A stretch of 64,000 nucleotides of DNA from Thiocapsa rosea. Lineage in GTDB: Bacteria > Pseudomonadota > Gammaproteobacteria > Chromatiales > Chromatiaceae. The DNA lies in the NCBI RefSeq assembly GCF_003634315.1, contig NZ_RBXL01000001.1:1224501-1288500 (forward strand). The letters run 5' to 3'. Each line of letters starts with the position of its first letter. The first letter of the stretch is position 1. The translations under genes and the position numbers were made by a program. Shown in pieces: positions 1 through 64,000 of this stretch. The notes beneath the pieces were generated by a model. That model saw only the letters and a program-made list of their open reading frames with translations. It was not told where the DNA came from and searched no databases.

Positions 1-57
1 CAAGTATTGCACCAGGTTGTAGGTGAAAGAGTCGTAGTTGTCGATCATCAGGAGCAT
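1..57 (-). CDS. trpG: Anthranilate/aminodeoxychorismate synthase glutaminase subunit, N-terminal fragment
   Basis: The first 19 codons of a minus-strand gene run off the left edge. They read MLLMIDNYDSFTYNLVQYL, the hallmark start of the TrpG/PabA class I glutamine amidotransferase, which supplies ammonia from glutamine to TrpE. The gene lies downstream of trpE on the same strand, so it is most likely the TrpE partner in tryptophan synthesis, although one TrpG/PabA often serves both anthranilate and aminodeoxychorismate synthases. The catalytic Cys-His-Glu triad lies outside the window. Confidence 0.9.
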   Translation of the reverse strand, partial: MLLMIDNYDSFTYNLVQYL

Positions 58-171
58 GGCGTTTTCAGGTCAGGTTGACGTTGAGCAATCCGCAAGGTCG
101 CAAGCGTATCACCAGCTTCCATCGGCCACCGACTTCGGTGGGAGCGTGCCCGACCGAGCCTTCGTGGCGCA

Positions 172-435
172 TCAATTGCGTATCGGCGGGGTTTCGGCAG
201 GAAGCTCGTCGCCCGGCGACGGTGGCCTATCGGGTACCCGGCTCAGAACGTCCGCATACTGCGCGAAGTCGGCCTGACTTGCCCGTTTGGCGAGCAGGTC
301 CTCTGTCTGGAGCGCCGAAAGCTTCTCGGCGAGCGCGATCACAAGAAAGTGATCCAGCGAGGTGCCATCGCGCGCTGCGGCCTTGCGGGCTGCGTCGAGC
401 AGGGATTCTGGAAGATTCAGCGCCATCTCAGTCAT
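172..435 (-). CDS. Ribbon-helix-helix antitoxin-like protein (HicB/Arc type)
   Basis: This 87-residue protein begins with a short strand (MALNLPESLL) followed by helices containing ARKAAARDGTSLDHFL, a pattern typical of small ribbon-helix-helix antitoxins annotated as HicB-family or Arc-like. The C-terminal half is acidic and proline-rich, as expected for a flexible toxin-binding tail. The ATG at 435 was chosen because AGGAGAG precedes it at good spacing. Its start overlaps, as ATGA, the stop of a decayed reading frame resembling a PIN toxin tail, so it may be an orphan. It sits between trpE and trpG on their strand and could ride on the trp transcript. The toxin partner is unproven. Confidence 0.65.
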   Translation of the reverse strand: MTEMALNLPESLLDAARKAAARDGTSLDHFLVIALAEKLSALQTEDLLAKRASQADFAQYADVLSRVPDRPPSPGDELPAETPPIRN

Positions 436-533
436 TGCTCTCTCCTCAAGCGAGGGATGAACTGCGCGGGCGTCAGCACGTCCAGCGCAAAGCGTTCTGC
501 GGCGGGGCAAAAATCTCCTCCGCCGAAGGCTCG
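432..533 (-). pseudogene. Possible PIN-toxin C-terminal relic
   Basis: The minus strand holds a 33-codon open segment ending ERFALDVLTPAQF followed by IPRLRREQ and a TGA that overlaps the antitoxin start as ATGA. The LTPAQF-type ending is common at the C-terminus of PIN-domain toxins. A TAA stop precedes the segment in the same frame and no PIN acidic residues can be read upstream, so at most this is a broken remnant. The identification rests on one short motif and is tentative. Confidence 0.3.
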
Positions 534-628
534 TTATAACGCCAATAGGTTCTCGATCGTCTCGCCCCTCGGTCGCCCCGAGAGATGGTCAAGTCCTGCA
601 TCGGACGCCCGTTGCTCGATTGATTCAA

Positions 629-1048
629 TTATGCTGTGAACGGGTTAAGCATCCGAACCCCTGTCCCGACGAAATCATCGGTATTCCTGGTGACCAGGGT
701 CAGGTCGTAGACCAACGCAGTGGCCGCGATCTGCTTGTCGAGGGCGTTCTCGTGACGGGGCACCCTCAACCTGCCCCAGACTTGGGCGACGTCCCCGTCT
801 AGGCTCAGGATTTGGCTTTGGTACTCGGTCAGGATCCGGGTCAGCCAGTCTTCCAGCCGCGTCGCCTGCACTTGGTCGCCCCGATGGCGGATCATCTCGA
901 CACCGCGGCGCAACTCACCGACCGTAACCGCCGAAAGATATAACCGCTGCGCATCGGCAGCGGCCGCACCGAAGAAGCGCCGCACGCAGGGATTCGCCCT
1001 GGATGCCTTGCGTGCCTCGCTGACGACATTGGTGTCAATCAAATACAT
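629..1048 (-). CDS. vapC: PIN-domain toxin, VapC/FitB-like
   Basis: This 139-residue protein carries the PIN-domain ribonuclease pattern: MYLIDTNVVSE with the first metal-binding Asp, VTVGELRRGVE with the Glu, and later DKQIAATALVYDLTLVTRNTDDF with the further acidic residues. The family consists of Mg-dependent endoribonucleases that stop translation until neutralised by a cognate antitoxin. The ATG at 1048 lies inside the end of the upstream ribbon-helix-helix antitoxin gene (14-nt overlap), the usual coupled FitAB/VapBC arrangement. The pair lies between trpE and trpG, an unusual place for a toxin module. Confidence 0.88.
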   Translation of the reverse strand: MYLIDTNVVSEARKASRANPCVRRFFGAAAADAQRLYLSAVTVGELRRGVEMIRHRGDQVQATRLEDWLTRILTEYQSQILSLDGDVAQVWGRLRVPRHENALDKQIAATALVYDLTLVTRNTDDFVGTGVRMLNPFTA

Positions 1049-1271
1049 CGTCTGCGCCCTCCGCCGCCTCCGTGCGCTCGAAGTCGCTGTCCCGTCCGAC
1101 ATCCGGCATAGATGCCAGTATCTCGGCAAAGGTGCGCTTGGCCGGATGCAGCAGGACCTGCTCCAGGATCAAACGATGCTCGGCCTCGGCGCTGCGCCCT
1201 CGGACAGCCGCCCGACGTTTGAGCGCCTCGACGATGCTTTGGTCAAGATTCCTGACAACGAGATCGGCCAC
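1035..1271 (-). CDS. vapB: Antitoxin of the FitA/VapB ribbon-helix-helix class
   Basis: The 78-residue product begins VADLVVRNLDQSIVEALKRR, very like FitA antitoxins, whose N-terminal ribbon-helix-helix binds operator DNA and whose C-terminus plugs the PIN toxin active site. A GTG start at 1271 is preferred because GGAG lies about 7 nt upstream and because FitA proteins begin at this strand; an ATG at 1307 is possible. The end overlaps the start of the PIN toxin gene. It starts 50 nt after the trpE stop on the same strand and probably represses its own promoter. Confidence 0.85.
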   Translation of the reverse strand: MADLVVRNLDQSIVEALKRRAAVRGRSAEAEHRLILEQVLLHPAKRTFAEILASMPDVGRDSDFERTEAAEGADDVFD

Positions 1272-1320
1272 GGGCCTACTCCGACGAACCAGCGTGCCTG
1301 CAATCATAGCAAGCCGAGGC

Positions 1321-2814
1321 TCAAACGACCCGCTCGGCACCCCGCTCGATCCCCGCCTCGGCCAGCGCCACGGCGCGAAAGACTGCGCGGCCCTTGCTCA
1401 TCGTTTCCTTCCATTCGGCGTCCGGGACCGAGTCGGCCACGATGCCGGCGCCGGCCTGGATGTGGAGCATGCCGTCCTTGATCACGGCGGTGCGGATCGC
1501 GATCGCCGTGTCCATGTTGCCGTTCCAGGACAGATAGCCGACGGCGCCCGAGTAGATGCCGCGCTTGACGGGTTCCAGCTCGTCGATGATCTCCATCGCG
1601 CGGATCTTGGGCGCCCCGGAGACGGTCCCGGCCGGGAAGGTCGCACGCAGCACGTCGATGGCGTTCATGCCCTCGCGCAGATCGCCGACCACGTTGGAGA
1701 CGATGTGCATCACGTGCGAATAGCGCTCGACGATCATCTTGTCCGTCACCCGCACGCTGCCGATCTCGGCCACGCGCCCGGCATCGTTGCGTCCCAGATC
1801 GATCAACATCAGGTGCTCGGCCAGCTCCTTGGGATCGGCCAGAAGCTCGGCTTCGAGTGCCCGGTCTTCGGCCTCGGTCTCGCCGCGACGGCGGGTGCCG
1901 GCGATCGGGCGGACCGTGACCACGCCGTCCTCGAGCCGGGTCAGGATCTCGGGAGAGGAGCCGACGATGTGAAAATCGCCCAGATCGAGAAAGTACATGT
2001 AGGGCGACGGATTGAGCCCGCGCAGCGCACGATAGAGATCCAGCGGCGGCGCCTGGAAGGGGATGGAGAGACGCTGCGAGATGACGACCTGCATGCAGTC
2101 GCCGGCCAGGATGTAGCCCTTGATGCGCTCGACGGCGTGCTTGAACCCGTCCTCGGTGAAGCCGGAGACGAAGTCGGCCTCGCTCACCGTGCGCCCCGGC
2201 TCGGACGAGCGCCGCGGAGCGCCGCTGCGCATCCGCTCGCACAGCGCATCGATGCGCGCCTCGCCGGCCTCCAGGGTATCCCCGGCGCTCGGATCAAGGT
2301 TCAGGATGATGTACATCCGCCCGCTGAGATTGTCGAAGACGACCACCTCGTCGGAGACCATCAGCAGGATGTCCGGCGTACCCAGTTGATCAGGGTTGGG
2401 GCAGGTCGCCAGACGCGGCTCGATGTAGCGAATGGTGTCGTAGCCGAAATAGCCGACCAGACCGCCGGTAAAGCGCGGCAGGCAGGCCAGGTCCGCAACC
2501 TTGAAACGCTGCTGGTAGGCGTCGATCCAGGCCAGCGGATCGGCCGTCTCGACGGACTCGATGACCGCGCCGTCACGCTCGACGCGGATCTCGTGGCCGC
2601 TCACCCGCAGCAGGGTGCGACAGGGCAGGCCGATAATGGAATAACGCCCCCACTTCTCCCCGCCCTGCACGGATTCGAGCAGGTAGGAGTAAGGCCCCTC
2701 GGCGAGCTTGAGATAGACGCTGAGCGGCGTGTCGAGGTCGGCAAGGACCTCGCGCAGAATCGGAATACGGTTGTGGCCCTGGTCGGCGAGGGCGCTAAAG
2801 GCAGCGGGGGTCAT
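1321..2814 (-). CDS. trpE: Anthranilate synthase component I
   Basis: TrpE converts chorismate plus ammonia into anthranilate, the first committed step of tryptophan synthesis. The 497-residue length is normal. Near residue 45 the LLES motif of the tryptophan feedback site is present (YLLESVQGG). The chorismate-binding domain fills the C-terminal half, with PIAGTRRRG, the DLGRNDAGR segment, [13 protein letters not shown] and the closing GAGIVADS signature. The ATG at 2814 has GGAG upstream. It follows gph and rpe on the same strand, a common proteobacterial order, but is separated from trpG by toxin-antitoxin genes instead of being adjacent. Confidence 0.98.
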
Positions 2815-3147
2815 CGGGGTCTCCGAGCAATGGGATTCAAGGCAGGTCGGAACGCGGTCTCAACCTCGCCATCGCCACCCGTTCATCGCTCGCATCGTCC
2901 CAGTTTTCATAGAGTGGTTAGTGGTTAGTGGTTAGTGGTTAGTGGAGCGGTGCAGAGATTCCGAGACCGTACGAGATCATTTTCGTTGTCGTTGTCGTTG
3001 TCGTCATCGACCATCGATACGATGACGATGACGATGACGATGACGACAACGACAACGAACAGTCTCGACACATCTGTCGTACTGCACTGGAGCAGTCTGG
3101 AGGATGGGTTTCGCTTTCGCTCTACCCATCCTACGCGCTCGAAAATA
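2815..3147. repeat. Intergenic region trpE-gph with tandem, hairpin and dispersed repeats
   Basis: No gene is visible here. Reading left to right it holds four copies of the heptamer GTGGTTA (2914-2945), a long hairpin made of GTTGTC/GATGAC/GACAAC units (2984-3057), and a palindrome at about 3098-3135 (ATGGGTTTCGCTTTCGCTC... ACCCATCCTACGC) belonging to the GTAGGRTGG family also present near 10.7, 56.2 and 63.2 kb. These lie between the 3' end of gph and the 5' end of trpE, so they could weaken read-through into trpE. Confidence 0.85.
2984..3057. repeat. Hexanucleotide hairpin (GTCGTT/AACGAC)n, copy 1
   Basis: The left arm is CGTTGTCGTTGTCGTTGTCG followed by TCATCGA; the right arm is TCGATAC, then four GATGAC units and GACAACGACAACG. 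The arms are largely complementary, so single-stranded DNA or RNA could fold into a long imperfect hairpin. Two other copies, built from the same hexamers and loop style, occur near 18.0 and 25.4 kb. Confidence 0.85.
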
Positions 3148-3816
3148 TTACGCGGCCAGAAATTGCTTGAGCTCGACCATGGAGTCGATCACCGCGTCGG
3201 GCTTGGCCTCGCGGATATCATGACCGTGGTTGTAACCGTAACTCATGCAGATGATCCCGAAGCCCGCAGCGCGCGCGGCCTTCACGTCGCTCACCGAGTC
3301 GCCGATCATGAGCGCGTCTGCAGGCTCGACACCGAAGTGTTGTGCCGCGTGCAACAACGGCATGGGATCCGGCTTCTTCTTGGGTAGCGTATCACCACTC
3401 ACCACAAGGCCGAAATTCTCGCGGATCCCCAGATCACGCAGCAATGGCTCGGTAAACTGAGCCGCCTTGTTGGTCACGCAACCGAGCTGATAACCCGCCC
3501 CCTTCATGAAGGAGATGCCCTCGATCACGCCCGGATAGAGCACCGAGCGCTTGGAGGTGTTCTCCGCATAGAGCTCCAGAAAGATCGGGAGCGCCGCCTC
3601 GAAATCCGCCTCGTCCGGCTCGCCGTCGAGCTGTCCGATCAACGCCCGGCGCACCAGACGCTCGACGCCGTTCCCGACCCAATTCCGCACGGCCGCTTCC
3701 CCGTGGGGCGGACGACCGAGCCGCGCCATCATGGCGTCGACACAAAAGGTCAGATCCGGGACGCTGTCCACCAGCGTGCCATCCACATCGATCAGGATCA
3801 TCTTCGGTCGCAGCAT
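3148..3816 (-). CDS. gph: Phosphoglycolate phosphatase (HAD family)
   Basis: This 222-residue HAD hydrolase has all the expected motifs: the nucleophile motif DVDGTLVDS at residues 10-18, the Thr of motif II (VTNKA), a motif III lysine in PKKKPDP, and the acidic motif IV in MIGDSVSDV. Gph hydrolyses 2-phosphoglycolate, produced by DNA 3'-phosphoglycolate repair and, in organisms with Rubisco, by oxygenation. The position between rpe and trpE on the same strand matches the common rpe-gph-trpEG order and supports the assignment. The ATG at 3816 has GGAG upstream. Confidence 0.95.
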   Translation of the reverse strand: MLRPKMILIDVDGTLVDSVPDLTFCVDAMMARLGRPPHGEAAVRNWVGNGVERLVRRALIGQLDGEPDEADFEAALPIFLELYAENTSKRSVLYPGVIEGISFMKGAGYQLGCVTNKAAQFTEPLLRDLGIRENFGLVVSGDTLPKKKPDPMPLLHAAQHFGVEPADALMIGDSVSDVKAARAAGFGIICMSYGYNHGHDIREAKPDAVIDSMVELKQFLAA

Positions 3817-3958
3817 GCGGTCACAGCTCCAGACTCAGCAACACAATCGGACACACCATTCAGGCCCTTTATCACCTGAACCGCGTCGACTCGAATCGCG
3901 ACGGGAAGTATAGCCGCATCGACCAAACCCCCACCCCGACCTCAGCCCCGGACGCGGT

Positions 3959-4642
3959 TCAGCGATCCATCTGCTCGCGCATCTCACGAATAATGCTGTC
4001 GTAGCGATGCGGATCGCTGTCACGGCCCTTGCCGAAGATCCCGGAGCCGGAGACGAAGGTGTCCGCGCCAGCCGCTTTGATCTCGCCGATGTTGTCCGCC
4101 TTCACGCCGCCGTCGACCTCGAGCCGAATGTCGAGCCCGGAGGCGTCGATCATCTTGCGCGCGGCGCGCAGCTTGTCCATCGTCGCCGGGATGAAGCTCT
4201 GTCCGCCGAAGCCGGGGTTCACCGACATCAGCAAGATCATGTCGATCTTGTCCATCACATAATCGAGATAGCTCAGCGATGTGGCCGGGTTGAAGACCAG
4301 ACCGGCCTTACAGCCCTCGCTGCGGATCAACTGGAGGGTGCGGTCGATGTGCTCGCTCGCCTCCGGATGGAAGGTGATGTAGGTCGCGCCCGCGGCGGCA
4401 AAGTCCGGGATGATCCGATCGACCGGCTTCACCATCAGATGCACGTCGATCGGCGCGGTCACGCCGTGCTTGCGCAGCGCCTCGCAAACCAGAGGGCCGA
4501 TGGTCAGGTTCGGCACGTAATGGTTGTCCATCACGTCGAAATGGACGATGTCCGCCCCGGCGGCGAGCACATTGTCGACCTCCTCGCCGAGCCGGGCGAA
4601 ATCCGCCGAGAGGATGGACGGTGCGATCAGATCAGGCGTCAT
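3959..4642 (-). CDS. rpe: Ribulose-phosphate 3-epimerase
   Basis: Rpe interconverts D-ribulose 5-phosphate and D-xylulose 5-phosphate in the pentose phosphate and Calvin cycles. The 227-residue protein begins [20 protein letters not shown] and carries the metal-binding [10 protein letters not shown], the conserved IDVHLMV strand, [12 protein letters not shown] and the phosphate-binding VDGGVKADN. The open frame extends upstream of 4642, but the ATG there gives exactly the family's usual N-terminus. It is the first gene of rpe-gph-trpE and lies about 80 nt downstream of the 3' end of a group II intron, whose presence may affect transcription from djlA. Confidence 0.97.
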
Positions 4643-4720
4643 GCTGGTGTCCCCTAAGATCTCGCTTACCGCGGCACACGCGCCTCGGCCCGGATCCATT
4701 TTGATGTTGAAAGTGACCGG

Positions 4721-5535
4721 GTGGCCGCGGGTGGTTACCCACCCGCGGCTCCCACAGATCCGGACGTGCGGGACTACCGCATCCGGCTCCTCGGTTGAGC
4801 GCTCGCTGCACGACAACTGTCGCACACCCGATGGACCATTCAGCCCATGTCGCGATCTCCTGTCGTTCTGTTCAGATGGTCAGGTGACTCGATGTTCACG
4901 CCATCGTCCCTTCAGAAGGTGTCTCAACCGATCGGCCGCTTCCCTCCCATGGGTCCGCTCGGGTGCGTTCCCCACGCTCAACGGTACTATCAGCCGACTC
5001 TGACTGCTCAGTCGCCATCGCGCCGCACTTCGTTGCCTTCGCTTGGCGCTACCTTGCCGTCGGTCCTGTTCGCTCCCGTCGGCCGGACCAGCGCCGTCGG
5101 GCCGGGGCGGCTTCTTACGCGGTGCCCGCGCCGCGTCTCGGGCAAGGAGCAACTGAGCGCTCCCAGGTTCCTGGACGACCCGTGCGTACATGCCCTGCTC
5201 TTAGACCCCGGCGGAGTCTCGACATCAGGCCGTTACGATGCCGAAACTGTTGCCTTCCGGTGTTCCGAATACGTCGGCTCCGCTGAACTCAGTAACGGGG
5301 CTCCATCACACGGCCTGCACGCCCCCTGTGTACGCTTCGCAGGCGGGATCGCTCCCGCACCACACAACACTCGGTTCCGGTGGATGGCCACTCCTTACCG
5401 GCTCGGGACTTGCACCCGGTGGGTCGCAAAAAGGAGTTTCCGATTGGCTTATCCGTTCGCTATCTTCCTCTCCTTCCAGGCTTTGCCTGGCGCAACGGAA
5501 CTCTAACCTAAGCGGGCCGGATTTTCACTCGGCAC
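4721..5535 (-). mobile_element. Group II intron lacking a reverse-transcriptase ORF
   Basis: About 815 nt on the minus strand look like a compact group II intron. The 5' end reads GTGCCGAGTGAAAATCCGGC, a GTGYG-type boundary. Near the 3' end a 34-nt helix at 4756-4789 begins GAGCC, carrying the AGC triad of catalytic domain V, and ends GGATCT with a small bulge. It is followed at 4721-4749 by a perfect 11-bp stem with a GTAA loop, matching domain VI. No maturase/reverse-transcriptase frame is open between domains, so the intron would need help in trans. Its first G is the last base of the djlA stop codon (TA|G). Exact 3' boundary and splicing competence are uncertain; domain V has one G-A mismatch and domain VI shows no obvious bulged A. 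Confidence 0.75.
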
Positions 5536-6356
5536 TAGGCCGCCCGCGCCTCCGTGATGGTCTCGTAGGCACGCCGGATCTCCTGCGTCTTCAGCGAAGC
5601 CATGCGCATCGCCTCCTCCGGCAGACCCTTCGCCATCAGCTTGTCCGGGTGATGTTGACTCATCAGGCGCCGATACGCCGTCTTGATCTCCGCATCGCTC
5701 GCCTTGGGGCCGACCCCCAGGGTCGCGTAGGCGCTGACGAGCGGCGCCGGTCTTGACGCTGACGAGGATCTGCCGCGGCCGGCCTGCCCAGTCGCACCGG
5801 CATACATCCGCTGCTGCAGCACCAAAAGGTTCTCGAGCTGCCGATAGGCGAAGGCCGAGACGTTGAGCCCGCGCCGAATGGTCTCGAGCGCGCGCCGCTG
5901 GTCCGGCGTCGGGGCGCCGTCCACATAGGCGGTCAGGAGCTGCACCTCGAGGAACAGGTGAATCAAGGTCCCTTGACCCGTGCAGACGGCCTTCAACGCA
6001 GCGATGGCGCCCGCCAGATCGAAGTCGGACGATTTACCTTGGTTGAAAAGATCGATCGCCACGCGGCGCTGGTCGGTACCCAAAGACATCCGATCCATCA
6101 CGGAACGCGCCAAGGCGACCTCGGCCTCGCTGACACGCCCGTCGGCCTTGGCGACATGGCCCATCACCAAGAAGGTCGTCTCGAAGAAACGCGCCTGGAC
6201 CCGTGCCCGTTGCGCACCCGTCAAGGCGGGTCGCCGCGGACCGCCGATCCAGCCCCGATCCACGCCCTGACCCAAGGCCGCGCCGAATACCGCGCCGACC
6301 GGACCTCCCACGACCAGACCGATCGCGCCGCCGACGGCTGTGCCGACCCAACCCAT
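5535..6356 (-). CDS. djlA: DjlA-type membrane-anchored J-domain co-chaperone with TerB domain
   Basis: The 273-residue protein has a glycine-rich hydrophobic N-terminus (MGWVGTAVGGAIGLVVGGPVG) that can act as a single membrane anchor, a helical TerB-like domain at about residues 55-175, a serine-rich linker, and a C-terminal J domain with the HPD tripeptide at about residues 236-238. DjlA proteins stimulate DnaK ATPase at the inner membrane and influence capsule and stress signalling. The stop codon TAG is shared with the first base of the group II intron that follows, so the unspliced transcript ends translation normally. Confidence 0.92.
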   Translation of the reverse strand: MGWVGTAVGGAIGLVVGGPVGAVFGAALGQGVDRGWIGGPRRPALTGAQRARVQARFFETTFLVMGHVAKADGRVSEAEVALARSVMDRMSLGTDQRRVAIDLFNQGKSSDFDLAGAIAALKAVCTGQGTLIHLFLEVQLLTAYVDGAPTPDQRRALETIRRGLNVSAFAYRQLENLLVLQQRMYAGATGQAGRGRSSSASRPAPLVSAYATLGVGPKASDAEIKTAYRRLMSQHHPDKLMAKGLPEEAMRMASLKTQEIRRAYETITEARAA

Positions 6357-6369
6357 GTCGAAAACTCCC

Positions 6370-7035
6370 TTATTTGCCTTTTAGATACTGCTCATCGCTG
6401 AAGGAGTAGACCCACTGCGGCTTGAACGCAACCAGCACGGCCAAGATCCAGCCGTTCAGGAAGGCCTCCGGCATGAACATCAAAGGAAAGAAGGGTAGCA
6501 CCGTTTCGCTGAGATCCGCGAAGCTGTAAGCGCCGCTGACTACCAACAACCAAGCGGCCAGATAGCCGGTCATCACCCCCACCAGACCCGCGGTCAAGAA
6601 CCCGTTCACCAGCACATAGACGAAAAACTGCTTGGGCAGATACCAGCGGATCAGGATCAAGGCGACCTGGGTCAGGGTCGCCGGCACGACACCCGTGAGG
6701 AGGGCATTCATCGCGAACCCGTCCCAGCCCGTTCCCGCGTTCAGAACCACCCCGAGCAGCACCAACGCAGCCCCGATCACCGCCAACGACCACCCGAACA
6801 TCAGGGTGATGGCCGTCACCCCGAGCAGATGAAACGACAACCCGGACTGCACCTGAACGTCCATGTGCCAGAGCACGAGCAGCGCAACGACCGCCCCGAG
6901 AAAGACGTTCAAATGCTCCATGTCGCGAAACTTCCGCCACGGCGTCAACCGCAAGGCGAGCAGCAGGATGAAGGCGAAGAGCAGATTCATGACCCAGAGC
7001 AGGGCCGGCGAAAACAGCGTACCGTCGATCGTCAT
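6370..7035 (-). CDS. CbiM-like energy-coupling-factor transporter membrane protein
   Basis: The 221-residue protein is almost wholly hydrophobic, with about six or seven membrane segments, and includes HLLGVTAITLMFGWSLAVIG, which resembles the core of CbiM/NikM S-components that import cobalt or nickel. Family members bind metal through an N-terminal Met-His-Ile; here the mature N-terminus is MTIDG, so metal specificity cannot be claimed. A W-H-M-D motif in the second helix and the conserved F-H might bind a ligand. The gene is 13 nt upstream of djlA, suggesting co-transcription. No ATPase component is nearby. Confidence 0.75.
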   Translation of the reverse strand: MTIDGTLFSPALLWVMNLLFAFILLLALRLTPWRKFRDMEHLNVFLGAVVALLVLWHMDVQVQSGLSFHLLGVTAITLMFGWSLAVIGAALVLLGVVLNAGTGWDGFAMNALLTGVVPATLTQVALILIRWYLPKQFFVYVLVNGFLTAGLVGVMTGYLAAWLLVVSGAYSFADLSETVLPFFPLMFMPEAFLNGWILAVLVAFKPQWVYSFSDEQYLKGK

Positions 7036-7272
7036 GTCGCGCCTGTCGGAAGTGGCTTGGTCAGGGTGACCTCATCTGTGCGAAATTAGGTAGGTTTTCG
7101 AGAGGATCAACTCTGTGCGCGCGATGGAGGGCTTCGCGGAGTGTCGGGCTTCCGGTATCCGAACGAACCACGGTTCGGCGTGGGCAAGGGAGAAACGGCC
7201 GGAGTTCACCCGGAGTTGAGCGGCAAGGAACGGCGGCGTAACGAGAAATGGCGGAGACTCAAACGTCCGCGA

Positions 7273-7336
7273 TCATGGCAGCCATGTCCGCCGCTCGCTC
7301 CGGCAGCGCTCCGTCGGCCATCGGGTAGATGATTCC
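7273..7336 (-). pseudogene. Short degenerate coding tail, copy related to 11556-11640
   Basis: On the minus strand this stretch can be read as GIIYPMADGALPERAADMAA followed by MIADV and a stop, and a closely similar DNA stretch occurs at about 11556-11640, where a run of the heptamer GGCCATC breaks the frame. Both are isolated, without upstream coding sequence, and may be relics of the 3' end of a duplicated gene. The family is not recognised. Confidence 0.35.
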
Positions 7337-7858
7337 TTAGCGGGCAGGAGTGATGATCGCGTACAGCATGTCGGGCATGAGCGCGGTGTCCGTGGATGCG
7401 TCGAACGGCCACAGCTTGGAGGTGACCGAGCGGAAATCCGCCAGGGAATAGATCACTTCGACCGCGTAGGTCGTTTGCGCAGAGGGTGACGTGCCTGTCG
7501 AGTGTTCAGGGATCAAGACCGTGCAGGATTCGCGAGAGCTGCATCCCTGGAGCTGCAGATTCCGTTGCTCGCCGGGATCGGCCCTGAGCGCACCACTCTC
7601 GCTTGCATTGAGGAGGGCTTCGGCGACCTCCTGTGCAAGCGGCCCGTATCCACTGAGTTGCGCTGGGTAAACGCCATTGAAGGAGCCATCCGCAAAGGTG
7701 ACGTCGTACAGGCTGCCTTGGATCTCGATACCCCTCACGCCGCTGATCACGCCATTCTCCACGACGAAGGACTGTGCCTGGACCGGGCCTACCGCCCCGA
7801 TGTAGAGCGCCATGATGGCCGGACGGAATCCGTGATCGAGAATGCGTTTTATCTGCAT
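7337..7858 (-). CDS. Secreted protein of unknown function
   Basis: The ATG at 7858 has GGAGAG six nucleotides upstream and opens a 173-residue protein with a Sec-type signal (MQIKRILDHGFRPAIMALYI... ending VQAQ near residue 29). The mature part has alternating short strands (VENGVISGVRGIEIQGSLYD, then VTFADGSFNGVY) and one Cys pair within CSSRESC. I recognise no family. Nothing in the neighbourhood points to a role; it faces away from baeS, so the two could share the intergenic control region. Confidence 0.65.
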   Translation of the reverse strand: MQIKRILDHGFRPAIMALYIGAVGPVQAQSFVVENGVISGVRGIEIQGSLYDVTFADGSFNGVYPAQLSGYGPLAQEVAEALLNASESGALRADPGEQRNLQLQGCSSRESCTVLIPEHSTGTSPSAQTTYAVEVIYSLADFRSVTSKLWPFDASTDTALMPDMLYAIITPAR

Positions 7859-7912
7859 AGTGCTCTCCGCTTCAGGTCGACGAGTCAGGTGGCCTCGCGC
7901 TCGTCGGAGCAC

Positions 7913-8399
7913 AGCGTCAGGTGTGCGAGACGGTGGCCCTGCTCATCCGGCAGGTCTGAAGTCCGCCGGCGATCGTCGCGAAGCGGCGACATCCCGGGAT
8001 CGACGACTTGCAGTCGTCGTCTTCCGCCGGCCTGACGGCTCGCTAGGCTTGCGGAGAAATTCCCAAGATCGCACCCGATGGCGGCGCGGCCGACAGGCAC
8101 GGGACATGCGCGGGTTCTGATGGATTGAGCGCGAAATCCGTGAGGTGCCATTGAAACGCACAGTTGTGCATCGCGCATTGCGAAATGTAGAGGAAGAGCG
8201 TCGGGGTCGATCCCGTTCCTTTTTTGGTGCACCGTCGCCTGTTACCGTCGCCCCGTCGATCGAGAACGAATGCCACCCGACGGCGTTGGGTGCGCCGAGC
8301 ATGGGTCGACCCGACCGATTCACTCGAAATGAGGCTGCGCCCGAGGCACAAGCCCGAGCAGAGGCCGCTCATACCGAGCCGTCCGGAGCTGCCGTCAAG
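7913..8399. other. Gene-free region between secreted protein and baeS
   Basis: About 490 bp between divergent genes show no convincing coding frame. It contains a perfect palindrome GACGACTTGCAGTCGTC at 8001-8017 within a 40-bp element (7990-8030, minus orientation) that recurs at 57575-57616. The rest presumably holds promoters for both flanking genes; I could not identify clear -35/-10 pairs. Confidence 0.6.
7990..8030 (-). repeat. 40-bp dispersed palindromic repeat, copy 1
   Basis: The minus strand reads GCGGAAGACGACGACTGCAA followed by GTCGTCGATCCCGGGATG. A close match, GCGGAAGAGGTCGACTGCAA followed by GTCGACTATCCCGGGGAGG, lies at 57575-57616. The core CGACTGCAAGTCG is palindromic; compensating changes on both arms (CGTC to CGAC) keep the stem, which suggests the fold is what is conserved. 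Confidence 0.7.
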
Positions 8400-9932
8400 A
8401 TGTCACTCTCCATCCACACCAAGGTCTTCCTCACGCTTCTGCTCGCCTGCGTCCTGGTGTTGTCGGGCACGCAGGCGTTCGTGCACTGGTCGCTTCAACG
8501 CGGATTGGTCGAGCTGGCCGAGGCGCGTGAGCAGGCGCGCGTAGAGGTCATTGCCGAGCGTCTCATCGAGATCTATGCCCGAGAGGAGGGCTGGGCGCCG
8601 CTGCGCGCATCGCCGCGGCTGTGGCTCGGCGCGCTGCTGGGGCGCGATTGGCCCTCGGAGGGGCGTCGGGGCGGACCGGGCGAGGGCGCGCGCCCTCCTC
8701 CGTGGGCGCGACGCTTCATCGGAGCGCATCATCAGGCGGACGGCGGCGATGGCTTCGTCTGGCCACCGTCGCCGTCCTTGCGGAATGAGCGACGGGATCA
8801 GGGTCCGCCGATCGAGCTACGTTTGATGCTGCTCGACGCCGATGGCACCCCGATCTACGGACGGCCGGAGTTGTTGCCCGACACTCGGCGTTTTCCGTTG
8901 GATCTCGACGGCGCGCCGATCGGCGAGCTGGCGGTCATCGCGGGTCCCCCGGTCGCGGAGCTCGCCGATCTGCATTTCGTCGAGCGTCAGGGTGGGCGCC
9001 TCTGGCTGATTGTAGCGGCGATGCTGGCGCTCGCGGCCGCCTTGGCCTATCCGCTGTCCAGTCGTCTCATCCGACCGGTTCAAGACTTCCAGCAGACGGC
9101 TCGTCGACTGGCAGCCGGGGACTATGACGCTCGCGTGGCGGTCGCAGGCGGCGACGAGATCGCCCGCTTGGGCCGCGACATCAACGCACTCGCGGATGCC
9201 CTGGGGCGCAACGACCGGGCGCGGCGTCAGTGGGTCGCAGACATCTCGCATGAGCTGCGCACGCCGATCGCGCTGTTGCGGGCGCAACTGGAAGCGATGC
9301 AGGATGGCGTAAGGCCGCTGGAGCGCGCGGAGGTCGATCGGCTGCACGGGGACGTGCTACGACTCTCGCGGTTGGTCGAGGACCTGAACGACCTTGCGAC
9401 GACGGATCTCGGTGCACTCGCCTACCGCATGCAGGAGATCGACCTTGCCGAGATCCTCCGAGAGAATATCGATGCCTTCCGGACGCGTTTCGAGGCCGCG
9501 GGACTCGCCTTGGTCTTCGACAATCGGCTCGCCGGTCGGCGCGACTCGGGTTCCGCCGAGTGTGCTCCGCTGCACGCCGACGCGGGCCGTATCTCCCAAC
9601 TCATCGGCAACCTCCTTCACAACAGCCTGAGCTACACGGATCCGGGCGGGGGGCTGACGGTGACTTTGAGCGCAGGTCCGGTCGGCGGCTATCGGATCAC
9701 CTTCGAGGACACCCCGCCCGGCGTCCCGCCCGAAGACCTGCCCCGACTCTTCGACCGGCTGTATCGGGTCGATGCCTCGCGCAGCCGCCACACGGGCGGC
9801 GCCGGACTGGGACTTGCGATCGCGAAAAACGTGGTGTTGGCCCATGGCGGGACGATCGAGGCACAGGCTGCGGCAGCGGGCGGTTGTGCGATCCGCATCG
9901 AGCTGCCGACAGACCGAGAGGGGACGAGTTAA
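8400..9932 (+). CDS. baeS: BaeS-type envelope-stress sensor histidine kinase
   Basis: This 510-residue kinase has a first transmembrane segment at about residues 8-28, a periplasmic loop rich in Arg, Gly and Pro, a second segment near residues 200-220, then HAMP, HisKA and HATPase domains. The H-box is ISHELRTPIA with the phospho-acceptor His near residue 284; the N-box is NLLHNSLSY; the G2 box is GGAGLGLAI. H-box context and the following ALLRAQLEAMQDGVR match BaeS. The start at 8400 was chosen because GGAG precedes it and TM1 follows directly. The stop TAA is followed immediately by the baeR ATG. The pair likely senses envelope damage and activates the downstream spy gene. Confidence 0.92.
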   Translation: MSLSIHTKVFLTLLLACVLVLSGTQAFVHWSLQRGLVELAEAREQARVEVIAERLIEIYAREEGWAPLRASPRLWLGALLGRDWPSEGRRGGPGEGARPPPWARRFIGAHHQADGGDGFVWPPSPSLRNERRDQGPPIELRLMLLDADGTPIYGRPELLPDTRRFPLDLDGAPIGELAVIAGPPVAELADLHFVERQGGRLWLIVAAMLALAAALAYPLSSRLIRPVQDFQQTARRLAAGDYDARVAVAGGDEIARLGRDINALADALGRNDRARRQWVADISHELRTPIALLRAQLEAMQDGVRPLERAEVDRLHGDVLRLSRLVEDLNDLATTDLGALAYRMQEIDLAEILRENIDAFRTRFEAAGLALVFDNRLAGRRDSGSAECAPLHADAGRISQLIGNLLHNSLSYTDPGGGLTVTLSAGPVGGYRITFEDTPPGVPPEDLPRLFDRLYRVDASRSRHTGGAGLGLAIAKNVVLAHGGTIEAQAAAAGGCAIRIELPTDREGTS

Positions 9933-10652
9933 ATGCACCAACCTGCACTGCCGCTGATCCTCATCGTCGAGGACGAGGAGCGCTTGGCCGACGTGGTCGG
10001 CGACTATCTGCGTGCGGACGGTTTCCGGGTCCATCACCTGGCGACCGGCACGGGTGCAGTCGCCTGGATCGAGCGCGAAGGACCGGATCTGATCCTGCTC
10101 GACCTCATGTTGCCGGGTCAGGACGGGTTGAGCATCTGTCGCGAGGTGCGCAGCCGCGCTCAGGTGCCCATCATCATGACGACGGCACGGGTCGAGGAGA
10201 TCGATCGCCTGCTGGGGCTTGAGCTGGGTGCCGACGACTATGTCTGCAAACCTTACAGCCCGCGAGAGTTGGTGGCGCGCGTCAAGGCCGTCCTGAGACG
10301 AACGAGCCGGTCGCTCGAGCACCGCCGGGGCGGTTTCTTGACACTCGAGCCGGAGCGCTTGCAGGTCTCGCACGACGGCATGGTCATCACGCTGACCGCA
10401 GTGGAATTTGCTTTGCTCGCTGCGCTCCATCAGGCCGCTGGCCGGATCCTCTCGCGCGACCGACTCATGGACCGGATCTATTCCGACAACCGGGTCGTGT
10501 CCGATCGCACCATCGACAGCCACATCAAGAAGCTCCGGCGCCGACTCACCGAGCTGGCGCCGGATATCGAGCTGATCCACTCGGTCTATGGTGTCGGCTA
10601 TCGCTACGAGGAGCCCGACGCCGACGCGGCCGTCTCGCACGACCCTGGCTGA
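9933..10652 (+). CDS. baeR: BaeR-type OmpR-family response regulator
   Basis: The 239-residue regulator has a receiver domain with acidic pocket EDE at residues 13-15, the phospho-acceptor Asp57 in LILLDLMLPG and the conserved Lys in VCKPYSPRE, followed by a winged-helix DNA-binding domain (about residues 135-230; RTIDSHIKKLRRRL and GVGYRY). It begins directly after the baeS stop codon, so translation is coupled. OmpR-family proteins bind direct repeats spaced 11 bp apart; such repeats lie upstream of the neighbouring spy-like gene. BaeR regulons in other bacteria include spy and RND pumps. Confidence 0.93.
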   Translation: MHQPALPLILIVEDEERLADVVGDYLRADGFRVHHLATGTGAVAWIEREGPDLILLDLMLPGQDGLSICREVRSRAQVPIIMTTARVEEIDRLLGLELGADDYVCKPYSPRELVARVKAVLRRTSRSLEHRRGGFLTLEPERLQVSHDGMVITLTAVEFALLAALHQAAGRILSRDRLMDRIYSDNRVVSDRTIDSHIKKLRRRLTELAPDIELIHSVYGVGYRYEEPDADAAVSHDPG

Positions 10653-10676
10653 GCCGCTGATCGGTTGGGTCGAGTG

Positions 10677-10800
10677 GACAAGCGCCAAGGGTGGACAAGT
10701 TGGGTAGGGTGGAGAAGCGCCGTAGGGTGGACAAGCGCAGCGCAGTCCACCAGCCTCGGCCCGGGGCTCGGTGGACTTCGCTCTCGCTCGTCCTCCCTAC
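10677..10800. repeat. Cluster of GTAGGGTGGACAAGCG palindromic repeats
   Basis: Several variants of GGGTGGACAAGCGC stand in tandem at about 10677-10735, the last continuing as GTGGACAAGCGCAGCGCAGT and CCACC, and an inverted relative (GGTGGACTTCGCTCTCGCTC) follows to about 10800. The same family is seen near 3.1, 56.2 and 63.2 kb. Such palindromes are widespread in proteobacterial intergenic DNA. Here they separate baeR from spy and could act as an attenuator of read-through. Confidence 0.75.
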
Positions 10801-10827
10801 TGACCGGCCCCGGCCGCTTCCACGAAA

Positions 10828-10857
10828 TCTGCACGATCTCTGCACAACCCCTGCACC
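10828..10857 (+). promoter_or_regulatory. Predicted BaeR operator: three 11-bp direct repeats
   Basis: The hexamer CTGCAC occurs at 10829, 10840 and 10851, exactly 11 bp apart, within TCTGCACGATCTCTGCACAA followed by CCCCTGCACC. An 11-bp direct-repeat period is the signature of OmpR/PhoB-family binding sites. It lies about 95 bp upstream of the spy-like start and just after baeR, so BaeR is the obvious candidate. This is an inference from spacing, not a match to a measured consensus. Confidence 0.6.
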
Positions 10858-10949
10858 CTGGTCACCTAACCTGCAGTGCGTCGGGACTGGACTCGACATC
10901 GCATCGGGACCCTCCCGGGGCGCAACGAAGACATCAAAGGTGACACAGT

Positions 10950-11504
10950 ATGAACACAGGCAAGAGCTTCCGCACTGCAACCTTGGCGTTCGCCGTCACG
11001 GCCGTCATGGCCACCTCGGTCTTGGCCGGACCTCGCGGCTACCATCAAGACCCGAGCGCGTTCGCGGACCAGCGCATCGAACGGATGACCCGGACCCTGG
11101 ATCTGACGAGCGAGCAGCAGAGCGAGATCCGAACCATCCTGGAGGGGCAACGCGCACAGGCACTGCAACAGCGTGAAGAGGTGCAGGCACGCATCGGCGC
11201 CGTTCTCACGCCCGAGCAACAGGCACGCATCGAAGAGCAGCGGGACTCTCGGATGGAAAGGCATCTCAACCGGCTCGCCGACCGACTGGATCTGAGCGAG
11301 GAGCAGGTCGCCGAGGTGCGCACCGTCATGCAGACCAAGCACGACGACTCGGGCATGACCCGAGACGAGATCCGAGAGCAGATCAAGGCCGTCCTGACCG
11401 AGGATCAGCTCAAGCGGTTCGAGGCCCGCGGACCCGGATCCAAGCGTGGCGGTCCGGGCGAACCCTGTGCGAAGGACAAGCCTCGCGGCGGGCCGGCGTT
11501 CTGA
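10950..11504 (+). CDS. spy: Spy/CpxP-family periplasmic chaperone
   Basis: The 184-residue protein has a clear signal peptide (MNTGKSFRTATLAFAVTAVM... VLA, cleavage near residue 26) and an all-helical mature region with repeated LTxxQ-type motifs: LTSEQQ, LTPEQQ, LSEEQV and LTEDQL. These define the Spy/CpxP family of ATP-independent periplasmic chaperones and zinc- or misfolding-responsive regulators. The C-terminal tail is Gly/Pro-rich with a single Cys. Its place directly behind baeSR, with 11-bp direct repeats upstream, supports control by BaeR. Confidence 0.9.
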   Translation: MNTGKSFRTATLAFAVTAVMATSVLAGPRGYHQDPSAFADQRIERMTRTLDLTSEQQSEIRTILEGQRAQALQQREEVQARIGAVLTPEQQARIEEQRDSRMERHLNRLADRLDLSEEQVAEVRTVMQTKHDDSGMTRDEIREQIKAVLTEDQLKRFEARGPGSKRGGPGEPCAKDKPRGGPAF

Positions 11505-11512
11505 TGGCTCAA

Positions 11513-11556
11513 GCCCCGGCCGACGACGGGTTTAATGGGCTCCGGCCGGGGCATTG
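11513..11556 (+). terminator. Probable terminator hairpin after spy
   Basis: GCCCCGGCCGACGACGGGTT and the following TAATGGGCTCCGGCCGGGGC form a long GC-rich stem (GCCCCGGCC with GGCCGGGGC) about 10 nt after the spy stop codon. There is no T-run of note, so termination may be weak or factor-assisted. Confidence 0.55.
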
Positions 11557-11594
11557 GACAGCAGCGCAGCCATCTCCGCTGCCTGCTCGGGCAG

Positions 11595-11625
11595 CGCCCG
11601 TCGGCCATCGGCCATCGGCCATCGG
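11595..11625. repeat. Tandem heptamer GGCCATC
   Basis: Successive copies of GGCCATC (CGGCCATCGGCCATCGGCCA then TCGG) lie within a degenerate segment homologous to 7273-7336, which has one copy. The expansion shifts the reading frame relative to the other copy, consistent with slippage in a dead gene tail. Confidence 0.7.
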
Positions 11626-11790
11626 CCGGATGATGCCTTCTTCCTTGACTTGAATCACGGGCGACCAAATTGGGATGTAGTGATACATCCTATCGGACCC
11701 GCCCGCCGCTCAATACCATCCGCCGGGTTCCAACGTTGATCAATGGGTCTGGCGATTCGTCCGACCATGGATACGATTGAGGAGGACGCA

Positions 11791-12831
11791 ATGGAACTCA
11801 GACCACTCGGACGCACCGACATCCGCGTCAGCGCGCTTTGCCTCGGCACCATGACCTTCGGCGAGCAGAACAGCGAGGCCGATGCACACGCACAGCTCGA
11901 CCGGGCGCTCGCCGCGGGTATCAACTTCATCGACACGGCCGAGATGTATCCGGTGCCGCCGCGCGCGGAAACCATCGGCCACACCGAAGCCTATATCGGC
12001 AACTGGTTCGCGTCGCGCGGTTGTCGGGACCAGGTGGTTTTGGCGTCCAAGGTTGCCGGTCCGGGCGCATGGCTGCCGCATGTTCGCGGCGGCAAGGCGC
12101 GCTTGGACCGAACCAACATCGTGACGGCATTGGACGGCAGCCTGAAGCGGCTGCAGACCGACTGGATCGACCTCTACCAGCTCCACTGGCCGGATCGCGA
12201 GACCAATTACTTCGGCAAGCTCGGCTATTCGCCGGAGGAGGACGCGCACAGCGTCCCCCTGCTGGAGACCCTCGAGGTCCTCGCCGATCTGGTCCAAGCC
12301 GGCAAGATTCGGCAGATCGGTGTCTCCAACGAAACGCCCTGGGGGCTGATGCGTTTCCTCGCACTCGCGCAGGAGCATGTCCTGCCGCGCATGGTCAGCA
12401 TCCAGAACCCCTACAGTCTGCTGAACCGGACCTTCGAGGTCGGTCTCGCCGAGGTCGCCATCCGGGAGGATTGCGGTCTCCTGGCCTACTCGCCGCTCGG
12501 ATTCGGCGTGCTGTCGGGGAAGTATCTGGACGGCGCGCGCCCGGCCGGCGCACGCGTCACCCTCTTCGAGCGCTTCAGCCGCTATTCGAACCCGGAGGCC
12601 GAGCGGGCCACGGCGGAATATGTCGCACTCGCCCGACGTCACGGACTCGACCCGGCGCAGATGGCCCTCGCCTGGGTGACGAGCCGCCCCTTCGTCACCT
12701 CCAACATCATCGGTGCGACGACGCCCGAGCAGTTGGAGACCAACCTCGCCAGCGCGGATCTCACGCTCCCGGACGAGGTGATCGCGCAGATCGAGGCGAT
12801 CCATACGCGGCAGCCGAATCCGGCGCCTTGA
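11791..12831 (+). CDS. Aldo/keto reductase, Tas-like
   Basis: The 346-residue TIM-barrel oxidoreductase has the family's catalytic tetrad context: GINFIDTAEMYPVP (Asp and Tyr), VVLASKVAG (Lys), and LYQLHWPDR (His). The C-terminal IIGATTPEQLETNL binds NADPH phosphate. The sequence pattern, particularly the long insertion after HWPDRETNYFG, resembles the Tas subgroup. Members reduce aldehydes and ketones; the substrate here is unknown. The ATG at 11791 has GAGGAGG at good spacing and gives the standard N-terminus MELRPLGRT. It is followed 14 nt later by the DUF429 gene. Confidence 0.9.
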   Translation: MELRPLGRTDIRVSALCLGTMTFGEQNSEADAHAQLDRALAAGINFIDTAEMYPVPPRAETIGHTEAYIGNWFASRGCRDQVVLASKVAGPGAWLPHVRGGKARLDRTNIVTALDGSLKRLQTDWIDLYQLHWPDRETNYFGKLGYSPEEDAHSVPLLETLEVLADLVQAGKIRQIGVSNETPWGLMRFLALAQEHVLPRMVSIQNPYSLLNRTFEVGLAEVAIREDCGLLAYSPLGFGVLSGKYLDGARPAGARVTLFERFSRYSNPEAERATAEYVALARRHGLDPAQMALAWVTSRPFVTSNIIGATTPEQLETNLASADLTLPDEVIAQIEAIHTRQPNPAP

Positions 12832-12845
12832 ACCTGTAGGGGCGA

Positions 12846-13658
12846 ATGAAGATCTACGGCATCGACTTCACCAGCCGACCGAGTCCCGGCAAGCCCATCA
12901 CCTGTCTGGAATGCTGTTTGGATGGCCTGCGGCTGGAGGCCGGCGAGCTGATCGAATGGCGGGACTTCGAGGGTTTCGAGACCGCGTTGCAGCGACCCGG
13001 GCCATGGATCGCCGGGGTCGATTTTCCCTTGGGCCAATCGCGCACCTTCATCGAGAACATCGGCTGGCCCGACACCTGGGCGGGCTATGTGGATCACGCA
13101 GCCGGACTCGGCCGCGACGGGTTCCGCGCCACGTTGGATGGGTACAGAGCGGTCCGTCCGCCGGGCGACAAAGAACACCGCCGCGCCACGGATCGTGCGA
13201 CCGGGGCGATCAGCCCGCAAAAGCTCTACGGCACGCCGGTCGGACTCATGTTCTTGGAGGGCGCGCCGCGGCTGCGCAAGGCCGGCGTGAGGATTCCGGG
13301 ACTCCAAGACGGCGACCCCGAGCGGATCGTCGTCGAAGCCTATCCGGGCGTCCTCGCCCGTCGGCTCATCGGCAGGCAGGGTTACAAACAGGACACAAGA
13401 TCCAAGCAGACAGCGCAGCGAGATGACGCCAGGAAAAGGCTCCTCGCCCTGATCCTCCACGGAGCGACACAACCCATCTACGGCCTGAAGGTCGACGCGG
13501 ACCCGAGCCTCGCCGAGGATCCGAGCGGCGACCGGCTCGACGCCCTGCTGTGTGCCATCCAAGCGGCTTGGGCCTGGACGCAACGGGAGACGGGGTTCGG
13601 GATGCCGGACGCGATGGACTGTCTGGAAGGGGCGATCGCGCACCCGATCGGCGGCTGA
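12846..13658 (+). CDS. DUF429 family protein
   Basis: This 270-residue protein starts MKIYGIDFTSRPSPGKPITC, a DUF429-type opening in which an RNase-H-like strand carries an Asp. Later acidic residues in WIAGVDFPLG, VVEAYPG and GDRLDALLCAIQAA could complete an RNase-H-fold metal site. The family's biochemical function is not established. It starts 14 nt after the aldo/keto reductase gene and is likely co-transcribed with it, which does not by itself suggest a role. Confidence 0.8.
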   Translation: MKIYGIDFTSRPSPGKPITCLECCLDGLRLEAGELIEWRDFEGFETALQRPGPWIAGVDFPLGQSRTFIENIGWPDTWAGYVDHAAGLGRDGFRATLDGYRAVRPPGDKEHRRATDRATGAISPQKLYGTPVGLMFLEGAPRLRKAGVRIPGLQDGDPERIVVEAYPGVLARRLIGRQGYKQDTRSKQTAQRDDARKRLLALILHGATQPIYGLKVDADPSLAEDPSGDRLDALLCAIQAAWAWTQRETGFGMPDAMDCLEGAIAHPIGG

Positions 13659-13742
13659 CGCACCGATGCACGCGCGATCGGAACCGATCTGCACGCGATA
13701 CGGTCGGCAGATCGTCGTGTGGAGGCTGTTTTCAGCAGCCGG

Positions 13743-14645
13743 TCAGTCGGATTTCGGCGGCGATTCGCGCTCGACCACGATGCCGGGATGCCCGCATTTC
13801 AGACCCGCCAGCTTGACCGCCTGCACGACTGCCTCCGCGGCGGGCCGACCCTGCAGCAGGCCATGGATGACCCCGGCATTGAAGACATCGCCCGCACCCA
13901 GCGTATCGACGACACGCGTCGGGACGTAGGCCGGCACCCGCTGGACTTGACCGCCGCGGGCAAGGAATGCGGCACCGTCCGCGCCCCAAGCAACAACGCA
14001 AAGCCGTGCATCGCTGCGCACGAGGAGATCCTCCAGAAAGTCACCCGGATCCTCGCGTCCGCCGGCACGCGCAAAGGCGCGACTCGCCAGCAACAGTTGC
14101 GGGCCATGCAGCAACGCCTCGATCCCGGGACGGGATTTCTCCAGCTCGACCGAGATCGGCACATCCGGGGCCTCCTCGCGGACACGGCGGATCATCCGTG
14201 CGGTCTCCAGCGGGTTGCGCCCTTCGAAATGGACCCAGGCGAGTCCATCGAGCGAGACCCGTCCGAAATCGTCCGCACTCAGCTCGGGCAGGTCCCGAAA
14301 ATGGACGATGGTCCGGCTGCCGCCTCCGCGGCTGAGCAGGATCGACGAGGTCGGGGTGGTCCCGCCGGGCACCCGCATGGCCTCCCGCGCGTGGATACCC
14401 TGATCGGCAAGGTCGGCGAGGATCAGGTCGGCCGCGGGGTCGTCGCCCAGGATACCCACCCAACGGCAGTCGTGTCCGAGCTGCGACAGCACGGCGAGAC
14501 TGTTGGTGACATTGCCGCCGCGCACCCGGCGCATGGCCAGGGCGCGGACCTCGTCGTCCTCGGCGGGATAGACCGCGACCTCGTAGACGAGATCGAGCAC
14601 GGCGATGCCGACACCCAACACGGGGCCGGCGGAGCGCCCCCGCAC
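13743..14645 (-). CDS. PfkB-family sugar kinase (ketohexokinase-like)
   Basis: The 300-residue ribokinase-fold enzyme contains the N-terminal glycine pair motif RRVRGGNVTNSLAVLSQLG and the C-terminal signature DTLGAGDVFNAGVIHGLLQG with the catalytic Asp and anion hole. The layout resembles ketohexokinase and related eukaryote-like members that phosphorylate fructose or other ketoses; substrate is not determinable. A GTG at 14645 places the first strand normally; a TTG at 14675 would overlap the upstream SUMF1 gene by 17 nt. It follows that gene closely on the same strand. Confidence 0.85.
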   Translation of the reverse strand: MRGRSAGPVLGVGIAVLDLVYEVAVYPAEDDEVRALAMRRVRGGNVTNSLAVLSQLGHDCRWVGILGDDPAADLILADLADQGIHAREAMRVPGGTTPTSSILLSRGGGSRTIVHFRDLPELSADDFGRVSLDGLAWVHFEGRNPLETARMIRRVREEAPDVPISVELEKSRPGIEALLHGPQLLLASRAFARAGGREDPGDFLEDLLVRSDARLCVVAWGADGAAFLARGGQVQRVPAYVPTRVVDTLGAGDVFNAGVIHGLLQGRPAAEAVVQAVKLAGLKCGHPGIVVERESPPKSD

Positions 14646-14658
14646 GGTCTCGGCAGGA

Positions 14659-16098
14659 TCAGAGATCGCGTGCAACGCGGAACCCCAGCATATTCAGACG
14701 CGTTCCCGGAACGAAGCGTGCACGAACAAAGGTTCGCATCGAGGCGGAAGGTTTGTTGAAGGCGCCGCCGCGGGCGACGCGATCGGTGCAGGGACCGTCC
14801 GTACGGGCCCGGCCGTCGCTCGGTGCGCCTTCGTAGCCCGACTGATAGCAGTCCTCGACCCACTCCATGACATTGCCTGCCGTGTCGTGGAGACCGAAGG
14901 GGCTCGGGTCGAAGCCCCCCACGGGCGCCGTCGAGCGGTTGTCCCAGGCGCTGCCGCAATCGAAACAGACCGCCCGATTCGGCTCCAGGCCGAACCCCCA
15001 CCAGTAGGATCCGCGCCCGCCGGCTCGCGCCGCATACTCCCATTCGGCCTCGCTCGGCAGGCGGTAGCTGCGTCCGGTCTCGCGGGAGAGCCAGGCCGTA
15101 TAGGCGCGGGCATCGTCCCAGCTCACCCCGACCACCGGGCGGTTGCCTCGACCCCAACCGAAGTCCTTCGCAAATCCACGGCCGACGGCGCGGGCAAAAC
15201 GATCGTATTCCTCGAAGGTGACCTCGTAGACCCCCATCAAGAAGGGCGCGATCTCAACCTCGCGCGCCGGCCCGAAATCGCTCGCGACCATGAGATTTCG
15301 GCCCATCGGAAAACGCCCGCCCGGGAGCCTCGCGAGCGTCGGACCAAACCCGCCGTTGCGCAGCCGATCACGCTGTGTCGGGACAGAGACGATCGAGGGC
15401 TCAGCCAGCCCGGATGTCGGCCCGGATGTCGGCCCGGATGTCGGCTCGGTCCCGGACGGCAGTTCGCTCGCCCCGGTCGCGGGCTGCGTTGCAGAGGACT
15501 CCGAGGAGGCGACTTCCGGGGTTGCGGGGGCCGGCGGACGCTCGGCACGCAGCCAAACGAAAAGGACGAGCAGGACGAACGCCGGGAGCAGAAGCAGCGG
15601 CCAGAGGCCGACGCTGATCGCGCGACGCCGGATCCGAGGTGGCTCGGCTGACGGCCCGCGCGGCGGTGCCGGCGCGAGCAGGGCGGGCTCGCTCCCCTGC
15701 GCCTGAAGATCGAGAAGGGCCTGCCGCAAGCGGCCGACCTCGTCTTGGGCGGACTTCAGGGAAAGATCGCGCCGCTCGACCTCTTTGCGCAGGCCGTCGA
15801 AGACCAGATGCTGATCCTCCAGGACGTCCTCGAGACGGCGACACTCCTCGGTGATCGCATCGAGCGCCTGCTCTTTTGCGCCGAGGGTCCGCTGCAGGCT
15901 GTCGAGTTCCTGACGCAGGGCGAGCTTCTCCGCGGCCGAGGCCGCTCCGCCCTCGACGGCGGAGCGCTCGCGCAGCCGGCGATTGATGCGCGCGACCTCC
16001 TGCTGGGCCTCGCGACGCATCTCGCCCAAGGCCTGTCGCAGTGAGTCGGTCTCGGTGCGATCGCCTTGCAGGGGCTGTAAGTTCGTTTCGTCGACCAT
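14659..16098 (-). CDS. Membrane-anchored SUMF1/FGE-domain protein with coiled coil
   Basis: The 479-residue protein combines a cytoplasmic coiled coil (about residues 10-135, rich in Glu, Arg and Leu), one transmembrane helix (about 165-185, LWPLLLLPAFVLLVLFVWL), a low-complexity linker with a TSGP repeat encoded by a 12-bp tandem repeat (15411-15447), and a C-terminal formylglycine-generating-enzyme-like domain (GRFPMGR, VSWDDARAYTAWLS, RLPSEAEWEYAARAG, DTAGNVMEWVED). Many bacterial SUMF1 domains are not sulfatase activators; no sulfatase is nearby, so the role is unknown. The domain would face the periplasm. Confidence 0.85.
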   Translation of the reverse strand: MVDETNLQPLQGDRTETDSLRQALGEMRREAQQEVARINRRLRERSAVEGGAASAAEKLALRQELDSLQRTLGAKEQALDAITEECRRLEDVLEDQHLVFDGLRKEVERRDLSLKSAQDEVGRLRQALLDLQAQGSEPALLAPAPPRGPSAEPPRIRRRAISVGLWPLLLLPAFVLLVLFVWLRAERPPAPATPEVASSESSATQPATGASELPSGTEPTSGPTSGPTSGLAEPSIVSVPTQRDRLRNGGFGPTLARLPGGRFPMGRNLMVASDFGPAREVEIAPFLMGVYEVTFEEYDRFARAVGRGFAKDFGWGRGNRPVVGVSWDDARAYTAWLSRETGRSYRLPSEAEWEYAARAGGRGSYWWGFGLEPNRAVCFDCGSAWDNRSTAPVGGFDPSPFGLHDTAGNVMEWVEDCYQSGYEGAPSDGRARTDGPCTDRVARGGAFNKPSASMRTFVRARFVPGTRLNMLGFRVARDL

Positions 16099-16363
16099 TC
16101 AGGAGGGCATCGGGTTGGTTACACCGGCTTGAGCGTCGGGCAACATCGTCGGATCATGCGGCTCGCGAGTGCGGGTCCGGCGCGTAAGATTCGCATGATC
16201 GGCGGTCGGTTGCACCCCGGGTTGAACCTCCGCCGCAGCCTCGGGCAACAGCGAGCGGACACGTCCGGCACGAGAGACGGCGACCGTCCCGCCCCCCGGA
16301 TCACGCCATCGGCGCAGGAGAACTCCGCCATGCACTCGACACACGCGTCCGGAACCCGCTCCA

Positions 16364-17947
16364 ATGACCATCCTCGGTAGCGTGGCGGCCGGGCATCCGC
16401 TGACCGCCGAGGCCGCCGCCGAGGCCCTGCGTGCCGGCGGCAATGCGTTCGACGCAGCGCTCGCGGCGCTGTGCGCGGCCTGCGTCGCCGAGCCGGTCCT
16501 GGCCTCGCTTGGCGGCGGCGGCTTTCTGCTCGCCCGACCCGCCGGCGCGTCGCCCGTGCTCTTCGACTTCTTCGCGCAGACCCCGCGGCGACATCGCCCG
16601 GAGCAGGAGCTGGAGTTCTATCCGATCCTCGCGGACTTCGGCGACGCCACGCAGGAATTCCATATCGGACAGGGATCGATCGCGACACCCGGGACGATCG
16701 CCGGTCTCGTCGCGATCCATCGCGAGCACTGTCGGCTTGCACTCGAGGCCATCGTCGCGCCGGCCTGTCGCCTCGCCCGCGACGGAGTGATCGTGAACCG
16801 CGTCCAGCGGGATATCGCCGAGATCGTCGCGCCGATCCTGCACGCGAGCCCTGCGTCACTTGCACTCTATGCCGACCCGAATCAACCCGATCGGCTCGCC
16901 CCGGTCGGTGCACGGCTGTGCAACCCGCAGCTTGCCGAGACCCTGGAGTGGATCGCCCGCGAGGGCGCGGATCCCTTCTATCACGGCGACTTGGGAGCAC
17001 GCTTGGTCCGTGATTGCGCCGAGCACGGAGGACATCTGAGCGCGGCGGATCTCGCCGACTACCGGGTCGAACGCCGCGCCCCGCTCGTCCACCCCTATCG
17101 CGGGGCACATCTCTACACCAACCCGCCACCTTCCCAAGGCGGGTTCTTGCTCGGCGTCACCCTGGGTCTGCTCGATGCCGCCGAGCCGGACCGCCTCGGA
17201 CGCGGCAGCCCCGCGCATCTACACGCACTCGCCCTTGCTCAGGAGCTGACTCAACGCCTGCGCCGCGCGCAGCCGGATGCGCTCGCCGAGCCGCTCTCGG
17301 CGCCAGGCTCCGCGCTGGTCTCGGAGCCAGTCCCGTCGCTGGCCCCGAGCATTCCGGAAGCCTATCGCAGGCTCATGGAGGGCGCGGCGACCTTCAGCCG
17401 CGGGACCACGCAGATCAGCGTCGCCGATCGCGAGGGCAACCTCGCCAGCGTGACCCTCTCCAACGGCGAGGGCGCCGGCTATGTGCTGCCCGGCACCGGC
17501 ATCATGCTGAACAACATGTTGGGTGAAGAGGACATCAACCCACACGGCTTTCACCGCTGGCCAACCAATCGGCGCATCAGCTCCATGATGGCGCCGAGCC
17601 TTCTGGCACTGGCGGACGGGGGTTGGGTCGTGACCGGCTCCTCCGGATCCAACCGGATCCGCAGCGCCATCCTGCAGGTGGTCTCCAATCTGATCGACTT
17701 CGGGCTCGATCTCGAGGCAGCCGTGGCGTCTCCCCGGATGCACTACGAAGACGGGGTACTGAATCTCGAGCCGCCGATCACGGACGACACGATCGCCACA
17801 CTCGGCAAGCACTGGCCGGGGCTCAAGGTCTGGAATCGGGAAAGCGTGTTCTTCGGCGGCGCCCACAGTGTTGCGGTCGCCCCCGACGGCAGCACGCACG
17901 GCGCGGGCGATCCGAGGCGCGGCGGGGCTGCGCTCCAGGTCGGTTAG
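16364..17947 (+). CDS. ggt: Gamma-glutamyltransferase-like N-terminal-nucleophile hydrolase
   Basis: The 527-residue protein matches the GGT family: GGNAFDAALAALCAACVAEP, LGGGGFLLARP, NPPPSQGG, the autocleavage and nucleophile segment GTTQISVADREGNLASVTLS near residue 350, and YVLPGTGIMLNNML. In classic GGT the nucleophile Thr follows the D-G-T/HTTH context, here represented by TT in GTTQISV. Unlike the periplasmic E. coli enzyme there is no signal peptide, so it may act in the cytoplasm on glutathione or another gamma-glutamyl substrate. It is transcribed alone. Confidence 0.88.
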   Translation: MTILGSVAAGHPLTAEAAAEALRAGGNAFDAALAALCAACVAEPVLASLGGGGFLLARPAGASPVLFDFFAQTPRRHRPEQELEFYPILADFGDATQEFHIGQGSIATPGTIAGLVAIHREHCRLALEAIVAPACRLARDGVIVNRVQRDIAEIVAPILHASPASLALYADPNQPDRLAPVGARLCNPQLAETLEWIAREGADPFYHGDLGARLVRDCAEHGGHLSAADLADYRVERRAPLVHPYRGAHLYTNPPPSQGGFLLGVTLGLLDAAEPDRLGRGSPAHLHALALAQELTQRLRRAQPDALAEPLSAPGSALVSEPVPSLAPSIPEAYRRLMEGAATFSRGTTQISVADREGNLASVTLSNGEGAGYVLPGTGIMLNNMLGEEDINPHGFHRWPTNRRISSMMAPSLLALADGGWVVTGSSGSNRIRSAILQVVSNLIDFGLDLEAAVASPRMHYEDGVLNLEPPITDDTIATLGKHWPGLKVWNRESVFFGGAHSVAVAPDGSTHGAGDPRRGGAALQVG

Positions 17948-17998
17948 GAACGCTTCAAAAATGAAAGAGCAACTCGACGACAGAAGATCTTTGCCACA

Positions 17999-18056
<58 letters not shown>

Positions 18057-18090
18057 AGATTCGGTGCTCAACTCATTTCCGACAGGTTAC

Positions 18091-18633
18091 TTATTCACCT
18101 GAATACGGCCGAAGGATCATCTCCCCGCCGCGCAGGACCAGCTCCATGCGTCTGAGGTAGGCCATGCCGAGCAAGACCTGATCGCCCTGCATGTTGGGGA
18201 GGATGGTGGCGCTCAGGTTGTAGGCGACCAGTCCGCCGACATCCACACTCTCCAACCGCGCGACCCAGGTGCGGACATCGCCGTTGCCGGTCTTGCTGAC
18301 CCCGCCGGGCTGGAGCGTCAAGCCGAGCGTCTGGGCGACCATGTAGGGCATGGCGACATCCACGGCCCCGGTATCGACCAAAAACTCGATGGGGGTCCCG
18401 TTGATCCGTCCGGTGGTCACGTACTGACTCACCTGATTCTCTTTTAAGACCACCTCGGGCACGCCTCCGGCGCCGAGATAGGCGACCGGGTTCGGATTCG
18501 GATTATCCCGGCGCGCAGCCAGATCGCGCGCCAACAGGATCACCAACAGGCTCACGAGCAGGAACAGAGGGATCGGCATCTTGCGTCTGAGCCCAGCGAT
18601 GGCTTTGTCTCGGATTCGTTGCAGTCTGATCAT
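18091..18633 (-). CDS. Membrane-anchored retropepsin-like aspartic protease, copy A
   Basis: The 180-residue product has one N-terminal membrane helix (PIPLFLLVSLLVILLARDLA, about residues 19-38) and a single retropepsin-like domain with the catalytic motif FLVDTGAVDVAMP and the later VLLGMAYLRRMEL flap/strand signature of the TIGR02281 clan-AA family. Such proteins dimerise to form the active site and face the periplasm. Substrates are unknown. The ATG at 18633 places the membrane helix near the N-terminus. The neighbour on the same strand is a close paralogue, indicating tandem duplication. Confidence 0.85.
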   Translation of the reverse strand: MIRLQRIRDKAIAGLRRKMPIPLFLLVSLLVILLARDLAARRDNPNPNPVAYLGAGGVPEVVLKENQVSQYVTTGRINGTPIEFLVDTGAVDVAMPYMVAQTLGLTLQPGGVSKTGNGDVRTWVARLESVDVGGLVAYNLSATILPNMQGDQVLLGMAYLRRMELVLRGGEMILRPYSGE

Positions 18634-18860
18634 GGTTTTCCGGGTCGCGTCGACACGCACGAAATCGCCGTCGGCGTGTGCTCCGAACCCGATCGCGGGG
18701 CTGGATCGCCGCAGGCCAGCCACCCGCCGATCGCGACGGTATCGAGCCGTCGCGCCATCGCGCGGGAGCGCTTGAGCTTAAACCGAAACCGTAAAGATGA
18801 CGAGGTTGTATCGTCGAGAATCGGTGCGGGACGCCGACACCAAGACGCGGTTCGCGATGG

Positions 18861-19409
18861 TCAGCGGTGAGGACGCAGCGTCAGCACGCCGCCGCGCTGG
18901 ATCAGCTCCAGATGACTCAGATAACTCATCCCCAGCAGGACATCGTCTCCGGGCATGTTCGGCAAGACCGTCGCGCGGACGTTGCGCGCGACCAATCCGC
19001 CGAGGTCGACGGTGTCGAGCCGTGTGGTCCAGGTCCGCACCATGCCGTTTGCGGTCTTGCTCATCCCGCCGGGTCTGAGCGGAAGCGACAGGCGTTCGGC
19101 CAAGGACAGGGGCAAGGCGACGTCGGTTGCACCCGTGTCGATCAGAAAGCGCACCGGCTCGCCGTTGATCCGGCCGCCGGCGACATAATGTCCGGCACGG
19201 TTGCGTTCGAGGCGAACCTCGGGGACCCCGCTGCTGCTGTGCAACGCGACCGGATCCGGGTTGGGGTTGTCCCGACCGGTAATCACGCCATCGAAGAACA
19301 TCGCCAGCAGAGCCAATCCGACGACCCATGCCGCAAACAACATCGCCCGACCGACTTTGGATGGCATGTCGTCGGCGCCGGGCGGCGCGCTGTTCATCGG
19401 TCCATCCAT
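18861..19409 (-). CDS. Membrane-anchored retropepsin-like aspartic protease, copy B
   Basis: The 182-residue protein is a paralogue of copy A: a membrane helix (LFAAWVVGLALLAMFF), the shared DNPNP(D/N)PVA segment, catalytic FLIDTGATDVALP and VLLGMSYLSHLEL. Both keep DTGA, so both could be active, as homodimers or as a heterodimer. The ATG at 19409 is preferred over upstream possibilities because it gives a short cytoplasmic leader. About 225 bp lie between the two copies, so separate promoters are possible. Confidence 0.85.
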   Translation of the reverse strand: MDGPMNSAPPGADDMPSKVGRAMLFAAWVVGLALLAMFFDGVITGRDNPNPDPVALHSSSGVPEVRLERNRAGHYVAGGRINGEPVRFLIDTGATDVALPLSLAERLSLPLRPGGMSKTANGMVRTWTTRLDTVDLGGLVARNVRATVLPNMPGDDVLLGMSYLSHLELIQRGGVLTLRPHR

Positions 19410-19609
19410 CGTCGGCTCCCCATGGTCGGCCCCCGGTCGGGCGATTTGATCGCCGGTCGCGACCTCTCGCAAGGTCGAGTGTAAGGGCTTTGGCTACTTC
19501 TCCTTGAAGTGGTTCGCTCGGCCTGGGACCGGCGGTACGTGCAGACCACGTAGGTGCGAATTGATTCACACCGACCGAGCCGCGCCGGAAGGCGCGGCTC
19601 GGTCGAGGA

Positions 19610-20374
19610 TCAACGCGTCGGCACGGCCCCCTGTCCGGCCATGCGCTGGAACTGCACCCGGTAATAGGCCGCCGCGCTTTGACCGTTCGCCACGACATCG
19701 TAGACGCGCCAGCCGGTCGACGCGTTGTACATCCGAAACTCGAGCTTGGCGGGATAGTTCTGCGCGCCCAGCAGCGCCACGTTGACGGTGACGTCGCCGC
19801 GCGGCCCCATGCGCGGAGGCAACATGCGGATCTGCTGCCCCTGATAGTCCATCAGCCGGGACGCCAAGGTGCCGAGGAAATCGGCCTCCAACCGTGCTGC
19901 CAACGCCTTCTTATCCTCGGCACTCATGCCTTCGGCCGCTGGACCGGCCACCCACTTGGCCATCTGCTCGAAGTCGAAATAGGGTGCGATCTCGCGGTCG
20001 AGGAAGGCGGCGACCTGGAGCCGGTTCGGTGCCTCCTTAAGAGCGAGAAAGGCGAGGAGCTTATCCATGCCCTCTTTGAGCGTCGCGCTGGCCGCGGCTG
20101 CAGGACTCTCGGGCACCTCGGCAGGCGCATCGGCACCCCGAGCCGGCGCCGCGTTCTGCGCACGCTCGGGCGGCGCGGCCGGACGCTCGGGGCGAGCCGG
20201 GACGGCGGGCATAGCCGGCATGGACGGCATGGCCGGATAAGCGCCGCCGTAGGGCATCGGCATCGGGCCGTAGCCCTGAGGCATGGGTTGGGGAGGGTAG
20301 CCGTAAGGCTGGGCGGAGGCGCCGACAGCGGCTCCGAGTAAGACGAGGAGCGGCACCAAAGAACGAGACTTCAT
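19610..20374 (-). CDS. MlaC/Ttg2D-type periplasmic protein with Pro/Met-rich leader
   Basis: The ATG at 20374 has GGAGG upstream and opens a 254-residue protein with a signal peptide (MKSRSLVPLLVLLGAAVGAS). A low-complexity stretch rich in Pro, Met, Tyr and Ala follows (about residues 22-95), then an MlaC-like domain containing FLDREIAPYFDFEQMAKWV and YDVVANGQSAAAYYRVQF. MlaC shuttles phospholipids between outer and inner membrane in the Mla system. No mlaABDEF genes lie nearby, and the Pro/Met-rich insertion is unusual for the family, so this may be a stand-alone member. Confidence 0.8.
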   Translation of the reverse strand: MKSRSLVPLLVLLGAAVGASAQPYGYPPQPMPQGYGPMPMPYGGAYPAMPSMPAMPAVPARPERPAAPPERAQNAAPARGADAPAEVPESPAAAASATLKEGMDKLLAFLALKEAPNRLQVAAFLDREIAPYFDFEQMAKWVAGPAAEGMSAEDKKALAARLEADFLGTLASRLMDYQGQQIRMLPPRMGPRGDVTVNVALLGAQNYPAKLEFRMYNASTGWRVYDVVANGQSAAAYYRVQFQRMAGQGAVPTR

Positions 20375-20427
20375 CGAATTCCTCCCAAACATGTTGTTTT
20401 TCGTCATCCGCCAAGCGCCCTTTAGGC

Positions 20428-20450
20428 ACCCGGCAGGCTTGGAGCCTGCC
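20428..20450. repeat. GGCAGGCTTGGAGCCTGCC palindrome
   Basis: A perfect 8-bp inverted repeat with TGG loop lies upstream of the MlaC-like gene and of the divergent small gene at 20556. It resembles short repetitive extragenic palindromes and may have no regulatory role. Confidence 0.6.
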
Positions 20451-20555
20451 AACGGGCTCGGGGAAAAGCAAGCGGCAGGGTATAAACTATCGGGCATCGG
20501 CAGGACTCGGAATCGCCCGAATCCGGCATATCACCACAAGGGAGGCAAACACGTC

Positions 20556-20897
20556 ATGTCCCTACCGCGCGTCAACTACCGGGTCGTCGGACAAGACGAC
20601 TATACGCTGGAGATCACCCTGGAGCCCACGGGCGCCTATCGGGTCGACTGCGGCGACCACACCAGCCACAAGCCGCGCCAAGGCGCGCTCGAGGAGGGTC
20701 AAACCCGCGAGATCGCCGCCCTGATCGATGCCTTGGGTGCTCCCCGGGAGCACCCGGCACCCGAAGGCGCGACCGGTTTCATCACCGAGCTGACCCTAGG
20801 CGTCCCGCCCGACACCCGCGTCTATCGGGTCTGGGAAGGCGAGCTCGCCGAAGAGCCGGACGTCATGGCGCTGATCCGCGCGCTGGAAGTCATTTGA
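20556..20897 (+). CDS. Small conserved-looking protein of unknown function
   Basis: The ATG at 20556 follows GGGAGGCAAACACGTC, a good ribosome-binding site, and encodes 113 residues. The sequence alternates charged and hydrophobic residues (NYRVVGQDDYTLEITLEPTG, then FITELTLG and TRVYRVWEGELAEEPDV), suggesting a small beta-rich soluble protein with a C-terminal helix (VMALIRALEVI). There is no signal peptide or membrane segment. I recognise no family. It may share a transcript with the hotdog-fold gene 73 nt downstream. Confidence 0.7.
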   Translation: MSLPRVNYRVVGQDDYTLEITLEPTGAYRVDCGDHTSHKPRQGALEEGQTREIAALIDALGAPREHPAPEGATGFITELTLGVPPDTRVYRVWEGELAEEPDVMALIRALEVI

Positions 20898-20970
20898 GCG
20901 GCGTCGCGATCGCCGCAAAGGCCGCGAACACCCGTTCCGGACTCAGCAGGACAACAGGGAGATCCCAACC

Positions 20971-21441
20971 ATGACGCCAACTCGCTGCTTGACCGCCGCG
21001 ATGCTCGAGGTCGGCATGCGCCACGAGGCGCGCCTGAGCTTCAGCCGCGAGGAGGTCGATCGCTACTGTGCCCTGGTCTGCGATCACAACGCGATCCATC
21101 GTGACCTCGATGCGGCACGGGTCCGGTTCCCGGATGCCCGCGACATCATCGTCCCGGGCGGACTCGTGCAGACCCGCATCTCCGCCCTCTTCGGAACCGA
21201 GTTTCCGGGCGACGGGACACTGGGCTTGACCTTCTCGCCCGAGCGCCTGCGCCGCCCCCTGTATCCCGGCGACGAGCTGGTCGTGACGCTCGAGGTCGCA
21301 CGCCTGATCCGCGGCGGGATCGTCGAGATGCAGATCGCCATCGCCGACCCCGAGGGCAACCGCATCAGCGAGGCGACCGCCAAGGTGGTGCCGCCCGACG
21401 CGGCCTATCGGGCTTGGTGGGAGGAGAATATCGGAGGCTAA
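20971..21441 (+). CDS. MaoC-like hotdog-fold dehydratase
   Basis: The 156-residue protein has the MaoC hydratase signature: ALVCDHNAIHRDLDAARVRF with the catalytic Asp-His pair, then DIIVPGGLVQTRISALFG and RPLYPGDELVVTLEV. MaoC/PhaJ enzymes hydrate trans-2-enoyl-CoA to (R)-3-hydroxyacyl-CoA, linking beta-oxidation to polyhydroxyalkanoate. The substrate is not proven. The stop codon TAA is the first part of a TAAACCGCG repeat unit that fills the 57 bp to the convergent hydrolase stop. Confidence 0.85.
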   Translation: MTPTRCLTAAMLEVGMRHEARLSFSREEVDRYCALVCDHNAIHRDLDAARVRFPDARDIIVPGGLVQTRISALFGTEFPGDGTLGLTFSPERLRRPLYPGDELVVTLEVARLIRGGIVEMQIAIADPEGNRISEATAKVVPPDAAYRAWWEENIGG

Positions 21442-21500
21442 ACCGCGTCCCGAACGACATGCGTCGTTTTTATTGTGCGTTTGGCTTCGGAGATATCCTC
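21438..21500 (+). repeat. TTAAACCGCG repeat unit, truncated copy between convergent stops
   Basis: Starting at the maoC-like stop codon, the sequence TAAACCGCGTCCCGAACGAC followed by ATGCGTCGTTTTTATTGTGC and TTTGGCTTCGGAGATATCCTC is nearly identical to the reverse complement of the right-hand unit at 51825-51911. The distal GAGACGCGGTTTAA end is absent; the unit stops at the stop codon of the convergent alpha/beta hydrolase. Confidence 0.85.
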
Positions 21501-22515
21501 AGAAGCCGCCGGGGTGCGGGTGTACCTGTTCGCCGTCGAGGAAGGCGGCAAGATAGCGGGCGGTCTGTTCAGGTGCCTGATAAAAGAACCCGTGTCCGCC
21601 ACCCTTGATCTGAATGACGGAGGCGCCGGCGATGCGCTCGCCGATGATCCATGCATTGCGCGGCGGGATGACGACATCCTCGGTGCCGGTCATCACGAGG
21701 GTTGGGGCGGCGATCTCGGACAGTCTTGGGCAGACGCCGGGCCAGGCGCGCAGTGTGTCGGCTTGGCGCAGCAGATTCGAGTCGTCGATCGGTGCCGTGA
21801 TCGGCGGAAAGACCTGCATCGGGTCCGGGGTCTCCTGCAGCCATTCGGGCGGGAAGAGGTTCTCGAACATCCGCCGGATGCGCTCTTCGAGGGTCCCGGA
21901 CATGTCCACCAGCCTCCGCCAGACCGCCTCGTCGGGCCAGATCGCCTCCGCGCCGCCGCAGGAGGCCGACAAGAGGACGAGCTGCTCGACAGTCTCCGGG
22001 TGCGCAAGCGCAAGCTCCTGCGCGATATAGGATCCCATGGACCAGCCCAGGACGTGGGCGCGGTCGATGTCCAGCGCCTGCAGCAGGGCATGGGCATCGG
22101 CGGCAAAACGCGCGATCGAATAGTCCTGATCCGAAGAGGTGCTGTCACCCATACCGCGATTGTCGAAGACGATAACCGGGCGGGTGCGGGCCAGCGTCTC
22201 GACGATCGTCGGAGGCCACATCTCCATCAACCCGCCGTAGCCCATGATCATGAGCACGGGGACACCGTCTCGGGACGGCCCGACGATCCGGTAGGCGATC
22301 TCGATATCGTCGATGGACGCGCGTTCGATCATGGTATCGACTCCGTTGAGGTCCGCCGATTTCGTTGCGGGGCTCGGGTTCTCGAATCCAGGTTGATCAA
22401 CTCCGGGGTGGTCGGCTCTGGTTTGATACGCTCCGGGCGGGCCAACTCCGGACTGGACAGCCGCAGAGACGCAGAGGACACCGACTGCGGCAAGGAAGCG
22501 CAAGCCCCCCGACAT
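21499..22515 (-). CDS. Secreted alpha/beta hydrolase
   Basis: The 338-residue protein has an N-terminal signal-like stretch (MSGGLRFLAAVGVLCVSAAV), a Pro/Asp-rich linker, then an alpha/beta-hydrolase fold: oxyanion region LMIMGYGG, nucleophile elbow GWSMGS, Asp in TGTEDVVIPP and His in GGGHGFF. The substrate is unknown; the fold also serves haloperoxidase-like and lactonase functions. The ATG at 22515 overlaps the TGA of the upstream mscS-like gene as TGATG, so translation is probably coupled; a TTG lies one codon upstream. It ends convergently against the maoC-like gene. Confidence 0.85.
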   Translation of the reverse strand: MSGGLRFLAAVGVLCVSAAVQSGVGPPGAYQTRADHPGVDQPGFENPSPATKSADLNGVDTMIERASIDDIEIAYRIVGPSRDGVPVLMIMGYGGLMEMWPPTIVETLARTRPVIVFDNRGMGDSTSSDQDYSIARFAADAHALLQALDIDRAHVLGWSMGSYIAQELALAHPETVEQLVLLSASCGGAEAIWPDEAVWRRLVDMSGTLEERIRRMFENLFPPEWLQETPDPMQVFPPITAPIDDSNLLRQADTLRAWPGVCPRLSEIAAPTLVMTGTEDVVIPPRNAWIIGERIAGASVIQIKGGGHGFFYQAPEQTARYLAAFLDGEQVHPHPGGF

Positions 22516-25214
22516 CAAGCCGACGCCCGGCCGAGTTCGCCCGGGGGCCGGCGCACGATCAGCTCCTGAGTCGGATACGCAAACTGGATGCCCTCCTCCT
22601 GGAACTTGCGATAGATCGCGAGGTTGATGGCCTGTTGGATGTCCATGTAGAGCGTGAAGTCCGCACCGATGACATAGTAGACCACCTCGAAGTCCAGCGA
22701 AAAATCACCGTATGCGGCGAAGTGGGCACGATCGAAACGGGTGAACCGCTGAGCCCGGACGATCTCCTCGATCATCTTCGGGATGCGCTCGAGCCGATCG
22801 GGCGGGGTCTCGTAGACGACACCCAGCTTGAAGACCACGCGACGCTCGCGCATGTGCTTGTAGTTACGCAACGTGCTGTTGAGCAGATTGGTGTTGGACA
22901 TGACCACCATCTCGCCCGAGAGGCTGCGGATGCGCGTGGTCTTCACGCCGATGCTGTCGACGACCCCGAGGGTCTCGCCGGCGATGACGAAGTCTCCGAC
23001 CTTGAAGGGCTTATCCAGGATGATGGCCATGGAATGGAAGACGTCGGAGAGGATGTTCTGCACCGCAAAGGCCACGGCGATACCGCCGACACCCAGCGCA
23101 CCGATCAGACCGGCGATCGGATACTTGAAGTGGGCCATGACCGAAACCACGACGACGATCCACACGCCGACCCGCAGAAAGAACAACAGAAGGCCGTAAC
23201 CCGTGACGGCCGAGGGGTCCAGCAGCTCTTTCTTGCTGCGCTGGCGCTGTACGAAGTCGACCAGGCCCGCGGTCGCCCAGATCCCGACCTGCACGTAGAC
23301 GGCCACCACCAAGAGCGTCCACAGCCAGACCTTCAGGTGACCTTGAGCCAGGCCGGAGACGGTCATGGCCGCGTAGAAGGCAACGATCAGGACGAACACC
23401 TGGTTGGTGTTGCGGATCAGGGCCAGAACGGCGGCACGCGCCGTCTTGCGCTCGGTCTCCGAACCCTCGACCAGCTTGGGCAGTACGGTGCGCCGCAACA
23501 GGGTGCGCAGGAAGGACACGAGCATCAGGACCAAGGTAAAGACCACTGCACCGGTCACCAGGTCGCGTGCGTAAATCCCGTGATCCTGGATGACGAAGAG
23601 CTCAGTGTTCCACCACGCCGCCAATTGAAGCTTGGCGGTATCCAGGTGCTGACCGAGCGAACGCTCGCTCACCAAGGGGTCGAGCTGGTCGCGCAGGCGC
23701 TGGGCAAGCGACTGCACCTGATCCTTCACGAGCAGCATCTCCCGCGCGCGCTCCTCCTGCGCCTCGAGCGCCCCGACACGCTCGCGGATCGCCTGCTCGA
23801 CCCCGGCGCCGAGATCCGCACGGGCAAGACGACGCGCGAGCGCGAGCTGCATGGACCTCAAGGCGTCGAGCTCCGCCTGTGCGAACGCACTCTCATCAAT
23901 CATGTCTGTGATCAGAGACTGGGTCTCGCGCAGCCAGGTCGGCCAGAGCGCGCTCTCCTCACCCTGCAGAAGCGCATAACGCCGCTCGTAAAGGGTTCGC
24001 GCCGAACCGGCGAGGCCCAACGCTTGATGCAGGTATTCGACGCCTTTGCGCGCGGCTGCCAGCTCCGCTTCGCGCGTGAGCACTTGCTCCTGTGCGCGAT
24101 CGCGATCGGTGGCATCGGAGGTCATGAGCCCCAAGCGACGTCGCGCCTGAAACAGCGCCAGCTCGGCCGCATCGCCGGCCTCCACGAGTGAGGCGATATC
24201 TGCACGGACCGCCTCTTCCCGAGCCTGTATCTCGGCAAGGCGTTCATCCAATGCCTCGCGCGTGAAGACGACATCGCGGGCGACATGGGCGATTCGGGTC
24301 TGCAGCCGGGCGAGCCGAGCGGCGGCCAGGGCATCCTCGCGCTCGGCCAAGGCGGCCCCGACCTGTGCGGACTCGCGCTCCTGAAGGGTCACGAGGACAG
24401 CCAGGCGAGCAACCTCCAGATCGCGTTCGAGCGACGCAATGTCCAGCCCGGCCTGCGCCTGCCCTTGGGCCTGATCCCGAGCGACCGCCAAGCGATCTCG
24501 GGCGAGGCGTCGCTCGCGCACCGAGGCTTCATGGCTTCGATCGGCCGCGGCAACCCGGCGATCGGCCTGGCTACGTAAACGCGCGGCGTCTTCACGCGCG
24601 TGCTCGGCAAGATTCCGCTTGGCCCGAAGTTCGTCCAACAATCGCAGCGGATAGGGCGGCTCGACGCCGAGGTCCAGGTCGGGCGGCTCGCCGTTCTCGG
24701 CAGCCGCCTGCGACTCTGCCAGCGCCCCATCCAACTCGCGCAGCCGCGCGGCCAGGACGGACTCGCGCTGGACCGCGGTGCGCAGCTCGCCGAGCAAGGC
24801 GATCCGCGCATCCTGTGCCGGACCCGGGGTCTGTTCCGTCGCGTCGTCCTGCTCCGGATCCCGAGCCTCAGCCGCGAGCTCCGCGATCCGCGCGTCGATG
24901 AGCGAGGTGATCTCGGCGTAGTCCTCCGCGCTCGTGCGTGGCTCGGTGAATCCCGGCAGTCCGACCTGCGCAGGATCAAAGGCGATGTCGGGCCGATCGG
25001 TGCGTTGCGTCGAGGACGGATCCCGGCGTTGCTCCCGGGGTTGATCGGGAGATTCGGAAACATCCGACATCTCGGAATCGGCGGTGCTGATATCGGCGGA
25101 ACCGCCCTGCTCGAGATTGGATCGGGCAGGCCCGGACTGGGCATTGGTGATCAACGGGGACGTCACGAGGACGAGGGCAAGAATCAAAACCTGTGCTGGG
25201 CTGGCAGTCGACAA
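22515..25214 (-). CDS. Large MscS-family mechanosensitive channel with coiled-coil domain
   Basis: The 899-residue protein starts with a TTG at 25214 preceded by AGGTG and a signal peptide (residues 1-26). Residues about 30-540 are charged and helical with many Glu/Arg/Ala heptads, a predicted periplasmic coiled coil as in KefA/YbiO-like channels. Several membrane helices follow, then the MscS pore and beta domain: GLIGALGVGGIAVAFAVQNI, LSDVFHSMAIILDKPFKVGD, MVVMSNTNLLNSTLRNY. Such channels release solutes upon membrane tension. A frame-coupled hydrolase gene follows. Confidence 0.9.
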   Translation of the reverse strand: MSTASPAQVLILALVLVTSPLITNAQSGPARSNLEQGGSADISTADSEMSDVSESPDQPREQRRDPSSTQRTDRPDIAFDPAQVGLPGFTEPRTSAEDYAEITSLIDARIAELAAEARDPEQDDATEQTPGPAQDARIALLGELRTAVQRESVLAARLRELDGALAESQAAAENGEPPDLDLGVEPPYPLRLLDELRAKRNLAEHAREDAARLRSQADRRVAAADRSHEASVRERRLARDRLAVARDQAQGQAQAGLDIASLERDLEVARLAVLVTLQERESAQVGAALAEREDALAAARLARLQTRIAHVARDVVFTREALDERLAEIQAREEAVRADIASLVEAGDAAELALFQARRRLGLMTSDATDRDRAQEQVLTREAELAAARKGVEYLHQALGLAGSARTLYERRYALLQGEESALWPTWLRETQSLITDMIDESAFAQAELDALRSMQLALARRLARADLGAGVEQAIRERVGALEAQEERAREMLLVKDQVQSLAQRLRDQLDPLVSERSLGQHLDTAKLQLAAWWNTELFVIQDHGIYARDLVTGAVVFTLVLMLVSFLRTLLRRTVLPKLVEGSETERKTARAAVLALIRNTNQVFVLIVAFYAAMTVSGLAQGHLKVWLWTLLVVAVYVQVGIWATAGLVDFVQRQRSKKELLDPSAVTGYGLLLFFLRVGVWIVVVVSVMAHFKYPIAGLIGALGVGGIAVAFAVQNILSDVFHSMAIILDKPFKVGDFVIAGETLGVVDSIGVKTTRIRSLSGEMVVMSNTNLLNSTLRNYKHMRERRVVFKLGVVYETPPDRLERIPKMIEEIVRAQRFTRFDRAHFAAYGDFSLDFEVVYYVIGADFTLYMDIQQAINLAIYRKFQEEGIQFAYPTQELIVRRPPGELGRASA

Positions 25215-25671
25215 ATGGTCACCTGTTCGATGGTTATCGCCAGGACGGCATTTCGCGACAGTGTAACGTGGATCGAAGAGGAGATGCGAAACCAGCCCCG
25301 TCGTGCGATCGAAAGGGCCGGTTTACATGCGGGATTCTTCGGCGATGATCGAAAGTGGCCGAAGGCTCGTTGTCGTTGTCGTCCGGCATCCGATTACGAC
25401 AACGACAACGACAACGAAGAATTCTCCGACGACCACCGGATGCGCGACGTCCCCGGCAAGCCTCCTTCACGCCGGAACCTGTCCCGGATCAAGCTCGTTT
25501 CCCCGACTGTTGCGGATCCGCAATTCCGGCGGCAGCCGAATGGATCACACTTCCTGTGTTGAACCGCTCGGCCGACACCGTTCGATCAACCCACTCCGAC
25601 GCCTCACCCGATCGTGCACCCGGCCGGCCGCGCCACCTCACTCGTTTCCGCTCAACCGAGAGACTTGATCT
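25215..25671. other. Divergent promoter region with hexanucleotide hairpin
   Basis: No coding frame is supported between the divergent mscS-like and CoA-disulfide-reductase-like genes. The notable content is the third (GTTGTC)/(GACAAC) hairpin at 25368-25416. Promoters for both genes should lie here, but no strong consensus pair stood out. Confidence 0.6.
25368..25416. repeat. Hexanucleotide hairpin (GTTGTC)n/(GACAAC)n, copy 3
   Basis: The left arm CGTTGTCGTTGTCGT (25368-25382) is complementary to the right arm ACGACAACGACAACGACAAC (from 25396), with CCGGCATCCGATT between. Unlike copy 2 it lies between divergent genes, so a terminator role alone cannot explain the family. Confidence 0.85.
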
Positions 25672-27375
25672 ATGTCGTCGCAACCCCTGCGTATCGTTGT
25701 CATCGGCGGCTCCGCCGCCGGCCCCAAGGCCGCCGCCAAGGCCCGCCGGATGGACGAGCATGCCGAGATCACCCTGATCCAGCGCGAGCCGGATCTGTCC
25801 ATGGCCTCCTGCGGCTTTCCTTACTACGTCGGCGGCACCTTCGACGACCGCAACATGCTCGTCTGCACACCTGCGGGGATCGTCCGCGACCCGGCCTTCT
25901 ACGGAAAGGCCAAGCGCATTCAAGCACTCGTGCGCACCGAGGCGACCGAGATCGATCGTGTTGCGAAGACCGTCACCTATCGGGATCTACCGACCGGCGA
26001 GCAGTCCACCATCCCTTATGATCGGCTGGTCATCGCAACGGGTGCGACGCCGCTGCGCCCGTCCGTGCCGGGCATCGAGCTCGACGGTGTCACGACGCTG
26101 CATTCGATGGCCGATGCAGATGCACTGCGGGCGGTCCGCGACGAGAGAAAGACGACGAAGGCCGTCGTCGTCGGCGGCGGCCTGATCGGCTTCGAGGTTT
26201 GCGAGGCACTGCGGCTCGCCGGGATTCACACGACCGTGATCGAGAAGACCCGGCAGATCCTGCCTTTTCTTGATCCGGACCTATCGAAGCTGGTCGAGAA
26301 CCACGTCCGCGCGCACGGCCCGGACATCATCGTCGGCAACGGCGTGGCGGAGCTCCTTGGCGACAACGGCAAGCTCGTCGGCGTTAAGCTCGACAACGGC
26401 ACCGAGCTGCCCTGCGAGGTCGCCGTCATCGCCGTTGGGGTCAGACCCAATGTCAAACTCGCCCAAGCCGCCGGGATCGAGATCGGCCCGGTCGGCGGCA
26501 TCCGCGTCAACGAATACATGCAGACCTCCGATCCGGACATCTATGCCGTCGGGGACTGCGTGGAGTGCACCTCGCTGGTCAGCGGCAAGGCGGTGCGCGC
26601 GCCGTACGGCGACCTTGCCAACCTGCAGGGACGCGTCGCCGGTCAGAACCTGGTGAACGAGGGCAGCGCCCGCTTCCCCGGCATCATCCAGACCGGCATC
26701 TGCAAGATCTTCGACTACGCGGTCGGCTTTACCGGGCTCTCGGCCAAGGATGCCCGCGAGGCGGGTTTCGACGACATCGAGACGGCGATCATCTCCGGGC
26801 TCGACATCCCCGGCTACATGAGCGGCAAGCTTCTGATCAGCAAGCTGGTCGCCGATCGCAAGACCGGCCGCATCCTCGGCTTCCAATGCATCGGCCCCGG
26901 CGACGTGAGCAAGCGCGTGGCGACCGTCGCGATGGCGATCCGAGGCAAGCTGACCGTCGATGACATGGTCAACGCCGATTTGCCCTACGCCCCGCCCTAC
27001 TCGCTCGCCATCGATCATGTGATCAGCTCCGCCCAGGTCATGGACAACAAGCTCCAGGGCCGTATGCGCGGACTCTCGGCGAGCGAGGTCAAACAGCGCG
27101 TCGACGCCGGCGCAGACTGCTTCATCCTGGATACCCGCAGTCCTCATGAGTTCGAGGAGACACGTCTGGGTATCGGCGAGACCCTGATCCCGCTCGGCGC
27201 ATTACGCGACCGGCTCGGCGAGCTGCCGCAGGACAAGTCCAAGGAGATCATCCTCTACTGCAAGATCTCGCTGCGCGGCTACGAAGGCGCGGCCATCCTC
27301 GACGCGCATGGCTGGACCAACGTGAAGGTGATGGAAGGCGGTGTTGTCGCCTGGCCTTTCGCGAAGGAGAAGTAG
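25672..27375 (+). CDS. CoA-disulfide reductase-like flavoprotein with C-terminal rhodanese domain
   Basis: The 567-residue enzyme begins with an FAD-binding GGSAAGPKAAAKARR and carries the single redox Cys typical of CoA-disulfide reductases and NADH oxidases/persulfide reductases in SMASCGFPYYVGG (Cys near residue 46). A second Rossmann motif VVVGGGLIGFEV and VYAVGD-type FAD motif (DIYAVGDCVE) follow, then a dimerisation domain and, from about residue 460, a rhodanese domain with Cys in ILYCKISLRG. The fusion resembles NADH-dependent persulfide/polysulfide reductases (Npsr/CoADR-Rhod), which suggests reduction of CoA-persulfide or polysulfide. No partner sulfur genes are adjacent. Confidence 0.88.
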   Translation: MSSQPLRIVVIGGSAAGPKAAAKARRMDEHAEITLIQREPDLSMASCGFPYYVGGTFDDRNMLVCTPAGIVRDPAFYGKAKRIQALVRTEATEIDRVAKTVTYRDLPTGEQSTIPYDRLVIATGATPLRPSVPGIELDGVTTLHSMADADALRAVRDERKTTKAVVVGGGLIGFEVCEALRLAGIHTTVIEKTRQILPFLDPDLSKLVENHVRAHGPDIIVGNGVAELLGDNGKLVGVKLDNGTELPCEVAVIAVGVRPNVKLAQAAGIEIGPVGGIRVNEYMQTSDPDIYAVGDCVECTSLVSGKAVRAPYGDLANLQGRVAGQNLVNEGSARFPGIIQTGICKIFDYAVGFTGLSAKDAREAGFDDIETAIISGLDIPGYMSGKLLISKLVADRKTGRILGFQCIGPGDVSKRVATVAMAIRGKLTVDDMVNADLPYAPPYSLAIDHVISSAQVMDNKLQGRMRGLSASEVKQRVDAGADCFILDTRSPHEFEETRLGIGETLIPLGALRDRLGELPQDKSKEIILYCKISLRGYEGAAILDAHGWTNVKVMEGGVVAWPFAKEK

Positions 27376-27403
27376 ACCTTCTAGCTGTCCCGTTGCGTAC
27401 GAT

Positions 27404-27438
27404 CTGCAGTACAAGTACGATAATAGGTACAACTGCAG
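27404..27438 (+). promoter_or_regulatory. Predicted YefM-YoeB operator/promoter
   Basis: CTGCAGT at 27404 and ACTGCAG at 27432 form a perfect 7-bp inverted repeat around ACAAGTACGATAATAGGTAC. The inside contains GTAC tetramers, reminiscent of the TGTACA core bound by YefM, and GATAAT, a -10-like element. It ends 14 bp before the yefM start, so binding would block transcription. Confidence 0.6.
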
Positions 27439-27452
27439 GAGATCACAGCAAG

Positions 27453-27707
27453 ATGGACACCATCAGCTACTCGGCCTTCAGAACCCACCTTGCCAGCATG
27501 CTCGACAAGGTCAACGACGATCACACGCCCATCCTGGTCACACGCCAGAACGGCAAACCGGCCGTTGTCATGAGCCTGGAGGATTTCCATGCCTATGAAG
27601 AAACGGCTTACTTGATGGCGAGTCCTCGAAATGCCGAGCGTCTGAATCGCGCCATCGCCGAGGTCGAGGCCGGGAAGATCCAGCACCATGAGCTGATGGA
27701 AGAATGA
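27453..27707 (+). CDS. yefM: Antitoxin YefM (Phd/YefM family)
   Basis: The 84-residue protein begins MDTISYSAFRTHLASMLDKV and continues ILVTRQNGKPAVVMSLEDF, the Phd/YefM DNA-binding fold, with a C-terminal region (ERLNRAIAEVEAGKIQHHEL) that wraps the toxin. It neutralises YoeB and represses the operon. The stop overlaps the yoeB start as ATGA. An inverted repeat suitable for autoregulation lies directly upstream. Confidence 0.95.
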   Translation: MDTISYSAFRTHLASMLDKVNDDHTPILVTRQNGKPAVVMSLEDFHAYEETAYLMASPRNAERLNRAIAEVEAGKIQHHELMEE

Positions 27708-27958
27708 TCCTCGCCTGGGCGGAGCCCGCATGGGATGACTATCTTTATTGGCAGCAAACAGACAGAAAGACGCTTAAACGGATCAACACCCTGATCCAGG
27801 ACATGCAACGACAGCCATTTCAAGGACTCGGAGACCCCGAGCCCTTGAAGCATCAATGGTCCGGGTACTGGTCGCGGCGCATCGATCGCGAGCACCGACT
27901 GGTCTATCGGGTCAAGGATTCATCGCTGATCATTGTTCAGTGCCGATACCATTACTGA
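27704..27958 (+). CDS. yoeB: Toxin YoeB (ribosome-dependent mRNA interferase)
   Basis: The 84-residue RelE-superfamily toxin matches YoeB along its length: WDDYLYWQQTDRKTLKRINT, PLKHQWSGYWSRRIDREHRL and the C-terminal catalytic CRYHY. YoeB cleaves mRNA in the ribosomal A site. Catalytic Glu, Arg, His and Tyr positions appear intact, so the toxin is probably active. Translation is coupled to yefM by a 4-nt overlap. Confidence 0.95.
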   Translation: MILAWAEPAWDDYLYWQQTDRKTLKRINTLIQDMQRQPFQGLGDPEPLKHQWSGYWSRRIDREHRLVYRVKDSSLIIVQCRYHY

Positions 27959-27973
27959 ACCCTTAGCAAGAGC

Positions 27974-28288
27974 GTGCATTTGAAACGGGGAATCGAGGTC
28001 GAGCATGTACTCGACGCACTAAACGACGAAGACATTGCCGAGCGCACCGAGGAGCACTCCGGCGTATTGATGGGGATCCTTCCTGAGTCACGGCGCTTCG
28101 AGTGTCGGCTCGACGACGGTCAGCTCGTCTCGGGATGGGTCGATCGCGACCTTCAAGACATCGGGGCATTCAAGACGAACTGGGAGAACAAGAAGGCCCG
28201 ATTAACCTTCAGAGTTGTTTCGGTGCGAACGAAACAGCGTTTCATATTGGTCGATGCAGCTCGTCCGGAGGGATCGATCGAGAGCTGA
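27974..28288 (+). CDS. Hypothetical protein downstream of yoeB
   Basis: A 104-residue frame starts at a GTG 16 nt after yoeB with only a weak ribosome-binding site. It contains EHVLDALNDEDIAERTEEHS, then GVLMGILPESRRFECRLDDG and KARLTFRVVSVRTKQRFILV, a small beta-barrel-like pattern. I recognise no family; it could be the C-terminal remnant of a longer gene. Position suggests co-transcription with the toxin module. Confidence 0.5.
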   Translation: MHLKRGIEVEHVLDALNDEDIAERTEEHSGVLMGILPESRRFECRLDDGQLVSGWVDRDLQDIGAFKTNWENKKARLTFRVVSVRTKQRFILVDAARPEGSIES

Positions 28289-28322
28289 TTGCTCGACACG
28301 AATCGGTCAACACGCGATGACG

Positions 28323-28907
28323 CTAATGGTCGGCAGTGAGTTCGACTTTGTCATAGACCTCGGCCAGCGACAGCTCGGTGTCGAGCGCCGTCAAAGGGAT
28401 GCGGTCGCTCGGGTCGGTGTAGACGGAAAGCAACCAATCGCCGCTCGGTTGTCGCAGGAAGAGTTCGGCGCTCACCCGTTGCTGGGACAGCAACAGATAG
28501 GCTCGCAAACTGGGGATGGACCTGTAGTAGGCGAACTTGTCGCCCCGGTCATAGGCTTCGGTGCTGTCTGAGAGGACCTCGACGATGAGTGCGGGGTTCG
28601 TGATGATATCGCGGCGATCATCCAAAAATTGTCGTTCTCCGCAAACCGCAATCACGTCCGGATAGGCGCCTAGTTTGGCGGACTCGACGCGGACCTTCAT
28701 GTCGCTGGTGTAGACATAGCAGGGGCGGCCCTTGAAGCAAGATCGAAGCTCGCCATGCACGTTACCGGCAATCAGGTTGTGCGCCTCCGAGCCGCTCGCC
28801 ATGGCGAAGACTTCGCCATTCAAATATTGGGTACGGCCCTGATCCGATGCACGTTCGGCGGCGAGCCAGTCTGCGAAATCAAGGTGATGTTTGGGTTGAA
28901 GAGACAT
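28323..28907 (-). CDS. Uma2-family (DUF820) putative restriction-endonuclease-fold protein, copy 1
   Basis: The 194-residue protein shows the Uma2 pattern: early YLNGEVFAMASGSEAHNLIA, then PDVIAVCG with Asp, ALIVEVLSDSTEAYDRGDKF and YRSIPSLRAYLLLSQ. The D...ExV/K-like arrangement corresponds to a PD-(D/E)XK nuclease fold. Uma2 genes are expanded in cyanobacteria and some purple bacteria and often behave as mobile; their function is unknown. The ATG at 28907 gives the standard N-terminus. A second, divergent member lies at 57655. Confidence 0.85.
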   Translation of the reverse strand: MSLQPKHHLDFADWLAAERASDQGRTQYLNGEVFAMASGSEAHNLIAGNVHGELRSCFKGRPCYVYTSDMKVRVESAKLGAYPDVIAVCGERQFLDDRRDIITNPALIVEVLSDSTEAYDRGDKFAYYRSIPSLRAYLLLSQQRVSAELFLRQPSGDWLLSVYTDPSDRIPLTALDTELSLAEVYDKVELTADH

Positions 28908-29036
28908 GATTGGACTCCGGGTCCGGACCGAGACAACGCTTGAACGAGTTTGCACGCGGATCGTGACCGGGGACTGAACATACCCCGCAATGTCTGCTCG
29001 AACAAGCAGTCGATCGGACTCGGCGGTCTTTGTCGA

Positions 29037-29489
29037 TCAACCGTCGCCGTCGATCTCGGCGCGAATCGACGGCGTAATCGATTCAATGGACGGTACGCGA
29101 ACCTCGAGATCGTCGATCGCGGCGGCTACCAGCGCCATGACAGGTACGCGCGCGCGGGTCACGTCCTCGGCATCGAATTGGTGGAAACCTTGGTAGTCCG
29201 CACGCAGTCGGTCGGCCTCGAGCTGTCCGAGCGTCTTCAGGTGCTGCCGATCGAAGGCTCCGGATCGGACGAAGTGGACCGCGAAGAGCCGCTGCGTGCC
29301 TTCATGCGTCTTCGTCTCCAAACCATGGCTGAACAAAAGGGCACGGACCGCGTGAAACGCGGCATAATAGAGGTTGGAGATGCACTTGCGATGGACGCCG
29401 ACCTGCCGATTGGCGCGGAAGCTGCGCAACTCGTCGAGCAGCAGCCCCAGCTCGTCGGCTACCGCACTTAAGCGCTCGTCTTCGCCCAT
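29037..29489 (-). CDS. HEPN-domain toxin-like protein of a HEPN-MNT pair
   Basis: The 150-residue all-helical protein contains YYAAFHAVRALLFSHG, with an R-x5-H that fits the HEPN R-x4-6-H ribonuclease motif, and Y-Y helices typical of the family. It overlaps the upstream nucleotidyltransferase gene by 22 nt. In MntA-HepT systems the nucleotidyltransferase AMPylates the HEPN toxin and silences its RNase activity. This suggests a toxin-antitoxin role here. Confidence 0.85.
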   Translation of the reverse strand: MGEDERLSAVADELGLLLDELRSFRANRQVGVHRKCISNLYYAAFHAVRALLFSHGLETKTHEGTQRLFAVHFVRSGAFDRQHLKTLGQLEADRLRADYQGFHQFDAEDVTRARVPVMALVAAAIDDLEVRVPSIESITPSIRAEIDGDG

Positions 29490-29860
29490 AGCTCGATCCC
29501 CTCTTGCATAATGTCGTTCAGCAGTCGGCGGCTCGTCCGATCACCCTCGCGGATGACGATGGGCCGCAGGTGCGGGAGATCCTCCCAGCCCTCTTGCGTG
29601 GACTCCGCGATGTCGGACAGGTCTCGCGCGATCGCCCGGGGCGCATCGCGCGAGACGAAGATTGCGAGATCCAGGTCCGAGTCCTCTACACCCTCGCCCC
29701 GAGCCCGGCTGCCGAACACCAGGATTCGCTCGATGGTGGTGCTGTCGAGCCGATCCAGACAGTTTGCGACGAAGTTCGCCAGCAAACGCTGCTCGCCCGG
29801 CGTAAAGGGAGTGCCTGCGGGGCAATTGATCGGGGCAAAAAGGCTTGATCGGGCGGACAT
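29468..29860 (-). CDS. MNT-domain nucleotidyltransferase, antitoxin-like
   Basis: The 130-residue protein carries the minimal nucleotidyltransferase motif ILVFGSRARGEGVEDSDLDL (GS-x10-DxD) followed by a further acidic strand (RPIVIREGDR). It is the usual partner of HEPN toxins, which it inactivates by adenylylation. The ATG at 29860 was chosen; the open frame extends upstream but has no family similarity there. Confidence 0.85.
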   Translation of the reverse strand: MSARSSLFAPINCPAGTPFTPGEQRLLANFVANCLDRLDSTTIERILVFGSRARGEGVEDSDLDLAIFVSRDAPRAIARDLSDIAESTQEGWEDLPHLRPIVIREGDRTSRRLLNDIMQEGIELWAKTSA

Positions 29861-29949
29861 CTCGGGATTGTGTCCTTGATCCGGCACGTCGTCGAGGGTT
29901 TGGACAGGTGCCGGATGGCGGGGGTTGCTTGAGCTGCGACCAATACGGC

Positions 29950-30001
29950 ACGTGGCGCAGAGCGCCACGGCATGCGTGACACCGCGGAGCGGGTGTCACG
30001 A
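29950..30001. repeat. Two adjacent hairpins downstream of the RND operon end
   Basis: CGTGGCGCAGAGCGCCACG (8-bp stem) and CGTGACACCGCGGAGCGGGT followed by GTCACG (9-bp stem) lie in tandem between the HEPN-MNT pair and the 3' end of the RND pump gene. They look like repetitive extragenic palindromes or a terminator region. Confidence 0.6.
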
Positions 30002-30128
30002 GTCCCTTAAAAGCTTTAGGTGGCCGCTCCCACGAATGAACGGCACCTCGGAAATCTCCTCACGCTCGGCTGTCGGCGAGCAGGTCGAGCTCGACGTGAT
30101 GATCCCCCGCGGGCTATGAAACGGCGGG

Positions 30129-33100
30129 CTATGAATCCGCCGGCTTTTCAACACCGGGCGCCGGGCTGCCTTTCACCCTCTCGCGCAGACTTTGCACGAA
30201 GACATAGAGCGGCGGGATCACGAAGATGCCGAGGAAGGTCGCGGCACTCATACCGCCCAGGACCACGACACCGAGCGAGAGCTGGCTCGCCGCGCCCGCA
30301 CCGGTCACCAGCACCAGCGGCAGCATGCCGAGGATAAAGCTGACCGCGGTCATGAGCACCGCGCGATAGCGGATGCGGGCGGCGTCGGCTGCGGCCTGTT
30401 GGATGGAGCGCCCCTCCTCGCGCAGCTGCTTGGCGAACTCGACGATCAGGATGGCGTTCTTGCTCGCAAGCCCGATCAGCATGACCAACCCGATCTGCGT
30501 GTAGACGTTGTTGTCGAGCCCGGTCAGCCAGGTCGCGGCCAAGCCCCCGAGGGCGGCGATGACCACCGACAGGATGACCGCGGTCGGCACCGTCCAGCTC
30601 TCGTACTGGGCGACCAAGAAGAGGTAGACGAAGAGCAGCGCGAGCATCAGCACCACGGCGGCCTCACCGCCGGCCTGCACCTCCTGGAAGGTGGTGCCGC
30701 TCCAGTCGATGGCGAAGCCGGGCGGGAGGGTATTGCGCTCGATCTCGCGCAGGGCCTCGATGCCCTCGCCGGTGCTGCCGACCGGAGTGACGTTCACGCT
30801 GGCGGCGCGGAACATGTTGAAGCGCCGCGTGCTCTCGGGGCCGAGCACGGGCTCGACCGTCACCAGGGATTGGATCGGGACCATCTCGCCGCGGTTGTTG
30901 CGGACATGCAGCCGGTTCAGATCCTCCGGCGTCATCCGGAAGGGCGCATCGGCCTGCAGGAAGACGCGGAAGGTCCGCCCGAAGAGGTTGAAGTCGTTGA
31001 CATAGAGCGAGCCGAGATTGGCCTGCAGGGTCACGAAGAGATCGGACAGGCGCACGCCCAGGGTCTCGGCCTTCTCGCGGTCGATGTCGAGGAACAACTG
31101 CGGCGTCTGGGCACTGAAGGTCGAGAAGGCGCGGCGAATTTCGGGGTTCTCGTTGGTGTTGATGATGAATCCCTGAAGTGCCTGCGCCAGCTCGTCCGGC
31201 GGACGCCCGGTCAGGTCCAACAGCTCCATCTCGATGCCGCCTGCGGTGCCCAGGCCCTGGATTGGCGGAGCCGCGAAGGCGAAGACGGTCGCTTGAGGCA
31301 ACGCCAAGAGCTTCGGTTGGATGCGCGCGAGCACGGCATCGGAGGTGCTTTGCGCCCCCGGTCGGTCGTCCCAGTGCTTGAGCACGGCGATGGCCAGACC
31401 GCCGCTCGAACGGACCCCGGCCAGCAGACTGAAACCGGCGACGGTCAGGACATGGTCGATCTCCGGCTCGGCCGCAAGTAACTGCTGCACCTCTTGCAGA
31501 ACCGCGCCCGTGCGGTCGATGGACGAGGCGTCCGGTAGCGACACATCGATAAAGAAGTAGCCGGTATCCTCGTTCGGGATGAAGCCGGTCGGCACCTTCT
31601 CGAAGAGCCAGACGGTCCCGGCCATGGAGGCGACGATGATGAGCACGGCGATGAAGGAGCGGCGCCCGAGCGAGGCGACGCTGCGCGCATAGCCGTCGCG
31701 GCTCCAGTCCAGGAAATTGAAGAACCAGCGCAGCGGACCGCGCGGCTCGCGCGAAGGACGCAGCAGCAGACCGCACAGCGCCGGACTCAGGGTCAGCGCG
31801 ATGAGCGAGGACAGGGTCACCGCGACCGAAATGGTCACCGCGAATTGCAGATAGAGCTGGCCGGTGATGCCGGGCAGAAAGGCGGTCGGCACGAAGACCG
31901 CGTAGAGCACCAGCGTGGTTGCGACGACGGGACCCGTGACCTGCTGCATCGCACGCTTGGCCGCCTCCTTGGCGCTGAGCTTCTCCTCGTCGATGAGACG
32001 CTGGGTGTTCTCGACCACGACGATGGCGTCGTCCACGACGATGCCGATCGCCAGAATGATGGCGAACATCGAGACGGTGTTGATCGACAGACCCGCGGCC
32101 AGCAGGATCGCGAAGGTCCCGATGATCGAGCCCGGGATCGCCAGCACCGGGATCAGGGTCGAGCGCCAGTCCCCGAGAAAGGCGTAGGTCACCAGGATGA
32201 CCAGCGAGAGCGCCTGCAGGAGCGTGATCACCACGTTGCGCATACTGATGCGCACGAAGTCGGTGGTGTCGTAGTAGATGTCGTATTCGAGGTCGTCCGG
32301 GAAACGCTCGGCGAGCTGGTCCAGGGTCGCGTAGACCAGGTCGGCGGTTTCGAGCGCATTGGCGCCCGGCGCGAGATAGATGCCGAGCGCGGCGGTCGGC
32401 ACGCCGTCGATCCAGGCGTTGGCGTCGTAGGTCTGTGCACCGAGCTCGATGCGGGCGACGTCGGCCAGGCGGATCACCGATCCGTCCGGGTTGGTGCGCA
32501 CCAGGATGCGCTCGAACTCCTCGGGTGTCGTCAGCCGCCCCTTGGCCTGGAGCGTGTAGGTGAAGGCGCGCCCCTGGTTGTCCGGCGGCGCCCCGAGCCG
32601 ACCGGCGGCGGCCTGGAGGTTCTGGCGACGGATCGCATCCACCACCTCGGCCTCGCTGACACCGAGCGATGTCATCACCTGCGGGTCGAGCCAGATGCGC
32701 ATCGCGTAGTCGAGCGGACCGAACTGGCTCGCCTCGCCCACACCGGGCAGACGCGCGAGCGCGTCGCGGATGTTGATCTCCATGTAATTGGAGAGGAAAA
32801 GCCGATCGAATGTCCCGTTCGGCGAGAGCAGGTTCACGGTCAGCAACATGCTGGTCGACTGCTTGCGCACCGACACGCCCTGCTGGGTGACCTCGCTCGG
32901 CAGGGTCGGCAGGGCCAAAGCGACGCGGTTCTGCACATTGACCGCGGCGATGTCCGGGTCGGTGCCGACCGCGAAGGTGACGTCGAGCCGGTAGCGGCCC
33001 GAATTGTCGCTGGTCGAGGTCATGTAGAGCATGTCGTCGACGCCGTTGACCTCCGCCTCGATCGGCGCGGCGACCGTCTCGGCGACGATCTCGGAGTTGG

Positions 33101-33257
33101 CGCCGGGATAGAAGCCCTGCACCGAGACCTGCGGCGGGACGATGTCCGGGAACTGCGCGACCGGCAGCACCCGGATAGCGATGACGCCGGCGATGATGAT
33201 GACGAGCGAGATCACCATCGCAAAGCGGGCGCGGGAGATAAAGAAGGCGGAGAACAT
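30129..33257 (-). CDS. RND multidrug efflux permease, HAE1 type
   Basis: The 1042-residue protein is a full-length AcrB/MexB-like trimeric drug/proton antiporter: 12 membrane helices, two large periplasmic loops, NTVSMFAIILAIGIVVDDAI in TM4 with the proton-relay Asp pair, and GTFAILLAAG and IGLASKNAILIVEF segments. The N-terminus MFSAFFISRARFAMVISLVI is typical. It exports hydrophobic compounds from periplasm or inner membrane through the adaptor encoded 4 nt upstream. No outer-membrane factor gene is adjacent, so it must use a TolC-like protein elsewhere. BaeR controls such pumps in other bacteria. Confidence 0.95.
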   Translation of the reverse strand: MFSAFFISRARFAMVISLVIIIAGVIAIRVLPVAQFPDIVPPQVSVQGFYPGANSEIVAETVAAPIEAEVNGVDDMLYMTSTSDNSGRYRLDVTFAVGTDPDIAAVNVQNRVALALPTLPSEVTQQGVSVRKQSTSMLLTVNLLSPNGTFDRLFLSNYMEINIRDALARLPGVGEASQFGPLDYAMRIWLDPQVMTSLGVSEAEVVDAIRRQNLQAAAGRLGAPPDNQGRAFTYTLQAKGRLTTPEEFERILVRTNPDGSVIRLADVARIELGAQTYDANAWIDGVPTAALGIYLAPGANALETADLVYATLDQLAERFPDDLEYDIYYDTTDFVRISMRNVVITLLQALSLVILVTYAFLGDWRSTLIPVLAIPGSIIGTFAILLAAGLSINTVSMFAIILAIGIVVDDAIVVVENTQRLIDEEKLSAKEAAKRAMQQVTGPVVATTLVLYAVFVPTAFLPGITGQLYLQFAVTISVAVTLSSLIALTLSPALCGLLLRPSREPRGPLRWFFNFLDWSRDGYARSVASLGRRSFIAVLIIVASMAGTVWLFEKVPTGFIPNEDTGYFFIDVSLPDASSIDRTGAVLQEVQQLLAAEPEIDHVLTVAGFSLLAGVRSSGGLAIAVLKHWDDRPGAQSTSDAVLARIQPKLLALPQATVFAFAAPPIQGLGTAGGIEMELLDLTGRPPDELAQALQGFIINTNENPEIRRAFSTFSAQTPQLFLDIDREKAETLGVRLSDLFVTLQANLGSLYVNDFNLFGRTFRVFLQADAPFRMTPEDLNRLHVRNNRGEMVPIQSLVTVEPVLGPESTRRFNMFRAASVNVTPVGSTGEGIEALREIERNTLPPGFAIDWSGTTFQEVQAGGEAAVVLMLALLFVYLFLVAQYESWTVPTAVILSVVIAALGGLAATWLTGLDNNVYTQIGLVMLIGLASKNAILIVEFAKQLREEGRSIQQAAADAARIRYRAVLMTAVSFILGMLPLVLVTGAGAASQLSLGVVVLGGMSAATFLGIFVIPPLYVFVQSLRERVKGSPAPGVEKPADS

Positions 33258-33261
33258 GGGG

Positions 33262-34374
33262 TCAGTCTCCGCTGTAGAGCGCGGACGGGAGAGGCTGCAC
33301 GATCATACCCGGACGCGCCTTCTGGATGCCGTCGACGATCACCTGCTGGCCCGGCTCGAGCCCGGAAAGCACGATCCAATCGGTGTCGATGCGATCGCCG
33401 AGCGTCACGCGCGTCACCTGCACCCGATACTCCTCGTTCACGGTGAGCACCAGTCGGCCGGCCTGATCCTGTTGAACCGCCACCTGCGGAATCACCAGGG
33501 CCTGCTCGGGCTGCATTGAGCGTGCCTTCACGGTGACGAACTGACCCGGGAGCAGCACCCCGTCGGTGTTGTCGAAGAGCGCCCGCACGCGCACCGTATC
33601 GGTGGTCGCGTTCACCTCGGGGTCGAAGAACTGAAACACACCGGGCTCTTCGAGCATGCTGCCGTCGGCCAGCCGCAGATAGGGCGCGAAGTCGGTCGAG
33701 CTCTGCGCTTGGCGGAAGGCCAGCATGGCGCGATCGGTAATGGGGATGTTGACGAAGATGGGATCGAGCCGAACCAGACGGGCCAGCGACCCGGAGGCGG
33801 GACCCACCACGGCCCCCTCGGCGAAGTTGGCGCGACCGATGGTCCCCTCGAAGGGGGCGCGAATCTCGGTGTAACCCAAGTCGATCTCGGCACTTTGCAG
33901 CGCCGCAAGAGCGGCGCTGCGGGCGGCGTTCGCCTCCTGCTGGGCGGCAACCGCTTGGTCGAGTTCGGCCTGGGATGCGGAATTGCGCGCCACCAGCGGC
34001 TCGATGCGCTCGCGCTGCAGGCGCGCATTCAGAAGTGTCGCCTCTGCGCGCTCCACATCCGCGCGGCGTGCCGCCACGATCGCCTCGAAGGGCTCACGCT
34101 CGATGCGGAAGAGCAGGTCACCCGCCTTGACGGTCGCGCCCTCTTCGAACTCGCGCGAGAAGAGAAACCCGTTCACCCGGGCGATCAGATCGACCGAGTC
34201 GGTCGCCTCCACGCGGGCAACGAACTCCATCGAGGGCGTGACCTCGCGCATGGTTGCCGCAGCGACGCCGACCGAAGGCGGTGGCCCCGCAACCGGCGCC
34301 GTCACCGCGCCCTGCTCGCACCCGGCGAGGCCGATTGCCAGCATCAAGACCGAGATTCCCGAAATGCGCTGCAT
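33262..34374 (-). CDS. RND efflux periplasmic adaptor lipoprotein
   Basis: The 370-residue AcrA/MexE-like membrane-fusion protein has a lipobox (LAIGLAGC, Cys at about residue 19), lipoyl-like halves around RVNGFLFSREFEEGATVKAG and YTEIRAPFEGTIGRANF, a helical hairpin between them, and C-terminal beta domains. It bridges the RND pump and an outer-membrane channel. The pump gene begins 4 nt downstream, so the two are one transcription unit. The ATG at 34374 places the lipobox correctly. Confidence 0.93.
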   Translation of the reverse strand: MQRISGISVLMLAIGLAGCEQGAVTAPVAGPPPSVGVAAATMREVTPSMEFVARVEATDSVDLIARVNGFLFSREFEEGATVKAGDLLFRIEREPFEAIVAARRADVERAEATLLNARLQRERIEPLVARNSASQAELDQAVAAQQEANAARSAALAALQSAEIDLGYTEIRAPFEGTIGRANFAEGAVVGPASGSLARLVRLDPIFVNIPITDRAMLAFRQAQSSTDFAPYLRLADGSMLEEPGVFQFFDPEVNATTDTVRVRALFDNTDGVLLPGQFVTVKARSMQPEQALVIPQVAVQQDQAGRLVLTVNEEYRVQVTRVTLGDRIDTDWIVLSGLEPGQQVIVDGIQKARPGMIVQPLPSALYSGD

Positions 34375-34550
34375 GGTGACTCCAGATGGGTGCTGCATGT
34401 CTCAAGCCGACCGGGCGGGCATGCCGGGGACGTCGGCAACAATGACTTGATATGGCCGGGGATGGTAGACGCGGACAGAGGCCGCAGCAAGTGACGGCGG
34501 CATCGGTCGCAACATCACAAACGCCGTGGCGCCCTATTGGAAATCCATCA

Positions 34551-35639
34551 TCAGAGGATGTCGTTCAGTGCCATCCCGATCCCGATCGTATTCTGCTTCC
34601 AGTTGTAATCGATCAGACTGTCGCCGTAGCCGGTGAAGGCGCGGACATAGACACGCAAGGGTCCGAGCACCTGCGGCGACATCCAGGTCAACTGCGCGGC
34701 GCCTTTGTCGGTACTCGGATTGCCGCGCCCCATGAGGGTGAAGCTGTGATCACGCCACTTATAGAAGGCCGTGATATCGCCGTAGCCGTAATAGTCCGTA
34801 ATGTCGGGGTTGTCGTCGTCGGAGTCGCCTTCGTCGATACGCACCCAAGGCCGCAAGACCAACGCGAAGTTCCCCCTTTCGATGCCGATCGAGGCGATGA
34901 TGCGGTCCCAACTGCGCGAGATGGGGTCGGATCGGCCGTTGGATTGATGATTGTAGCCGACGTTGAGCAGGCGCCAATCAAACCCGCCGAAGCTGATATC
35001 CGGTCGGAAGCTGACCATCAACTCGGGCATGTAGTTGGTCTCGCGAAAGGGGCGCGAGATCTTCTCGTTGTAGACCTGCCACTGGCTCATCTGCGAGTAG
35101 GCGGCCCACACCCCCCAGCGTCGATCATCCGTCGTCCAAACCCGGAACTTGAAGCTGAGCTGAAAACGCGCCTCGGTGTTGTCCAGGTCCTGCTCGTCGG
35201 CTTCGAGGGCATCGAAGAGCGGCGAGAAAGGCCGATTGTTGATGCGACTGGTGTAGTTGCCGACCAGCAGATAGTTGGGGTTGTAGAAACGGATATCGTA
35301 AGCGCTCGATCCCGGATCGAAGGCCCATGCCGTGTCGATCAGCGAGGTCTCGGCAGGGGTTATACGCTCGACCGCCCCCGGCGTGTCGCCGCTCGACACG
35401 GGTGCCGCGGGTGCAGCCATGGCGGTCCGCTCCGGGACCGTGCCGCCGGAGGTCGGCTCGGCGACGGGAAGACGCCCGCTGGCCCGGTCGTAACAGGCGA
35501 GCCGCGCTTGATCGGTTCCGATCGCCGCGCATTCGGCGAAACTCGGCGCCGAGCCCTCCGCAAAGGCGGGACTTCCCGCCACCAGCACGACCGCAGCCAG
35601 CGCAAACACGCCGACGCGATTTGATTTGCTCATATCCAT
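34551..35639 (-). CDS. pldA: Outer-membrane phospholipase A (OMPLA)
   Basis: The 362-residue precursor has a signal peptide (about residues 1-28), a short Cys-containing module (AECAAIGTDQARLACYDRAS), a linker, and a C-terminal beta-barrel with the OMPLA catalytic segment GYNHQSNGRSDPISRSWDR (His and Ser of the catalytic site). OMPLA hydrolyses phospholipids in the outer leaflet when dimerised with Ca2+ and helps keep the outer membrane asymmetric. The ATG at 35639 is chosen; GTG 35642 and ATG 35633 are close alternatives. The leader region overlaps a degenerate TTAAACCGCG repeat. Confidence 0.92.
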   Translation of the reverse strand: MDMSKSNRVGVFALAAVVLVAGSPAFAEGSAPSFAECAAIGTDQARLACYDRASGRLPVAEPTSGGTVPERTAMAAPAAPVSSGDTPGAVERITPAETSLIDTAWAFDPGSSAYDIRFYNPNYLLVGNYTSRINNRPFSPLFDALEADEQDLDNTEARFQLSFKFRVWTTDDRRWGVWAAYSQMSQWQVYNEKISRPFRETNYMPELMVSFRPDISFGGFDWRLLNVGYNHQSNGRSDPISRSWDRIIASIGIERGNFALVLRPWVRIDEGDSDDDNPDITDYYGYGDITAFYKWRDHSFTLMGRGNPSTDKGAAQLTWMSPQVLGPLRVYVRAFTGYGDSLIDYNWKQNTIGIGMALNDIL

Positions 35640-35690
35640 CACGTTTCGATCTCACTTGAAAATTCAGCATCTCGCTCTGGACGCAGTCTA
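35640..35690 (-). repeat. TTAAACCGCG repeat unit, degenerate copy at a permease stop
   Basis: On the minus strand the sequence TTTTAGACTGCGTCCAGAGC followed by GAGATGCTGAATTTTCAAGT GA matches the unit at 38855-38941 with mismatches. The permease stop codon (TAG here) is again its first bases, and the other end is cut off by the pldA start. Confidence 0.75.
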
Positions 35691-37154
35691 AAACGATCCG
35701 AACAGGGTCCCTAGCACGATCACCGCGGCCAGCGCAATGGTGGCGCCGACGATGGCGACCATGACGATGTCGAGATAGCTCTCCTTGTGAGTCGCGCCGC
35801 AGACGGCAAGCAAGGTGACCACGGCGCCGTTGTGAGGGAGGCTGTCCAGGGTGCCCGCACCGATCACCGCCACCCGATGCATCAGCGCCGGGTCGATCCC
35901 CAGCTCGGCGGCGAGCTGCATGTAGGTCGGACCCAGGGCCTCCAAGGCAATGGTCAGACCACCGGAGGCCGAGCCGGTGAGCGCGGCCAGGACGTTCGTG
36001 GAGACCGCGAGCGAGACCAGAGGACCGCCTTCGATTCCGAGCACCCAATCGCGCACCAGCTCGAAGGCCGGCATGGCGGCAACCACGGTGCCGAATCCGA
36101 CCAGACAGGCGACGCTGATCACCGGCAGGACCGAGGCGTTGAGACCGGCATCCACGGTGTCGCGCAGCCGCGGCAGGCGCTTCCAATTGAGTGCCAGCAG
36201 GGTGAGGATCGCGGCCAGCAGCGCGACGATCACGGACCAGATCCCACCGACGGCTGACGGTGAAGTCGGACCCCAACGGTCTTCGGCGAGATAGCTCAGA
36301 TCCAGATTGGGCAGGACCAAGAAGCTCATCGCCAGATTGACCGCCACGACCACCAGCAAAGGCAGAAAGGCGATGAAGGCCGGGGGCAGATCCGGGCTGA
36401 CCTGACCCTGATGAACCTCCGGCGGGTCGAAGGTACCGGCGACGGTGGCACGCTCGCGCACCAGCGGATCCCCGGCCGCGACGGTCGCGGGCTGATCCGC
36501 AATCGCGACCGGAGCGCTCTCGTATCCGACGCCGCTGCGGCGCGCCGACGCCTCGCCTCGCGCCAACCACCAGAGCCCGAACAGCAGCATGATCGCCGCG
36601 GCGATGAGGCCGAGACCGGGTGCCGCAAAGGGCGTGGTCCCGAAGAAGGGCATGGGGATGGCGTTCTGGACCGCGGGCGTGCCCGGCAGTGCCGTCATGG
36701 TGAAGGTCGAGGTTCCGAGTGCAATGGCGGCGGGGATCAAGCGGCGCGGGATGTTCGCATCCCGGAACAACGTCTGGGCCATGGGCACCAGCACGAAAAA
36801 GGCGACGAACAGGCTCACGCCGCCGTAGGTCACCATGGCGCCGGCAAGCACCACGGCCAAAATGGCCCGGCGTGCGCCGAGACGCTCACCCATGAAGCGC
36901 GCAACGGATTGGACCGAGCCGCTATCCTCCATCAGCTTGCCGAACAGCGCCCCGAGCAGGAAGATCGGAAAGAACTGGGCGACGAATCCGACCGTTCCGG
37001 TCATGAAGGTCTGGGTCCAGTGCGCCAGGAGCGGCTCGCCCGCGAACAGGGCGGCCACCAGGGCGGCGGCCGGGGCCAGCAGCAGGACGCTCCATCCGCG
37101 ATAAGCGAATCCGATGAGGAGCGCGAGCCCCAGCAGAATACCAATGAGACCCAT
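35688..37154 (-). CDS. GntP-family permease, copy 1 (possible hydroxybutyrate/organic-acid importer)
   Basis: The 488-residue protein has 12-14 membrane segments and the GntP/CitMHS layout: GWSVLLLAPAAALVAALFAG, FFPIFLLGALFGKLMEDSG, TMTALPGTPAVQNAIPM, GSASGGLTIALEALGP, and LDSLPHNGAVVTLLAVCG. GntP proteins import gluconate-like acids with protons; members near 3-hydroxybutyrate dehydrogenase genes are thought to import 3-hydroxybutyrate. It is about 70% similar by eye to copy 2 at 38939. The ATG at 37154 follows GGAG. Its 3' end abuts a repeat unit. Confidence 0.88.
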   Translation of the reverse strand: MGLIGILLGLALLIGFAYRGWSVLLLAPAAALVAALFAGEPLLAHWTQTFMTGTVGFVAQFFPIFLLGALFGKLMEDSGSVQSVARFMGERLGARRAILAVVLAGAMVTYGGVSLFVAFFVLVPMAQTLFRDANIPRRLIPAAIALGTSTFTMTALPGTPAVQNAIPMPFFGTTPFAAPGLGLIAAAIMLLFGLWWLARGEASARRSGVGYESAPVAIADQPATVAAGDPLVRERATVAGTFDPPEVHQGQVSPDLPPAFIAFLPLLVVVAVNLAMSFLVLPNLDLSYLAEDRWGPTSPSAVGGIWSVIVALLAAILTLLALNWKRLPRLRDTVDAGLNASVLPVISVACLVGFGTVVAAMPAFELVRDWVLGIEGGPLVSLAVSTNVLAALTGSASGGLTIALEALGPTYMQLAAELGIDPALMHRVAVIGAGTLDSLPHNGAVVTLLAVCGATHKESYLDIVMVAIVGATIALAAVIVLGTLFGSF

Positions 37155-37666
37155 GGCGATAGCGCCCTCCAAAAGGCTGTTTGGATGAGAGTTCGGTGAT
37201 CACGGCAGACGGCACCGGAGCGACCGGACACCTCTTCGAGGTTTACAACGGCTCCGCATAGCTCGCCGGCATGAGGTGTTGACTGATTTCATATTGCCAT
37301 CACTCGCGCCTCAATCCGACGCCGGCAGGCTGTCTAGTGACCGATGACGCGAGCATCCTCGCGCCGGAGGACATTCATTCTCGATCGGGAGTCTATCATT
37401 ATTCGCGAATAAATAGCCAGCCCGATCACGGCACGATGGCAGTGGCGGCGAGGATCCGAGGTTCGTCGCTCAATAGCTCATACCACTGCTTGTATGTAAA
37501 CGCTTTTCCCGAAGTCTTCGACGATGAAGCAAAGGATTGGAGCAAGGCAATTGTGACTATTGCATTGCCTCCGGAGCCTGGTCGTTCAGCGGCCTTGCCA
37601 AGTTGCATACGAGCGCGTCCGGCGCGTATAGTTATTCTTTATATAAAGACATTATTGCATCCCACT
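37155..37666. other. Gene-free region upstream of patatin gene
   Basis: About 510 bp between divergent genes. No convincing frame is seen; a 60-codon minus-strand frame at 37426-37608 has no family resemblance. The last 60 bp are unusually AT-rich (TATAGTTATTCTTTATATAA), a likely promoter zone for the patatin gene, which has no clear ribosome-binding site. Confidence 0.55.
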
Positions 37667-38752
37667 ATGCCCCAATCCCACGTGAAGAAAATCGACCTCG
37701 GTCTCCAGGGCGGCGGCGCGCATGGCGCCTTCACCTGGGGCGTGCTCGACCGCTTGCTTGCCGAGGAGCGCATCGAGATCGAAGGCATCAGCGGCACCTC
37801 TGCCGGGGCAATGAACGCCGTGGTCGTGGCGGATGGCTTGGCAGCCGGCGGACGCGAGGCGGCGCGCGAGGCACTCGCGCGCTTTTGGCGCGCGGTCAGC
37901 GACGCCGGGCGGAACAGCCCGATGCAGCGCACCTGGCTCGACCAGATACTCGGCCGCTGGACACTCGACTTCTCGCCCGGCTTCCTGACCATGGACCTGT
38001 TGAGCAGGCTGGTCTCGCCCTACGAGATGAACCCGCTCAACATCAACCCGTTGCGTGACCTGCTGGCGGCCAATGTCGACTTCGATCGGGTCAACCGCTG
38101 CGATCCGCTGAAGCTGTTCATCAGCGCCACCAATGTCCGCACCGGTCGTCCGCACATCTTCAAAAAGCCGAACATCACGGTGGATTCGGTGATGGCCTCG
38201 GCCTGCCTGCCGCTGATGTTCCAAGCGGTCGAGATCGACGGGGAAGCCTATTGGGACGGCGGTTTCATGGGCAACCCGGTCCTCTATCCGCTCATCGAGG
38301 AAACCTCCTCGAGCGATCTCGTCATCGTGCAGATCAACCCTCTGGTGCGCGAGAGTCTGCCCCGAACCGCACGGGACATCCTCAATCGAATCAACGAAAT
38401 CGACTTCAACTCAAGCCTAATGAAAGATCTGCGTGCGATCCTGATGCTCAAGATGCTGGGCAGCGCCCCGGAGCACCAAGACGAGCGCCTGCGCAATCTG
38501 GCCGTTCATCGCATCCACGCCGAGCAGGAGCTCGTCGACCTGGGCGTATCTTCGAAGATGAACGCCGAATGGGCGTTCCTCCAATACCTGCACGACATCG
38601 GCTGGCGCACCGCCGAATCCTGGATCAACGACCACTGGGATGATCTTGGCGTGCGCTCCACCTATCCGCTCGAGCATGTCCTCTGGGGCCTGGACACCGT
38701 CATGCAGGACGCCGCCGATGCGGCAACCGCTCCGCCCGATCACGAGGCTTAA
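37667..38752 (+). CDS. Patatin-like phospholipase/hydrolase, RssA type
   Basis: The 361-residue protein has the complete patatin signature: oxyanion loop LGLQGGGAHGAFTWGVLDRL, nucleophile GISGTSAGAMNA (Ser near residue 49) and catalytic Asp in DGGFMGNP. Patatins hydrolyse acyl esters; in bacteria that make polyhydroxybutyrate, similar genes often accompany 3-hydroxybutyrate dehydrogenase. With bdhA and GntP permeases nearby, a role in polymer or lipid turnover is plausible but unproven. The ATG at 37667 precedes the family's first strand. Its TAA stop is the start of a repeat pair. Confidence 0.9.
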   Translation: MPQSHVKKIDLGLQGGGAHGAFTWGVLDRLLAEERIEIEGISGTSAGAMNAVVVADGLAAGGREAAREALARFWRAVSDAGRNSPMQRTWLDQILGRWTLDFSPGFLTMDLLSRLVSPYEMNPLNINPLRDLLAANVDFDRVNRCDPLKLFISATNVRTGRPHIFKKPNITVDSVMASACLPLMFQAVEIDGEAYWDGGFMGNPVLYPLIEETSSSDLVIVQINPLVRESLPRTARDILNRINEIDFNSSLMKDLRAILMLKMLGSAPEHQDERLRNLAVHRIHAEQELVDLGVSSKMNAEWAFLQYLHDIGWRTAESWINDHWDDLGVRSTYPLEHVLWGLDTVMQDAADAATAPPDHEA

Positions 38753-38941
38753 ACCGCGCCCCACGCGGTATGCAATGTTTTTGGATGGGATCGGCCCCGG
38801 CAGACTTGACGACCGCTGGAGCCGGCGCAGTTTAAGAGATAAAAAACAGATCGTTTTAAACCGCATACCCGCTAAGGGCTGCGGATGCACCAAACGTCGA
38901 GCTCACTCGAAAATTTAGCATCTCGCTCTGGACGCGGTTTA
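38750..38941. repeat. TTAAACCGCG inverted-pair repeat, stop to stop
   Basis: Left unit 38750-38835 (TAAACCGCGCCCCACGCGGT ... GCAGTTTAA), AT-rich linker, right unit 38855-38941 (TTTTAAACCGCATACCC ... CTCTGGACGCGGTTTAA). The left unit begins with the TAA of the patatin gene, the right unit ends with the complement of the TAA of the convergent GntP permease. The whole intergenic region is therefore the repeat. Three other full copies lie at 51719, 57382 and 60295. Confidence 0.92.
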
Positions 38942-40444
38942 AAAGGAACCGAAAACCTGACCGATACTGATGATCGCGACGAGTGCGATCAGGGTTCCGC
39001 CGAGCATCACCACCGCGATGTCGCGATAACTGCCCTTGTGGCCGACTCCGGCGATGGCCAGCAACGTGACCACGGCGCCGTTGTGCGGCAGGCTCGACAG
39101 ACCGCCGGAGGCGATCGCGGCGACCCGATGCATCAGCTCCGGATCGATCCCGGCCGCGCTCGCCAGCTCTGCATAGGTCTCACCGAGCGCCTGCAGCGTG
39201 ATCATCAGCCCGCCGGACGCGGAGCCGGTGATGCCGGCGATGACGTTCGTCGCCACTGCCAGCGAGACCAGCGGTCCTCCGTCGAGCGACAGGAAGGCGG
39301 CGCTGACCAGCTCGAACGCCGGCACCGCAGCGATGACCGCGCCGAAACCGACCATGCTCGCGGTGTTCATCACCGGCAGCACCGAGGCATTGGCGCCGGC
39401 ATTCATACTCGCGCGCAGCGCGGTCAGGCGCCGGAGGTTGACGGCAATCAGTGTCAGGATGCCGGCCAGCAGCGCGGTCGCCACCGACCAGATGCCGCCA
39501 ACCGCTGCCAGAGAGGTGCTGCCCCAGGCGGCCTCGGCAAGGAAGTCGGTATCGAGCCACGGCAACACCGCCAGGCTCATCAGCAGGTTGGTGAGGACGA
39601 CGACGACCATCGGCAGCACCGCCAACGCGAAGTGCGGCTGCTGCGTGCTGCGCTGCCCGTGCTCGCACTCGGCCGGATCGAACACATCGGTGGTGCTCAC
39701 CCGTTCACGCAGCAGCCTGTCCTCGGCAGGATCTGCCGCCGAGCGCACATTGGTCCCCGAGGGCTCGCCGATCGCAACCGACTCGGGGGTCGTCCGATAA
39801 CCCTCGCCACGGCGGCGCGCCTGCGCGGCGACTCGCCCCAGCCACCAGAGTCCGAACAGCAGCATGATCGCCGCGGCAATCAACCCGAGCCCGGGCGCCG
39901 CGAAGGGCGTGGTGCCGAACCACGGCATCGGGATGGCGTTTTGGATGGCCGGTGTGCCCGGCATCGCCGTCATCGTGAACGTGAAGGCGCCGAGCGCGAC
40001 CGTCGCCGGGATCAGCCGATGCGGGATCTCGGCGCGGCGAAACAGCGCCGCGGCCACCGGCACGACGACGAAGGCGACCACGAACAAGCTGATACCGCCA
40101 AAGGTGAGCAGTGCACAGGCGATCACGACGGCGAGTATCGCGTGCTCGCTCCCCAGCGCACGGGTCAACACGTGCGCGATGGACAACGCCGAGCCGCTGT
40201 CGTCCATCAGCTTGCCGAACAGGGCGCCAAGCAGGAACAACGGGAAGAACTGCGCGACGAAGCCGGCCGCGCCGCTCATAAAGGTCTGTGTCCAGCTCGC
40301 CAGCAGCGGCTCGCCGGCGATGGCTGCCGCGACCAGCGCCGCCGCGGGGCCGACCAGCAGCACGCTCCAGCCGCGGTAGGCCAGCGTGATCAAGAGGCCG
40401 AGCCCGGCCAGGATACCGACTAACCCTATCCAATCAGCGACCAT
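38939..40444 (-). CDS. GntP-family permease, copy 2
   Basis: The 501-residue paralogue of copy 1 shares every main motif: GWSVLLVGPAAALVAAAIAG, FFPLFLLGALFGKLMDDSG, TMTAMPGTPAIQNAIPM, GSASGGLMITLQALGE and LSSLPHNGAVVTLLAIAGVG. A hydrophilic loop near residues 205-265 differs most. The ATG at 40444 (MVADWIGLVGIL) aligns with copy 1; AAAGGTG lies upstream. The same family tail persists as a relic at 46710. Substrate is inferred only from context (3-hydroxybutyrate or another hydroxy acid). Confidence 0.88.
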   Translation of the reverse strand: MVADWIGLVGILAGLGLLITLAYRGWSVLLVGPAAALVAAAIAGEPLLASWTQTFMSGAAGFVAQFFPLFLLGALFGKLMDDSGSALSIAHVLTRALGSEHAILAVVIACALLTFGGISLFVVAFVVVPVAAALFRRAEIPHRLIPATVALGAFTFTMTAMPGTPAIQNAIPMPWFGTTPFAAPGLGLIAAAIMLLFGLWWLGRVAAQARRRGEGYRTTPESVAIGEPSGTNVRSAADPAEDRLLRERVSTTDVFDPAECEHGQRSTQQPHFALAVLPMVVVVLTNLLMSLAVLPWLDTDFLAEAAWGSTSLAAVGGIWSVATALLAGILTLIAVNLRRLTALRASMNAGANASVLPVMNTASMVGFGAVIAAVPAFELVSAAFLSLDGGPLVSLAVATNVIAGITGSASGGLMITLQALGETYAELASAAGIDPELMHRVAAIASGGLSSLPHNGAVVTLLAIAGVGHKGSYRDIAVVMLGGTLIALVAIISIGQVFGSF

Positions 40445-40660
40445 CAGAAACACCTTTCGCGTCGATCCGATGCTGGCGGGGCACGACGCTCCGGAGAGGG
40501 CGTCGACTCGGCCAAGCGTTGCCGGCGTAACATAACCAGGGCGCTCCAGCCATGGAAAGCGCTGCCGGCGCAATGCTTCGTGAAAGCACGTTTTTTGCTC
40601 CGCTTTGCTTAGCGCATAGGGGACGAGCATCGATCACCGCACCCAAAGCGGCGTCGGTCT

Positions 40661-43600
40661 TCATCCAAGCTCGGAGCGCGGCGCCGGTGCCGCGCCGGCC
40701 GGGGTCGCCGGAGTCGCGTCGCGCAACCGCACCTCACGCTGGGGCAGCCCGATGGGGATGCCGGCGGTGCGCAGTTGCCGGTCGATGGCGATGATCAGCT
40801 CGCCGCGGATCTGGTGACGGTTGGTCAGCGACGGCAGGAAATAGCGAAACAGCAGTTCGATTCCCCGCTCGCCGAACTCGGCTGCGGTGATCACCGGCGC
40901 CGGGTCGATCAGAACCCGCGGATCCGCGGCGGCCACCTCGGCCAGGATGCGCAGCGCGGCCTCGGTATCGCTGCCATATTCGATGCTCAAGCGGATCTCG
41001 CCGCGGTTGACCTGATCGGACAGGGTCCAGTTGATCACTTCCCGGGTGATCAACTGGTTGTTGGGAACCAGGAGCTCCCGCCGGTCCTTGATGCGGACGG
41101 TGGTCGCGCGCGCCGCGATGTGGGTGACCTCCCCATAGTGCATGCCGACGCTCACCGTGTCGCCGACCCGCACCGGCCGCTCGAACAGCAGAATCAGCCC
41201 GGCGATGAAGTTGGCGACGATCTCCCGCAGGCCGAAGCCGATGCCCACACCCAGGGCCGCCACCAGCCATTGCACCTGCTCCCAGTTGAGCCCCAGCCGC
41301 CCGGCCCCGTAGAGCAGCGCCACCGCGATGATGCTGTAGCTGGTGAGGGTGATGATGGTATAGCGCCCGCCGGCACTGCTGTTGGCACGCTTGAGCAGGA
41401 GGATCTCCAGCAGGGCCGGCAGGTGGCGCACGGCAATCATGGCGCCGGCGGCGATGACCAGCACGCTGCCCAGGTCCGCGAGGGTCACCGGTAGGGTACT
41501 GGTTTGCCAGAGTGGGATGCGCTCCAGCACCCCCAGCGCCGGCAGTACGTCAGACCACAAGACCCACAGCCCGATGCCGCCGCCCAGTGTCAGCAGGGCG
41601 TTGACCAAGCTGCGGCTATGGGCATCCAAGGCCCCCAGGTCCACCTCGTCCTCGGCGTCTGCCGGGGCCTTGGCGCCGCCGACCGCCCCGGCGGCGCGGC
41701 GGTCGCGGCGCTCGAGTACGGCCCGCAGGGCCAGCGCCCGGCGGGTCACCAACAACCAACGCACGATGGACTGCTGCACCACCACCAGCCCCAGCACCAA
41801 CCAAAGCTGGTTGATCCACAGCTCAAAGAGGGTCGTCGCGGCGTACTGAAAGCCGGCCAGTGTCAGCCCGGCCAGGGCCAGCGGCACCGCTACCGCCAGT
41901 GAATACCAGAGCCAGCGGGTGCGGCTGACCAGGCCACCGGGCCGGGCCAGCAGGAGCTCCCGCAGCACGCCACGGGTCGGGTGCACGGCGCGAGCCAGCA
42001 GCAGGGCGAAACCCAGCGTCACGGCGGTCAGCAACAACCGCCCCAAGGTGGCAGCCTGGATCTCCCCGAGCCCGTTGACGGTGGTCGCGAAAAAACCGAT
42101 CGGAAGCAGGGTCCAGATGGCGGCATTCAGATAGCGGCGCAGCCGAACCAGGGTGTCGGCGCGCCAGCGGAAATGCCGCTCGGCCACCCCGCCCGACATG
42201 CACAGCAGCCGGAACGCACGCAGGCAATAGAGCCCCGGCGCGATCTGCAGCAGACCCTGACCGACCGCGTAGGCAAAGCCGTCCGCTCCGGGGGCGCCGG
42301 TCAGCATCAGCCCGGCCAGGGCCAGCAACAGCGATACCGGCGCAGCCAGCAGCAAGGTCAGCGCGATCGCCCACAGCGTATAGGCGAAGCGATCGGTACG
42401 GATGCGCCGCAAGGGCTCAACCGTCGAGCGGATGCGCCGGCGCAGGGTCCGGTCGAGCACCAGCAACAGGCCCACCAGCGTCAGCCCACCCCACCAGATC
42501 CAGTCGTCGGCGAGCCTGGAGCCAAGGGTTCGTGCCACTGCCAGCCATTGGGTCGGGCGCAACAGCTCGGCGAGCACCGCCGGCAGGGCGGCAAAGCTCT
42601 GCTGGGTCAAGGGAACGTTGCTGCGCAACCACAGCAGGTGCTCGGCCAGAAAATTGTCGTATTCGAGGGTCAGAGCGCGCAGATCGGCAGCGGCCAAATC
42701 AAGCTCCGCCAGCACCTTCAAGTGCCGCTCCTCGGCCGTGATGGCGCGCTCGAGCAGCTCGAGCCGGCGGGCTTGCAGCTCCCCGAGCTGGGCCTCGATG
42801 GTCGCGACATCGGCCGGGGCCGTCGTTGCCGGGGGCTCGGCCCCGGCGCGCAGCATCAGCAGCTCCTCGCGCCAGCGCAACTGAGCCAGCCTGCCCTCGG
42901 CCTCGGCGTCGGCCCGCTCGGCGGCCTGCCGACGCTGCACCCGCGGATCGGGCAGGCGCTCGCGCTGGTCGATCAACACCCGGCCCAGCGCCTGGCTTAC
43001 ACCCGCCGCGGCAACCCTCTGGCGGTCGTTGGCGAAGTCCTGCGCCAGCGCCGTGGTGGTCGCGGTCGTCGCGGCGAGCCGCTCGGTCACCGCCGCGGTG
43101 CGCTGGTCCAACGCCTGGATGGCCTCTGCCAGTTCGGCGTTGGCGCGGGCCAGTTCACGCACCGGCGGATGCGCGTCGGCAACCGCCGCCCGCTCTGCCT
43201 CGGTCTCGGCGCGCAGCCGGGCGGCCTCGTTGCGGCGGCGCTCGTCGACCGCCACGGTCAGCCAAGCCTGGCGGCTACGGGCCTGATCCAGTGCCTGACG
43301 GGTCTCGTCGTGCCGAGCCCGGGCCAGCGCTCGGCTCGCCTCCGCTCCGCTCACCCTCAGCTCCAGTACCAGCGCCTCGGCGCGCATGCGGTCGCGCTGG
43401 CTCTCCAGCAGCCAGCGCCGGATCGGCGGCTCGTCGCCATCAGCGCCGGCGGCCAGGGCCCCGGCGAGCCCGTCGTCGAGGTCCGCGGCCTGCTGGCGCA
43501 GCTCCTCGCGCTGACGGCGCCAGCCGGGGAGCGCCTCGGCGTCCTCGGTCAGCGTCTGCTCCAAGGTCGTCAGCCGGTCCTCCAGGGCCGCCACCGCGGT

Positions 43601-44164
43601 GGTCTCCTGGGCCAGCCATTGTTGCACCGTCTCCAGGCCGGCCCCGGCCGGCACCTCCACCGGCGGGTCCCGGGGGGACTCGGCCGCCGCCAACCGGGCA
43701 CGGATGGTGGCCGCCTGCCCTGGCGCGCTGGCCTGGACCTCGCGCAGCTCCAAGACCGTCTCGTTGGCCTGAGCCAGTGCCTCCAGATTGCCCAGCACCC
43801 GATCCAGGTCAGCATCGAGCCGGGCGCGCTCCTCGGTGGTCAGGCTCGGGTCATCGGCCAGCGCATCGCGGGCGGCGGCCACCTCGGCGGAGGTCAGCGC
43901 CGAGCCGATCAGTCCGCCGGTGTCGGCGGCCGGCGGCGGGGCCGCTAGGACAGGCGCGGCGCCGGCCGCCAGCAGGATGAGACCGGCAAGGGTTGCCGAC
44001 CAGCGGCGACGCCGGCCGGCGTCTTGAGTCGGGCGGCAAGAGTTCGGCGGCGCGGTTTCCACGGCGGCAGGCGATGGCGCCGGCTCGGCTCGCCCGAGCC
44101 GAGGGTTGACCCTGTCAGCGGCCAAGCGTGTTGTTGAGGGAGCCGGGAAGATGTTCCGACTCAT
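40661..44164 (-). CDS. mscK: MscK/KefA-type mechanosensitive channel
   Basis: About 1167 residues: a signal peptide after an Arg cluster (GRRRRWSATLAGLILLAAGA), a long periplasmic coiled-coil domain (about residues 85-560), some eight to eleven membrane helices, and the MscS core QWLVAALGVGIGFGLREIVA, NFIAGLILLFERPVRVGD and ELLVPNNQLITREVINWTLS. MscK gates with tension and is K+-modulated in E. coli. The ATG at 44164 lies inside a rhodanese relic in another frame; a GTG at 44062, just before the signal peptide, may be the true start. The N-terminal leader is odd, consistent with a rearrangement joining two loci. Confidence 0.9.
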   Translation of the reverse strand: MSRNIFPAPSTTRLAADRVNPRLGRAEPAPSPAAVETAPPNSCRPTQDAGRRRRWSATLAGLILLAAGAAPVLAAPPPAADTGGLIGSALTSAEVAAARDALADDPSLTTEERARLDADLDRVLGNLEALAQANETVLELREVQASAPGQAATIRARLAAAESPRDPPVEVPAGAGLETVQQWLAQETTAVAALEDRLTTLEQTLTEDAEALPGWRRQREELRQQAADLDDGLAGALAAGADGDEPPIRRWLLESQRDRMRAEALVLELRVSGAEASRALARARHDETRQALDQARSRQAWLTVAVDERRRNEAARLRAETEAERAAVADAHPPVRELARANAELAEAIQALDQRTAAVTERLAATTATTTALAQDFANDRQRVAAAGVSQALGRVLIDQRERLPDPRVQRRQAAERADAEAEGRLAQLRWREELLMLRAGAEPPATTAPADVATIEAQLGELQARRLELLERAITAEERHLKVLAELDLAAADLRALTLEYDNFLAEHLLWLRSNVPLTQQSFAALPAVLAELLRPTQWLAVARTLGSRLADDWIWWGGLTLVGLLLVLDRTLRRRIRSTVEPLRRIRTDRFAYTLWAIALTLLLAAPVSLLLALAGLMLTGAPGADGFAYAVGQGLLQIAPGLYCLRAFRLLCMSGGVAERHFRWRADTLVRLRRYLNAAIWTLLPIGFFATTVNGLGEIQAATLGRLLLTAVTLGFALLLARAVHPTRGVLRELLLARPGGLVSRTRWLWYSLAVAVPLALAGLTLAGFQYAATTLFELWINQLWLVLGLVVVQQSIVRWLLVTRRALALRAVLERRDRRAAGAVGGAKAPADAEDEVDLGALDAHSRSLVNALLTLGGGIGLWVLWSDVLPALGVLERIPLWQTSTLPVTLADLGSVLVIAAGAMIAVRHLPALLEILLLKRANSSAGGRYTIITLTSYSIIAVALLYGAGRLGLNWEQVQWLVAALGVGIGFGLREIVANFIAGLILLFERPVRVGDTVSVGMHYGEVTHIAARATTVRIKDRRELLVPNNQLITREVINWTLSDQVNRGEIRLSIEYGSDTEAALRILAEVAAADPRVLIDPAPVITAAEFGERGIELLFRYFLPSLTNRHQIRGELIIAIDRQLRTAGIPIGLPQREVRLRDATPATPAGAAPAPRSELG

Positions 44165-44261
44165 ACTCTGCCGGGGAACGGACATCGATCACACGAATCG
44201 CAGGATTCGCCGCCATTGCCGTGCGCAGCGTTTGCGCGTCCCAAGAAAGCGTCTCTTGCAT
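44115..44261 (-). pseudogene. Truncated rhodanese-domain gene
   Basis: An ATG at 44261 opens a 48-codon frame, MQETLSWDAQTLRTAMAANP then AIRVIDVRSPAEYESEHLPG and SLNNTLGR, then TGA. VIDVRSPAEYESEHLPGS is the unmistakable first half of a rhodanese (IDVRxxxEY..GHIPGA). The catalytic Cys half is missing; the sequence runs straight into the mscK leader. It is thus a 3'-truncated remnant, probably cut when mscK arrived or when DNA between was deleted. Confidence 0.85.
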
Positions 44262-44303
44262 CACTCTCTACCCCCAAAAGTCCTTCGTTTGATCGCCGCA
44301 CCG

Positions 44304-45086
44304 CTACTGCGCCAGCCAGCCGCCGTCGAGGGGTAGGCCGACGCCGCGCATGTTGCAGGCGGCATCCGAGCACAAATAGACCGCCAGCGCACCGAGCTGC
44401 TCCGGGGAGGTGAAGGTCTGCGACGGCTGCTTGTCGCCGAGCAGCTTGACGCTGGCATCCTCGTTGGAGAGCCCATCGCGCATGGCCAGCGCATCGATCT
44501 GCTTCTGCACCAGCGGGGTCAGCACCCAGCCGGGACAGATGGCGTTGCAGGTCACGCCGGTGGTGGCCGTCTCCAGCGCGACGGCCCGGGTCAGGCCCAT
44601 GACGCCGTGCTTGGAGGCGACATAGGCGGACTTATCCACCGATGCGACCTGGCCGTGCACCGAGGCGATGTTGATGATGCGGCCCCAGTCGCGCTCGAGC
44701 ATCTGGCCCAGTACCGCACGGGTGATCAGGAAGGGGGCGGTCAGGTTGATGGCGATCACCGCATCCCAGCGATCGACGGGGAAGTCCTGCACCGGCGACA
44801 CATGCTGGATGCCGGCGTTGTTGACGGCGATGTCGATCTTGCCCAGCTCGCGGTTGGCCGTCTGGATCATGCGCTCGATGTCCGCGGGCTTGGTCATGTC
44901 GGCACCGCAGTAGGCGACCTTGATGCCGTACTCGCTGGACAGCTGTCGGCGCAGCCTGTCGATCTCGGACGTATCGCCGAATCCGTTCAGCAGGATGTCC
45001 GCCCCATCGGCGGCCAGCGCCCGCGCAATCCCTAAGCCGATGCCGCTGGTCGAGCCGGTGACGACGGCGGTTTTACCGTTCAACAT
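44304..45086 (-). CDS. bdhA: D-3-hydroxybutyrate dehydrogenase
   Basis: The 260-residue short-chain dehydrogenase has the NAD-binding TGSTSGIG (residues 10-17), NNAGIQHVSPVQDFPVDRWD, catalytic Ser in INIASVHGQVAS, and YVASKHG. The NNAGIQHV and ICPGWVLTPLVQKQIDA stretches are diagnostic of 3-hydroxybutyrate dehydrogenase, which oxidises (R)-3-hydroxybutyrate to acetoacetate in polyhydroxybutyrate breakdown. The ATG at 45086 has GAGG upstream. The flanking GntP permeases and patatin gene fit a hydroxybutyrate pathway. Confidence 0.94.
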   Translation of the reverse strand: MLNGKTAVVTGSTSGIGLGIARALAADGADILLNGFGDTSEIDRLRRQLSSEYGIKVAYCGADMTKPADIERMIQTANRELGKIDIAVNNAGIQHVSPVQDFPVDRWDAVIAINLTAPFLITRAVLGQMLERDWGRIINIASVHGQVASVDKSAYVASKHGVMGLTRAVALETATTGVTCNAICPGWVLTPLVQKQIDALAMRDGLSNEDASVKLLGDKQPSQTFTSPEQLGALAVYLCSDAACNMRGVGLPLDGGWLAQ

Positions 45087-45123
45087 GGTTGCGTCCTCTT
45101 CAGTTGGGATTGGAGACAGGGAT

Positions 45124-46542
45124 TCAGTCGGCCGCCGGTGCAACCTCGATGACCGGCCCGGGATTTTTCGCGTCGATCTTGGCGTAGAGGTCGCTCAGCG
45201 CGGCCTTGAGTGCGCCCTCGATCACCGGGTGGTAGAAGGGCATGCGCAGCACCTCGCCGACGGTCATGCCCTGCTCGATACTCCAGGCCAACAGGTGCCC
45301 CAGGTGTTCGCCGCGCGGCGCGATCATCTCGGCTCCGAGCAGCCGGCCGCTCGCCTTGTCGGCGTAGACGCGCAGCACCCCGCGCCCCGCGCCCATGGCC
45401 CGGGCACGGCCGACGGTGGCGAAGCTCACCTCGCTGACCGCTGCGCGCTCGGTGTCGATTTGGTCGAAGCGCGCGCCGACCGCGATGATGTTCGGATCGC
45501 AGAAGTTGACGTAGAACGGCGTCTTGCGCTTGAAGCGCGCCGGCGGCTGGTCGACATGGGCGGCGTTGTAGCCGGCGATCTTGCCCTCGTCGGCGGCCTC
45601 GTGCAGCACCTGGCGCTCGCCGGTGACGTCGCCGGAGAGGAACACCGGCAAGTGACCGACCTGCATGGTCGCGGGGTCAAAGGGCGGTACGCCGCGGGCA
45701 TCCAGCGGCAGCCCCAGCACCTCCAGCCCCAGTCCCTCGACCATCGGCGCCCGGCCGATGCTGGAGAGCACCTTGTCCACCATCACCTCGTGCTCGCCGG
45801 CCGTGACTCGGATCCTGTCGCCGGCCTCGGCCAGGGCCGCCGGTGCGCCGAGATGGATCGGAAACTCCGCGCGCATGAGCTCGATGGCGACGCGGTTGAC
45901 CTCCGGGTCGGCGATGCCGGCGATCCGCTCGATCTGATCGAAGCCGGTGACGGCGACGCCCATGCGCGCGAGGCTCTGGCCCAGCTCGAGACCGATGGTG
46001 CCCATGCCGATGATGGCCATGCTCGCCGGCAGGTCCGGCAGCTCGAAGACCTCGTCGGTGGTGATGACGCGATCGCCGAACTGCCGCCAGGGCGCCGGCA
46101 CGATGGGCGTCGAGCCGGTGGCGATGACCACCGCCCGGGCGCGAAAGCGCTGGCCGGCGGCCTCCACCAACGTGGGCTCGATGAATCGCGCGTAGTCCTG
46201 GATGAAGACGTCGTCCGGGAGCTTGTCGGTGCTGCGGCTCACCACGCCCTGGACGAAGCCGTCGCGCAGCTCCTGCACGTGCTTCATCGCCTCGGTGAGG
46301 TCGAGGCTGAGCCCGTCGTGGCCGTCGATGCCGAACTGGCCGAAGTGGGTACGGCGGTAATACTCCTCGGCGATGTGGATCATCACCTTCGACGGCATGC
46401 AGCCGATGCGCGCGCAGGTGGTGCCGGGCGCACCGCCGTTGATCAACACGAAGGAGCGACCGGCGGCACGGGCCTGGGCCATGGCGTTGAGGCCGGCGCT
46501 GCCGGAGCCGATGATGACGATGTCGATCTGACGTTCTTGCAT
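45124..46542 (-). CDS. Dihydrolipoamide dehydrogenase-like flavoprotein
   Basis: The 472-residue pyridine-nucleotide disulfide oxidoreductase contains FAD motif IIGSGSAGLNAMAQARAAG, the redox pair GTTCARIGCMPSK (CxxxxC), NAD motif AIIGMGTIGLELGQSLARMG, FAD motif VFLSGDVTGERQVL and the C-terminal catalytic His-Glu context YHPVIEGALKAAL. It lacks a lipoyl domain and no 2-oxo-acid dehydrogenase genes are adjacent; similar stand-alone proteins are annotated as Lpd or mercuric-reductase-like. It starts at the ATG 46542 and is followed 37 nt later by bdhA, so the two are likely one operon. Physiological electron acceptor unknown. Confidence 0.9.
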   Translation of the reverse strand: MQERQIDIVIIGSGSAGLNAMAQARAAGRSFVLINGGAPGTTCARIGCMPSKVMIHIAEEYYRRTHFGQFGIDGHDGLSLDLTEAMKHVQELRDGFVQGVVSRSTDKLPDDVFIQDYARFIEPTLVEAAGQRFRARAVVIATGSTPIVPAPWRQFGDRVITTDEVFELPDLPASMAIIGMGTIGLELGQSLARMGVAVTGFDQIERIAGIADPEVNRVAIELMRAEFPIHLGAPAALAEAGDRIRVTAGEHEVMVDKVLSSIGRAPMVEGLGLEVLGLPLDARGVPPFDPATMQVGHLPVFLSGDVTGERQVLHEAADEGKIAGYNAAHVDQPPARFKRKTPFYVNFCDPNIIAVGARFDQIDTERAAVSEVSFATVGRARAMGAGRGVLRVYADKASGRLLGAEMIAPRGEHLGHLLAWSIEQGMTVGEVLRMPFYHPVIEGALKAALSDLYAKIDAKNPGPVIEVAPAAD

Positions 46543-46709
46543 GCCGAGGTTCTCCGCTGGATCGATTGGGATGGGTGGGCGCTGCGGTCCGGCCGAGTGC
46601 GGACCATCGACGCTCGTGTCTTGGCTCGTGCCTTGGGTACTGCGCCGGCGAGTCGGGCGGGTCCTGCGCGCGGGCCGCCGCGGAGACCACGATCTCCCGG
46701 CGTGCGCGG

Positions 46710-46885
46710 CTAGAAGACACCGAACAGCAAGCCGAGCACGATGATGACGGCCGGCGCGAGCAGGATGCCGCCCGGCAACACCACGGCGATGTCGCGGGAA
46801 CTCCCCCTTGTGGCCGACCCCGGCGATGGCGAGCAGCGTCACCACGGCGTCGTTTTACGGCACGCTGGAGAGCCCCCGCGTGCTG
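46710..46885 (-). pseudogene. Decayed C-terminal tail of a third GntP permease
   Basis: The minus strand encodes TRGLSSVP, a TAA stop in place of His, then NDAVVTLLAIAGVGHKG, then after a one-base frame change SRDIAVVLPGGILLAPAVII and VLGLLFGVF ending with TAG. This matches the final 58 residues of the two intact permeases (LSSLPHNGAVVTLLAIAGVG... IAVV... GQVFGSF). The gene body is absent. It shows that this block once contained a further permease copy upstream of the lpd-like gene. Confidence 0.88.
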
Positions 46886-47051
46886 CGATGAAAGAGTCGA
46901 TGGGTCAATAGCGAAGCTGCAACCGCACGCCGGCAACCACCAGCGTATCCAGCGCCTCCGTGCTTGGCCTGATGACCTGAACATCCGCCGTCGGTAAGCG
47001 GGGTTCGTTGCGCGAAGGGACGCCTTGCGAGCGATCAGAAGCAAGCCGCGC

Positions 47052-47429
47052 CTAGGCGAGGGCTTTCCCCTTGAGCGTGTCGAACTCGCCCTGGTTGATG
47101 GTGCCGGCGTCGAGCAGCGCCTTGGCGGCGGCGATCTGTTCGGCGGGAGATGTTCTCGCCACGTCCCGGATGTAGGCATCGGTCTCCGACCTGGCTCGCT
47201 CGAGCGCGGAGCGTTGCCGCGTCCCCATGCCCTTGCCGCGGACCAGGACATAGAGGAACGCCGTCACGAACGGCAGGAACACGAGGCCGATGAGCCATAG
47301 GGCCTTGTGACCCCCGCCCAGCCAAGGGTCGCGGAATAGGTCGACAACGATATGGAAGAGGATGATCAGATAAGCGAAGAATAAAAAGGTCGACGCGACC
47401 AGGTAAAGGGTTTCCCAAACGTTGCTCAT
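47052..47429 (-). CDS. Small membrane protein with PLDc_N-like helices and SHOCT domain
   Basis: The 125-residue protein has two membrane helices (LVASTFLFFAYLIILFHIVV and LWLIGLVFLPFVTAFLYVLV) of the PLDc_N type, a charged linker and a C-terminal SHOCT motif (AAKALLDAGTINQGEFDTLK), a short oligomerisation module. Proteins like this are common and of unknown function. The ATG at 47429 is chosen because it precedes the first helix directly. Confidence 0.8.
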   Translation of the reverse strand: MSNVWETLYLVASTFLFFAYLIILFHIVVDLFRDPWLGGGHKALWLIGLVFLPFVTAFLYVLVRGKGMGTRQRSALERARSETDAYIRDVARTSPAEQIAAAKALLDAGTINQGEFDTLKGKALA

Positions 47430-47751
47430 TAGGATTGAACTCGAGGTGATAGGCTGGAGAGAATCCGGCCGCAATAGGCCGGAGTCATTAGGACGCCGGA
47501 CCCAACCACGACCTCGTGTTTCCGTAGAAACGCCGCCGATTGGCGGCGGTAGTGTTCAGGCGCGCGACAATCGCTCACTGCCGACCATAGCGATGTGGCG
47601 CCCTGTTTGGGAAGGGGCGGCAACTTGATTGTTCCTCAAAGCGCATTTTTCGCGCGCCAAAGCTTAGAACAGAGGCGCCTGCCGTCGCTCGCCGCAACGG
47701 GTCCCTGATATAGTGACGATCTGTCGCTGGCCGCTTGACGAAGGAGCCACC
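47430..47751. other. Gene-free region before SLC13-RCK gene 1
   Basis: About 320 bp without a gene. A hairpin CGCCGCCGATTGGCGGCG is present near 47530, probably the only structured element. The region should contain divergent promoters for the SHOCT and transporter genes. Confidence 0.5.
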
Positions 47752-49581
47752 TTGTCTATTGAATTGATCCTGGTGCTCGTACTCCTGGCCGGGGCCATCC
47801 TGATGTTCATGCTGGGCCGTCCGCGCGCCGATGCGGTCGGCCTATCGATGATGGTGGCCCTGCCGTTTACCGGTGTGATCAGCGCTCGCGAGGCGGTATC
47901 CGGGTTCAGCAATCCGAACATCATCCTGATCGCGGCCATGTTCGTGATCGGCGAGGGCCTGGCGCGCACCGGCGTCGCCCAACGCCTCGGCGACTGGCTG
48001 GTGACCCGCGGCGGCAATCAGCCCGCGCGCCTGGTCGCGCTGTTGATGCTGATTGTCGGCGCGTTGGGCTCGGTGATGTATTCCACCGGCGTGGTTGCCA
48101 TCTTCATCCCCGTGGCATTGCGGATTGCCCGCAATGCCGGCATGACCCCGGCACAGGTGCTGATGCCGGTCTCCTATGCGGCGCTGATCAGCGGCATGCT
48201 GACCCTGGTCGCCGCGGCCCCGAACCTGATCGTCAACTACGAGCTGACCCGCACCGGTGCGGAAGGGCTGGATTTCCTGTCGCTGACCCCGATCGGCGTT
48301 CCGGTGCTGATCCTCGGCGTCCTCTATATGATGATCGCCAGCCGCTGGTTGGGATCCGACGCCGCACCCGCCGAGAGCGCCGGCGCCAAGCCGCGACTCG
48401 GTGACTGGGTGACGCGCTACCGACTCGCCGAGCGCGAGCGGCGTGCCCGGGTGGTACCCGGATCGCCGGCGGTCGGCCAGTCGCTCGCCGCGCTCGGCTT
48501 GACGCCGGATCGGGGCTGGCGGGTGATCGCGCTGGAGCGCAGCCCGGCGCGCGGCGGCTGCCTCATCGCTCCCGGCGACGAGACCGAGCTTGAAGCGGGC
48601 GATGGCATCCTGCTCGACAGCGTCAACCCGGTCGGCCAGGCCGCTGCCCGTTGCGCCGAGCTCGGGCTCGAGCCGCTGCCGCTGTCCGGGCTCTACTTCA
48701 CCGACCGTGCCCAGGCGATCGGCATGGCCGAGGTCATGCTGCCGGCCGATTCGCGGCTGCTCGGCAAGACCCTGACGGATGCCGGTGTGCAGCTACAGCG
48801 TGGATTGGTTGCGGTCGGTCTGCGTCGCGGCCAGGCCGTGCTCGATGCCGAAGCGCGCGCGAACGCGACGCTTAAGGCCGGCGACACCCTCCTGCTGGTC
48901 GGCGCCTGGGCGGCCATCGAGACGCTGCGCGGCCAAGACCATGACCTGATCACGACGAACCTGCCGAAGGAGCTCGACGAGATCCTGCCGGCGGCCGGGC
49001 AAGCGCCCTATGCCGTGCTGGCGTTGGCGGTCACGGTCGGCCTGATGGTGTCGGAGCTGCTGCCGGCAATGCATGCGGCCCTGGTCGGCTGCCTGCTGAT
49101 GGGGGTGTTCCGTTGCATCGATCTGGACAGCGCCTACCGCGCGATCAGCCTGCGCACCCTGGTGCTGATTGCCGGCATGCTGCCGTTCGGGATGGCGCTG
49201 GAGCGCACCGGCGGGATCGATCTCGCCGCCGATACGCTGGTCGGGCTGCTCGGCAGCGCGAGCCCCTATCTGATTCTGGCCACGCTATTTCTAATGACCC
49301 TGACCCTCGGGCTGTTCGTCGTCCCGGCCGCCACGGCGGTGCTGATGGCACCGCTGGCGATAGCGCTCGCGGCCGAGCTCGGCGCCTCGCCCTATCCGTT
49401 CGCGATCATCGTCGCGCTGGCTGCCTCCAGCGCCTTCATGACCCCGGTGGTGCCGGCGAATGCGATGGTCGGAACCCTCGGCGGCTATCGCTTCGGCGAC
49501 TATGCCAAGATCGGGCTGCCCTTGGTCGTCCTGGTGCTGACCTTGTCGCTGACCCTGGTGCCCTGGCTCTATCCGTTCTGA
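47752..49581 (+). CDS. SLC13/DASS-type transporter with two RCK_C (TrkA_C) domains, copy 1
   Basis: The 609-residue protein has an N-terminal membrane half (AILMFMLGRPRADAVGLSMM, GFSNPNIILIAAMFVIGEGL), two TrkA_C regulatory domains (about residues 220-300 and 310-400), and a C-terminal membrane half (GVFRCIDLDSAYRAISLRTL, FMTPVVPANAMV). The SNPN and T-P-x-N type motifs fit Na+-dependent dicarboxylate/sulfate carriers; the RCK_C domains bind small ligands. A TTG at 47752 with GGAG upstream is the start, matching the ATG of the paralogue at 58459. Substrate unknown (sulfate or dicarboxylate are candidates). Confidence 0.9.
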   Translation: MSIELILVLVLLAGAILMFMLGRPRADAVGLSMMVALPFTGVISAREAVSGFSNPNIILIAAMFVIGEGLARTGVAQRLGDWLVTRGGNQPARLVALLMLIVGALGSVMYSTGVVAIFIPVALRIARNAGMTPAQVLMPVSYAALISGMLTLVAAAPNLIVNYELTRTGAEGLDFLSLTPIGVPVLILGVLYMMIASRWLGSDAAPAESAGAKPRLGDWVTRYRLAERERRARVVPGSPAVGQSLAALGLTPDRGWRVIALERSPARGGCLIAPGDETELEAGDGILLDSVNPVGQAAARCAELGLEPLPLSGLYFTDRAQAIGMAEVMLPADSRLLGKTLTDAGVQLQRGLVAVGLRRGQAVLDAEARANATLKAGDTLLLVGAWAAIETLRGQDHDLITTNLPKELDEILPAAGQAPYAVLALAVTVGLMVSELLPAMHAALVGCLLMGVFRCIDLDSAYRAISLRTLVLIAGMLPFGMALERTGGIDLAADTLVGLLGSASPYLILATLFLMTLTLGLFVVPAATAVLMAPLAIALAAELGASPYPFAIIVALAASSAFMTPVVPANAMVGTLGGYRFGDYAKIGLPLVVLVLTLSLTLVPWLYPF

Positions 49582-49641
49582 TTTGCCGCTTTGATCAGCG
49601 CCCGTGCCAGTCCATCTCATCCTAGCCAGCTCCTCCTCGCC

Positions 49642-50448
49642 ATGCCATCCTCGATGATTTGCCGGATCGCCCACTTCGAATTCGATATCGCCAGCACGGC
49701 CGGCTGGTACTCGTCGATTGCCGGCCTGCTGACGGGTTTCGCGTTGCTCGCGATCCTGCTCCCGCTCGATCACGAGGCCAAGCGCGAGGATGTCGAGTGC
49801 ACCAACGCGGTGGTGGTCTTCGTCTGCGCCTTTTTCTCGCTGTTGGTCCTGTCGATCAATTATGCGGTGCTGGCGGGGCGCACCGCCGGCGGCACGGTTG
49901 CCGCGGTCGCCGCGCATGAGCAGATGCTGTTCGGCCCGGCCTTCGGACTCTCGGCGTTGTTGCTGCTGTTCGGACTGAACGCCGTGCTGCGGACCTATGG
50001 CGCCAATCGCGAGATCTTCTTGCCCGCCCAACATGTCATCCTCCTGATGACGTCACTGCTCGGACCGATCCTGGTCCTCTCGCTGCAGTTCTCGAATGCG
50101 CTGGACCTCGAGTTCTTCCGCGTCCAGAACGACCCGGACGCGGCGCGCTGCAGCGTCGCCGGGTTACCGGATACGATCTGGATCAACCTTGCCATTACCG
50201 GCGTAGCCGTGGCCGCCGTGCTCGCGCTGGCAGCACTCGGCCATCGGCTTCGCATCCCGCGACATGCGCCGATCCTGATCGCCAAGATCGTGCTGGGTTT
50301 CACCGTAGCCACGACCGCCTGGACCGCCGTTGTCGCGCCGATGCTGCCCGTCGAACCGGTCACCGGGCTCTTGTTCGAGCAGATCACGCTGACCCTGACC
50401 GCCATCGCAACCGTCGCCGCGGCCGCCGCTGCCCACGCGGGACAGTGA
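49642..50448 (+). CDS. Seven-helix-like membrane protein of unknown function
   Basis: The 268-residue protein contains about seven hydrophobic segments with few charged residues, including WYSSIAGLLTGFALLAILLP, VVFVCAFFSLLVLSINYAVL and HVILLMTSLLGPILVLSLQF. There is no recognised motif. It begins 60 nt after the SLC13-RCK gene on the same strand and ends 148 nt before the baeRF11 gene, so it may belong to a small operon with them. Confidence 0.7.
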   Translation: MPSSMICRIAHFEFDIASTAGWYSSIAGLLTGFALLAILLPLDHEAKREDVECTNAVVVFVCAFFSLLVLSINYAVLAGRTAGGTVAAVAAHEQMLFGPAFGLSALLLLFGLNAVLRTYGANREIFLPAQHVILLMTSLLGPILVLSLQFSNALDLEFFRVQNDPDAARCSVAGLPDTIWINLAITGVAVAAVLALAALGHRLRIPRHAPILIAKIVLGFTVATTAWTAVVAPMLPVEPVTGLLFEQITLTLTAIATVAAAAAAHAGQ

Positions 50449-50596
50449 GCAGCTGTCCAGCCTGCGCATGCCGGGCCGGATCGATCTCGGCCGATGGCCG
50501 CCTTGCTCGGCTCCTGTTCGGGCTCGCCCGCCTGACAGGCTGCCATGGCGCTGTTTTCAATAAACAACACCGACACAACGACTGACGGAGAACCCA

Positions 50597-51721
50597 ATGC
50601 TCTATCTCGACATTCCGACCGCGGATGACTATGCCGACCTGGCCGCCTTTCGCGGCGACATGGCGGTGTCCATCTCGCTGCCGACCACGCCGGTCAGCGA
50701 CGACATCGATGCCGCCCGTATTCAGCTCAAGAATCTGATCAAGGAAGCGGTGGATCAGCTCGAGGCGGCCGGCGCCAACAAGCGCCGCGTTCGCGCGTTG
50801 ATCGAGGAACTGGACGACCTGGTCGAGGACGACGTCTTCTGGGCCTATCAGGCGCACGGTCTGGTGATCTACGCCACCCCGGACAACCTGCGCACCTTCC
50901 GCGTGCCGAACGCGCTCGAGCCGCTGGTCAAGGTCTCGGACCGTTTCCACCTCAAGGCACTGCTGCGCTCGACCACCTTTTGCGACGCCGGCTATGTGCT
51001 GGCCTTAGCCGACGGCGGCGTGCGCCTGATCGAGGTCAACAAGGACCTGCCGGCGGCGGAGCTGAAGGTCCCGGATCTACCCGCCGATGCCGCCTCGGCG
51101 GTGGGTCAACGCAGCATCTCGGTTCGCTCCTACAGCGGTCGCATCGGCGGCAGCGAGGGCAAAAAGGTGCGGCTGCGCCAATATGCGCGCCAGGTCGATA
51201 CCGCCTTGCGCGCCATCCTCGCCGGCCGCCAAGAGCCGCTGATCCTGGCCTCGGTCGATGCCCTGGATGCGATCTATCGCTCGGTCAACAGCTACCCTCA
51301 CCTGCTGGAGCAGAGCTTGGGCGGCAATCCCGAGCGCAAGAGCGCCGGCGAACTTGCGATGGCCGCGCGCGCGCTGCTCGACGAGGTCTACCGCGGTCGG
51401 ATCGCCGATTGGCACGAGCGCTACCGCGCGCGGCTCAACGAGGACCGCGCCACCACGGATCTGGTGCGCGCAGCGCGCGCCGCGACGGCGGGCGCCGTCG
51501 CCAGCCTGCTCGTCGACATGGATCAGGCGGTCAACGGCACGGTCGACGACGCCGACGGCAGCGTCACCTTCGCCGACGAGGCCAGCGCCGAGACCTACGG
51601 TGTGGCCGACGAGGTCGCCCGTCGCGTGCTGATGACCGGCGGCGAGGTGCTCAGCGTGCGCACCGAGGATATGCCCGAGCCCGGCAAGGCGGTGGCGGCG
51701 GTCCTGCGTTATCCAATCTAA
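50597..51721 (+). CDS. Bacterial archaeo-eukaryotic release-factor-like protein (baeRF11 type)
   Basis: The 374-residue protein has the layout of the baeRF families: an N-terminal domain (LYLDIPTADDYADLAAFRGD ... VSISLPTTPVS), a middle eRF1-like region (ALADGGVRLIEVNKDLPAAE) and a C-terminal L7Ae-like part (VASLLVDMDQAVNGTVDDAD, EVARRVLMTGGEVLSVRTED). baeRF proteins are thought to act at ribosomes, perhaps in rescue or under stress, but few have been tested. GGAGAACCCAATG gives a strong start. The stop codon TAA is the first part of a TTAAACCGCG repeat pair. Confidence 0.82.
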   Translation: MLYLDIPTADDYADLAAFRGDMAVSISLPTTPVSDDIDAARIQLKNLIKEAVDQLEAAGANKRRVRALIEELDDLVEDDVFWAYQAHGLVIYATPDNLRTFRVPNALEPLVKVSDRFHLKALLRSTTFCDAGYVLALADGGVRLIEVNKDLPAAELKVPDLPADAASAVGQRSISVRSYSGRIGGSEGKKVRLRQYARQVDTALRAILAGRQEPLILASVDALDAIYRSVNSYPHLLEQSLGGNPERKSAGELAMAARALLDEVYRGRIADWHERYRARLNEDRATTDLVRAARAATAGAVASLLVDMDQAVNGTVDDADGSVTFADEASAETYGVADEVARRVLMTGGEVLSVRTEDMPEPGKAVAAVLRYPI

Positions 51722-51911
51722 ACCGCGCCAAGCGCGGTATGCGATGTTTTTGGATGGGATCGGCCCCGGCAGACTTGACGACCGTTGGAGCCGGCGCGGT
51801 TTAAGGTATTAAAAAATATTAAACTTTAAACCGCGTCTCACCGAAATCGAGGACATCTCCGAAGCCAAAGGCAACATGAAAACGACGCATGTCGCTCTGG
51901 ACGCGGTTTAA
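51719..51911. repeat. TTAAACCGCG inverted-pair repeat, copy 2
   Basis: Left unit 51719-51804 begins at the baeRF11 stop codon (TAAACCGCGCCAAGCGCGGT) and ends GGCGCGGTTTAA. An AT-rich linker (GGTATTAAAAAATATTAAAC) follows, then the right unit 51825-51911 ending CTCTGGACGCGGTTTAA. The next gene on the minus strand ends 59 bp further on. Confidence 0.92.
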
Positions 51912-51970
51912 TCTGATCCAGCGCGCGGGCGCGGCGCGGGGCTACCCTGGGTCGCTCAACCCTGCGTCGC

Positions 51971-52525
51971 TCAACCCTGCACCGTGACCCTCGCCGCGGC
52001 CAGGCGGCGAAACAGCCTGGCATCGCGGCGGATGGGCCACCAGTCATACAGGAAGATCTCCAGCGGCTTCCAGTTCGCCACCCAGCCGAGGATGATCAGG
52101 CTCTCGGCCAGCAACGTGACGCTCGGACGATTGCCGAACAGATAGATCACGGCTTCGGCGCCGCCCAGGGAGAGCAACAGGATCAACAGCCCGACCAATA
52201 GGTAGATGCGTCCCGTCCGAAACAGCTCGCGTATCTCCCGTGTAGCAGCGTCGGCTCGGCGTTGAAAGTAACCCTGGATCGCGCTGACCACCTCCTCCGG
52301 CGCCTCTTGCTCCGGGCCCGCGTAACGCACATGGAGATGCAGCTCGATCGGGATGGAGCGGTTCAGTTCCCGCGCCCAGTCCACGATGAAGGCGGTGGCG
52401 GCGGGATCGAGGTCGCGCTCGCGAAAGGGCGAGGGATCGAAGGTCTCGAACAGCTGGTCGATCCGCGCAATGCGGATGTCGATCTCAGCTTGAACGGTGC
52501 TTTTGCCATGGTCGTTACGCGACAT
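51971..52525 (-). CDS. Membrane protein of unknown function after REC-AraC gene
   Basis: The 184-residue protein has a soluble N-terminal part (PSPFRERDLDPAATAFIVDW, then ELHLHVRYAGPEQEAPEEVV) and two membrane helices (IYLLVGLLILLLSLGGAEAV and SVTLLAESLIILGWVANW) followed by a short WWPIRRDARLFRRL tail. No family recognised. Its start overlaps the stop of the response-regulator gene as TGATG, so the two are translationally coupled. Confidence 0.75.
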   Translation of the reverse strand: MSRNDHGKSTVQAEIDIRIARIDQLFETFDPSPFRERDLDPAATAFIVDWARELNRSIPIELHLHVRYAGPEQEAPEEVVSAIQGYFQRRADAATREIRELFRTGRIYLLVGLLILLLSLGGAEAVIYLFGNRPSVTLLAESLIILGWVANWKPLEIFLYDWWPIRRDARLFRRLAAARVTVQG

Positions 52526-53343
52526 CACAGGTCAAGTCCGTCGGGACGACCATCAACGCAACCGGACTGCAGTCGGCCTTGCCGGTACTTCTTTGGCGTC
52601 ACGCCGAAATGGCGGCCGAAGGCGCGGGTAAAGTCGCCTGCGTTGCGGTAACCGACCCGGTCCGCGATCAACTGGATCTGGAGATCCGTCTCCAGCAATA
52701 GGCTACGCCCCCGCTCCAGTCGCATCTCTTGCAGGTATTCGTAGGCGCTCATCCCGACCTGCTCACGAAAGATGCGCGTCAGCCGCTGCTGATTGGTCCC
52801 GACCTGATGCGCCAACGCAACCGCGCTCGGCGGGTCGACGAGACGCTTGATCAGCACCGCCACCGCGTCCATGAAGAGGCGTTGGTCGAGCCGGTTCGCC
52901 GAGGCTGAAAGGGGGATGTCTTCGAGCTCATCAAGGGCCTGGCGGCTCAGGGCATGCACCTGTTGGTGGTCGCCGATCTGCAGGTAGACCCGCGCGAGAA
53001 CCTCCTGCTCGGAAAACGGCTTGGTAATGTAATCCGTGGCGCCTGCGGCAAACCCCCGCAACTTGTCCTCGGTTTCAATCGACGAGGAGAGAAAGATCAC
53101 CGGAATCGAGCTTGTCTTGGGCGATGCCTTGAGGCGTCGGCAAACGGTAAAGCCATCCAGTCCCTGCATCCGTACGTCGAGCAGAATTAGATCAGGCTGA
53201 CCTTCGGCCGCAATCCTCAGTCCGTCTTCGCCGGTCTGTGCAACCAAGAGGTCAATATCGCGTCCCTGCAAGTAGGCGATCAGCAGACCGATCGATGCCG
53301 GCTGATCATCGATGATCAAGATACGCGCCATGTTGTCGGTCAT
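52525..53343 (-). CDS. Response regulator with AraC-type DNA-binding domain
   Basis: The 272-residue regulator has a receiver domain (ILIIDDQPASIGLLIAYLQG; phospho-acceptor Asp in LILLDVRMQGLDG; Lys in DYITKPFSEQEVL) followed by an AraC/XylS double helix-turn-helix (VGTNQQRLTRIFREQVGMSA and IADRVGYRNAGDFTRAFGRH). It lies directly downstream of the hybrid kinase gene at 53471 on the same strand, separated by about 130 nt, and is its likely partner. An AraC-like relic of related sequence lies upstream of the kinase. Confidence 0.92.
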   Translation of the reverse strand: MTDNMARILIIDDQPASIGLLIAYLQGRDIDLLVAQTGEDGLRIAAEGQPDLILLDVRMQGLDGFTVCRRLKASPKTSSIPVIFLSSSIETEDKLRGFAAGATDYITKPFSEQEVLARVYLQIGDHQQVHALSRQALDELEDIPLSASANRLDQRLFMDAVAVLIKRLVDPPSAVALAHQVGTNQQRLTRIFREQVGMSAYEYLQEMRLERGRSLLLETDLQIQLIADRVGYRNAGDFTRAFGRHFGVTPKKYRQGRLQSGCVDGRPDGLDL

Positions 53344-53470
53344 GCTGGTGGACTCTTTCACCGTCGAAACGACCACCGATTTTAACCGAGGAAATCCCCT
53401 GGTCGCAGCCGAACGCGGCTCGCAGCACAGTCTTATGCTGACTCGGCAAAGTCCATCGGGCTGCGCTCGA

Positions 53471-55993
53471 TCAATTCGAGGCCGCGGCGGCCAATCGCTT
53501 CAATGCCTGTAGATCGAGAGCGCGACAGAGTTGCTCGATGCCCAGCCACATGGGCTTGCGCTCTGAGTCCTTGTCCGCCATCTCCTGCGCCCATCGTTGC
53601 AGGCCGACGACCTGACCCATGGCGACCATCGCTTGCAAACACTTGCGCTCGTCGGCGGCGAGAGCGACCGACAGCAGCATCGGATCGGGCTGCAGTATGT
53701 CCTCGACCGGAGAGGCGGTCTCATACTCCCAATCCAGCGCCAGCGCTTCGGCCAAGAGTTTCGCCAGTATCGACTCGGTGAGCGGTTTCATGGCAAATCC
53801 ATCGAAGGCCATGTCCTCGGGATGGCCTCGAGGTCGTTGCGCGGGTGCGGCCGAGATCAGGATCACCGGCGGATGGCGCCCCCGCTGCGAAGCGCGCAGC
53901 GCTTGCAAACACGCCCAGCCATCGAGACGGGGCATGAATTGATCGACCAAGACCGCGTCCACCGACGCCTCCCGCGCCTGGAAACGCTCGATGGCCTCGG
54001 CGCCATCGGCTGCCTCGATGACCTCGAACCCCCAACTGCGGCAGCACTCCGACAAGAAGTCGCGACTCGTCGCTTGGTCATCGGCAATCAGCAAGGTACG
54101 ACGCCGTCCCGCGTAGCCCAGGATGACCAGATCCTCGTCGGCGCCCTGCTCGAGCGCCGTGCCGATCGGCAACCGCAGCTGAAATCGGAAGGTACTGCCC
54201 GAATCCGGACCCACGCTGCTGTACAGACTGATTTCACCGCCCATGGCCGTGGTCAGTTGCTGCGCGATCGGCAGTCCGAGCCCGATGCCGGGCAAACCTC
54301 GGTGCCGTTCCAGGCGCTGGAAGGGTTGAAACACCGCCTCCCGCTTCGCCGCCGGAATCCCAACACCGGTATCGGCGACACTGAAGCTCAGCAAACAGTC
54401 GGCGCCCTTTGCGTTCTCCGCTGCCGTGGTCGACTCGATCCGCTCGATGCCGAGCTCGATACATCCATCGCGAGTGAACTTGCAGGCATTGTCCAAGAGA
54501 TTGCGTAGGATCTGGGTCAACCGCAGCTCATCGGCAATGACCCAGTCCAGGCTGCCGGTTTCAAGCTTGACGACGAATCGATTATTTCCTCGCGCCGCGA
54601 GCGGTCGGTAGGTCGCGGTCAGGTTGCGCGCCAACCGGCCGAGCGAGAGTGGCCCCGGCTCAAACACGATGGGTTTTACCTCGCCGTGGCTATAGTCGAG
54701 GATATCGTTGATCAGCCTTAGGAGTTGATTGCCACTCTCCAGGATGATCCCCAGCTGGTCGCGAGCCTGCAGCGGGACCTGCCGGGCAAGCAGCCGAGCA
54801 TAGCCCAGGATGTCGTGCAGGGGTGAGCGCAGCTCGTGGCTGACAGCAGATAGAAAGGCCGACTTGGCCTGGTCGCTCTCTTGCGCACGGGCCGCCGCAT
54901 TGCTCAGGACGCGGGTACGATCCTTCACCGCCGCCAGCAACCGGGCCTCCAAAGTCGCGTTGAGTTCCTGCAATGTCTCCTTCTTGTGCTGCAACTGTGT
55001 CTTGGTCTGCTCCAACGCCTTCTTTTCTTCTTGGAGTCGAACCTCGGATCGGCGCAGCTCCGACTCGACACGCTGCCGCACCCGAATCTCGCGCGCCAGC
55101 CTTCGATTCCAGAAAAAGACAGCGATGACCACCAATGAGGCGGCAGCCAAGATACTGAACGCCAATCGATAGTCCTCTCGTGATCGCATCTCGAGATGAA
55201 TCCATTTACCGAGAATGGCGTCGCGATCTTCTTGCGTCATCGAGGCAATGCCCTTATCGATCAGACTGGCCAATTCCGGCCAATCCGCTCGGACCGCCAT
55301 CGCCTGGGTGTTGATGCCGTAATGCGTCGGCGCGGCGACCACGAGGTTCGTGAGCCGATGCTCCTTAATCAGAAAGGTACCCACGGCCAGATTGCCGACA
55401 TAGGCATCGGCTTGTCCCGTCGCGAGTGCCGTGAGTGCATCCAGGGCCGTCGGCACCTGAAGGATGTCGATACTTGGAAAGCCCCGCTTGATCATATCAA
55501 TGATCAAGAATCCCCACTCTGCGACGACTGTCTTCCCGGCCAGGCTTTCGAGGCCAATCAGGTAGGGACTATCCTGGCGGGTATAGATCACCCAAGGCGC
55601 GCTCAGGTAATCATCGGTGACGGCGAACTGTTTCAGCCGTTCCGGCGTTCGCGTAAAGGTCGGCAGCAGATCGTAATGCTCCCGGGGGCCAGCGAGATCG
55701 GCAACGGCAGCACCAAAGGTCATTTCCGCGGGGACGTATTCGACGTCGAAACCAAATTGCTCCGCAATATGATCGAGATAATCGACCGCAAGCCCTGTTG
55801 GTCGGGGCTCTTTGATCATATACGGCGGATACTCGCTGATGCGGACACGGACCGTATGACGAGCAGCTAGCCAAGCGCGCTCCTGATCCGTCAACCCTAG
55901 CGGGCTCACGTCGAGCGTTTGCGCGGTTACTGCGCAAGGGATCAATAAACCCAGGCCCAGCCCGATCAGCAACAGGTTCTTTACGCACAACAT
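53471..55993 (-). CDS. Hybrid sensor histidine kinase with periplasmic solute-binding domain
   Basis: The 840-residue protein has a signal peptide (MLCVKNLLLIGLGLGLLIPC... VTAQ), a bacterial solute-binding family-3-like sensor domain (about residues 35-275; YPPYMIKEPRPTGLAVDYLD), one membrane helix (about 285-303), a coiled coil, HisKA (LSAVSHELRSPLHDILGYAR), HATPase (N-box NLLDNACKF; DTGVGIPAAKRE; GIGLGLPIAQQL) and a C-terminal receiver (Asp in VDAVLVDQFMPRLDG). The BvgS-like layout suggests direct sensing of a small amine or amino acid in the periplasm. Phosphate likely passes to the AraC-type regulator encoded next. Confidence 0.92.
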   Translation of the reverse strand: MLCVKNLLLIGLGLGLLIPCAVTAQTLDVSPLGLTDQERAWLAARHTVRVRISEYPPYMIKEPRPTGLAVDYLDHIAEQFGFDVEYVPAEMTFGAAVADLAGPREHYDLLPTFTRTPERLKQFAVTDDYLSAPWVIYTRQDSPYLIGLESLAGKTVVAEWGFLIIDMIKRGFPSIDILQVPTALDALTALATGQADAYVGNLAVGTFLIKEHRLTNLVVAAPTHYGINTQAMAVRADWPELASLIDKGIASMTQEDRDAILGKWIHLEMRSREDYRLAFSILAAASLVVIAVFFWNRRLAREIRVRQRVESELRRSEVRLQEEKKALEQTKTQLQHKKETLQELNATLEARLLAAVKDRTRVLSNAAARAQESDQAKSAFLSAVSHELRSPLHDILGYARLLARQVPLQARDQLGIILESGNQLLRLINDILDYSHGEVKPIVFEPGPLSLGRLARNLTATYRPLAARGNNRFVVKLETGSLDWVIADELRLTQILRNLLDNACKFTRDGCIELGIERIESTTAAENAKGADCLLSFSVADTGVGIPAAKREAVFQPFQRLERHRGLPGIGLGLPIAQQLTTAMGGEISLYSSVGPDSGSTFRFQLRLPIGTALEQGADEDLVILGYAGRRRTLLIADDQATSRDFLSECCRSWGFEVIEAADGAEAIERFQAREASVDAVLVDQFMPRLDGWACLQALRASQRGRHPPVILISAAPAQRPRGHPEDMAFDGFAMKPLTESILAKLLAEALALDWEYETASPVEDILQPDPMLLSVALAADERKCLQAMVAMGQVVGLQRWAQEMADKDSERKPMWLGIEQLCRALDLQALKRLAAAASN

Positions 55994-56017
55994 CCTCCAA
56001 GCTCCCCCATCTGCTTG

Positions 56018-56116
56018 TGCACTCCTTCCGACCTGTTGGCGAAAGATGCCTGATAGCCACTGATTGGTCCCGATCCGATGCGCAAACCCGGCGGCTGCGA
56101 CCACTCCGAGACTCGG
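56018..56116 (-). pseudogene. AraC-type helix-turn-helix relic upstream of the hybrid kinase
   Basis: In the frame leading into the kinase, before its ATG, the sequence AAGFAHRIGTNQWLSGIFRQ QVGRSAQ can be read. It matches ALAHQVGTNQQRLTRIFREQ VGMSAY in the REC-AraC regulator at 52525 residue for residue in the first helix-turn-helix. The rest of the domain is gone. It is a fragment of a former second regulator gene, or debris of a duplication of the regulator-kinase pair. Confidence 0.75.
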
Positions 56117-56157
56117 TGCCGACGGCATGCGCCTTGTCGGCGTCATTTATGAGACCG

Positions 56158-56236
56158 GCCGGTAGAGTGGACGAGCGAGAGCGAAGTCCACCGAACCCCG
56201 CGCCGGCGCTGGTGGACTGCGCTGCGCTTGCCCGAT
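56158..56236. repeat. GTAGRGTGGAC palindromic repeat pair
   Basis: GTAGAGTGGACGAGCGAGAG CGAAGTCCACC and GGTGGACTGCGCTGCGCTTG CCC form inverted copies of the GTGGAC repeat family also found near 3.1, 10.7 and 63.2 kb. They stand in the 490-bp region between the divergent hybrid kinase and outer-membrane-protein genes, which otherwise contains only the AraC relic and presumed promoters. Confidence 0.75.
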
Positions 56237-56481
56237 GACTGAACCACGCCGACGCCGTTCTAGCTGTGGAGCCGCCGGTGCGCTTGTCGAGGTATACCAT
56301 GATCTGCTTGACGGAGGGTGCTGTCGCGAAGATCCCTGTCGTGTCGCGATTCCGTGTGGGCCGGCTTCGAATAGGACCCCGGTCCAACCCGTGGCAAGCG
56401 CTGGTCCAGCCCGATCTCGGGATGCTATGGTCCACGCCGTTTCCTCAATCACCTCACCATGATTTCCAGGGAGTGTCTCCG

Positions 56482-57384
56482 ATGCCAGCGCCTTGCCTCG
56501 TTCGTGTCGCCTGTGCCGCCGTGCTGTCGACCGGGTTTGCCGCGGTCTCCGTCGCGCAATCGCCGCCGGGCGTCAGCTTTTCCGTCGCCCCGGTCGTTCA
56601 ATTCGACAGCGATCTCGACTCCGGCGGCGATGCCGCCTATGCCGCCGTGCTCATGTCGCTCGGAACGAGTTGGGCGCTCGACGGGCAGTCGTCTCTGGGT
56701 GTGCGGCTGCGCCTGGACTACGAAGACTGGGACTTCGACAAACCACTCGGATTCGGCGGCGAGCAGCCGTGGGACAGGCTGTACCGAGCAGGTGTCTCCA
56801 TACCCTACGGTTTCACGACCGAAAGCGGTTGGCGGCTGGGTCTGTCACCGACGATCGAGTCCTCGGGCGAATCGGGCGCCAACTTCTGGGACACGCTCGA
56901 ATACGGGGCCACGGGCTCGGTATCGCGCGCCTTGCGGCCCGATCTCACTCTCGGTGTGGGCGTGGGCGTCTTCGAGAAGATCGAGAAGACGAGCGCCTTC
57001 CCCTTCCTGATCATCGACTGGCGGATCAACGATCGCTTGCGCCTCACCAATCCTTTCCCGGCCGGCCCGGCCGGTCCCGCCGGGTTGGAGCTGTCGTATG
57101 TGCTCGATTCGGGATGGACTGCGGGCTTGGGCGCGGCCTACCGCTCCTATCGCTTTCGGCTCGACTCCGACGGCCCCTTCCCCGACGGCGTCGGCGAGCA
57201 CAGATTTATCCCCGTCTTCGTGCAGCTCGGACGCGACCTGACCGAGAGCCTGAGCTTCAAGCTCTACGCCGGTGCGTCGACCGGAACCACCCTAAGGGTC
57301 GACGACGAGAAGGGGCGACGGCTGTACGAGGAGGATCAGGATCCTGCGGTGATGTTGGGGGTGTCTTTGATCGGGCGCTTTTAA
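56482..57384 (+). CDS. Outer-membrane beta-barrel-like protein
   Basis: The 300-residue precursor has a signal peptide (cleavage after SVAQ near residue 26) and a mature part of alternating amphipathic strands rich in Gly, Tyr, Trp and Asp (VSFSVAPVVQFDSDLDSGGD, VRLRLDYEDWDFDKPLGF, AGLGAAYRSYRFRLDSDGPF) ending in Phe (SLIGRF), a typical outer-membrane assembly signal. It resembles DUF6268-type proteins; function unknown. The stop codon TAA begins a TTAAACCGCG repeat pair. Confidence 0.8.
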   Translation: MPAPCLVRVACAAVLSTGFAAVSVAQSPPGVSFSVAPVVQFDSDLDSGGDAAYAAVLMSLGTSWALDGQSSLGVRLRLDYEDWDFDKPLGFGGEQPWDRLYRAGVSIPYGFTTESGWRLGLSPTIESSGESGANFWDTLEYGATGSVSRALRPDLTLGVGVGVFEKIEKTSAFPFLIIDWRINDRLRLTNPFPAGPAGPAGLELSYVLDSGWTAGLGAAYRSYRFRLDSDGPFPDGVGEHRFIPVFVQLGRDLTESLSFKLYAGASTGTTLRVDDEKGRRLYEEDQDPAVMLGVSLIGRF

Positions 57385-57569
57385 ACCGCGCCCAGCGCGG
57401 TATGCAATGTTTTTGGATGGGATCTACCCTGGCAGACTTGACGACCGCCGGAGTCGGCGCGGTTTAAAGTATAAAAAATTAACTTTAAACCGCGTCTCGT
57501 TGAGATCAAGGAAGTCTCCGACGCTAAACACAAAATGAAAACTACGCATTTCGCTCTGGACGCGGTTCA
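57382..57569. repeat. TTAAACCGCG inverted-pair repeat, copy 3
   Basis: Left unit 57382-57467 begins at the stop codon of the outer-membrane protein gene (TAAACCGCGCCCAGCGCGGT) and ends GGCGCGGTTTAA; linker AGTATAAAAAATTAA; right unit 57484-57569 ends CTCTGGACGCGGTTCA. The last base change breaks the terminal TTTAA. Confidence 0.92.
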
Positions 57570-57574
57570 GGTCT

Positions 57575-57616
57575 GCGGAAGAGGTCGACTGCAAGTCGAC
57601 TATCCCGGGGAGGGGC
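57575..57616 (+). repeat. 40-bp dispersed palindromic repeat, copy 2
   Basis: GCGGAAGAGGTCGACTGCAA followed by GTCGACTATCCCGGGGAGG matches the minus strand of 7990-8030. It directly follows the third TTAAACCGCG pair and precedes the 3' end of the Uma2 gene. Confidence 0.7.
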
Positions 57617-57654
57617 GGCCGTTTCACGGCGAGCCGGTGCGACGCTTTCGGGCA

Positions 57655-58269
57655 TCAGCGCCCTTCCTCGACCCGCAACGCATCGCGATAGCCGCGGATC
57701 GCCTGCGAGGTGGTCGGCTCTTCGATGAAGCGCATCAGGAGGGCCAGATCCAATCCGGGCAGGACCTGGCTCTCGTTCACCGGCTCGTAGCGCTCCCCGC
57801 GCAGACAGTAGGGTTGGATCACACCCTTGCGCCAATACCAGACCTCCGCGACGCCGAGCTGGCGGTAGATCTCGAGCTTGTCGATGCGACCGTGGGTCCA
57901 GACGACCTCGATGGCGAGATGCGGGCGCTCCGCTGCCTCGGTCCCGAAGACATAGCACTCGTCCGGCTCGGCACCGCGGTTGCGGGCCTTGTCCTTGAGT
58001 GTCCATGAGCCGTAGGTCGAGAAGACGATGTCGCGCTCCAGACAATAGGTCTCGACCAGACGGCCGATCACGGACTTGATGCCTTCGTGGGTCTGCGACG
58101 GGCTCATGATCTCGACCTCTCCTTCCAGGTAGGCGATCCGCGGGGCGGAATGATCGCCGCGCATCACGAGAAGACGCTCGTAGTCATCCCAGCTCACGCC
58201 GGAGAAGTGGATGATGCCGTCATGGGTCGGTTCAGGGTCGGGTTGCCGATATCGGGCCTGACTGGACAT
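57655..58269 (-). CDS. Uma2-family (DUF820) protein, copy 2
   Basis: The 204-residue protein has the Uma2 core: WDDYERLLVMRGDHSAPRIA, YLEGEVEIMSPSQTHEGIKS, PDECYVFG and HLAIEVVWTHGRIDKLEIYR, then VAEVWYWRKGVIQPYCLRG. Acidic residues (E, D, ExV) are those expected of its PD-(D/E)XK-like fold. It differs much from the copy at 28323, so the two are not a recent duplication. The ATG at 58269 is the natural start. Function unknown. Confidence 0.85.
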   Translation of the reverse strand: MSSQARYRQPDPEPTHDGIIHFSGVSWDDYERLLVMRGDHSAPRIAYLEGEVEIMSPSQTHEGIKSVIGRLVETYCLERDIVFSTYGSWTLKDKARNRGAEPDECYVFGTEAAERPHLAIEVVWTHGRIDKLEIYRQLGVAEVWYWRKGVIQPYCLRGERYEPVNESQVLPGLDLALLMRFIEEPTTSQAIRGYRDALRVEEGR

Positions 58270-58458
58270 GAGGTTTGGTCTCCGATGCCGATCGTTTCAC
58301 ACCGCGCACGGCGCCATCGATACTCGCACGGCAGTGCGTGCGAGATCCATGGCGCTTTCCGATAGGATAAACGCTTTTCGGATCGGGGCGCGGGGTCCCG
58401 GGTCGGAAATCCATCGCGCCGGGCCGGCCACGGGTCGCAGCGCCACGGAGGAAACGGC

Positions 58459-60297
58459 ATGTCGCAAGACCTTCTGATTGTCCTTCTCATGCTGGGCGCC
58501 GCGATCCTGATGTTCGCGCTCAACAAGCCGCGGGTGGATGCCGTGGCCCTCATCATGATGGTGGCCTTGCCCTTTACGGGCGTCATCTCGGTCCAGGAGG
58601 CGCTCGCCGGTTTCAGTAATCCCAATATCGTCCTGATCGCAGCCATGTTCGTGATCGGCGAGGCGCTGGCCCGCACCGGGGTGGCTCGCGGCATCGGCGA
58701 CTGGCTGGCCAACCGCGGCGGCCACAGCGCCTGGCGACTCTTGGTGCTGCTGATGCTCTCGGTGGGTTTTCTCGGCTCGGTCATGAGCTCGACCGGGGTC
58801 GTCGCCATCTTTATCCCGGTGGTGCTGCGCATCGCGAGCCGGCGCCGCATCCCGGCGAGCCAGCTCATGATGCCGATGGCCTATGCGGCACTGATCAGCG
58901 GCATGATGACCTTGGTCGCCACCTCGCCCAATCTGGTGATCAACTACGAGCTCGTGCGCACCGGCGAGGAGGGCTTCAACTTCTTCTCCTTTACGCCCTT
59001 CGGGTTGCCGATCCTACTGATGGCGACCCTCTATATGCTGGTCACGCAGCGCTGGCTGCGTCCCAAGACATCCGAGGCGCCGACCGCCCGGATGCGCCCG
59101 AAACTGATGCAGTGGGTCGAGCGCTACCGGCTCGCCGATCGCGAGTACCGCGTGCGGGTGCGACCCGACTCGCCCTTGCTCGGCAGAACGCTGGGCGAGC
59201 TGGATCTGCCCGCGAAGATCGGTGTGCGGATCATCCTCATCGAGCGTGGTCTCGGGCGTGCGCGCCAATTGCTCCCGCGCACGCCGCAGACCGCTCTGCA
59301 AGCGCACGACATCCTCTTGATCGACGTCGACTTGGAGGAAAAGCACATCGACGTGACCGAGTTCTGCGAGCGCTACGGGGTCGAACTTCTGCCGCGCACG
59401 GGTCGCTATTTCGTCGACCGCTCGCAGGACATCGGCATGGTGGAGATCATGATCGCGGACGAGTCGCGCTTTGCCGGCAAGACGATCGCGGAGGCGGAGG
59501 TGATGGTCCGTTCCGAGCTGACCGTGGTCGGGATGCGGCGCGGCCCGGAGGCCCATGCACCGCACGGCCTGCGCGCCGAGACCCTGAAGATCGGCGATAC
59601 CCTGCTGCTCGTCGGCCCCTGGAAGACGATCCGCCGCCTGCAGGAGGATACGCGCGATCTGATCGTGCTCAATCTGCCCAAGGAGTTCGACGAATATCTT
59701 CCGGCGGCCAAACGCGCGCCTTACGCGGTTCTGACGCTCGTCGTCGTCGTGACACTGATGGCGACCGGCCTTGTCCCGAACGTCCAGGCCGCTCTGATCG
59801 GCTGTCTCATGATGGGGCTTTTTCGCTGCATCGATCTGGACAAGGCGTACCGCTCGATCCAGCTCAGGAGCATCGTCATGATCGTGGGCATGATGCCCTT
59901 CGCGCTCGCCTTGGACCGCACCGGCGGGGTCGACATCGCGGCAAACGCCTTGGTGGCCTGGATCGGGGACGCCGGTCCCCATGTGGTGCTCGGTGTCTTG
60001 TTCGCCATCACGGTGCTGCTGGGCCTCTTCATCGTGAACACGGCCAATGCGGTCCTGATGATCCCGGTCGCACTCGCCGTCGCCGAAGCCTTGGGCGCAT
60101 CGCCCTACCCCTTTGCCATGATCATCGCTCTCGCGGCATCGAGCGCCTTCATGACGCCTATCTCGCCCATCAACACCTTGGTCGCGACCGCGGGCAACTA
60201 CACCTTTGCCGATTTCATTCGCATCGGCTTGCCCCTGACGCTCTTGGTGATGATCATGAGCGTCCTCCTGGTGCCTTGGCTGCTGCCGCTCTCTTAA
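58459..60297 (+). CDS. SLC13/DASS-type transporter with two RCK_C domains, copy 2
   Basis: The 612-residue paralogue of the gene at 47752 shares the whole layout: AAILMFALNKPRVDAVALIM, GFSNPNIVLIAAMFVIGEAL, central TrkA_C pair (VRVRPDSPLLGRTLGELDLP and DIGMVEIMIADESRFAGKTI) and C-terminal FMTPISPINTLVATAGNYTF. GGAGGAAACGGCATG is a strong start. Na+- or H+-coupled uptake of sulfate or dicarboxylates is likely. The TAA stop begins the fourth TTAAACCGCG pair. Confidence 0.9.
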   Translation: MSQDLLIVLLMLGAAILMFALNKPRVDAVALIMMVALPFTGVISVQEALAGFSNPNIVLIAAMFVIGEALARTGVARGIGDWLANRGGHSAWRLLVLLMLSVGFLGSVMSSTGVVAIFIPVVLRIASRRRIPASQLMMPMAYAALISGMMTLVATSPNLVINYELVRTGEEGFNFFSFTPFGLPILLMATLYMLVTQRWLRPKTSEAPTARMRPKLMQWVERYRLADREYRVRVRPDSPLLGRTLGELDLPAKIGVRIILIERGLGRARQLLPRTPQTALQAHDILLIDVDLEEKHIDVTEFCERYGVELLPRTGRYFVDRSQDIGMVEIMIADESRFAGKTIAEAEVMVRSELTVVGMRRGPEAHAPHGLRAETLKIGDTLLLVGPWKTIRRLQEDTRDLIVLNLPKEFDEYLPAAKRAPYAVLTLVVVVTLMATGLVPNVQAALIGCLMMGLFRCIDLDKAYRSIQLRSIVMIVGMMPFALALDRTGGVDIAANALVAWIGDAGPHVVLGVLFAITVLLGLFIVNTANAVLMIPVALAVAEALGASPYPFAMIIALAASSAFMTPISPINTLVATAGNYTFADFIRIGLPLTLLVMIMSVLLVPWLLPLS

Positions 60298-60487
60298 ACC
60301 GCGCCCCACGCGGCATGCCATGTGTTTGGATGGGATCGGCCCCGGCGGATTGAGCGACCGCTGGAGCCGGCGCGGCTTAAGAGATTAAAAAACATATGAT
60401 TTTAAACCGCGTCTCCACAAAGGTCGGAAAAATCCCTAAGCCCAACACAACATGACAATCACGCATTTCACTCTGGACGCGGTTTAA
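60295..60487. repeat. TTAAACCGCG inverted-pair repeat, copy 4
   Basis: Left unit 60295-60380 begins at the transporter stop codon (TAAACCGCGCCCCACGCGGC) and ends GGCGCGGCTTAA; linker; right unit 60401-60487 ends CTCTGGACGCGGTTTAA. Unlike the other copies the next gene is in the same direction and starts 3 bp after the repeat, so the right unit forms the leader of the dCache gene. Confidence 0.92.
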
Positions 60488-60490
60488 CCG

Positions 60491-62059
60491 ATGACGATCC
60501 GCCGACCAACCCGCTTGGCCCGCTTCGTTCCGAGGCGGCTGGCCTCGTTCCGGTTTGCCATCCTCCTCCTCTTCTTGGTCCCGATGATGGTCACGGTCAT
60601 GGCCATCGTCTACAAGATGTCGGAGCGCGCAGAGTCGGTCGTCTATCAGCTGTCGAGCCGGATCGTCGAGGAGATCGGGGAGAAGGTGGTCGCACGCGCG
60701 ACCGGGATCGTGCGGACGGCGGAGGGCCATCTCCTGTCGAATGCCGCGGTCGCCGCCGCGACGCGTGTCATCCCCGGACAGGTCCTCTTCTCCGACCTCT
60801 TCTGGCAACAAGTGGTCTTCACCCCGGAGCTGACCGGCATCTATATCGCCGATCAGGCCGGCAACTTCGTACAGGCCCGGACCGAGCCCGAGCCCGCGAC
60901 CCGGGTCATCGACCGCGGGGTCACGCCGCCGACGGAGCGCATCATCGTCCGCGATCGCGACTATCGTCCGCTCGCGCACCTCGAGCGGGAGCCCGCATTC
61001 GACCCGCGCGAGCGTCCCTGGTACGGCAACACCCGCCCGGAGCGGCGCCTGCAATGGACCGACGCCTATCGGTTCAGTGGGTCGGGCCGCTTGGGGATCA
61101 CGGTCACCTACCCGCTCCTGGACGGCGAAGGCCGTATCCTGGCCGTGCTGGGAGCGGACGCGACGCTCGACAGCCTCTCGGCGTTTCTCTCGCGCCAAGA
61201 CATCGGGCCCAACAGCGCGGCCTTCCTGCTCGACGAGCGCGATCGGCTCATCGCCTATCCGCATCGTCTCGGGATCGGCGGCGGCTCGGACACTGGCCCA
61301 AACGTAGGCCCAAACTTAGGCTCAGCGGATACAAACGGCTTGCCGATAGCGAGCGAGGTCGCGCTGCCTTGGGTCAGGAACGCCCTAGGCTCGATCGGGC
61401 CTTTCGGCGCCTCGGCCCGATCCGACCACGCCTATCGGTCCGTCACGCACGGCCGCACCTACCTCGCTCACGTGATCTATTTCGGCGAAGGGTTCGGCCT
61501 GCCGTGGCGGTTGGTCATCGTCTTGGACGAGGCGGATCTCCTGAGCGAGGCGCAGCGCGCCCTGCAGGAATCCATCGTGATCTCGGCGATCATCGTCATG
61601 CTTGCACTCTTCGTGGTCTATCCGATGGCGGCGACCTTTGCGGAGTCCGTCGAGCAGCTCACCCGCAACACCCAGCTGCTGCGTCTCTTCCGCCCCGCCG
61701 AGGTCGTCCCGGTCACGTCGGCGTTTCGCGAGATCCGCGAGATGGACCAGGCGATTTGCAGCATGCGCGATACCATGGTGCTCGTGGAGAGTCGGCTGCC
61801 GACGGAGGTCGTCCGAGCGCTCGCGACCGGGACCCTCAAGGCCGAGGAGCCTGAATTCATCCGCTTGTGCGAGCTGGGTTTTTCAAAGTACCGTGCAGGC
61901 GCTTGGGACGAGGCAATCGCGGCCTTCAGCGAGGCTCTGGTCTATGCGCCCGACGATCGGGCATGCGCGCTCTTGATCGCGCACTGCGAGCGACTGCGGT
62001 CCGACGGCGCCGCCGCTCCGCCCCGCGGCCCGAACGATTCGATCATCACCCGAGCTTGA
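60491..62059 (+). CDS. dCache-domain membrane receptor with TPR-like tail, lacking a catalytic domain
   Basis: The 522-residue protein has a first membrane helix (about residues 22-42), a double-Cache-like periplasmic domain (VFTPELTGIYIADQAGNFVQ, DPRERPWYGNTRPERRLQWT, GRLGITVTYPLLDGEGRILA), a second helix (about 357-378) and a short cytoplasmic part: LPTEVVRALATGTLKAEEPE then ELGFSKYRAGAWDEAIAAFS, a single TPR-like unit. Receptors of this build normally carry an adenylate/guanylate cyclase domain between these two parts, and the TPR-like tail is typical of such cyclases. Here nothing lies between. It heads a three-gene unit. A short TGPNVGPNLG insertion sits in the Cache domain. Confidence 0.82.
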   Translation: MTIRRPTRLARFVPRRLASFRFAILLLFLVPMMVTVMAIVYKMSERAESVVYQLSSRIVEEIGEKVVARATGIVRTAEGHLLSNAAVAAATRVIPGQVLFSDLFWQQVVFTPELTGIYIADQAGNFVQARTEPEPATRVIDRGVTPPTERIIVRDRDYRPLAHLEREPAFDPRERPWYGNTRPERRLQWTDAYRFSGSGRLGITVTYPLLDGEGRILAVLGADATLDSLSAFLSRQDIGPNSAAFLLDERDRLIAYPHRLGIGGGSDTGPNVGPNLGSADTNGLPIASEVALPWVRNALGSIGPFGASARSDHAYRSVTHGRTYLAHVIYFGEGFGLPWRLVIVLDEADLLSEAQRALQESIVISAIIVMLALFVVYPMAATFAESVEQLTRNTQLLRLFRPAEVVPVTSAFREIREMDQAICSMRDTMVLVESRLPTEVVRALATGTLKAEEPEFIRLCELGFSKYRAGAWDEAIAAFSEALVYAPDDRACALLIAHCERLRSDGAAAPPRGPNDSIITRA

Positions 62060-62074
62060 CGAGGACCGCTCCTC

Positions 62075-62614
62075 ATGGCCGATGAAGAACGCATCGACGA
62101 GGCGATCGACCGACTGCAACGCGTCATCCGCTTGCTCGGCGAGCGACAAGAGTTTCTCGATCGACGGATCTCGGTGCTGTCGAGGCTGGCCTTGTTCGAT
62201 CTCTTCGCCGTCGTCCTGACGATCTCGTTGCTGATCATCATCCTGTCTGTCCAAGCGCCCGAGCTTCGCAATGCCGTGGCAACCATGAACATCCACTTCG
62301 GCGCCATGTCGGACGACATGTTCAGCATTCGCCGCAGCATGGCCCGGATGACCGAGGATGTCGCCAGCCTTTCGGGAATCATCGCTCAGGTCGACAACAT
62401 CCATGGAGATGTCGCGGACATGAGCGGAAGCGTCGGGACCATGACGGGGCGCGTGGCGAGGATGAATACGAACCTGGGCCATATGACGCTGCAGGTGAAC
62501 GACATGAGCCTGTCGTTTGCCGTGATGGACGACAGCCTCATGCGGATGATGCAGGACGTCAATCACATGTCCAAACCGATGCGCTTCTTCAACCAGATGA
62601 ACCCGTTTCGCTGA
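62075..62614 (+). CDS. Single-pass coiled-coil protein with methionine heptads, copy 1
   Basis: The 179-residue protein has an N-terminal cytoplasmic helix (ERIDEAIDRLQRVIRLLGER), one membrane helix (FDLFAVVLTISLLIIILSV) and a long coiled coil in which Met occurs at seven-residue intervals: VGTMTGRVARMNTNLGHM, TLQVNDMSLSFAVMDDSLM. With Met at both a and d positions the core would be made of Met rather than Leu. It starts 15 nt after the dCache gene, so co-transcription is likely. No family recognised with confidence; copy 2 follows. Confidence 0.8.
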   Translation: MADEERIDEAIDRLQRVIRLLGERQEFLDRRISVLSRLALFDLFAVVLTISLLIIILSVQAPELRNAVATMNIHFGAMSDDMFSIRRSMARMTEDVASLSGIIAQVDNIHGDVADMSGSVGTMTGRVARMNTNLGHMTLQVNDMSLSFAVMDDSLMRMMQDVNHMSKPMRFFNQMNPFR

Positions 62615-62633
62615 ACCCGCTCGGATCACGGAT

Positions 62634-63152
62634 ATGCTCGACAACGCACAGACCGACCGGATCAACGAGATCCTCAAGGGCACGGAAGCGGACCTGACCC
62701 GACGCATCCGCGACCAGAAGAAGGCCGGTCGCAAGGCGATCGCGCCCCGTGTCTTCTTCGTGCTGATCGGCATTCTGGCACTCGCCAACCTCTATTTCGT
62801 CAATCAACTGACGATGGAGATCCGCGCCATCATCTCGAACCTCAACGAGATGTACGGCCATTTCGCTACCGTTTCCGGGCGCATGTCCGAGATTCGCGGC
62901 GACATGACCCGCATGGAGCAGGAGATCCGTCTCATGCCCGTGCTGCGCGAGCAGATGGAGACCCTGGCGGTGAAGGTCGAGCGCATGAACAGGGACGTCG
63001 GCGAGATGACCGAGAGCATGGGCGAGATGGATGGGCGCGTCGGGACCATCAACGCCAGTGTCTCGGACATGGCGCTCAGATTCCGAGGTCTGAACCAGAA
63101 GGTCGGCCAGATGGGACTGGATGTGGATCAGATGGCGCGGCCGGTACCCTGA
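62634..63152 (+). CDS. Single-pass coiled-coil protein with methionine heptads, copy 2
   Basis: The 172-residue protein repeats the layout of copy 1: basic cytoplasmic helix, a membrane helix (VFFVLIGILALANLYFVN) and a coiled coil with Met every seventh residue (RMSEIRGDMTRMEQEIRLM then PVLREQM, VERMNRDVGEM). It starts 19 nt after copy 1. The two probably form hetero- or homo-oligomers with the coiled coil in the periplasm if the N-terminus is inside. The function is unknown. Confidence 0.8.
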   Translation: MLDNAQTDRINEILKGTEADLTRRIRDQKKAGRKAIAPRVFFVLIGILALANLYFVNQLTMEIRAIISNLNEMYGHFATVSGRMSEIRGDMTRMEQEIRLMPVLREQMETLAVKVERMNRDVGEMTESMGEMDGRVGTINASVSDMALRFRGLNQKVGQMGLDVDQMARPVP

Positions 63153-63224
63153 CGGGGCGGGGCCTATCGTACCCCCGACGGCTCGGTAGAACCTACAGCC
63201 CTCACGGCGCGGGCCAGATCCACG

Positions 63225-63310
63225 CGTAGGATGGATAAAGCGCAGCGAAACCCATCCTCCAAACCGCGCCAGCTCCGACAAACAACGCATACCGCACCGC
63301 GCGCGGTTTA
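63225..63310. repeat. GTAGGATGG repeat next to a short TAAACCGCG unit
   Basis: GTAGGATGGATAAAGCGCAG CGAAACCCATCCTCC (63225-63256) belongs to the GTAGGRTGG family. It is followed by a 50-bp unit which on the minus strand begins TAAACCGCGCGCGGTGCGGT and ends GGCGCGGTTTGG. Its TAA is the stop codon of gltS, again anchoring the unit at a stop. Confidence 0.85.
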
Positions 63311-64000
63311 GAAGGTCCTCAGGAAGAAGGGAATCACCAACGCATTGGTCAGGTCGATGAAGAAGGCCGAGACTAGCGGGACGATGATAAAGGCCTGGTG
63401 CGACGGGCCGAAGCGCTGGGTCACCGCCGCCATGTTGGCCATGGCGGTGGGTGTCGAGCCGAGCGTGACGCCGCCGAATCCGGCCGAGACGACCGCTGCA
63501 TCGTAGTTCTTACCCATCAACGGGAAGAGGATAAAGATGGTGACGGTCACCGCCAGGACGAACTGAGCCGCCAGGATGGTGAAGATGGGTCCGGCCAGAT
63601 CGATCAAGGTCCAGAGCTGCATACTCATCAGCGACATGGCGAGGAAGGCGCCGAGCGAGATGTCGGCAATCAACGCAACGGCGGAGGTGCGTGTCGGCCA
63701 AGTCACCCCGCTCCATTTGGAGAAGTTCTTGGGAACCAGATTGGTGATGAGGATGCCGGCGAAGAGACAGGTCACGAAGAGCGGCAGCATGAGCCCGGCC
63801 TCCGCAATCGCCTTGTTCAGCGCGTAACCGATGATGATGCAGATGTGGATGGCGAGGACGGCACCCAGAAAGTCCATGTGATCGACGCCGTCCTTGCGCT
63901 GCTTCTCGGTCAGCCCGACATCCTGCACCTCTTCGACCACCTGGGGCGCGGGCGTGAGCTTGTGGCGCGTGATCAGGAACTTGGCGATCGGACCGCCCAT
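63308..64000 (-). CDS. gltS: Sodium/glutamate symporter GltS, C-terminal part
   Basis: The last 230 codons of a minus-strand gene continue past the right edge. The sequence GGPIAKFLITRH, GYALNKAIAEAGLMLPLFVT CLFAG, DISLGAFLAMSLMSMQLWTL and GFGGVTLGSTPTAMANMAAV match the second half of GltS/ESS-family Na+:glutamate symporters. The Met at 64000 is internal. The stop codon is the first part of a short TAAACCGCG repeat unit. Confidence 0.92.
   Translation of the reverse strand: MGGPIAKFLITRHKLTPAPQVVEEVQDVGLTEKQRKDGVDHMDFLGAVLAIHICIIIGYALNKAIAEAGLMLPLFVTCLFAGILITNLVPKNFSKWSGVTWPTRTSAVALIADISLGAFLAMSLMSMQLWTLIDLAGPIFTILAAQFVLAVTVTIFILFPLMGKNYDAAVVSAGFGGVTLGSTPTAMANMAAVTQRFGPSHQAFIIVPLVSAFFIDLTNALVIPFFLRTF

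Follow-up and report, generated by a model that had tools for sequence, protein, structure and literature searches.

Copies of a dispersed repeat in a 64-kb window of the Thiocapsa rosea genome (the whole stretch of DNA analyzed here) supply the stop codons with which several unrelated genes end. What kind of element finishes genes in this manner? An earlier note on this DNA proposed either a mobile palindrome that targets stop codons or a terminator/3′-UTR module spread by recombination. Re-reading the coordinates confirmed the four double copies that it described (38750-38941, 51719-51910, 57382-57569 and 60295-60486), and the left TAA of each is the stop of the preceding open reading frame, ending at 38752, 51721, 57384 and 60297, respectively. 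The convergent permease stop supplied by copy A and the three partial or short units touching TAA, TAG and TAA stops were likewise recovered (Table 1). That inventory of seven elements missed an eighth, a single unit with TGA..TCA ends. Pfam matches name patatin (PF01734) and baeRF11 (PF18855) before copies A and B; the ‘outer-membrane protein’ before copy C is a DUF6268 protein (24.1 bits, cut-off 22.8), and the gene before copy D matches CitMHS/Na_sulph_symp. GntP and Glt_symporter pass their cut-offs, and the MaoC match stays below its own (19.9 versus 27 bits).

Table 1. Repeat units in the 64-kb window and the stop codons they touch.
Feature	Positions	Strand	Remarks
Copy A, head-left unit	38750..38834	+	TAA is stop of patatin gene
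Copy A, AT-rich linker	38835..38856	.	
Copy A, second unit, head outward	38857..38941	-	Right end is stop of convergent GntP-like permease gene ending at 38939
Copy B, head-left unit	51719..51803	+	TAA is stop of baeRF11 gene
Copy B, second unit	51827..51910	-	
Copy C, head-left unit	57382..57466	+	TAA is stop of DUF6268 gene
Copy C, second unit	57486..57569	-	Right end TCA in place of TTA
Copy D, head-left unit	60295..60379	+	TAA is stop of SLC13-like gene; site empty in KS1, G009 and UBA6158
Copy D, second unit	60403..60486	-	T. roseopersicina has orthologous unit
Single 85-bp unit, TGA..TCA class	3877..3961	.	Right end is TGA stop of ribulose-phosphate epimerase gene
Truncated unit	21439..21500	-	TAA is stop of MaoC-like ORF
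Truncated, degenerate unit	35645..35690	+	TAG is stop of GntP permease
Short unit, about 51 bp	63260..63310	.	Right end is TAA stop of glutamate symporter gene

The basic element is a single protein-less unit of about 85 bp, mostly 83–86 bp long, whose termini are 12-base inverted ends (YTRAACCGCGYC..GRCGCGGTTYAR) able to pair with each other. A weak head motif, GACATGC, lies near one unit end at offset 18, and the rest of the interior is little constrained. The copies of about 190 bp described earlier consist of two units, heads outward, flanking a 21–24-bp linker; such pairs are real, but single units exist, and an obligate pair was rejected. Of the pairs formed by 390 F and 372 R motifs, 277 have an F-to-R span of 83–86 bp and 79 a linker of 21–24 bp, and 32 of the 34 oriented pairs are head-outward. 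Genome-wide, T. rosea, a purple sulfur bacterium, carries 640 exact units (YTRAACCGCG-N60-72-CGCGGTTYAR) versus none for the reversed control pattern. With at most three mismatches the right-end pattern matches 314+299 times, versus 1+1 for its reversal, a number beyond chance. Exact units number 0–1 in three Thiocapsa genomes, T. imhoffii (G002) having one and G007 and G010 none, and a genome that is 91% complete (G008) has 393; G000, G009 and G042 are rich in units. A strand or replichore bias of the copies was rejected, both strands being present in stretches that first seemed one-sided.

The copies move. For the 44 candidate empty loci, a filter of 10/15 flanking bases on both sides kept 28 rows, and removal of two duplicates left 26 distinct loci with a clean empty junction in a relative; together with the mostly TA target and the copies missing from a relative, this upholds the ‘mobile palindrome’. 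Counted by hand, the empty junctions read TA at 14 loci, TG/CA at 9 and other at 3, where junctions on which relatives disagree were scored TA, namely those of copy D (filled in T. rosea and T. roseopersicina; TA in two relatives, TG in one) and of L173 12601 (TA, TC). A script tally under a stricter 11/15 flank filter, with copy D counted twice, gives TA 12, TG 4, CA 4 and other 4. Filled-site ends read TA..TA or TG..CA, most sites having TA at both ends, and a Y before and an R after the terminal dinucleotide occur at 97–98% of ends. Insertion is mostly at YTAR. Duplication of a 4-bp TTAA/YTAR target was rejected, since the left and right tetranucleotides of many copies differ (CTAA/TTAG, for example), sharing no more than TA.

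Stop codons are strongly preferred as sites, a conclusion the counts support, but they are not obligatory; the notion of stop-codon targeting stands as a preference and falls as a rule. Using gene calls from a home-made caller, 58 of 117 sampled elements coincide exactly with a stop (54 of 113 once those of the window are left out), and about half of the copies lie elsewhere. These 117 remain from 168 sample profile hits after partial hits, hits below 30 bits, hits near tile ends and hits lacking recognizable ends were dropped. The window itself is atypical: all 8 of its recognized elements touch a stop, versus 54 of 113 in evenly spaced tiles outside it. Gene-calling artefact was rejected as the source of the association, the empty site being exactly the ancestral stop codon at 13 of the 26 loci. 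Where a gene end was matched to an element end (60 cases), the median length is 324 aa, and one falls below 60 aa. At six of the 13 loci the ancestral stop is TGA, and there the filled site reads TAA, a suggestive change (p=0.004); among genes that carry no element, stop codons drifted in 8 of 77. A rule that the left unit always faces the stop was rejected for double copies (20 left versus 18 right ends); single left-type units face it with the head end in 11 cases versus 4.

Part of the stop preference arises from the 3′ location of the copies and from the YTAR target, which outside TAA/TAG stops is seldom available at 65% G+C. Yet this scarcity does not account for the excess seen in convergent gaps or for that at TGA stops. 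Of the 117 elements, 103 could be placed by gap type: 30 convergent, 62 tandem and 11 divergent, versus 169, 663 and 256 YTAR sites. At a stop lie 20 of 30 elements in convergent gaps (67%) versus 34 of 170 free YTAR sites (20%, p=8e-7), and 35 of 62 elements in tandem gaps versus 124 of 718 YTAR sites.

Once in place, unit ends change 4–9 times less than interiors in orthologous copies, although this rests on a small set of ortholog pairs (30 counting reciprocals, drawn from 11 tile pairs). AACCGCG changes at 9 of 420 positions versus 268 of 1352 in the interior. When exact ends are not required, the head end changes at 28/660 and the tail end at 44/605, versus 13% in the flanks and about 677/3406 in the interiors of the same set (summed from per-position values). 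The two ends also pair: position +8 is paired in 259 of 291 units where 143 are expected, and in 35 diverged units 98.3% of stem cells are paired versus 24–40% in slid controls. On these 35 units, two of five covariation measures are no higher than in shuffles; of the 12 stem pairs, 8 never vary, 7 of them owing to the choice of exact-ended units. The sole stem predicted by RNAalifold joins both ends, and an internal RNA structure common to all units was rejected. Thirty doubles fold with a mean z of -5.3 (controls -0.7) and still fold well when trimmed of their outer 11 bases (z -4.0); the interiors of TG..CA units have a folding z of 0.2 (17 units). Rfam gave two weak matches, both below the gathering score, and none that reached it. 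Strong folding, conserved hairpin ends and the convergent-gap excess make a terminator or 3′-UTR module a possible, putative role, judged from sequence.

Taken together, the repeat is probably a mobile but non-autonomous hairpin unit, REPIN/MITE-like, which settles at gene ends and whose ends are kept by selection. A putative recombinase would recognize the paired ends. The A that follows the left TA of a TA-ended unit rebuilds TAA, so that a unit landing in a TAA, TAG or (apparently) TGA stop leaves the upstream protein unchanged. Three things would bring copies to gene ends: the rarity of YTAR in other parts of a G+C-rich genome, the loss of insertions that hit genes or promoters, and an extra preference for stop codons beyond YTAR availability. 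Selection would then preserve the hairpin ends of settled copies, the simplest reason being that the hairpin works at the mRNA 3′ end (stability/termination) or keeps binding a protein. Against this reading, mobile elements are expected to decay after insertion, yet these ends do not, and plain TA duplication does not predict the TG/CA (9/26) or other (3/26) empty junctions. No autonomous partner turned up among the IS630 (6 of 48) and Y1 (9 of 100) matches read or in a scan of 2.84 Mb for long end pairs, which gave 0.

It is possible, though less likely than not, that the repeat is an ordinary TA-target MITE, which from its target we take to be of IS630/Tc1-mariner type. Stop association would then be a by-product of TA being rare in G+C-rich genes and concentrated in TAA/TAG, with other insertions purged. 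TA does occur in most targets and at most ends, and YTAR sites (159 at stops versus 135 in +3..+60) predict 54% of elements at stops where 67% are observed (58/87, p=0.01). Such a MITE accounts poorly for convergent gaps, where there is no promoter to protect and the stop excess is found all the same, for the TGA ancestral stops, and for ends that stay conserved after insertion. In addition, none of the 6 IS630 matches read (of 48) is framed by unit ends, and G008, despite its 393 units, has no IS630 match.

We consider it rather unlikely that the unit is primarily a cis-acting host element, a bidirectional terminator or mRNA 3′-end hairpin spread by rare recombination and kept where useful, its mobility incidental. 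The conserved ends and spacing around a little-constrained interior, the strong folding and the excess in convergent gaps all fit such an element, as do different units carried by different species at the same stop codon. Against it stand the clean empty sites, with many copies missing from a relative, and the three Thiocapsa genomes nearly devoid of exact units, which imply that any function is dispensable; nor need a terminator touch the stop codon exactly. It is still more doubtful that insertion is directed to stop codons themselves, including TGA, the element's TA replacing the first two stop bases so that TGA becomes TAA, the protein is unchanged and the selected hairpin forms the gene's 3′ end. 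Least likely is that the repeat belongs with REP/REPIN elements and depends on a RAYT (Y1 tyrosine transposase) for its movement. It does recall the REPINs in the available portions of PMC3116915 and PMC3733652, with conserved inverted ends, a fixed length, an interior that varies, compensatory changes, dimers and a 3′ intergenic location. But the unit lacks both a GTAG tag and the short stem-loop of REPs, its only covarying stem joining both ends. Of 100 Y1 matches in the genus, the 9 that were read include none framed by units; near one truncated Y1, in L209, a unit lies on one side. T. imhoffii has 14 Y1 matches and one exact unit.

The preferred reading, a mobile hairpin unit with selected ends, places the repeat closest to two known kinds, REPINs and TA-ended MITEs. 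In the portion of the Pseudomonas fluorescens study consulted (PMC3116915), REPINs are REP doublets that form hairpins; the Thiocapsa unit likewise has two conserved inverted ends at a fixed distance, a variable middle, compensatory end changes, an extragenic location and many copies. Unlike REPINs as that portion describes them, it is without a REP/GTAG core and, in the part examined, without an associated RAYT, and it has a YTAR target, unit pairs around a linker and a stop-codon preference. A GTAG- or CGTC-tagged 20–40-bp stem-loop is absent at the unit ends, which are YTRAACCGCGYC. Where a CGTC is present, as in many units, it is part of the stem and not an unpaired tag. With terminal inverted repeats, a length below 200 bp and no coding capacity (judged by size), the unit resembles the Correia/NEMIS, RUP and ERIC/IRU MITEs, which are also mobile and have terminal TA, in what we saw of PMC2229807; it differs from them in ends that are conserved while the interior drifts, in its double head-out form, in not being A+T-rich, in the lack of a mobilizing IS among those searched and in TGA sites apparently rewritten to TAA.

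Repeat ends that supply stop codons are already published, namely GTAG REPs giving TAG stops, and the pages seen of that paper (PMC3733652) describe, as here, a repeat terminus serving as the stop of neighboring ORFs, a location mostly downstream of genes, and dimers; the Thiocapsa unit differs in sequence, target, size (85 versus 20–40 bp) and use of TAA/TGA rather than TAG. Among the matches listed in a text search with the heptamers, the papers look unrelated to the repeat, and searches for Thiocapsa palindromic or other repeats and for Chromatiaceae REPs or MITEs listed no title or abstract opening that describes it, which is no proof of absence. The integron attC site, a hairpin recombination site with boxes RYYYAAC/GTTRRRY, also abuts a stop codon, but the Thiocapsa ends misfit these boxes, and no cassette arrays were seen in the 64-kb window. 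Set beside these systems, the Thiocapsa repeat offers a large natural system, found in species that are in culture, where a small mobile hairpin takes a landing site harmless to the protein and is then apparently selected. Its hundreds of copies have differing middles and common ends and spacing, so that the function of the ends could be assigned directly, which would bear on the old question of whether such repeats are mere parasites or parts of gene ends.

The basic form of the repeat is a single hairpin unit of about 85 bp with inverted ends. Across 2.84 Mb of the window's genome and related genomes, TRAACCGCG occurs at 390 sites and CGCGGTTYA at 372; 277 facing pairs span 83-86 bp, and in 79 cases the gap between adjacent units measures 21-24 bp. 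The strict pattern YTRAACCGCG-N60-72-CGCGGTTYAR has 640 whole-genome matches, against 0 for the reversed control. A head motif near GACATGC orients 208 of 291 exact-ended units, 182 of which carry it at offset 18, and 32 of 34 oriented unit pairs are arranged head-outward. The earlier note had described a two-unit architecture of about 190 bp; this holds for the double copies, although the pair is not the basic form. In one piece (L196, about position 3512), a double copy is apparently inserted within the unit of another copy.

Re-reading of the window bore out the presence and positions of four double copies. Each of them supplies, with its left TAA, the stop codon of the ORF before it; copy A also provides, at its right end, the stop of a convergent permease gene, and three partial units likewise adjoin stops, as the earlier note had observed. 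That note overlooked an eighth element.

Features of the window, in window coordinates
Feature	Position	Strand	Remarks
Double copy A	38750-38941		
Double copy B	51719-51910		
Double copy C	57382-57569		
Double copy D	60295-60486		
Eighth element	3877-3961		adjoins TGA stop of ribulose-phosphate epimerase gene
GntP-like permease genes	35688-37172; 38939-40630		neighbouring paralogues with direct repeat blocks at 70-76% identity; the repeat ends each gene
Group II intron domain match	5196-5412	-	RF02005, 149.8 bits
Second dispersed inverted repeat pair	10729-10807; 56155-56233		79 nt, 89% complementary; apart from the 85-bp units
Further inverted pair	7993-8035; 57567-57609		43 nt, 86% complementary; one arm begins at copy C right end
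Short arrays of GACAAC/GTTGTC-like repeat	2976-3058; 18005-18060; 25386-25429		

Comparison of orthologous loci gives good support to the proposal that the repeat is mobile. Briefly, the flanks of each element were joined and searched in relatives, yielding 44 candidate loci, from which we kept 26 distinct loci that lack the element in a relative and agree at 10 or more of 15 bases to either side of the junction. The site of copy D is filled in the window's genome and in T. roseopersicina, the latter with a different left unit, holds a single unit in T. marina, and is empty in Thiocapsa sp. KS1, UBA6158 and a further Thiocapsa genome (G009).

The 26 empty junctions read TA in 14 cases, TG or CA in nine and otherwise in three. 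In element-free orthologous DNA, 65 of 77 TA stops keep the dinucleotide and 8 change to TG or CA (4 of 35 TA stops in a smaller earlier control); of 833 noncoding TA sites, 626 stay TA and 99 change to TG or CA. TG or CA is thus in excess at empty junctions overall (9/26, p=0.003) and at stop junctions (6/13 vs 8/77, p=0.004). At 13 of the 26 sites the ancestral junction coincides precisely with a stop codon, TAA or TAG at seven and TGA at six. The excess suggests, short of proof, that some insertions occurred at TGA stops and rewrote them to TAA; one such locus (L173, 15838) reads TGA in three relatives, but the other five rest on one relative each.

How far insertion favours stop codons was assessed in 61 pieces (1.264 Mb), comprising the window, two second-contig tiles and 58 chromosome tiles set at regular intervals (60 kb over the first fifth and 120 kb beyond it), with genes from our own caller. 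The stop of a called gene lies exactly at an element end in 58 of 117 elements: 36/67 doubles, 15/32 single left-type and 7/18 single right-type units. Outside the window the count is 54/113, so the window's eight of eight is not representative. The target is YTAR: 97-98% of ends carry the Y and the R, and the one further preference is a weak one for a pyrimidine at the adjoining base of non-stop ends (75%). Near gene ends, 159 YTAR sites lie at stops and 135 at +3 to +60; at-stop elements exceed this supply modestly (58/87 vs 54%, p=0.01), and part of the association therefore reflects target availability. Availability alone is insufficient, since in convergent gaps, which hold no promoter at risk, 20 of 30 elements lie at stops versus 34 of 170 free YTAR sites (p=8e-7), and tandem gaps show a like excess (35/62 vs 124/718); divergent gaps give 1/11 vs 0/236, the comparison taking in the 103 of 117 elements that could be placed. 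The claim that the repeat targets stop codons consequently stands as a preference beyond target supply, not as a rule. The further excess could arise from the insertion mechanism or from retention, both of which fit the data.

The ends are conserved, and their conservation as a pairing stem is well supported. In 30 pairs of orthologous units, each from two different species, 9 of 420 positions of the heptamer AACCGCG had changed, a rate up to twofold too low because one partner was selected for exact ends, against 268/1352 (20%) in the interior and 13-16% in the flanks. These pairs, from 11 tile pairs with reciprocals counted, include at least one of different unit subtypes (copy D). Profile hits free of the exact-end condition (55 pairs with reciprocals) give 28/660 changes at the head end, 44/605 at the tail end, 13% in the flanks and about 20% in the interior (677/3406, summed over positions). 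The ends hence evolve about 4 (heptamers, 55-pair set) to 9 (30-pair set) times slower than the middle.

The bases of the two ends covary. Among 291 units, position +8 is paired in 259 (143 expected), the R/Y position in 281 (232) and the outer base in 196 (152), with no covariation seen further out; because the units are related, these pairings do not count as independent. The 12-bp end stem shows 98.3% paired cells across 35 diverged units, against 24-40% in every slid control. Three of five covariation measures exceed all 500 shuffles, and the counts of doubly changed pairs (3) and of pair types (7) fall short of this; eight of the 12 pairs are invariant, seven because exact heptamers were required. 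RNAalifold found no structure beyond the end stem. Mean folding z is -5.3 for 30 doubles (-4.0 without the outer 11 bases), -2.7 for 17 TG..CA units (0.2 without ends) and -0.7 for 40 controls after stops. A putative role at the RNA level is inferred.

End dinucleotides in 347 pattern matches are TA..TA in 267, TG..CA in 29, TA..CA in nine and TG..TA in six, the remainder being other pairs. In TG..CA units the correlated ends agree with membership of the pairing stem rather than with simple target duplication. The window's genome holds 45 units of the form CTGAACCGCG..CGCGGTTCAG, whose interiors are by eye mutually unrelated except for faint common motifs. For 13 of 17 TG..CA units in the sample, the best match to any other unit does not surpass the highest value given by a shuffled interior (0.72); of the remaining four, three score 0.73 and one 0.89.

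Eight Thiocapsa genomes carry 164-640 exact units each, and T. imhoffii (G002) and two others (G007, G010) carry 1, 0 and 0. In an order-wide draw that includes Thiocapsa, one or more exact units occur in 29 of 195 genomes and in 10 of 56 genera, and in a draw of 57 genomes from the family a covariance model has matches in 10; occurrence outside Thiocapsa is patchy. Two pieces of the second contig of the window's genome (221 kb; L157, L158) have no profile match in 40 kb, against 13.7 per 100 kb elsewhere in the sample.

A scan of the 2.84 Mb turned up no long element bounded by these ends. Among 100 Y1 and 48 IS630 transposase matches in the genus, framing by unit ends was absent at the nine and six examined, respectively; close to a truncated Y1 gene (in L209), a unit lies to one side.

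Repeat ends that supply stop codons have a precedent: GTAG REPs are reported to lie mainly downstream of genes, and their termini often to supply the TAG stop of flanking ORFs (PMC3733652). Correia, RUP and ERIC are described as TA-ended MITEs (PMC2229807). The Thiocapsa units lack the tag characteristic of REPs, and in the part examined they frame no RAYT and have no IS630 partner; we therefore place them in neither family. We assign the repeat to the broad kind of small non-autonomous palindromic mobile elements.
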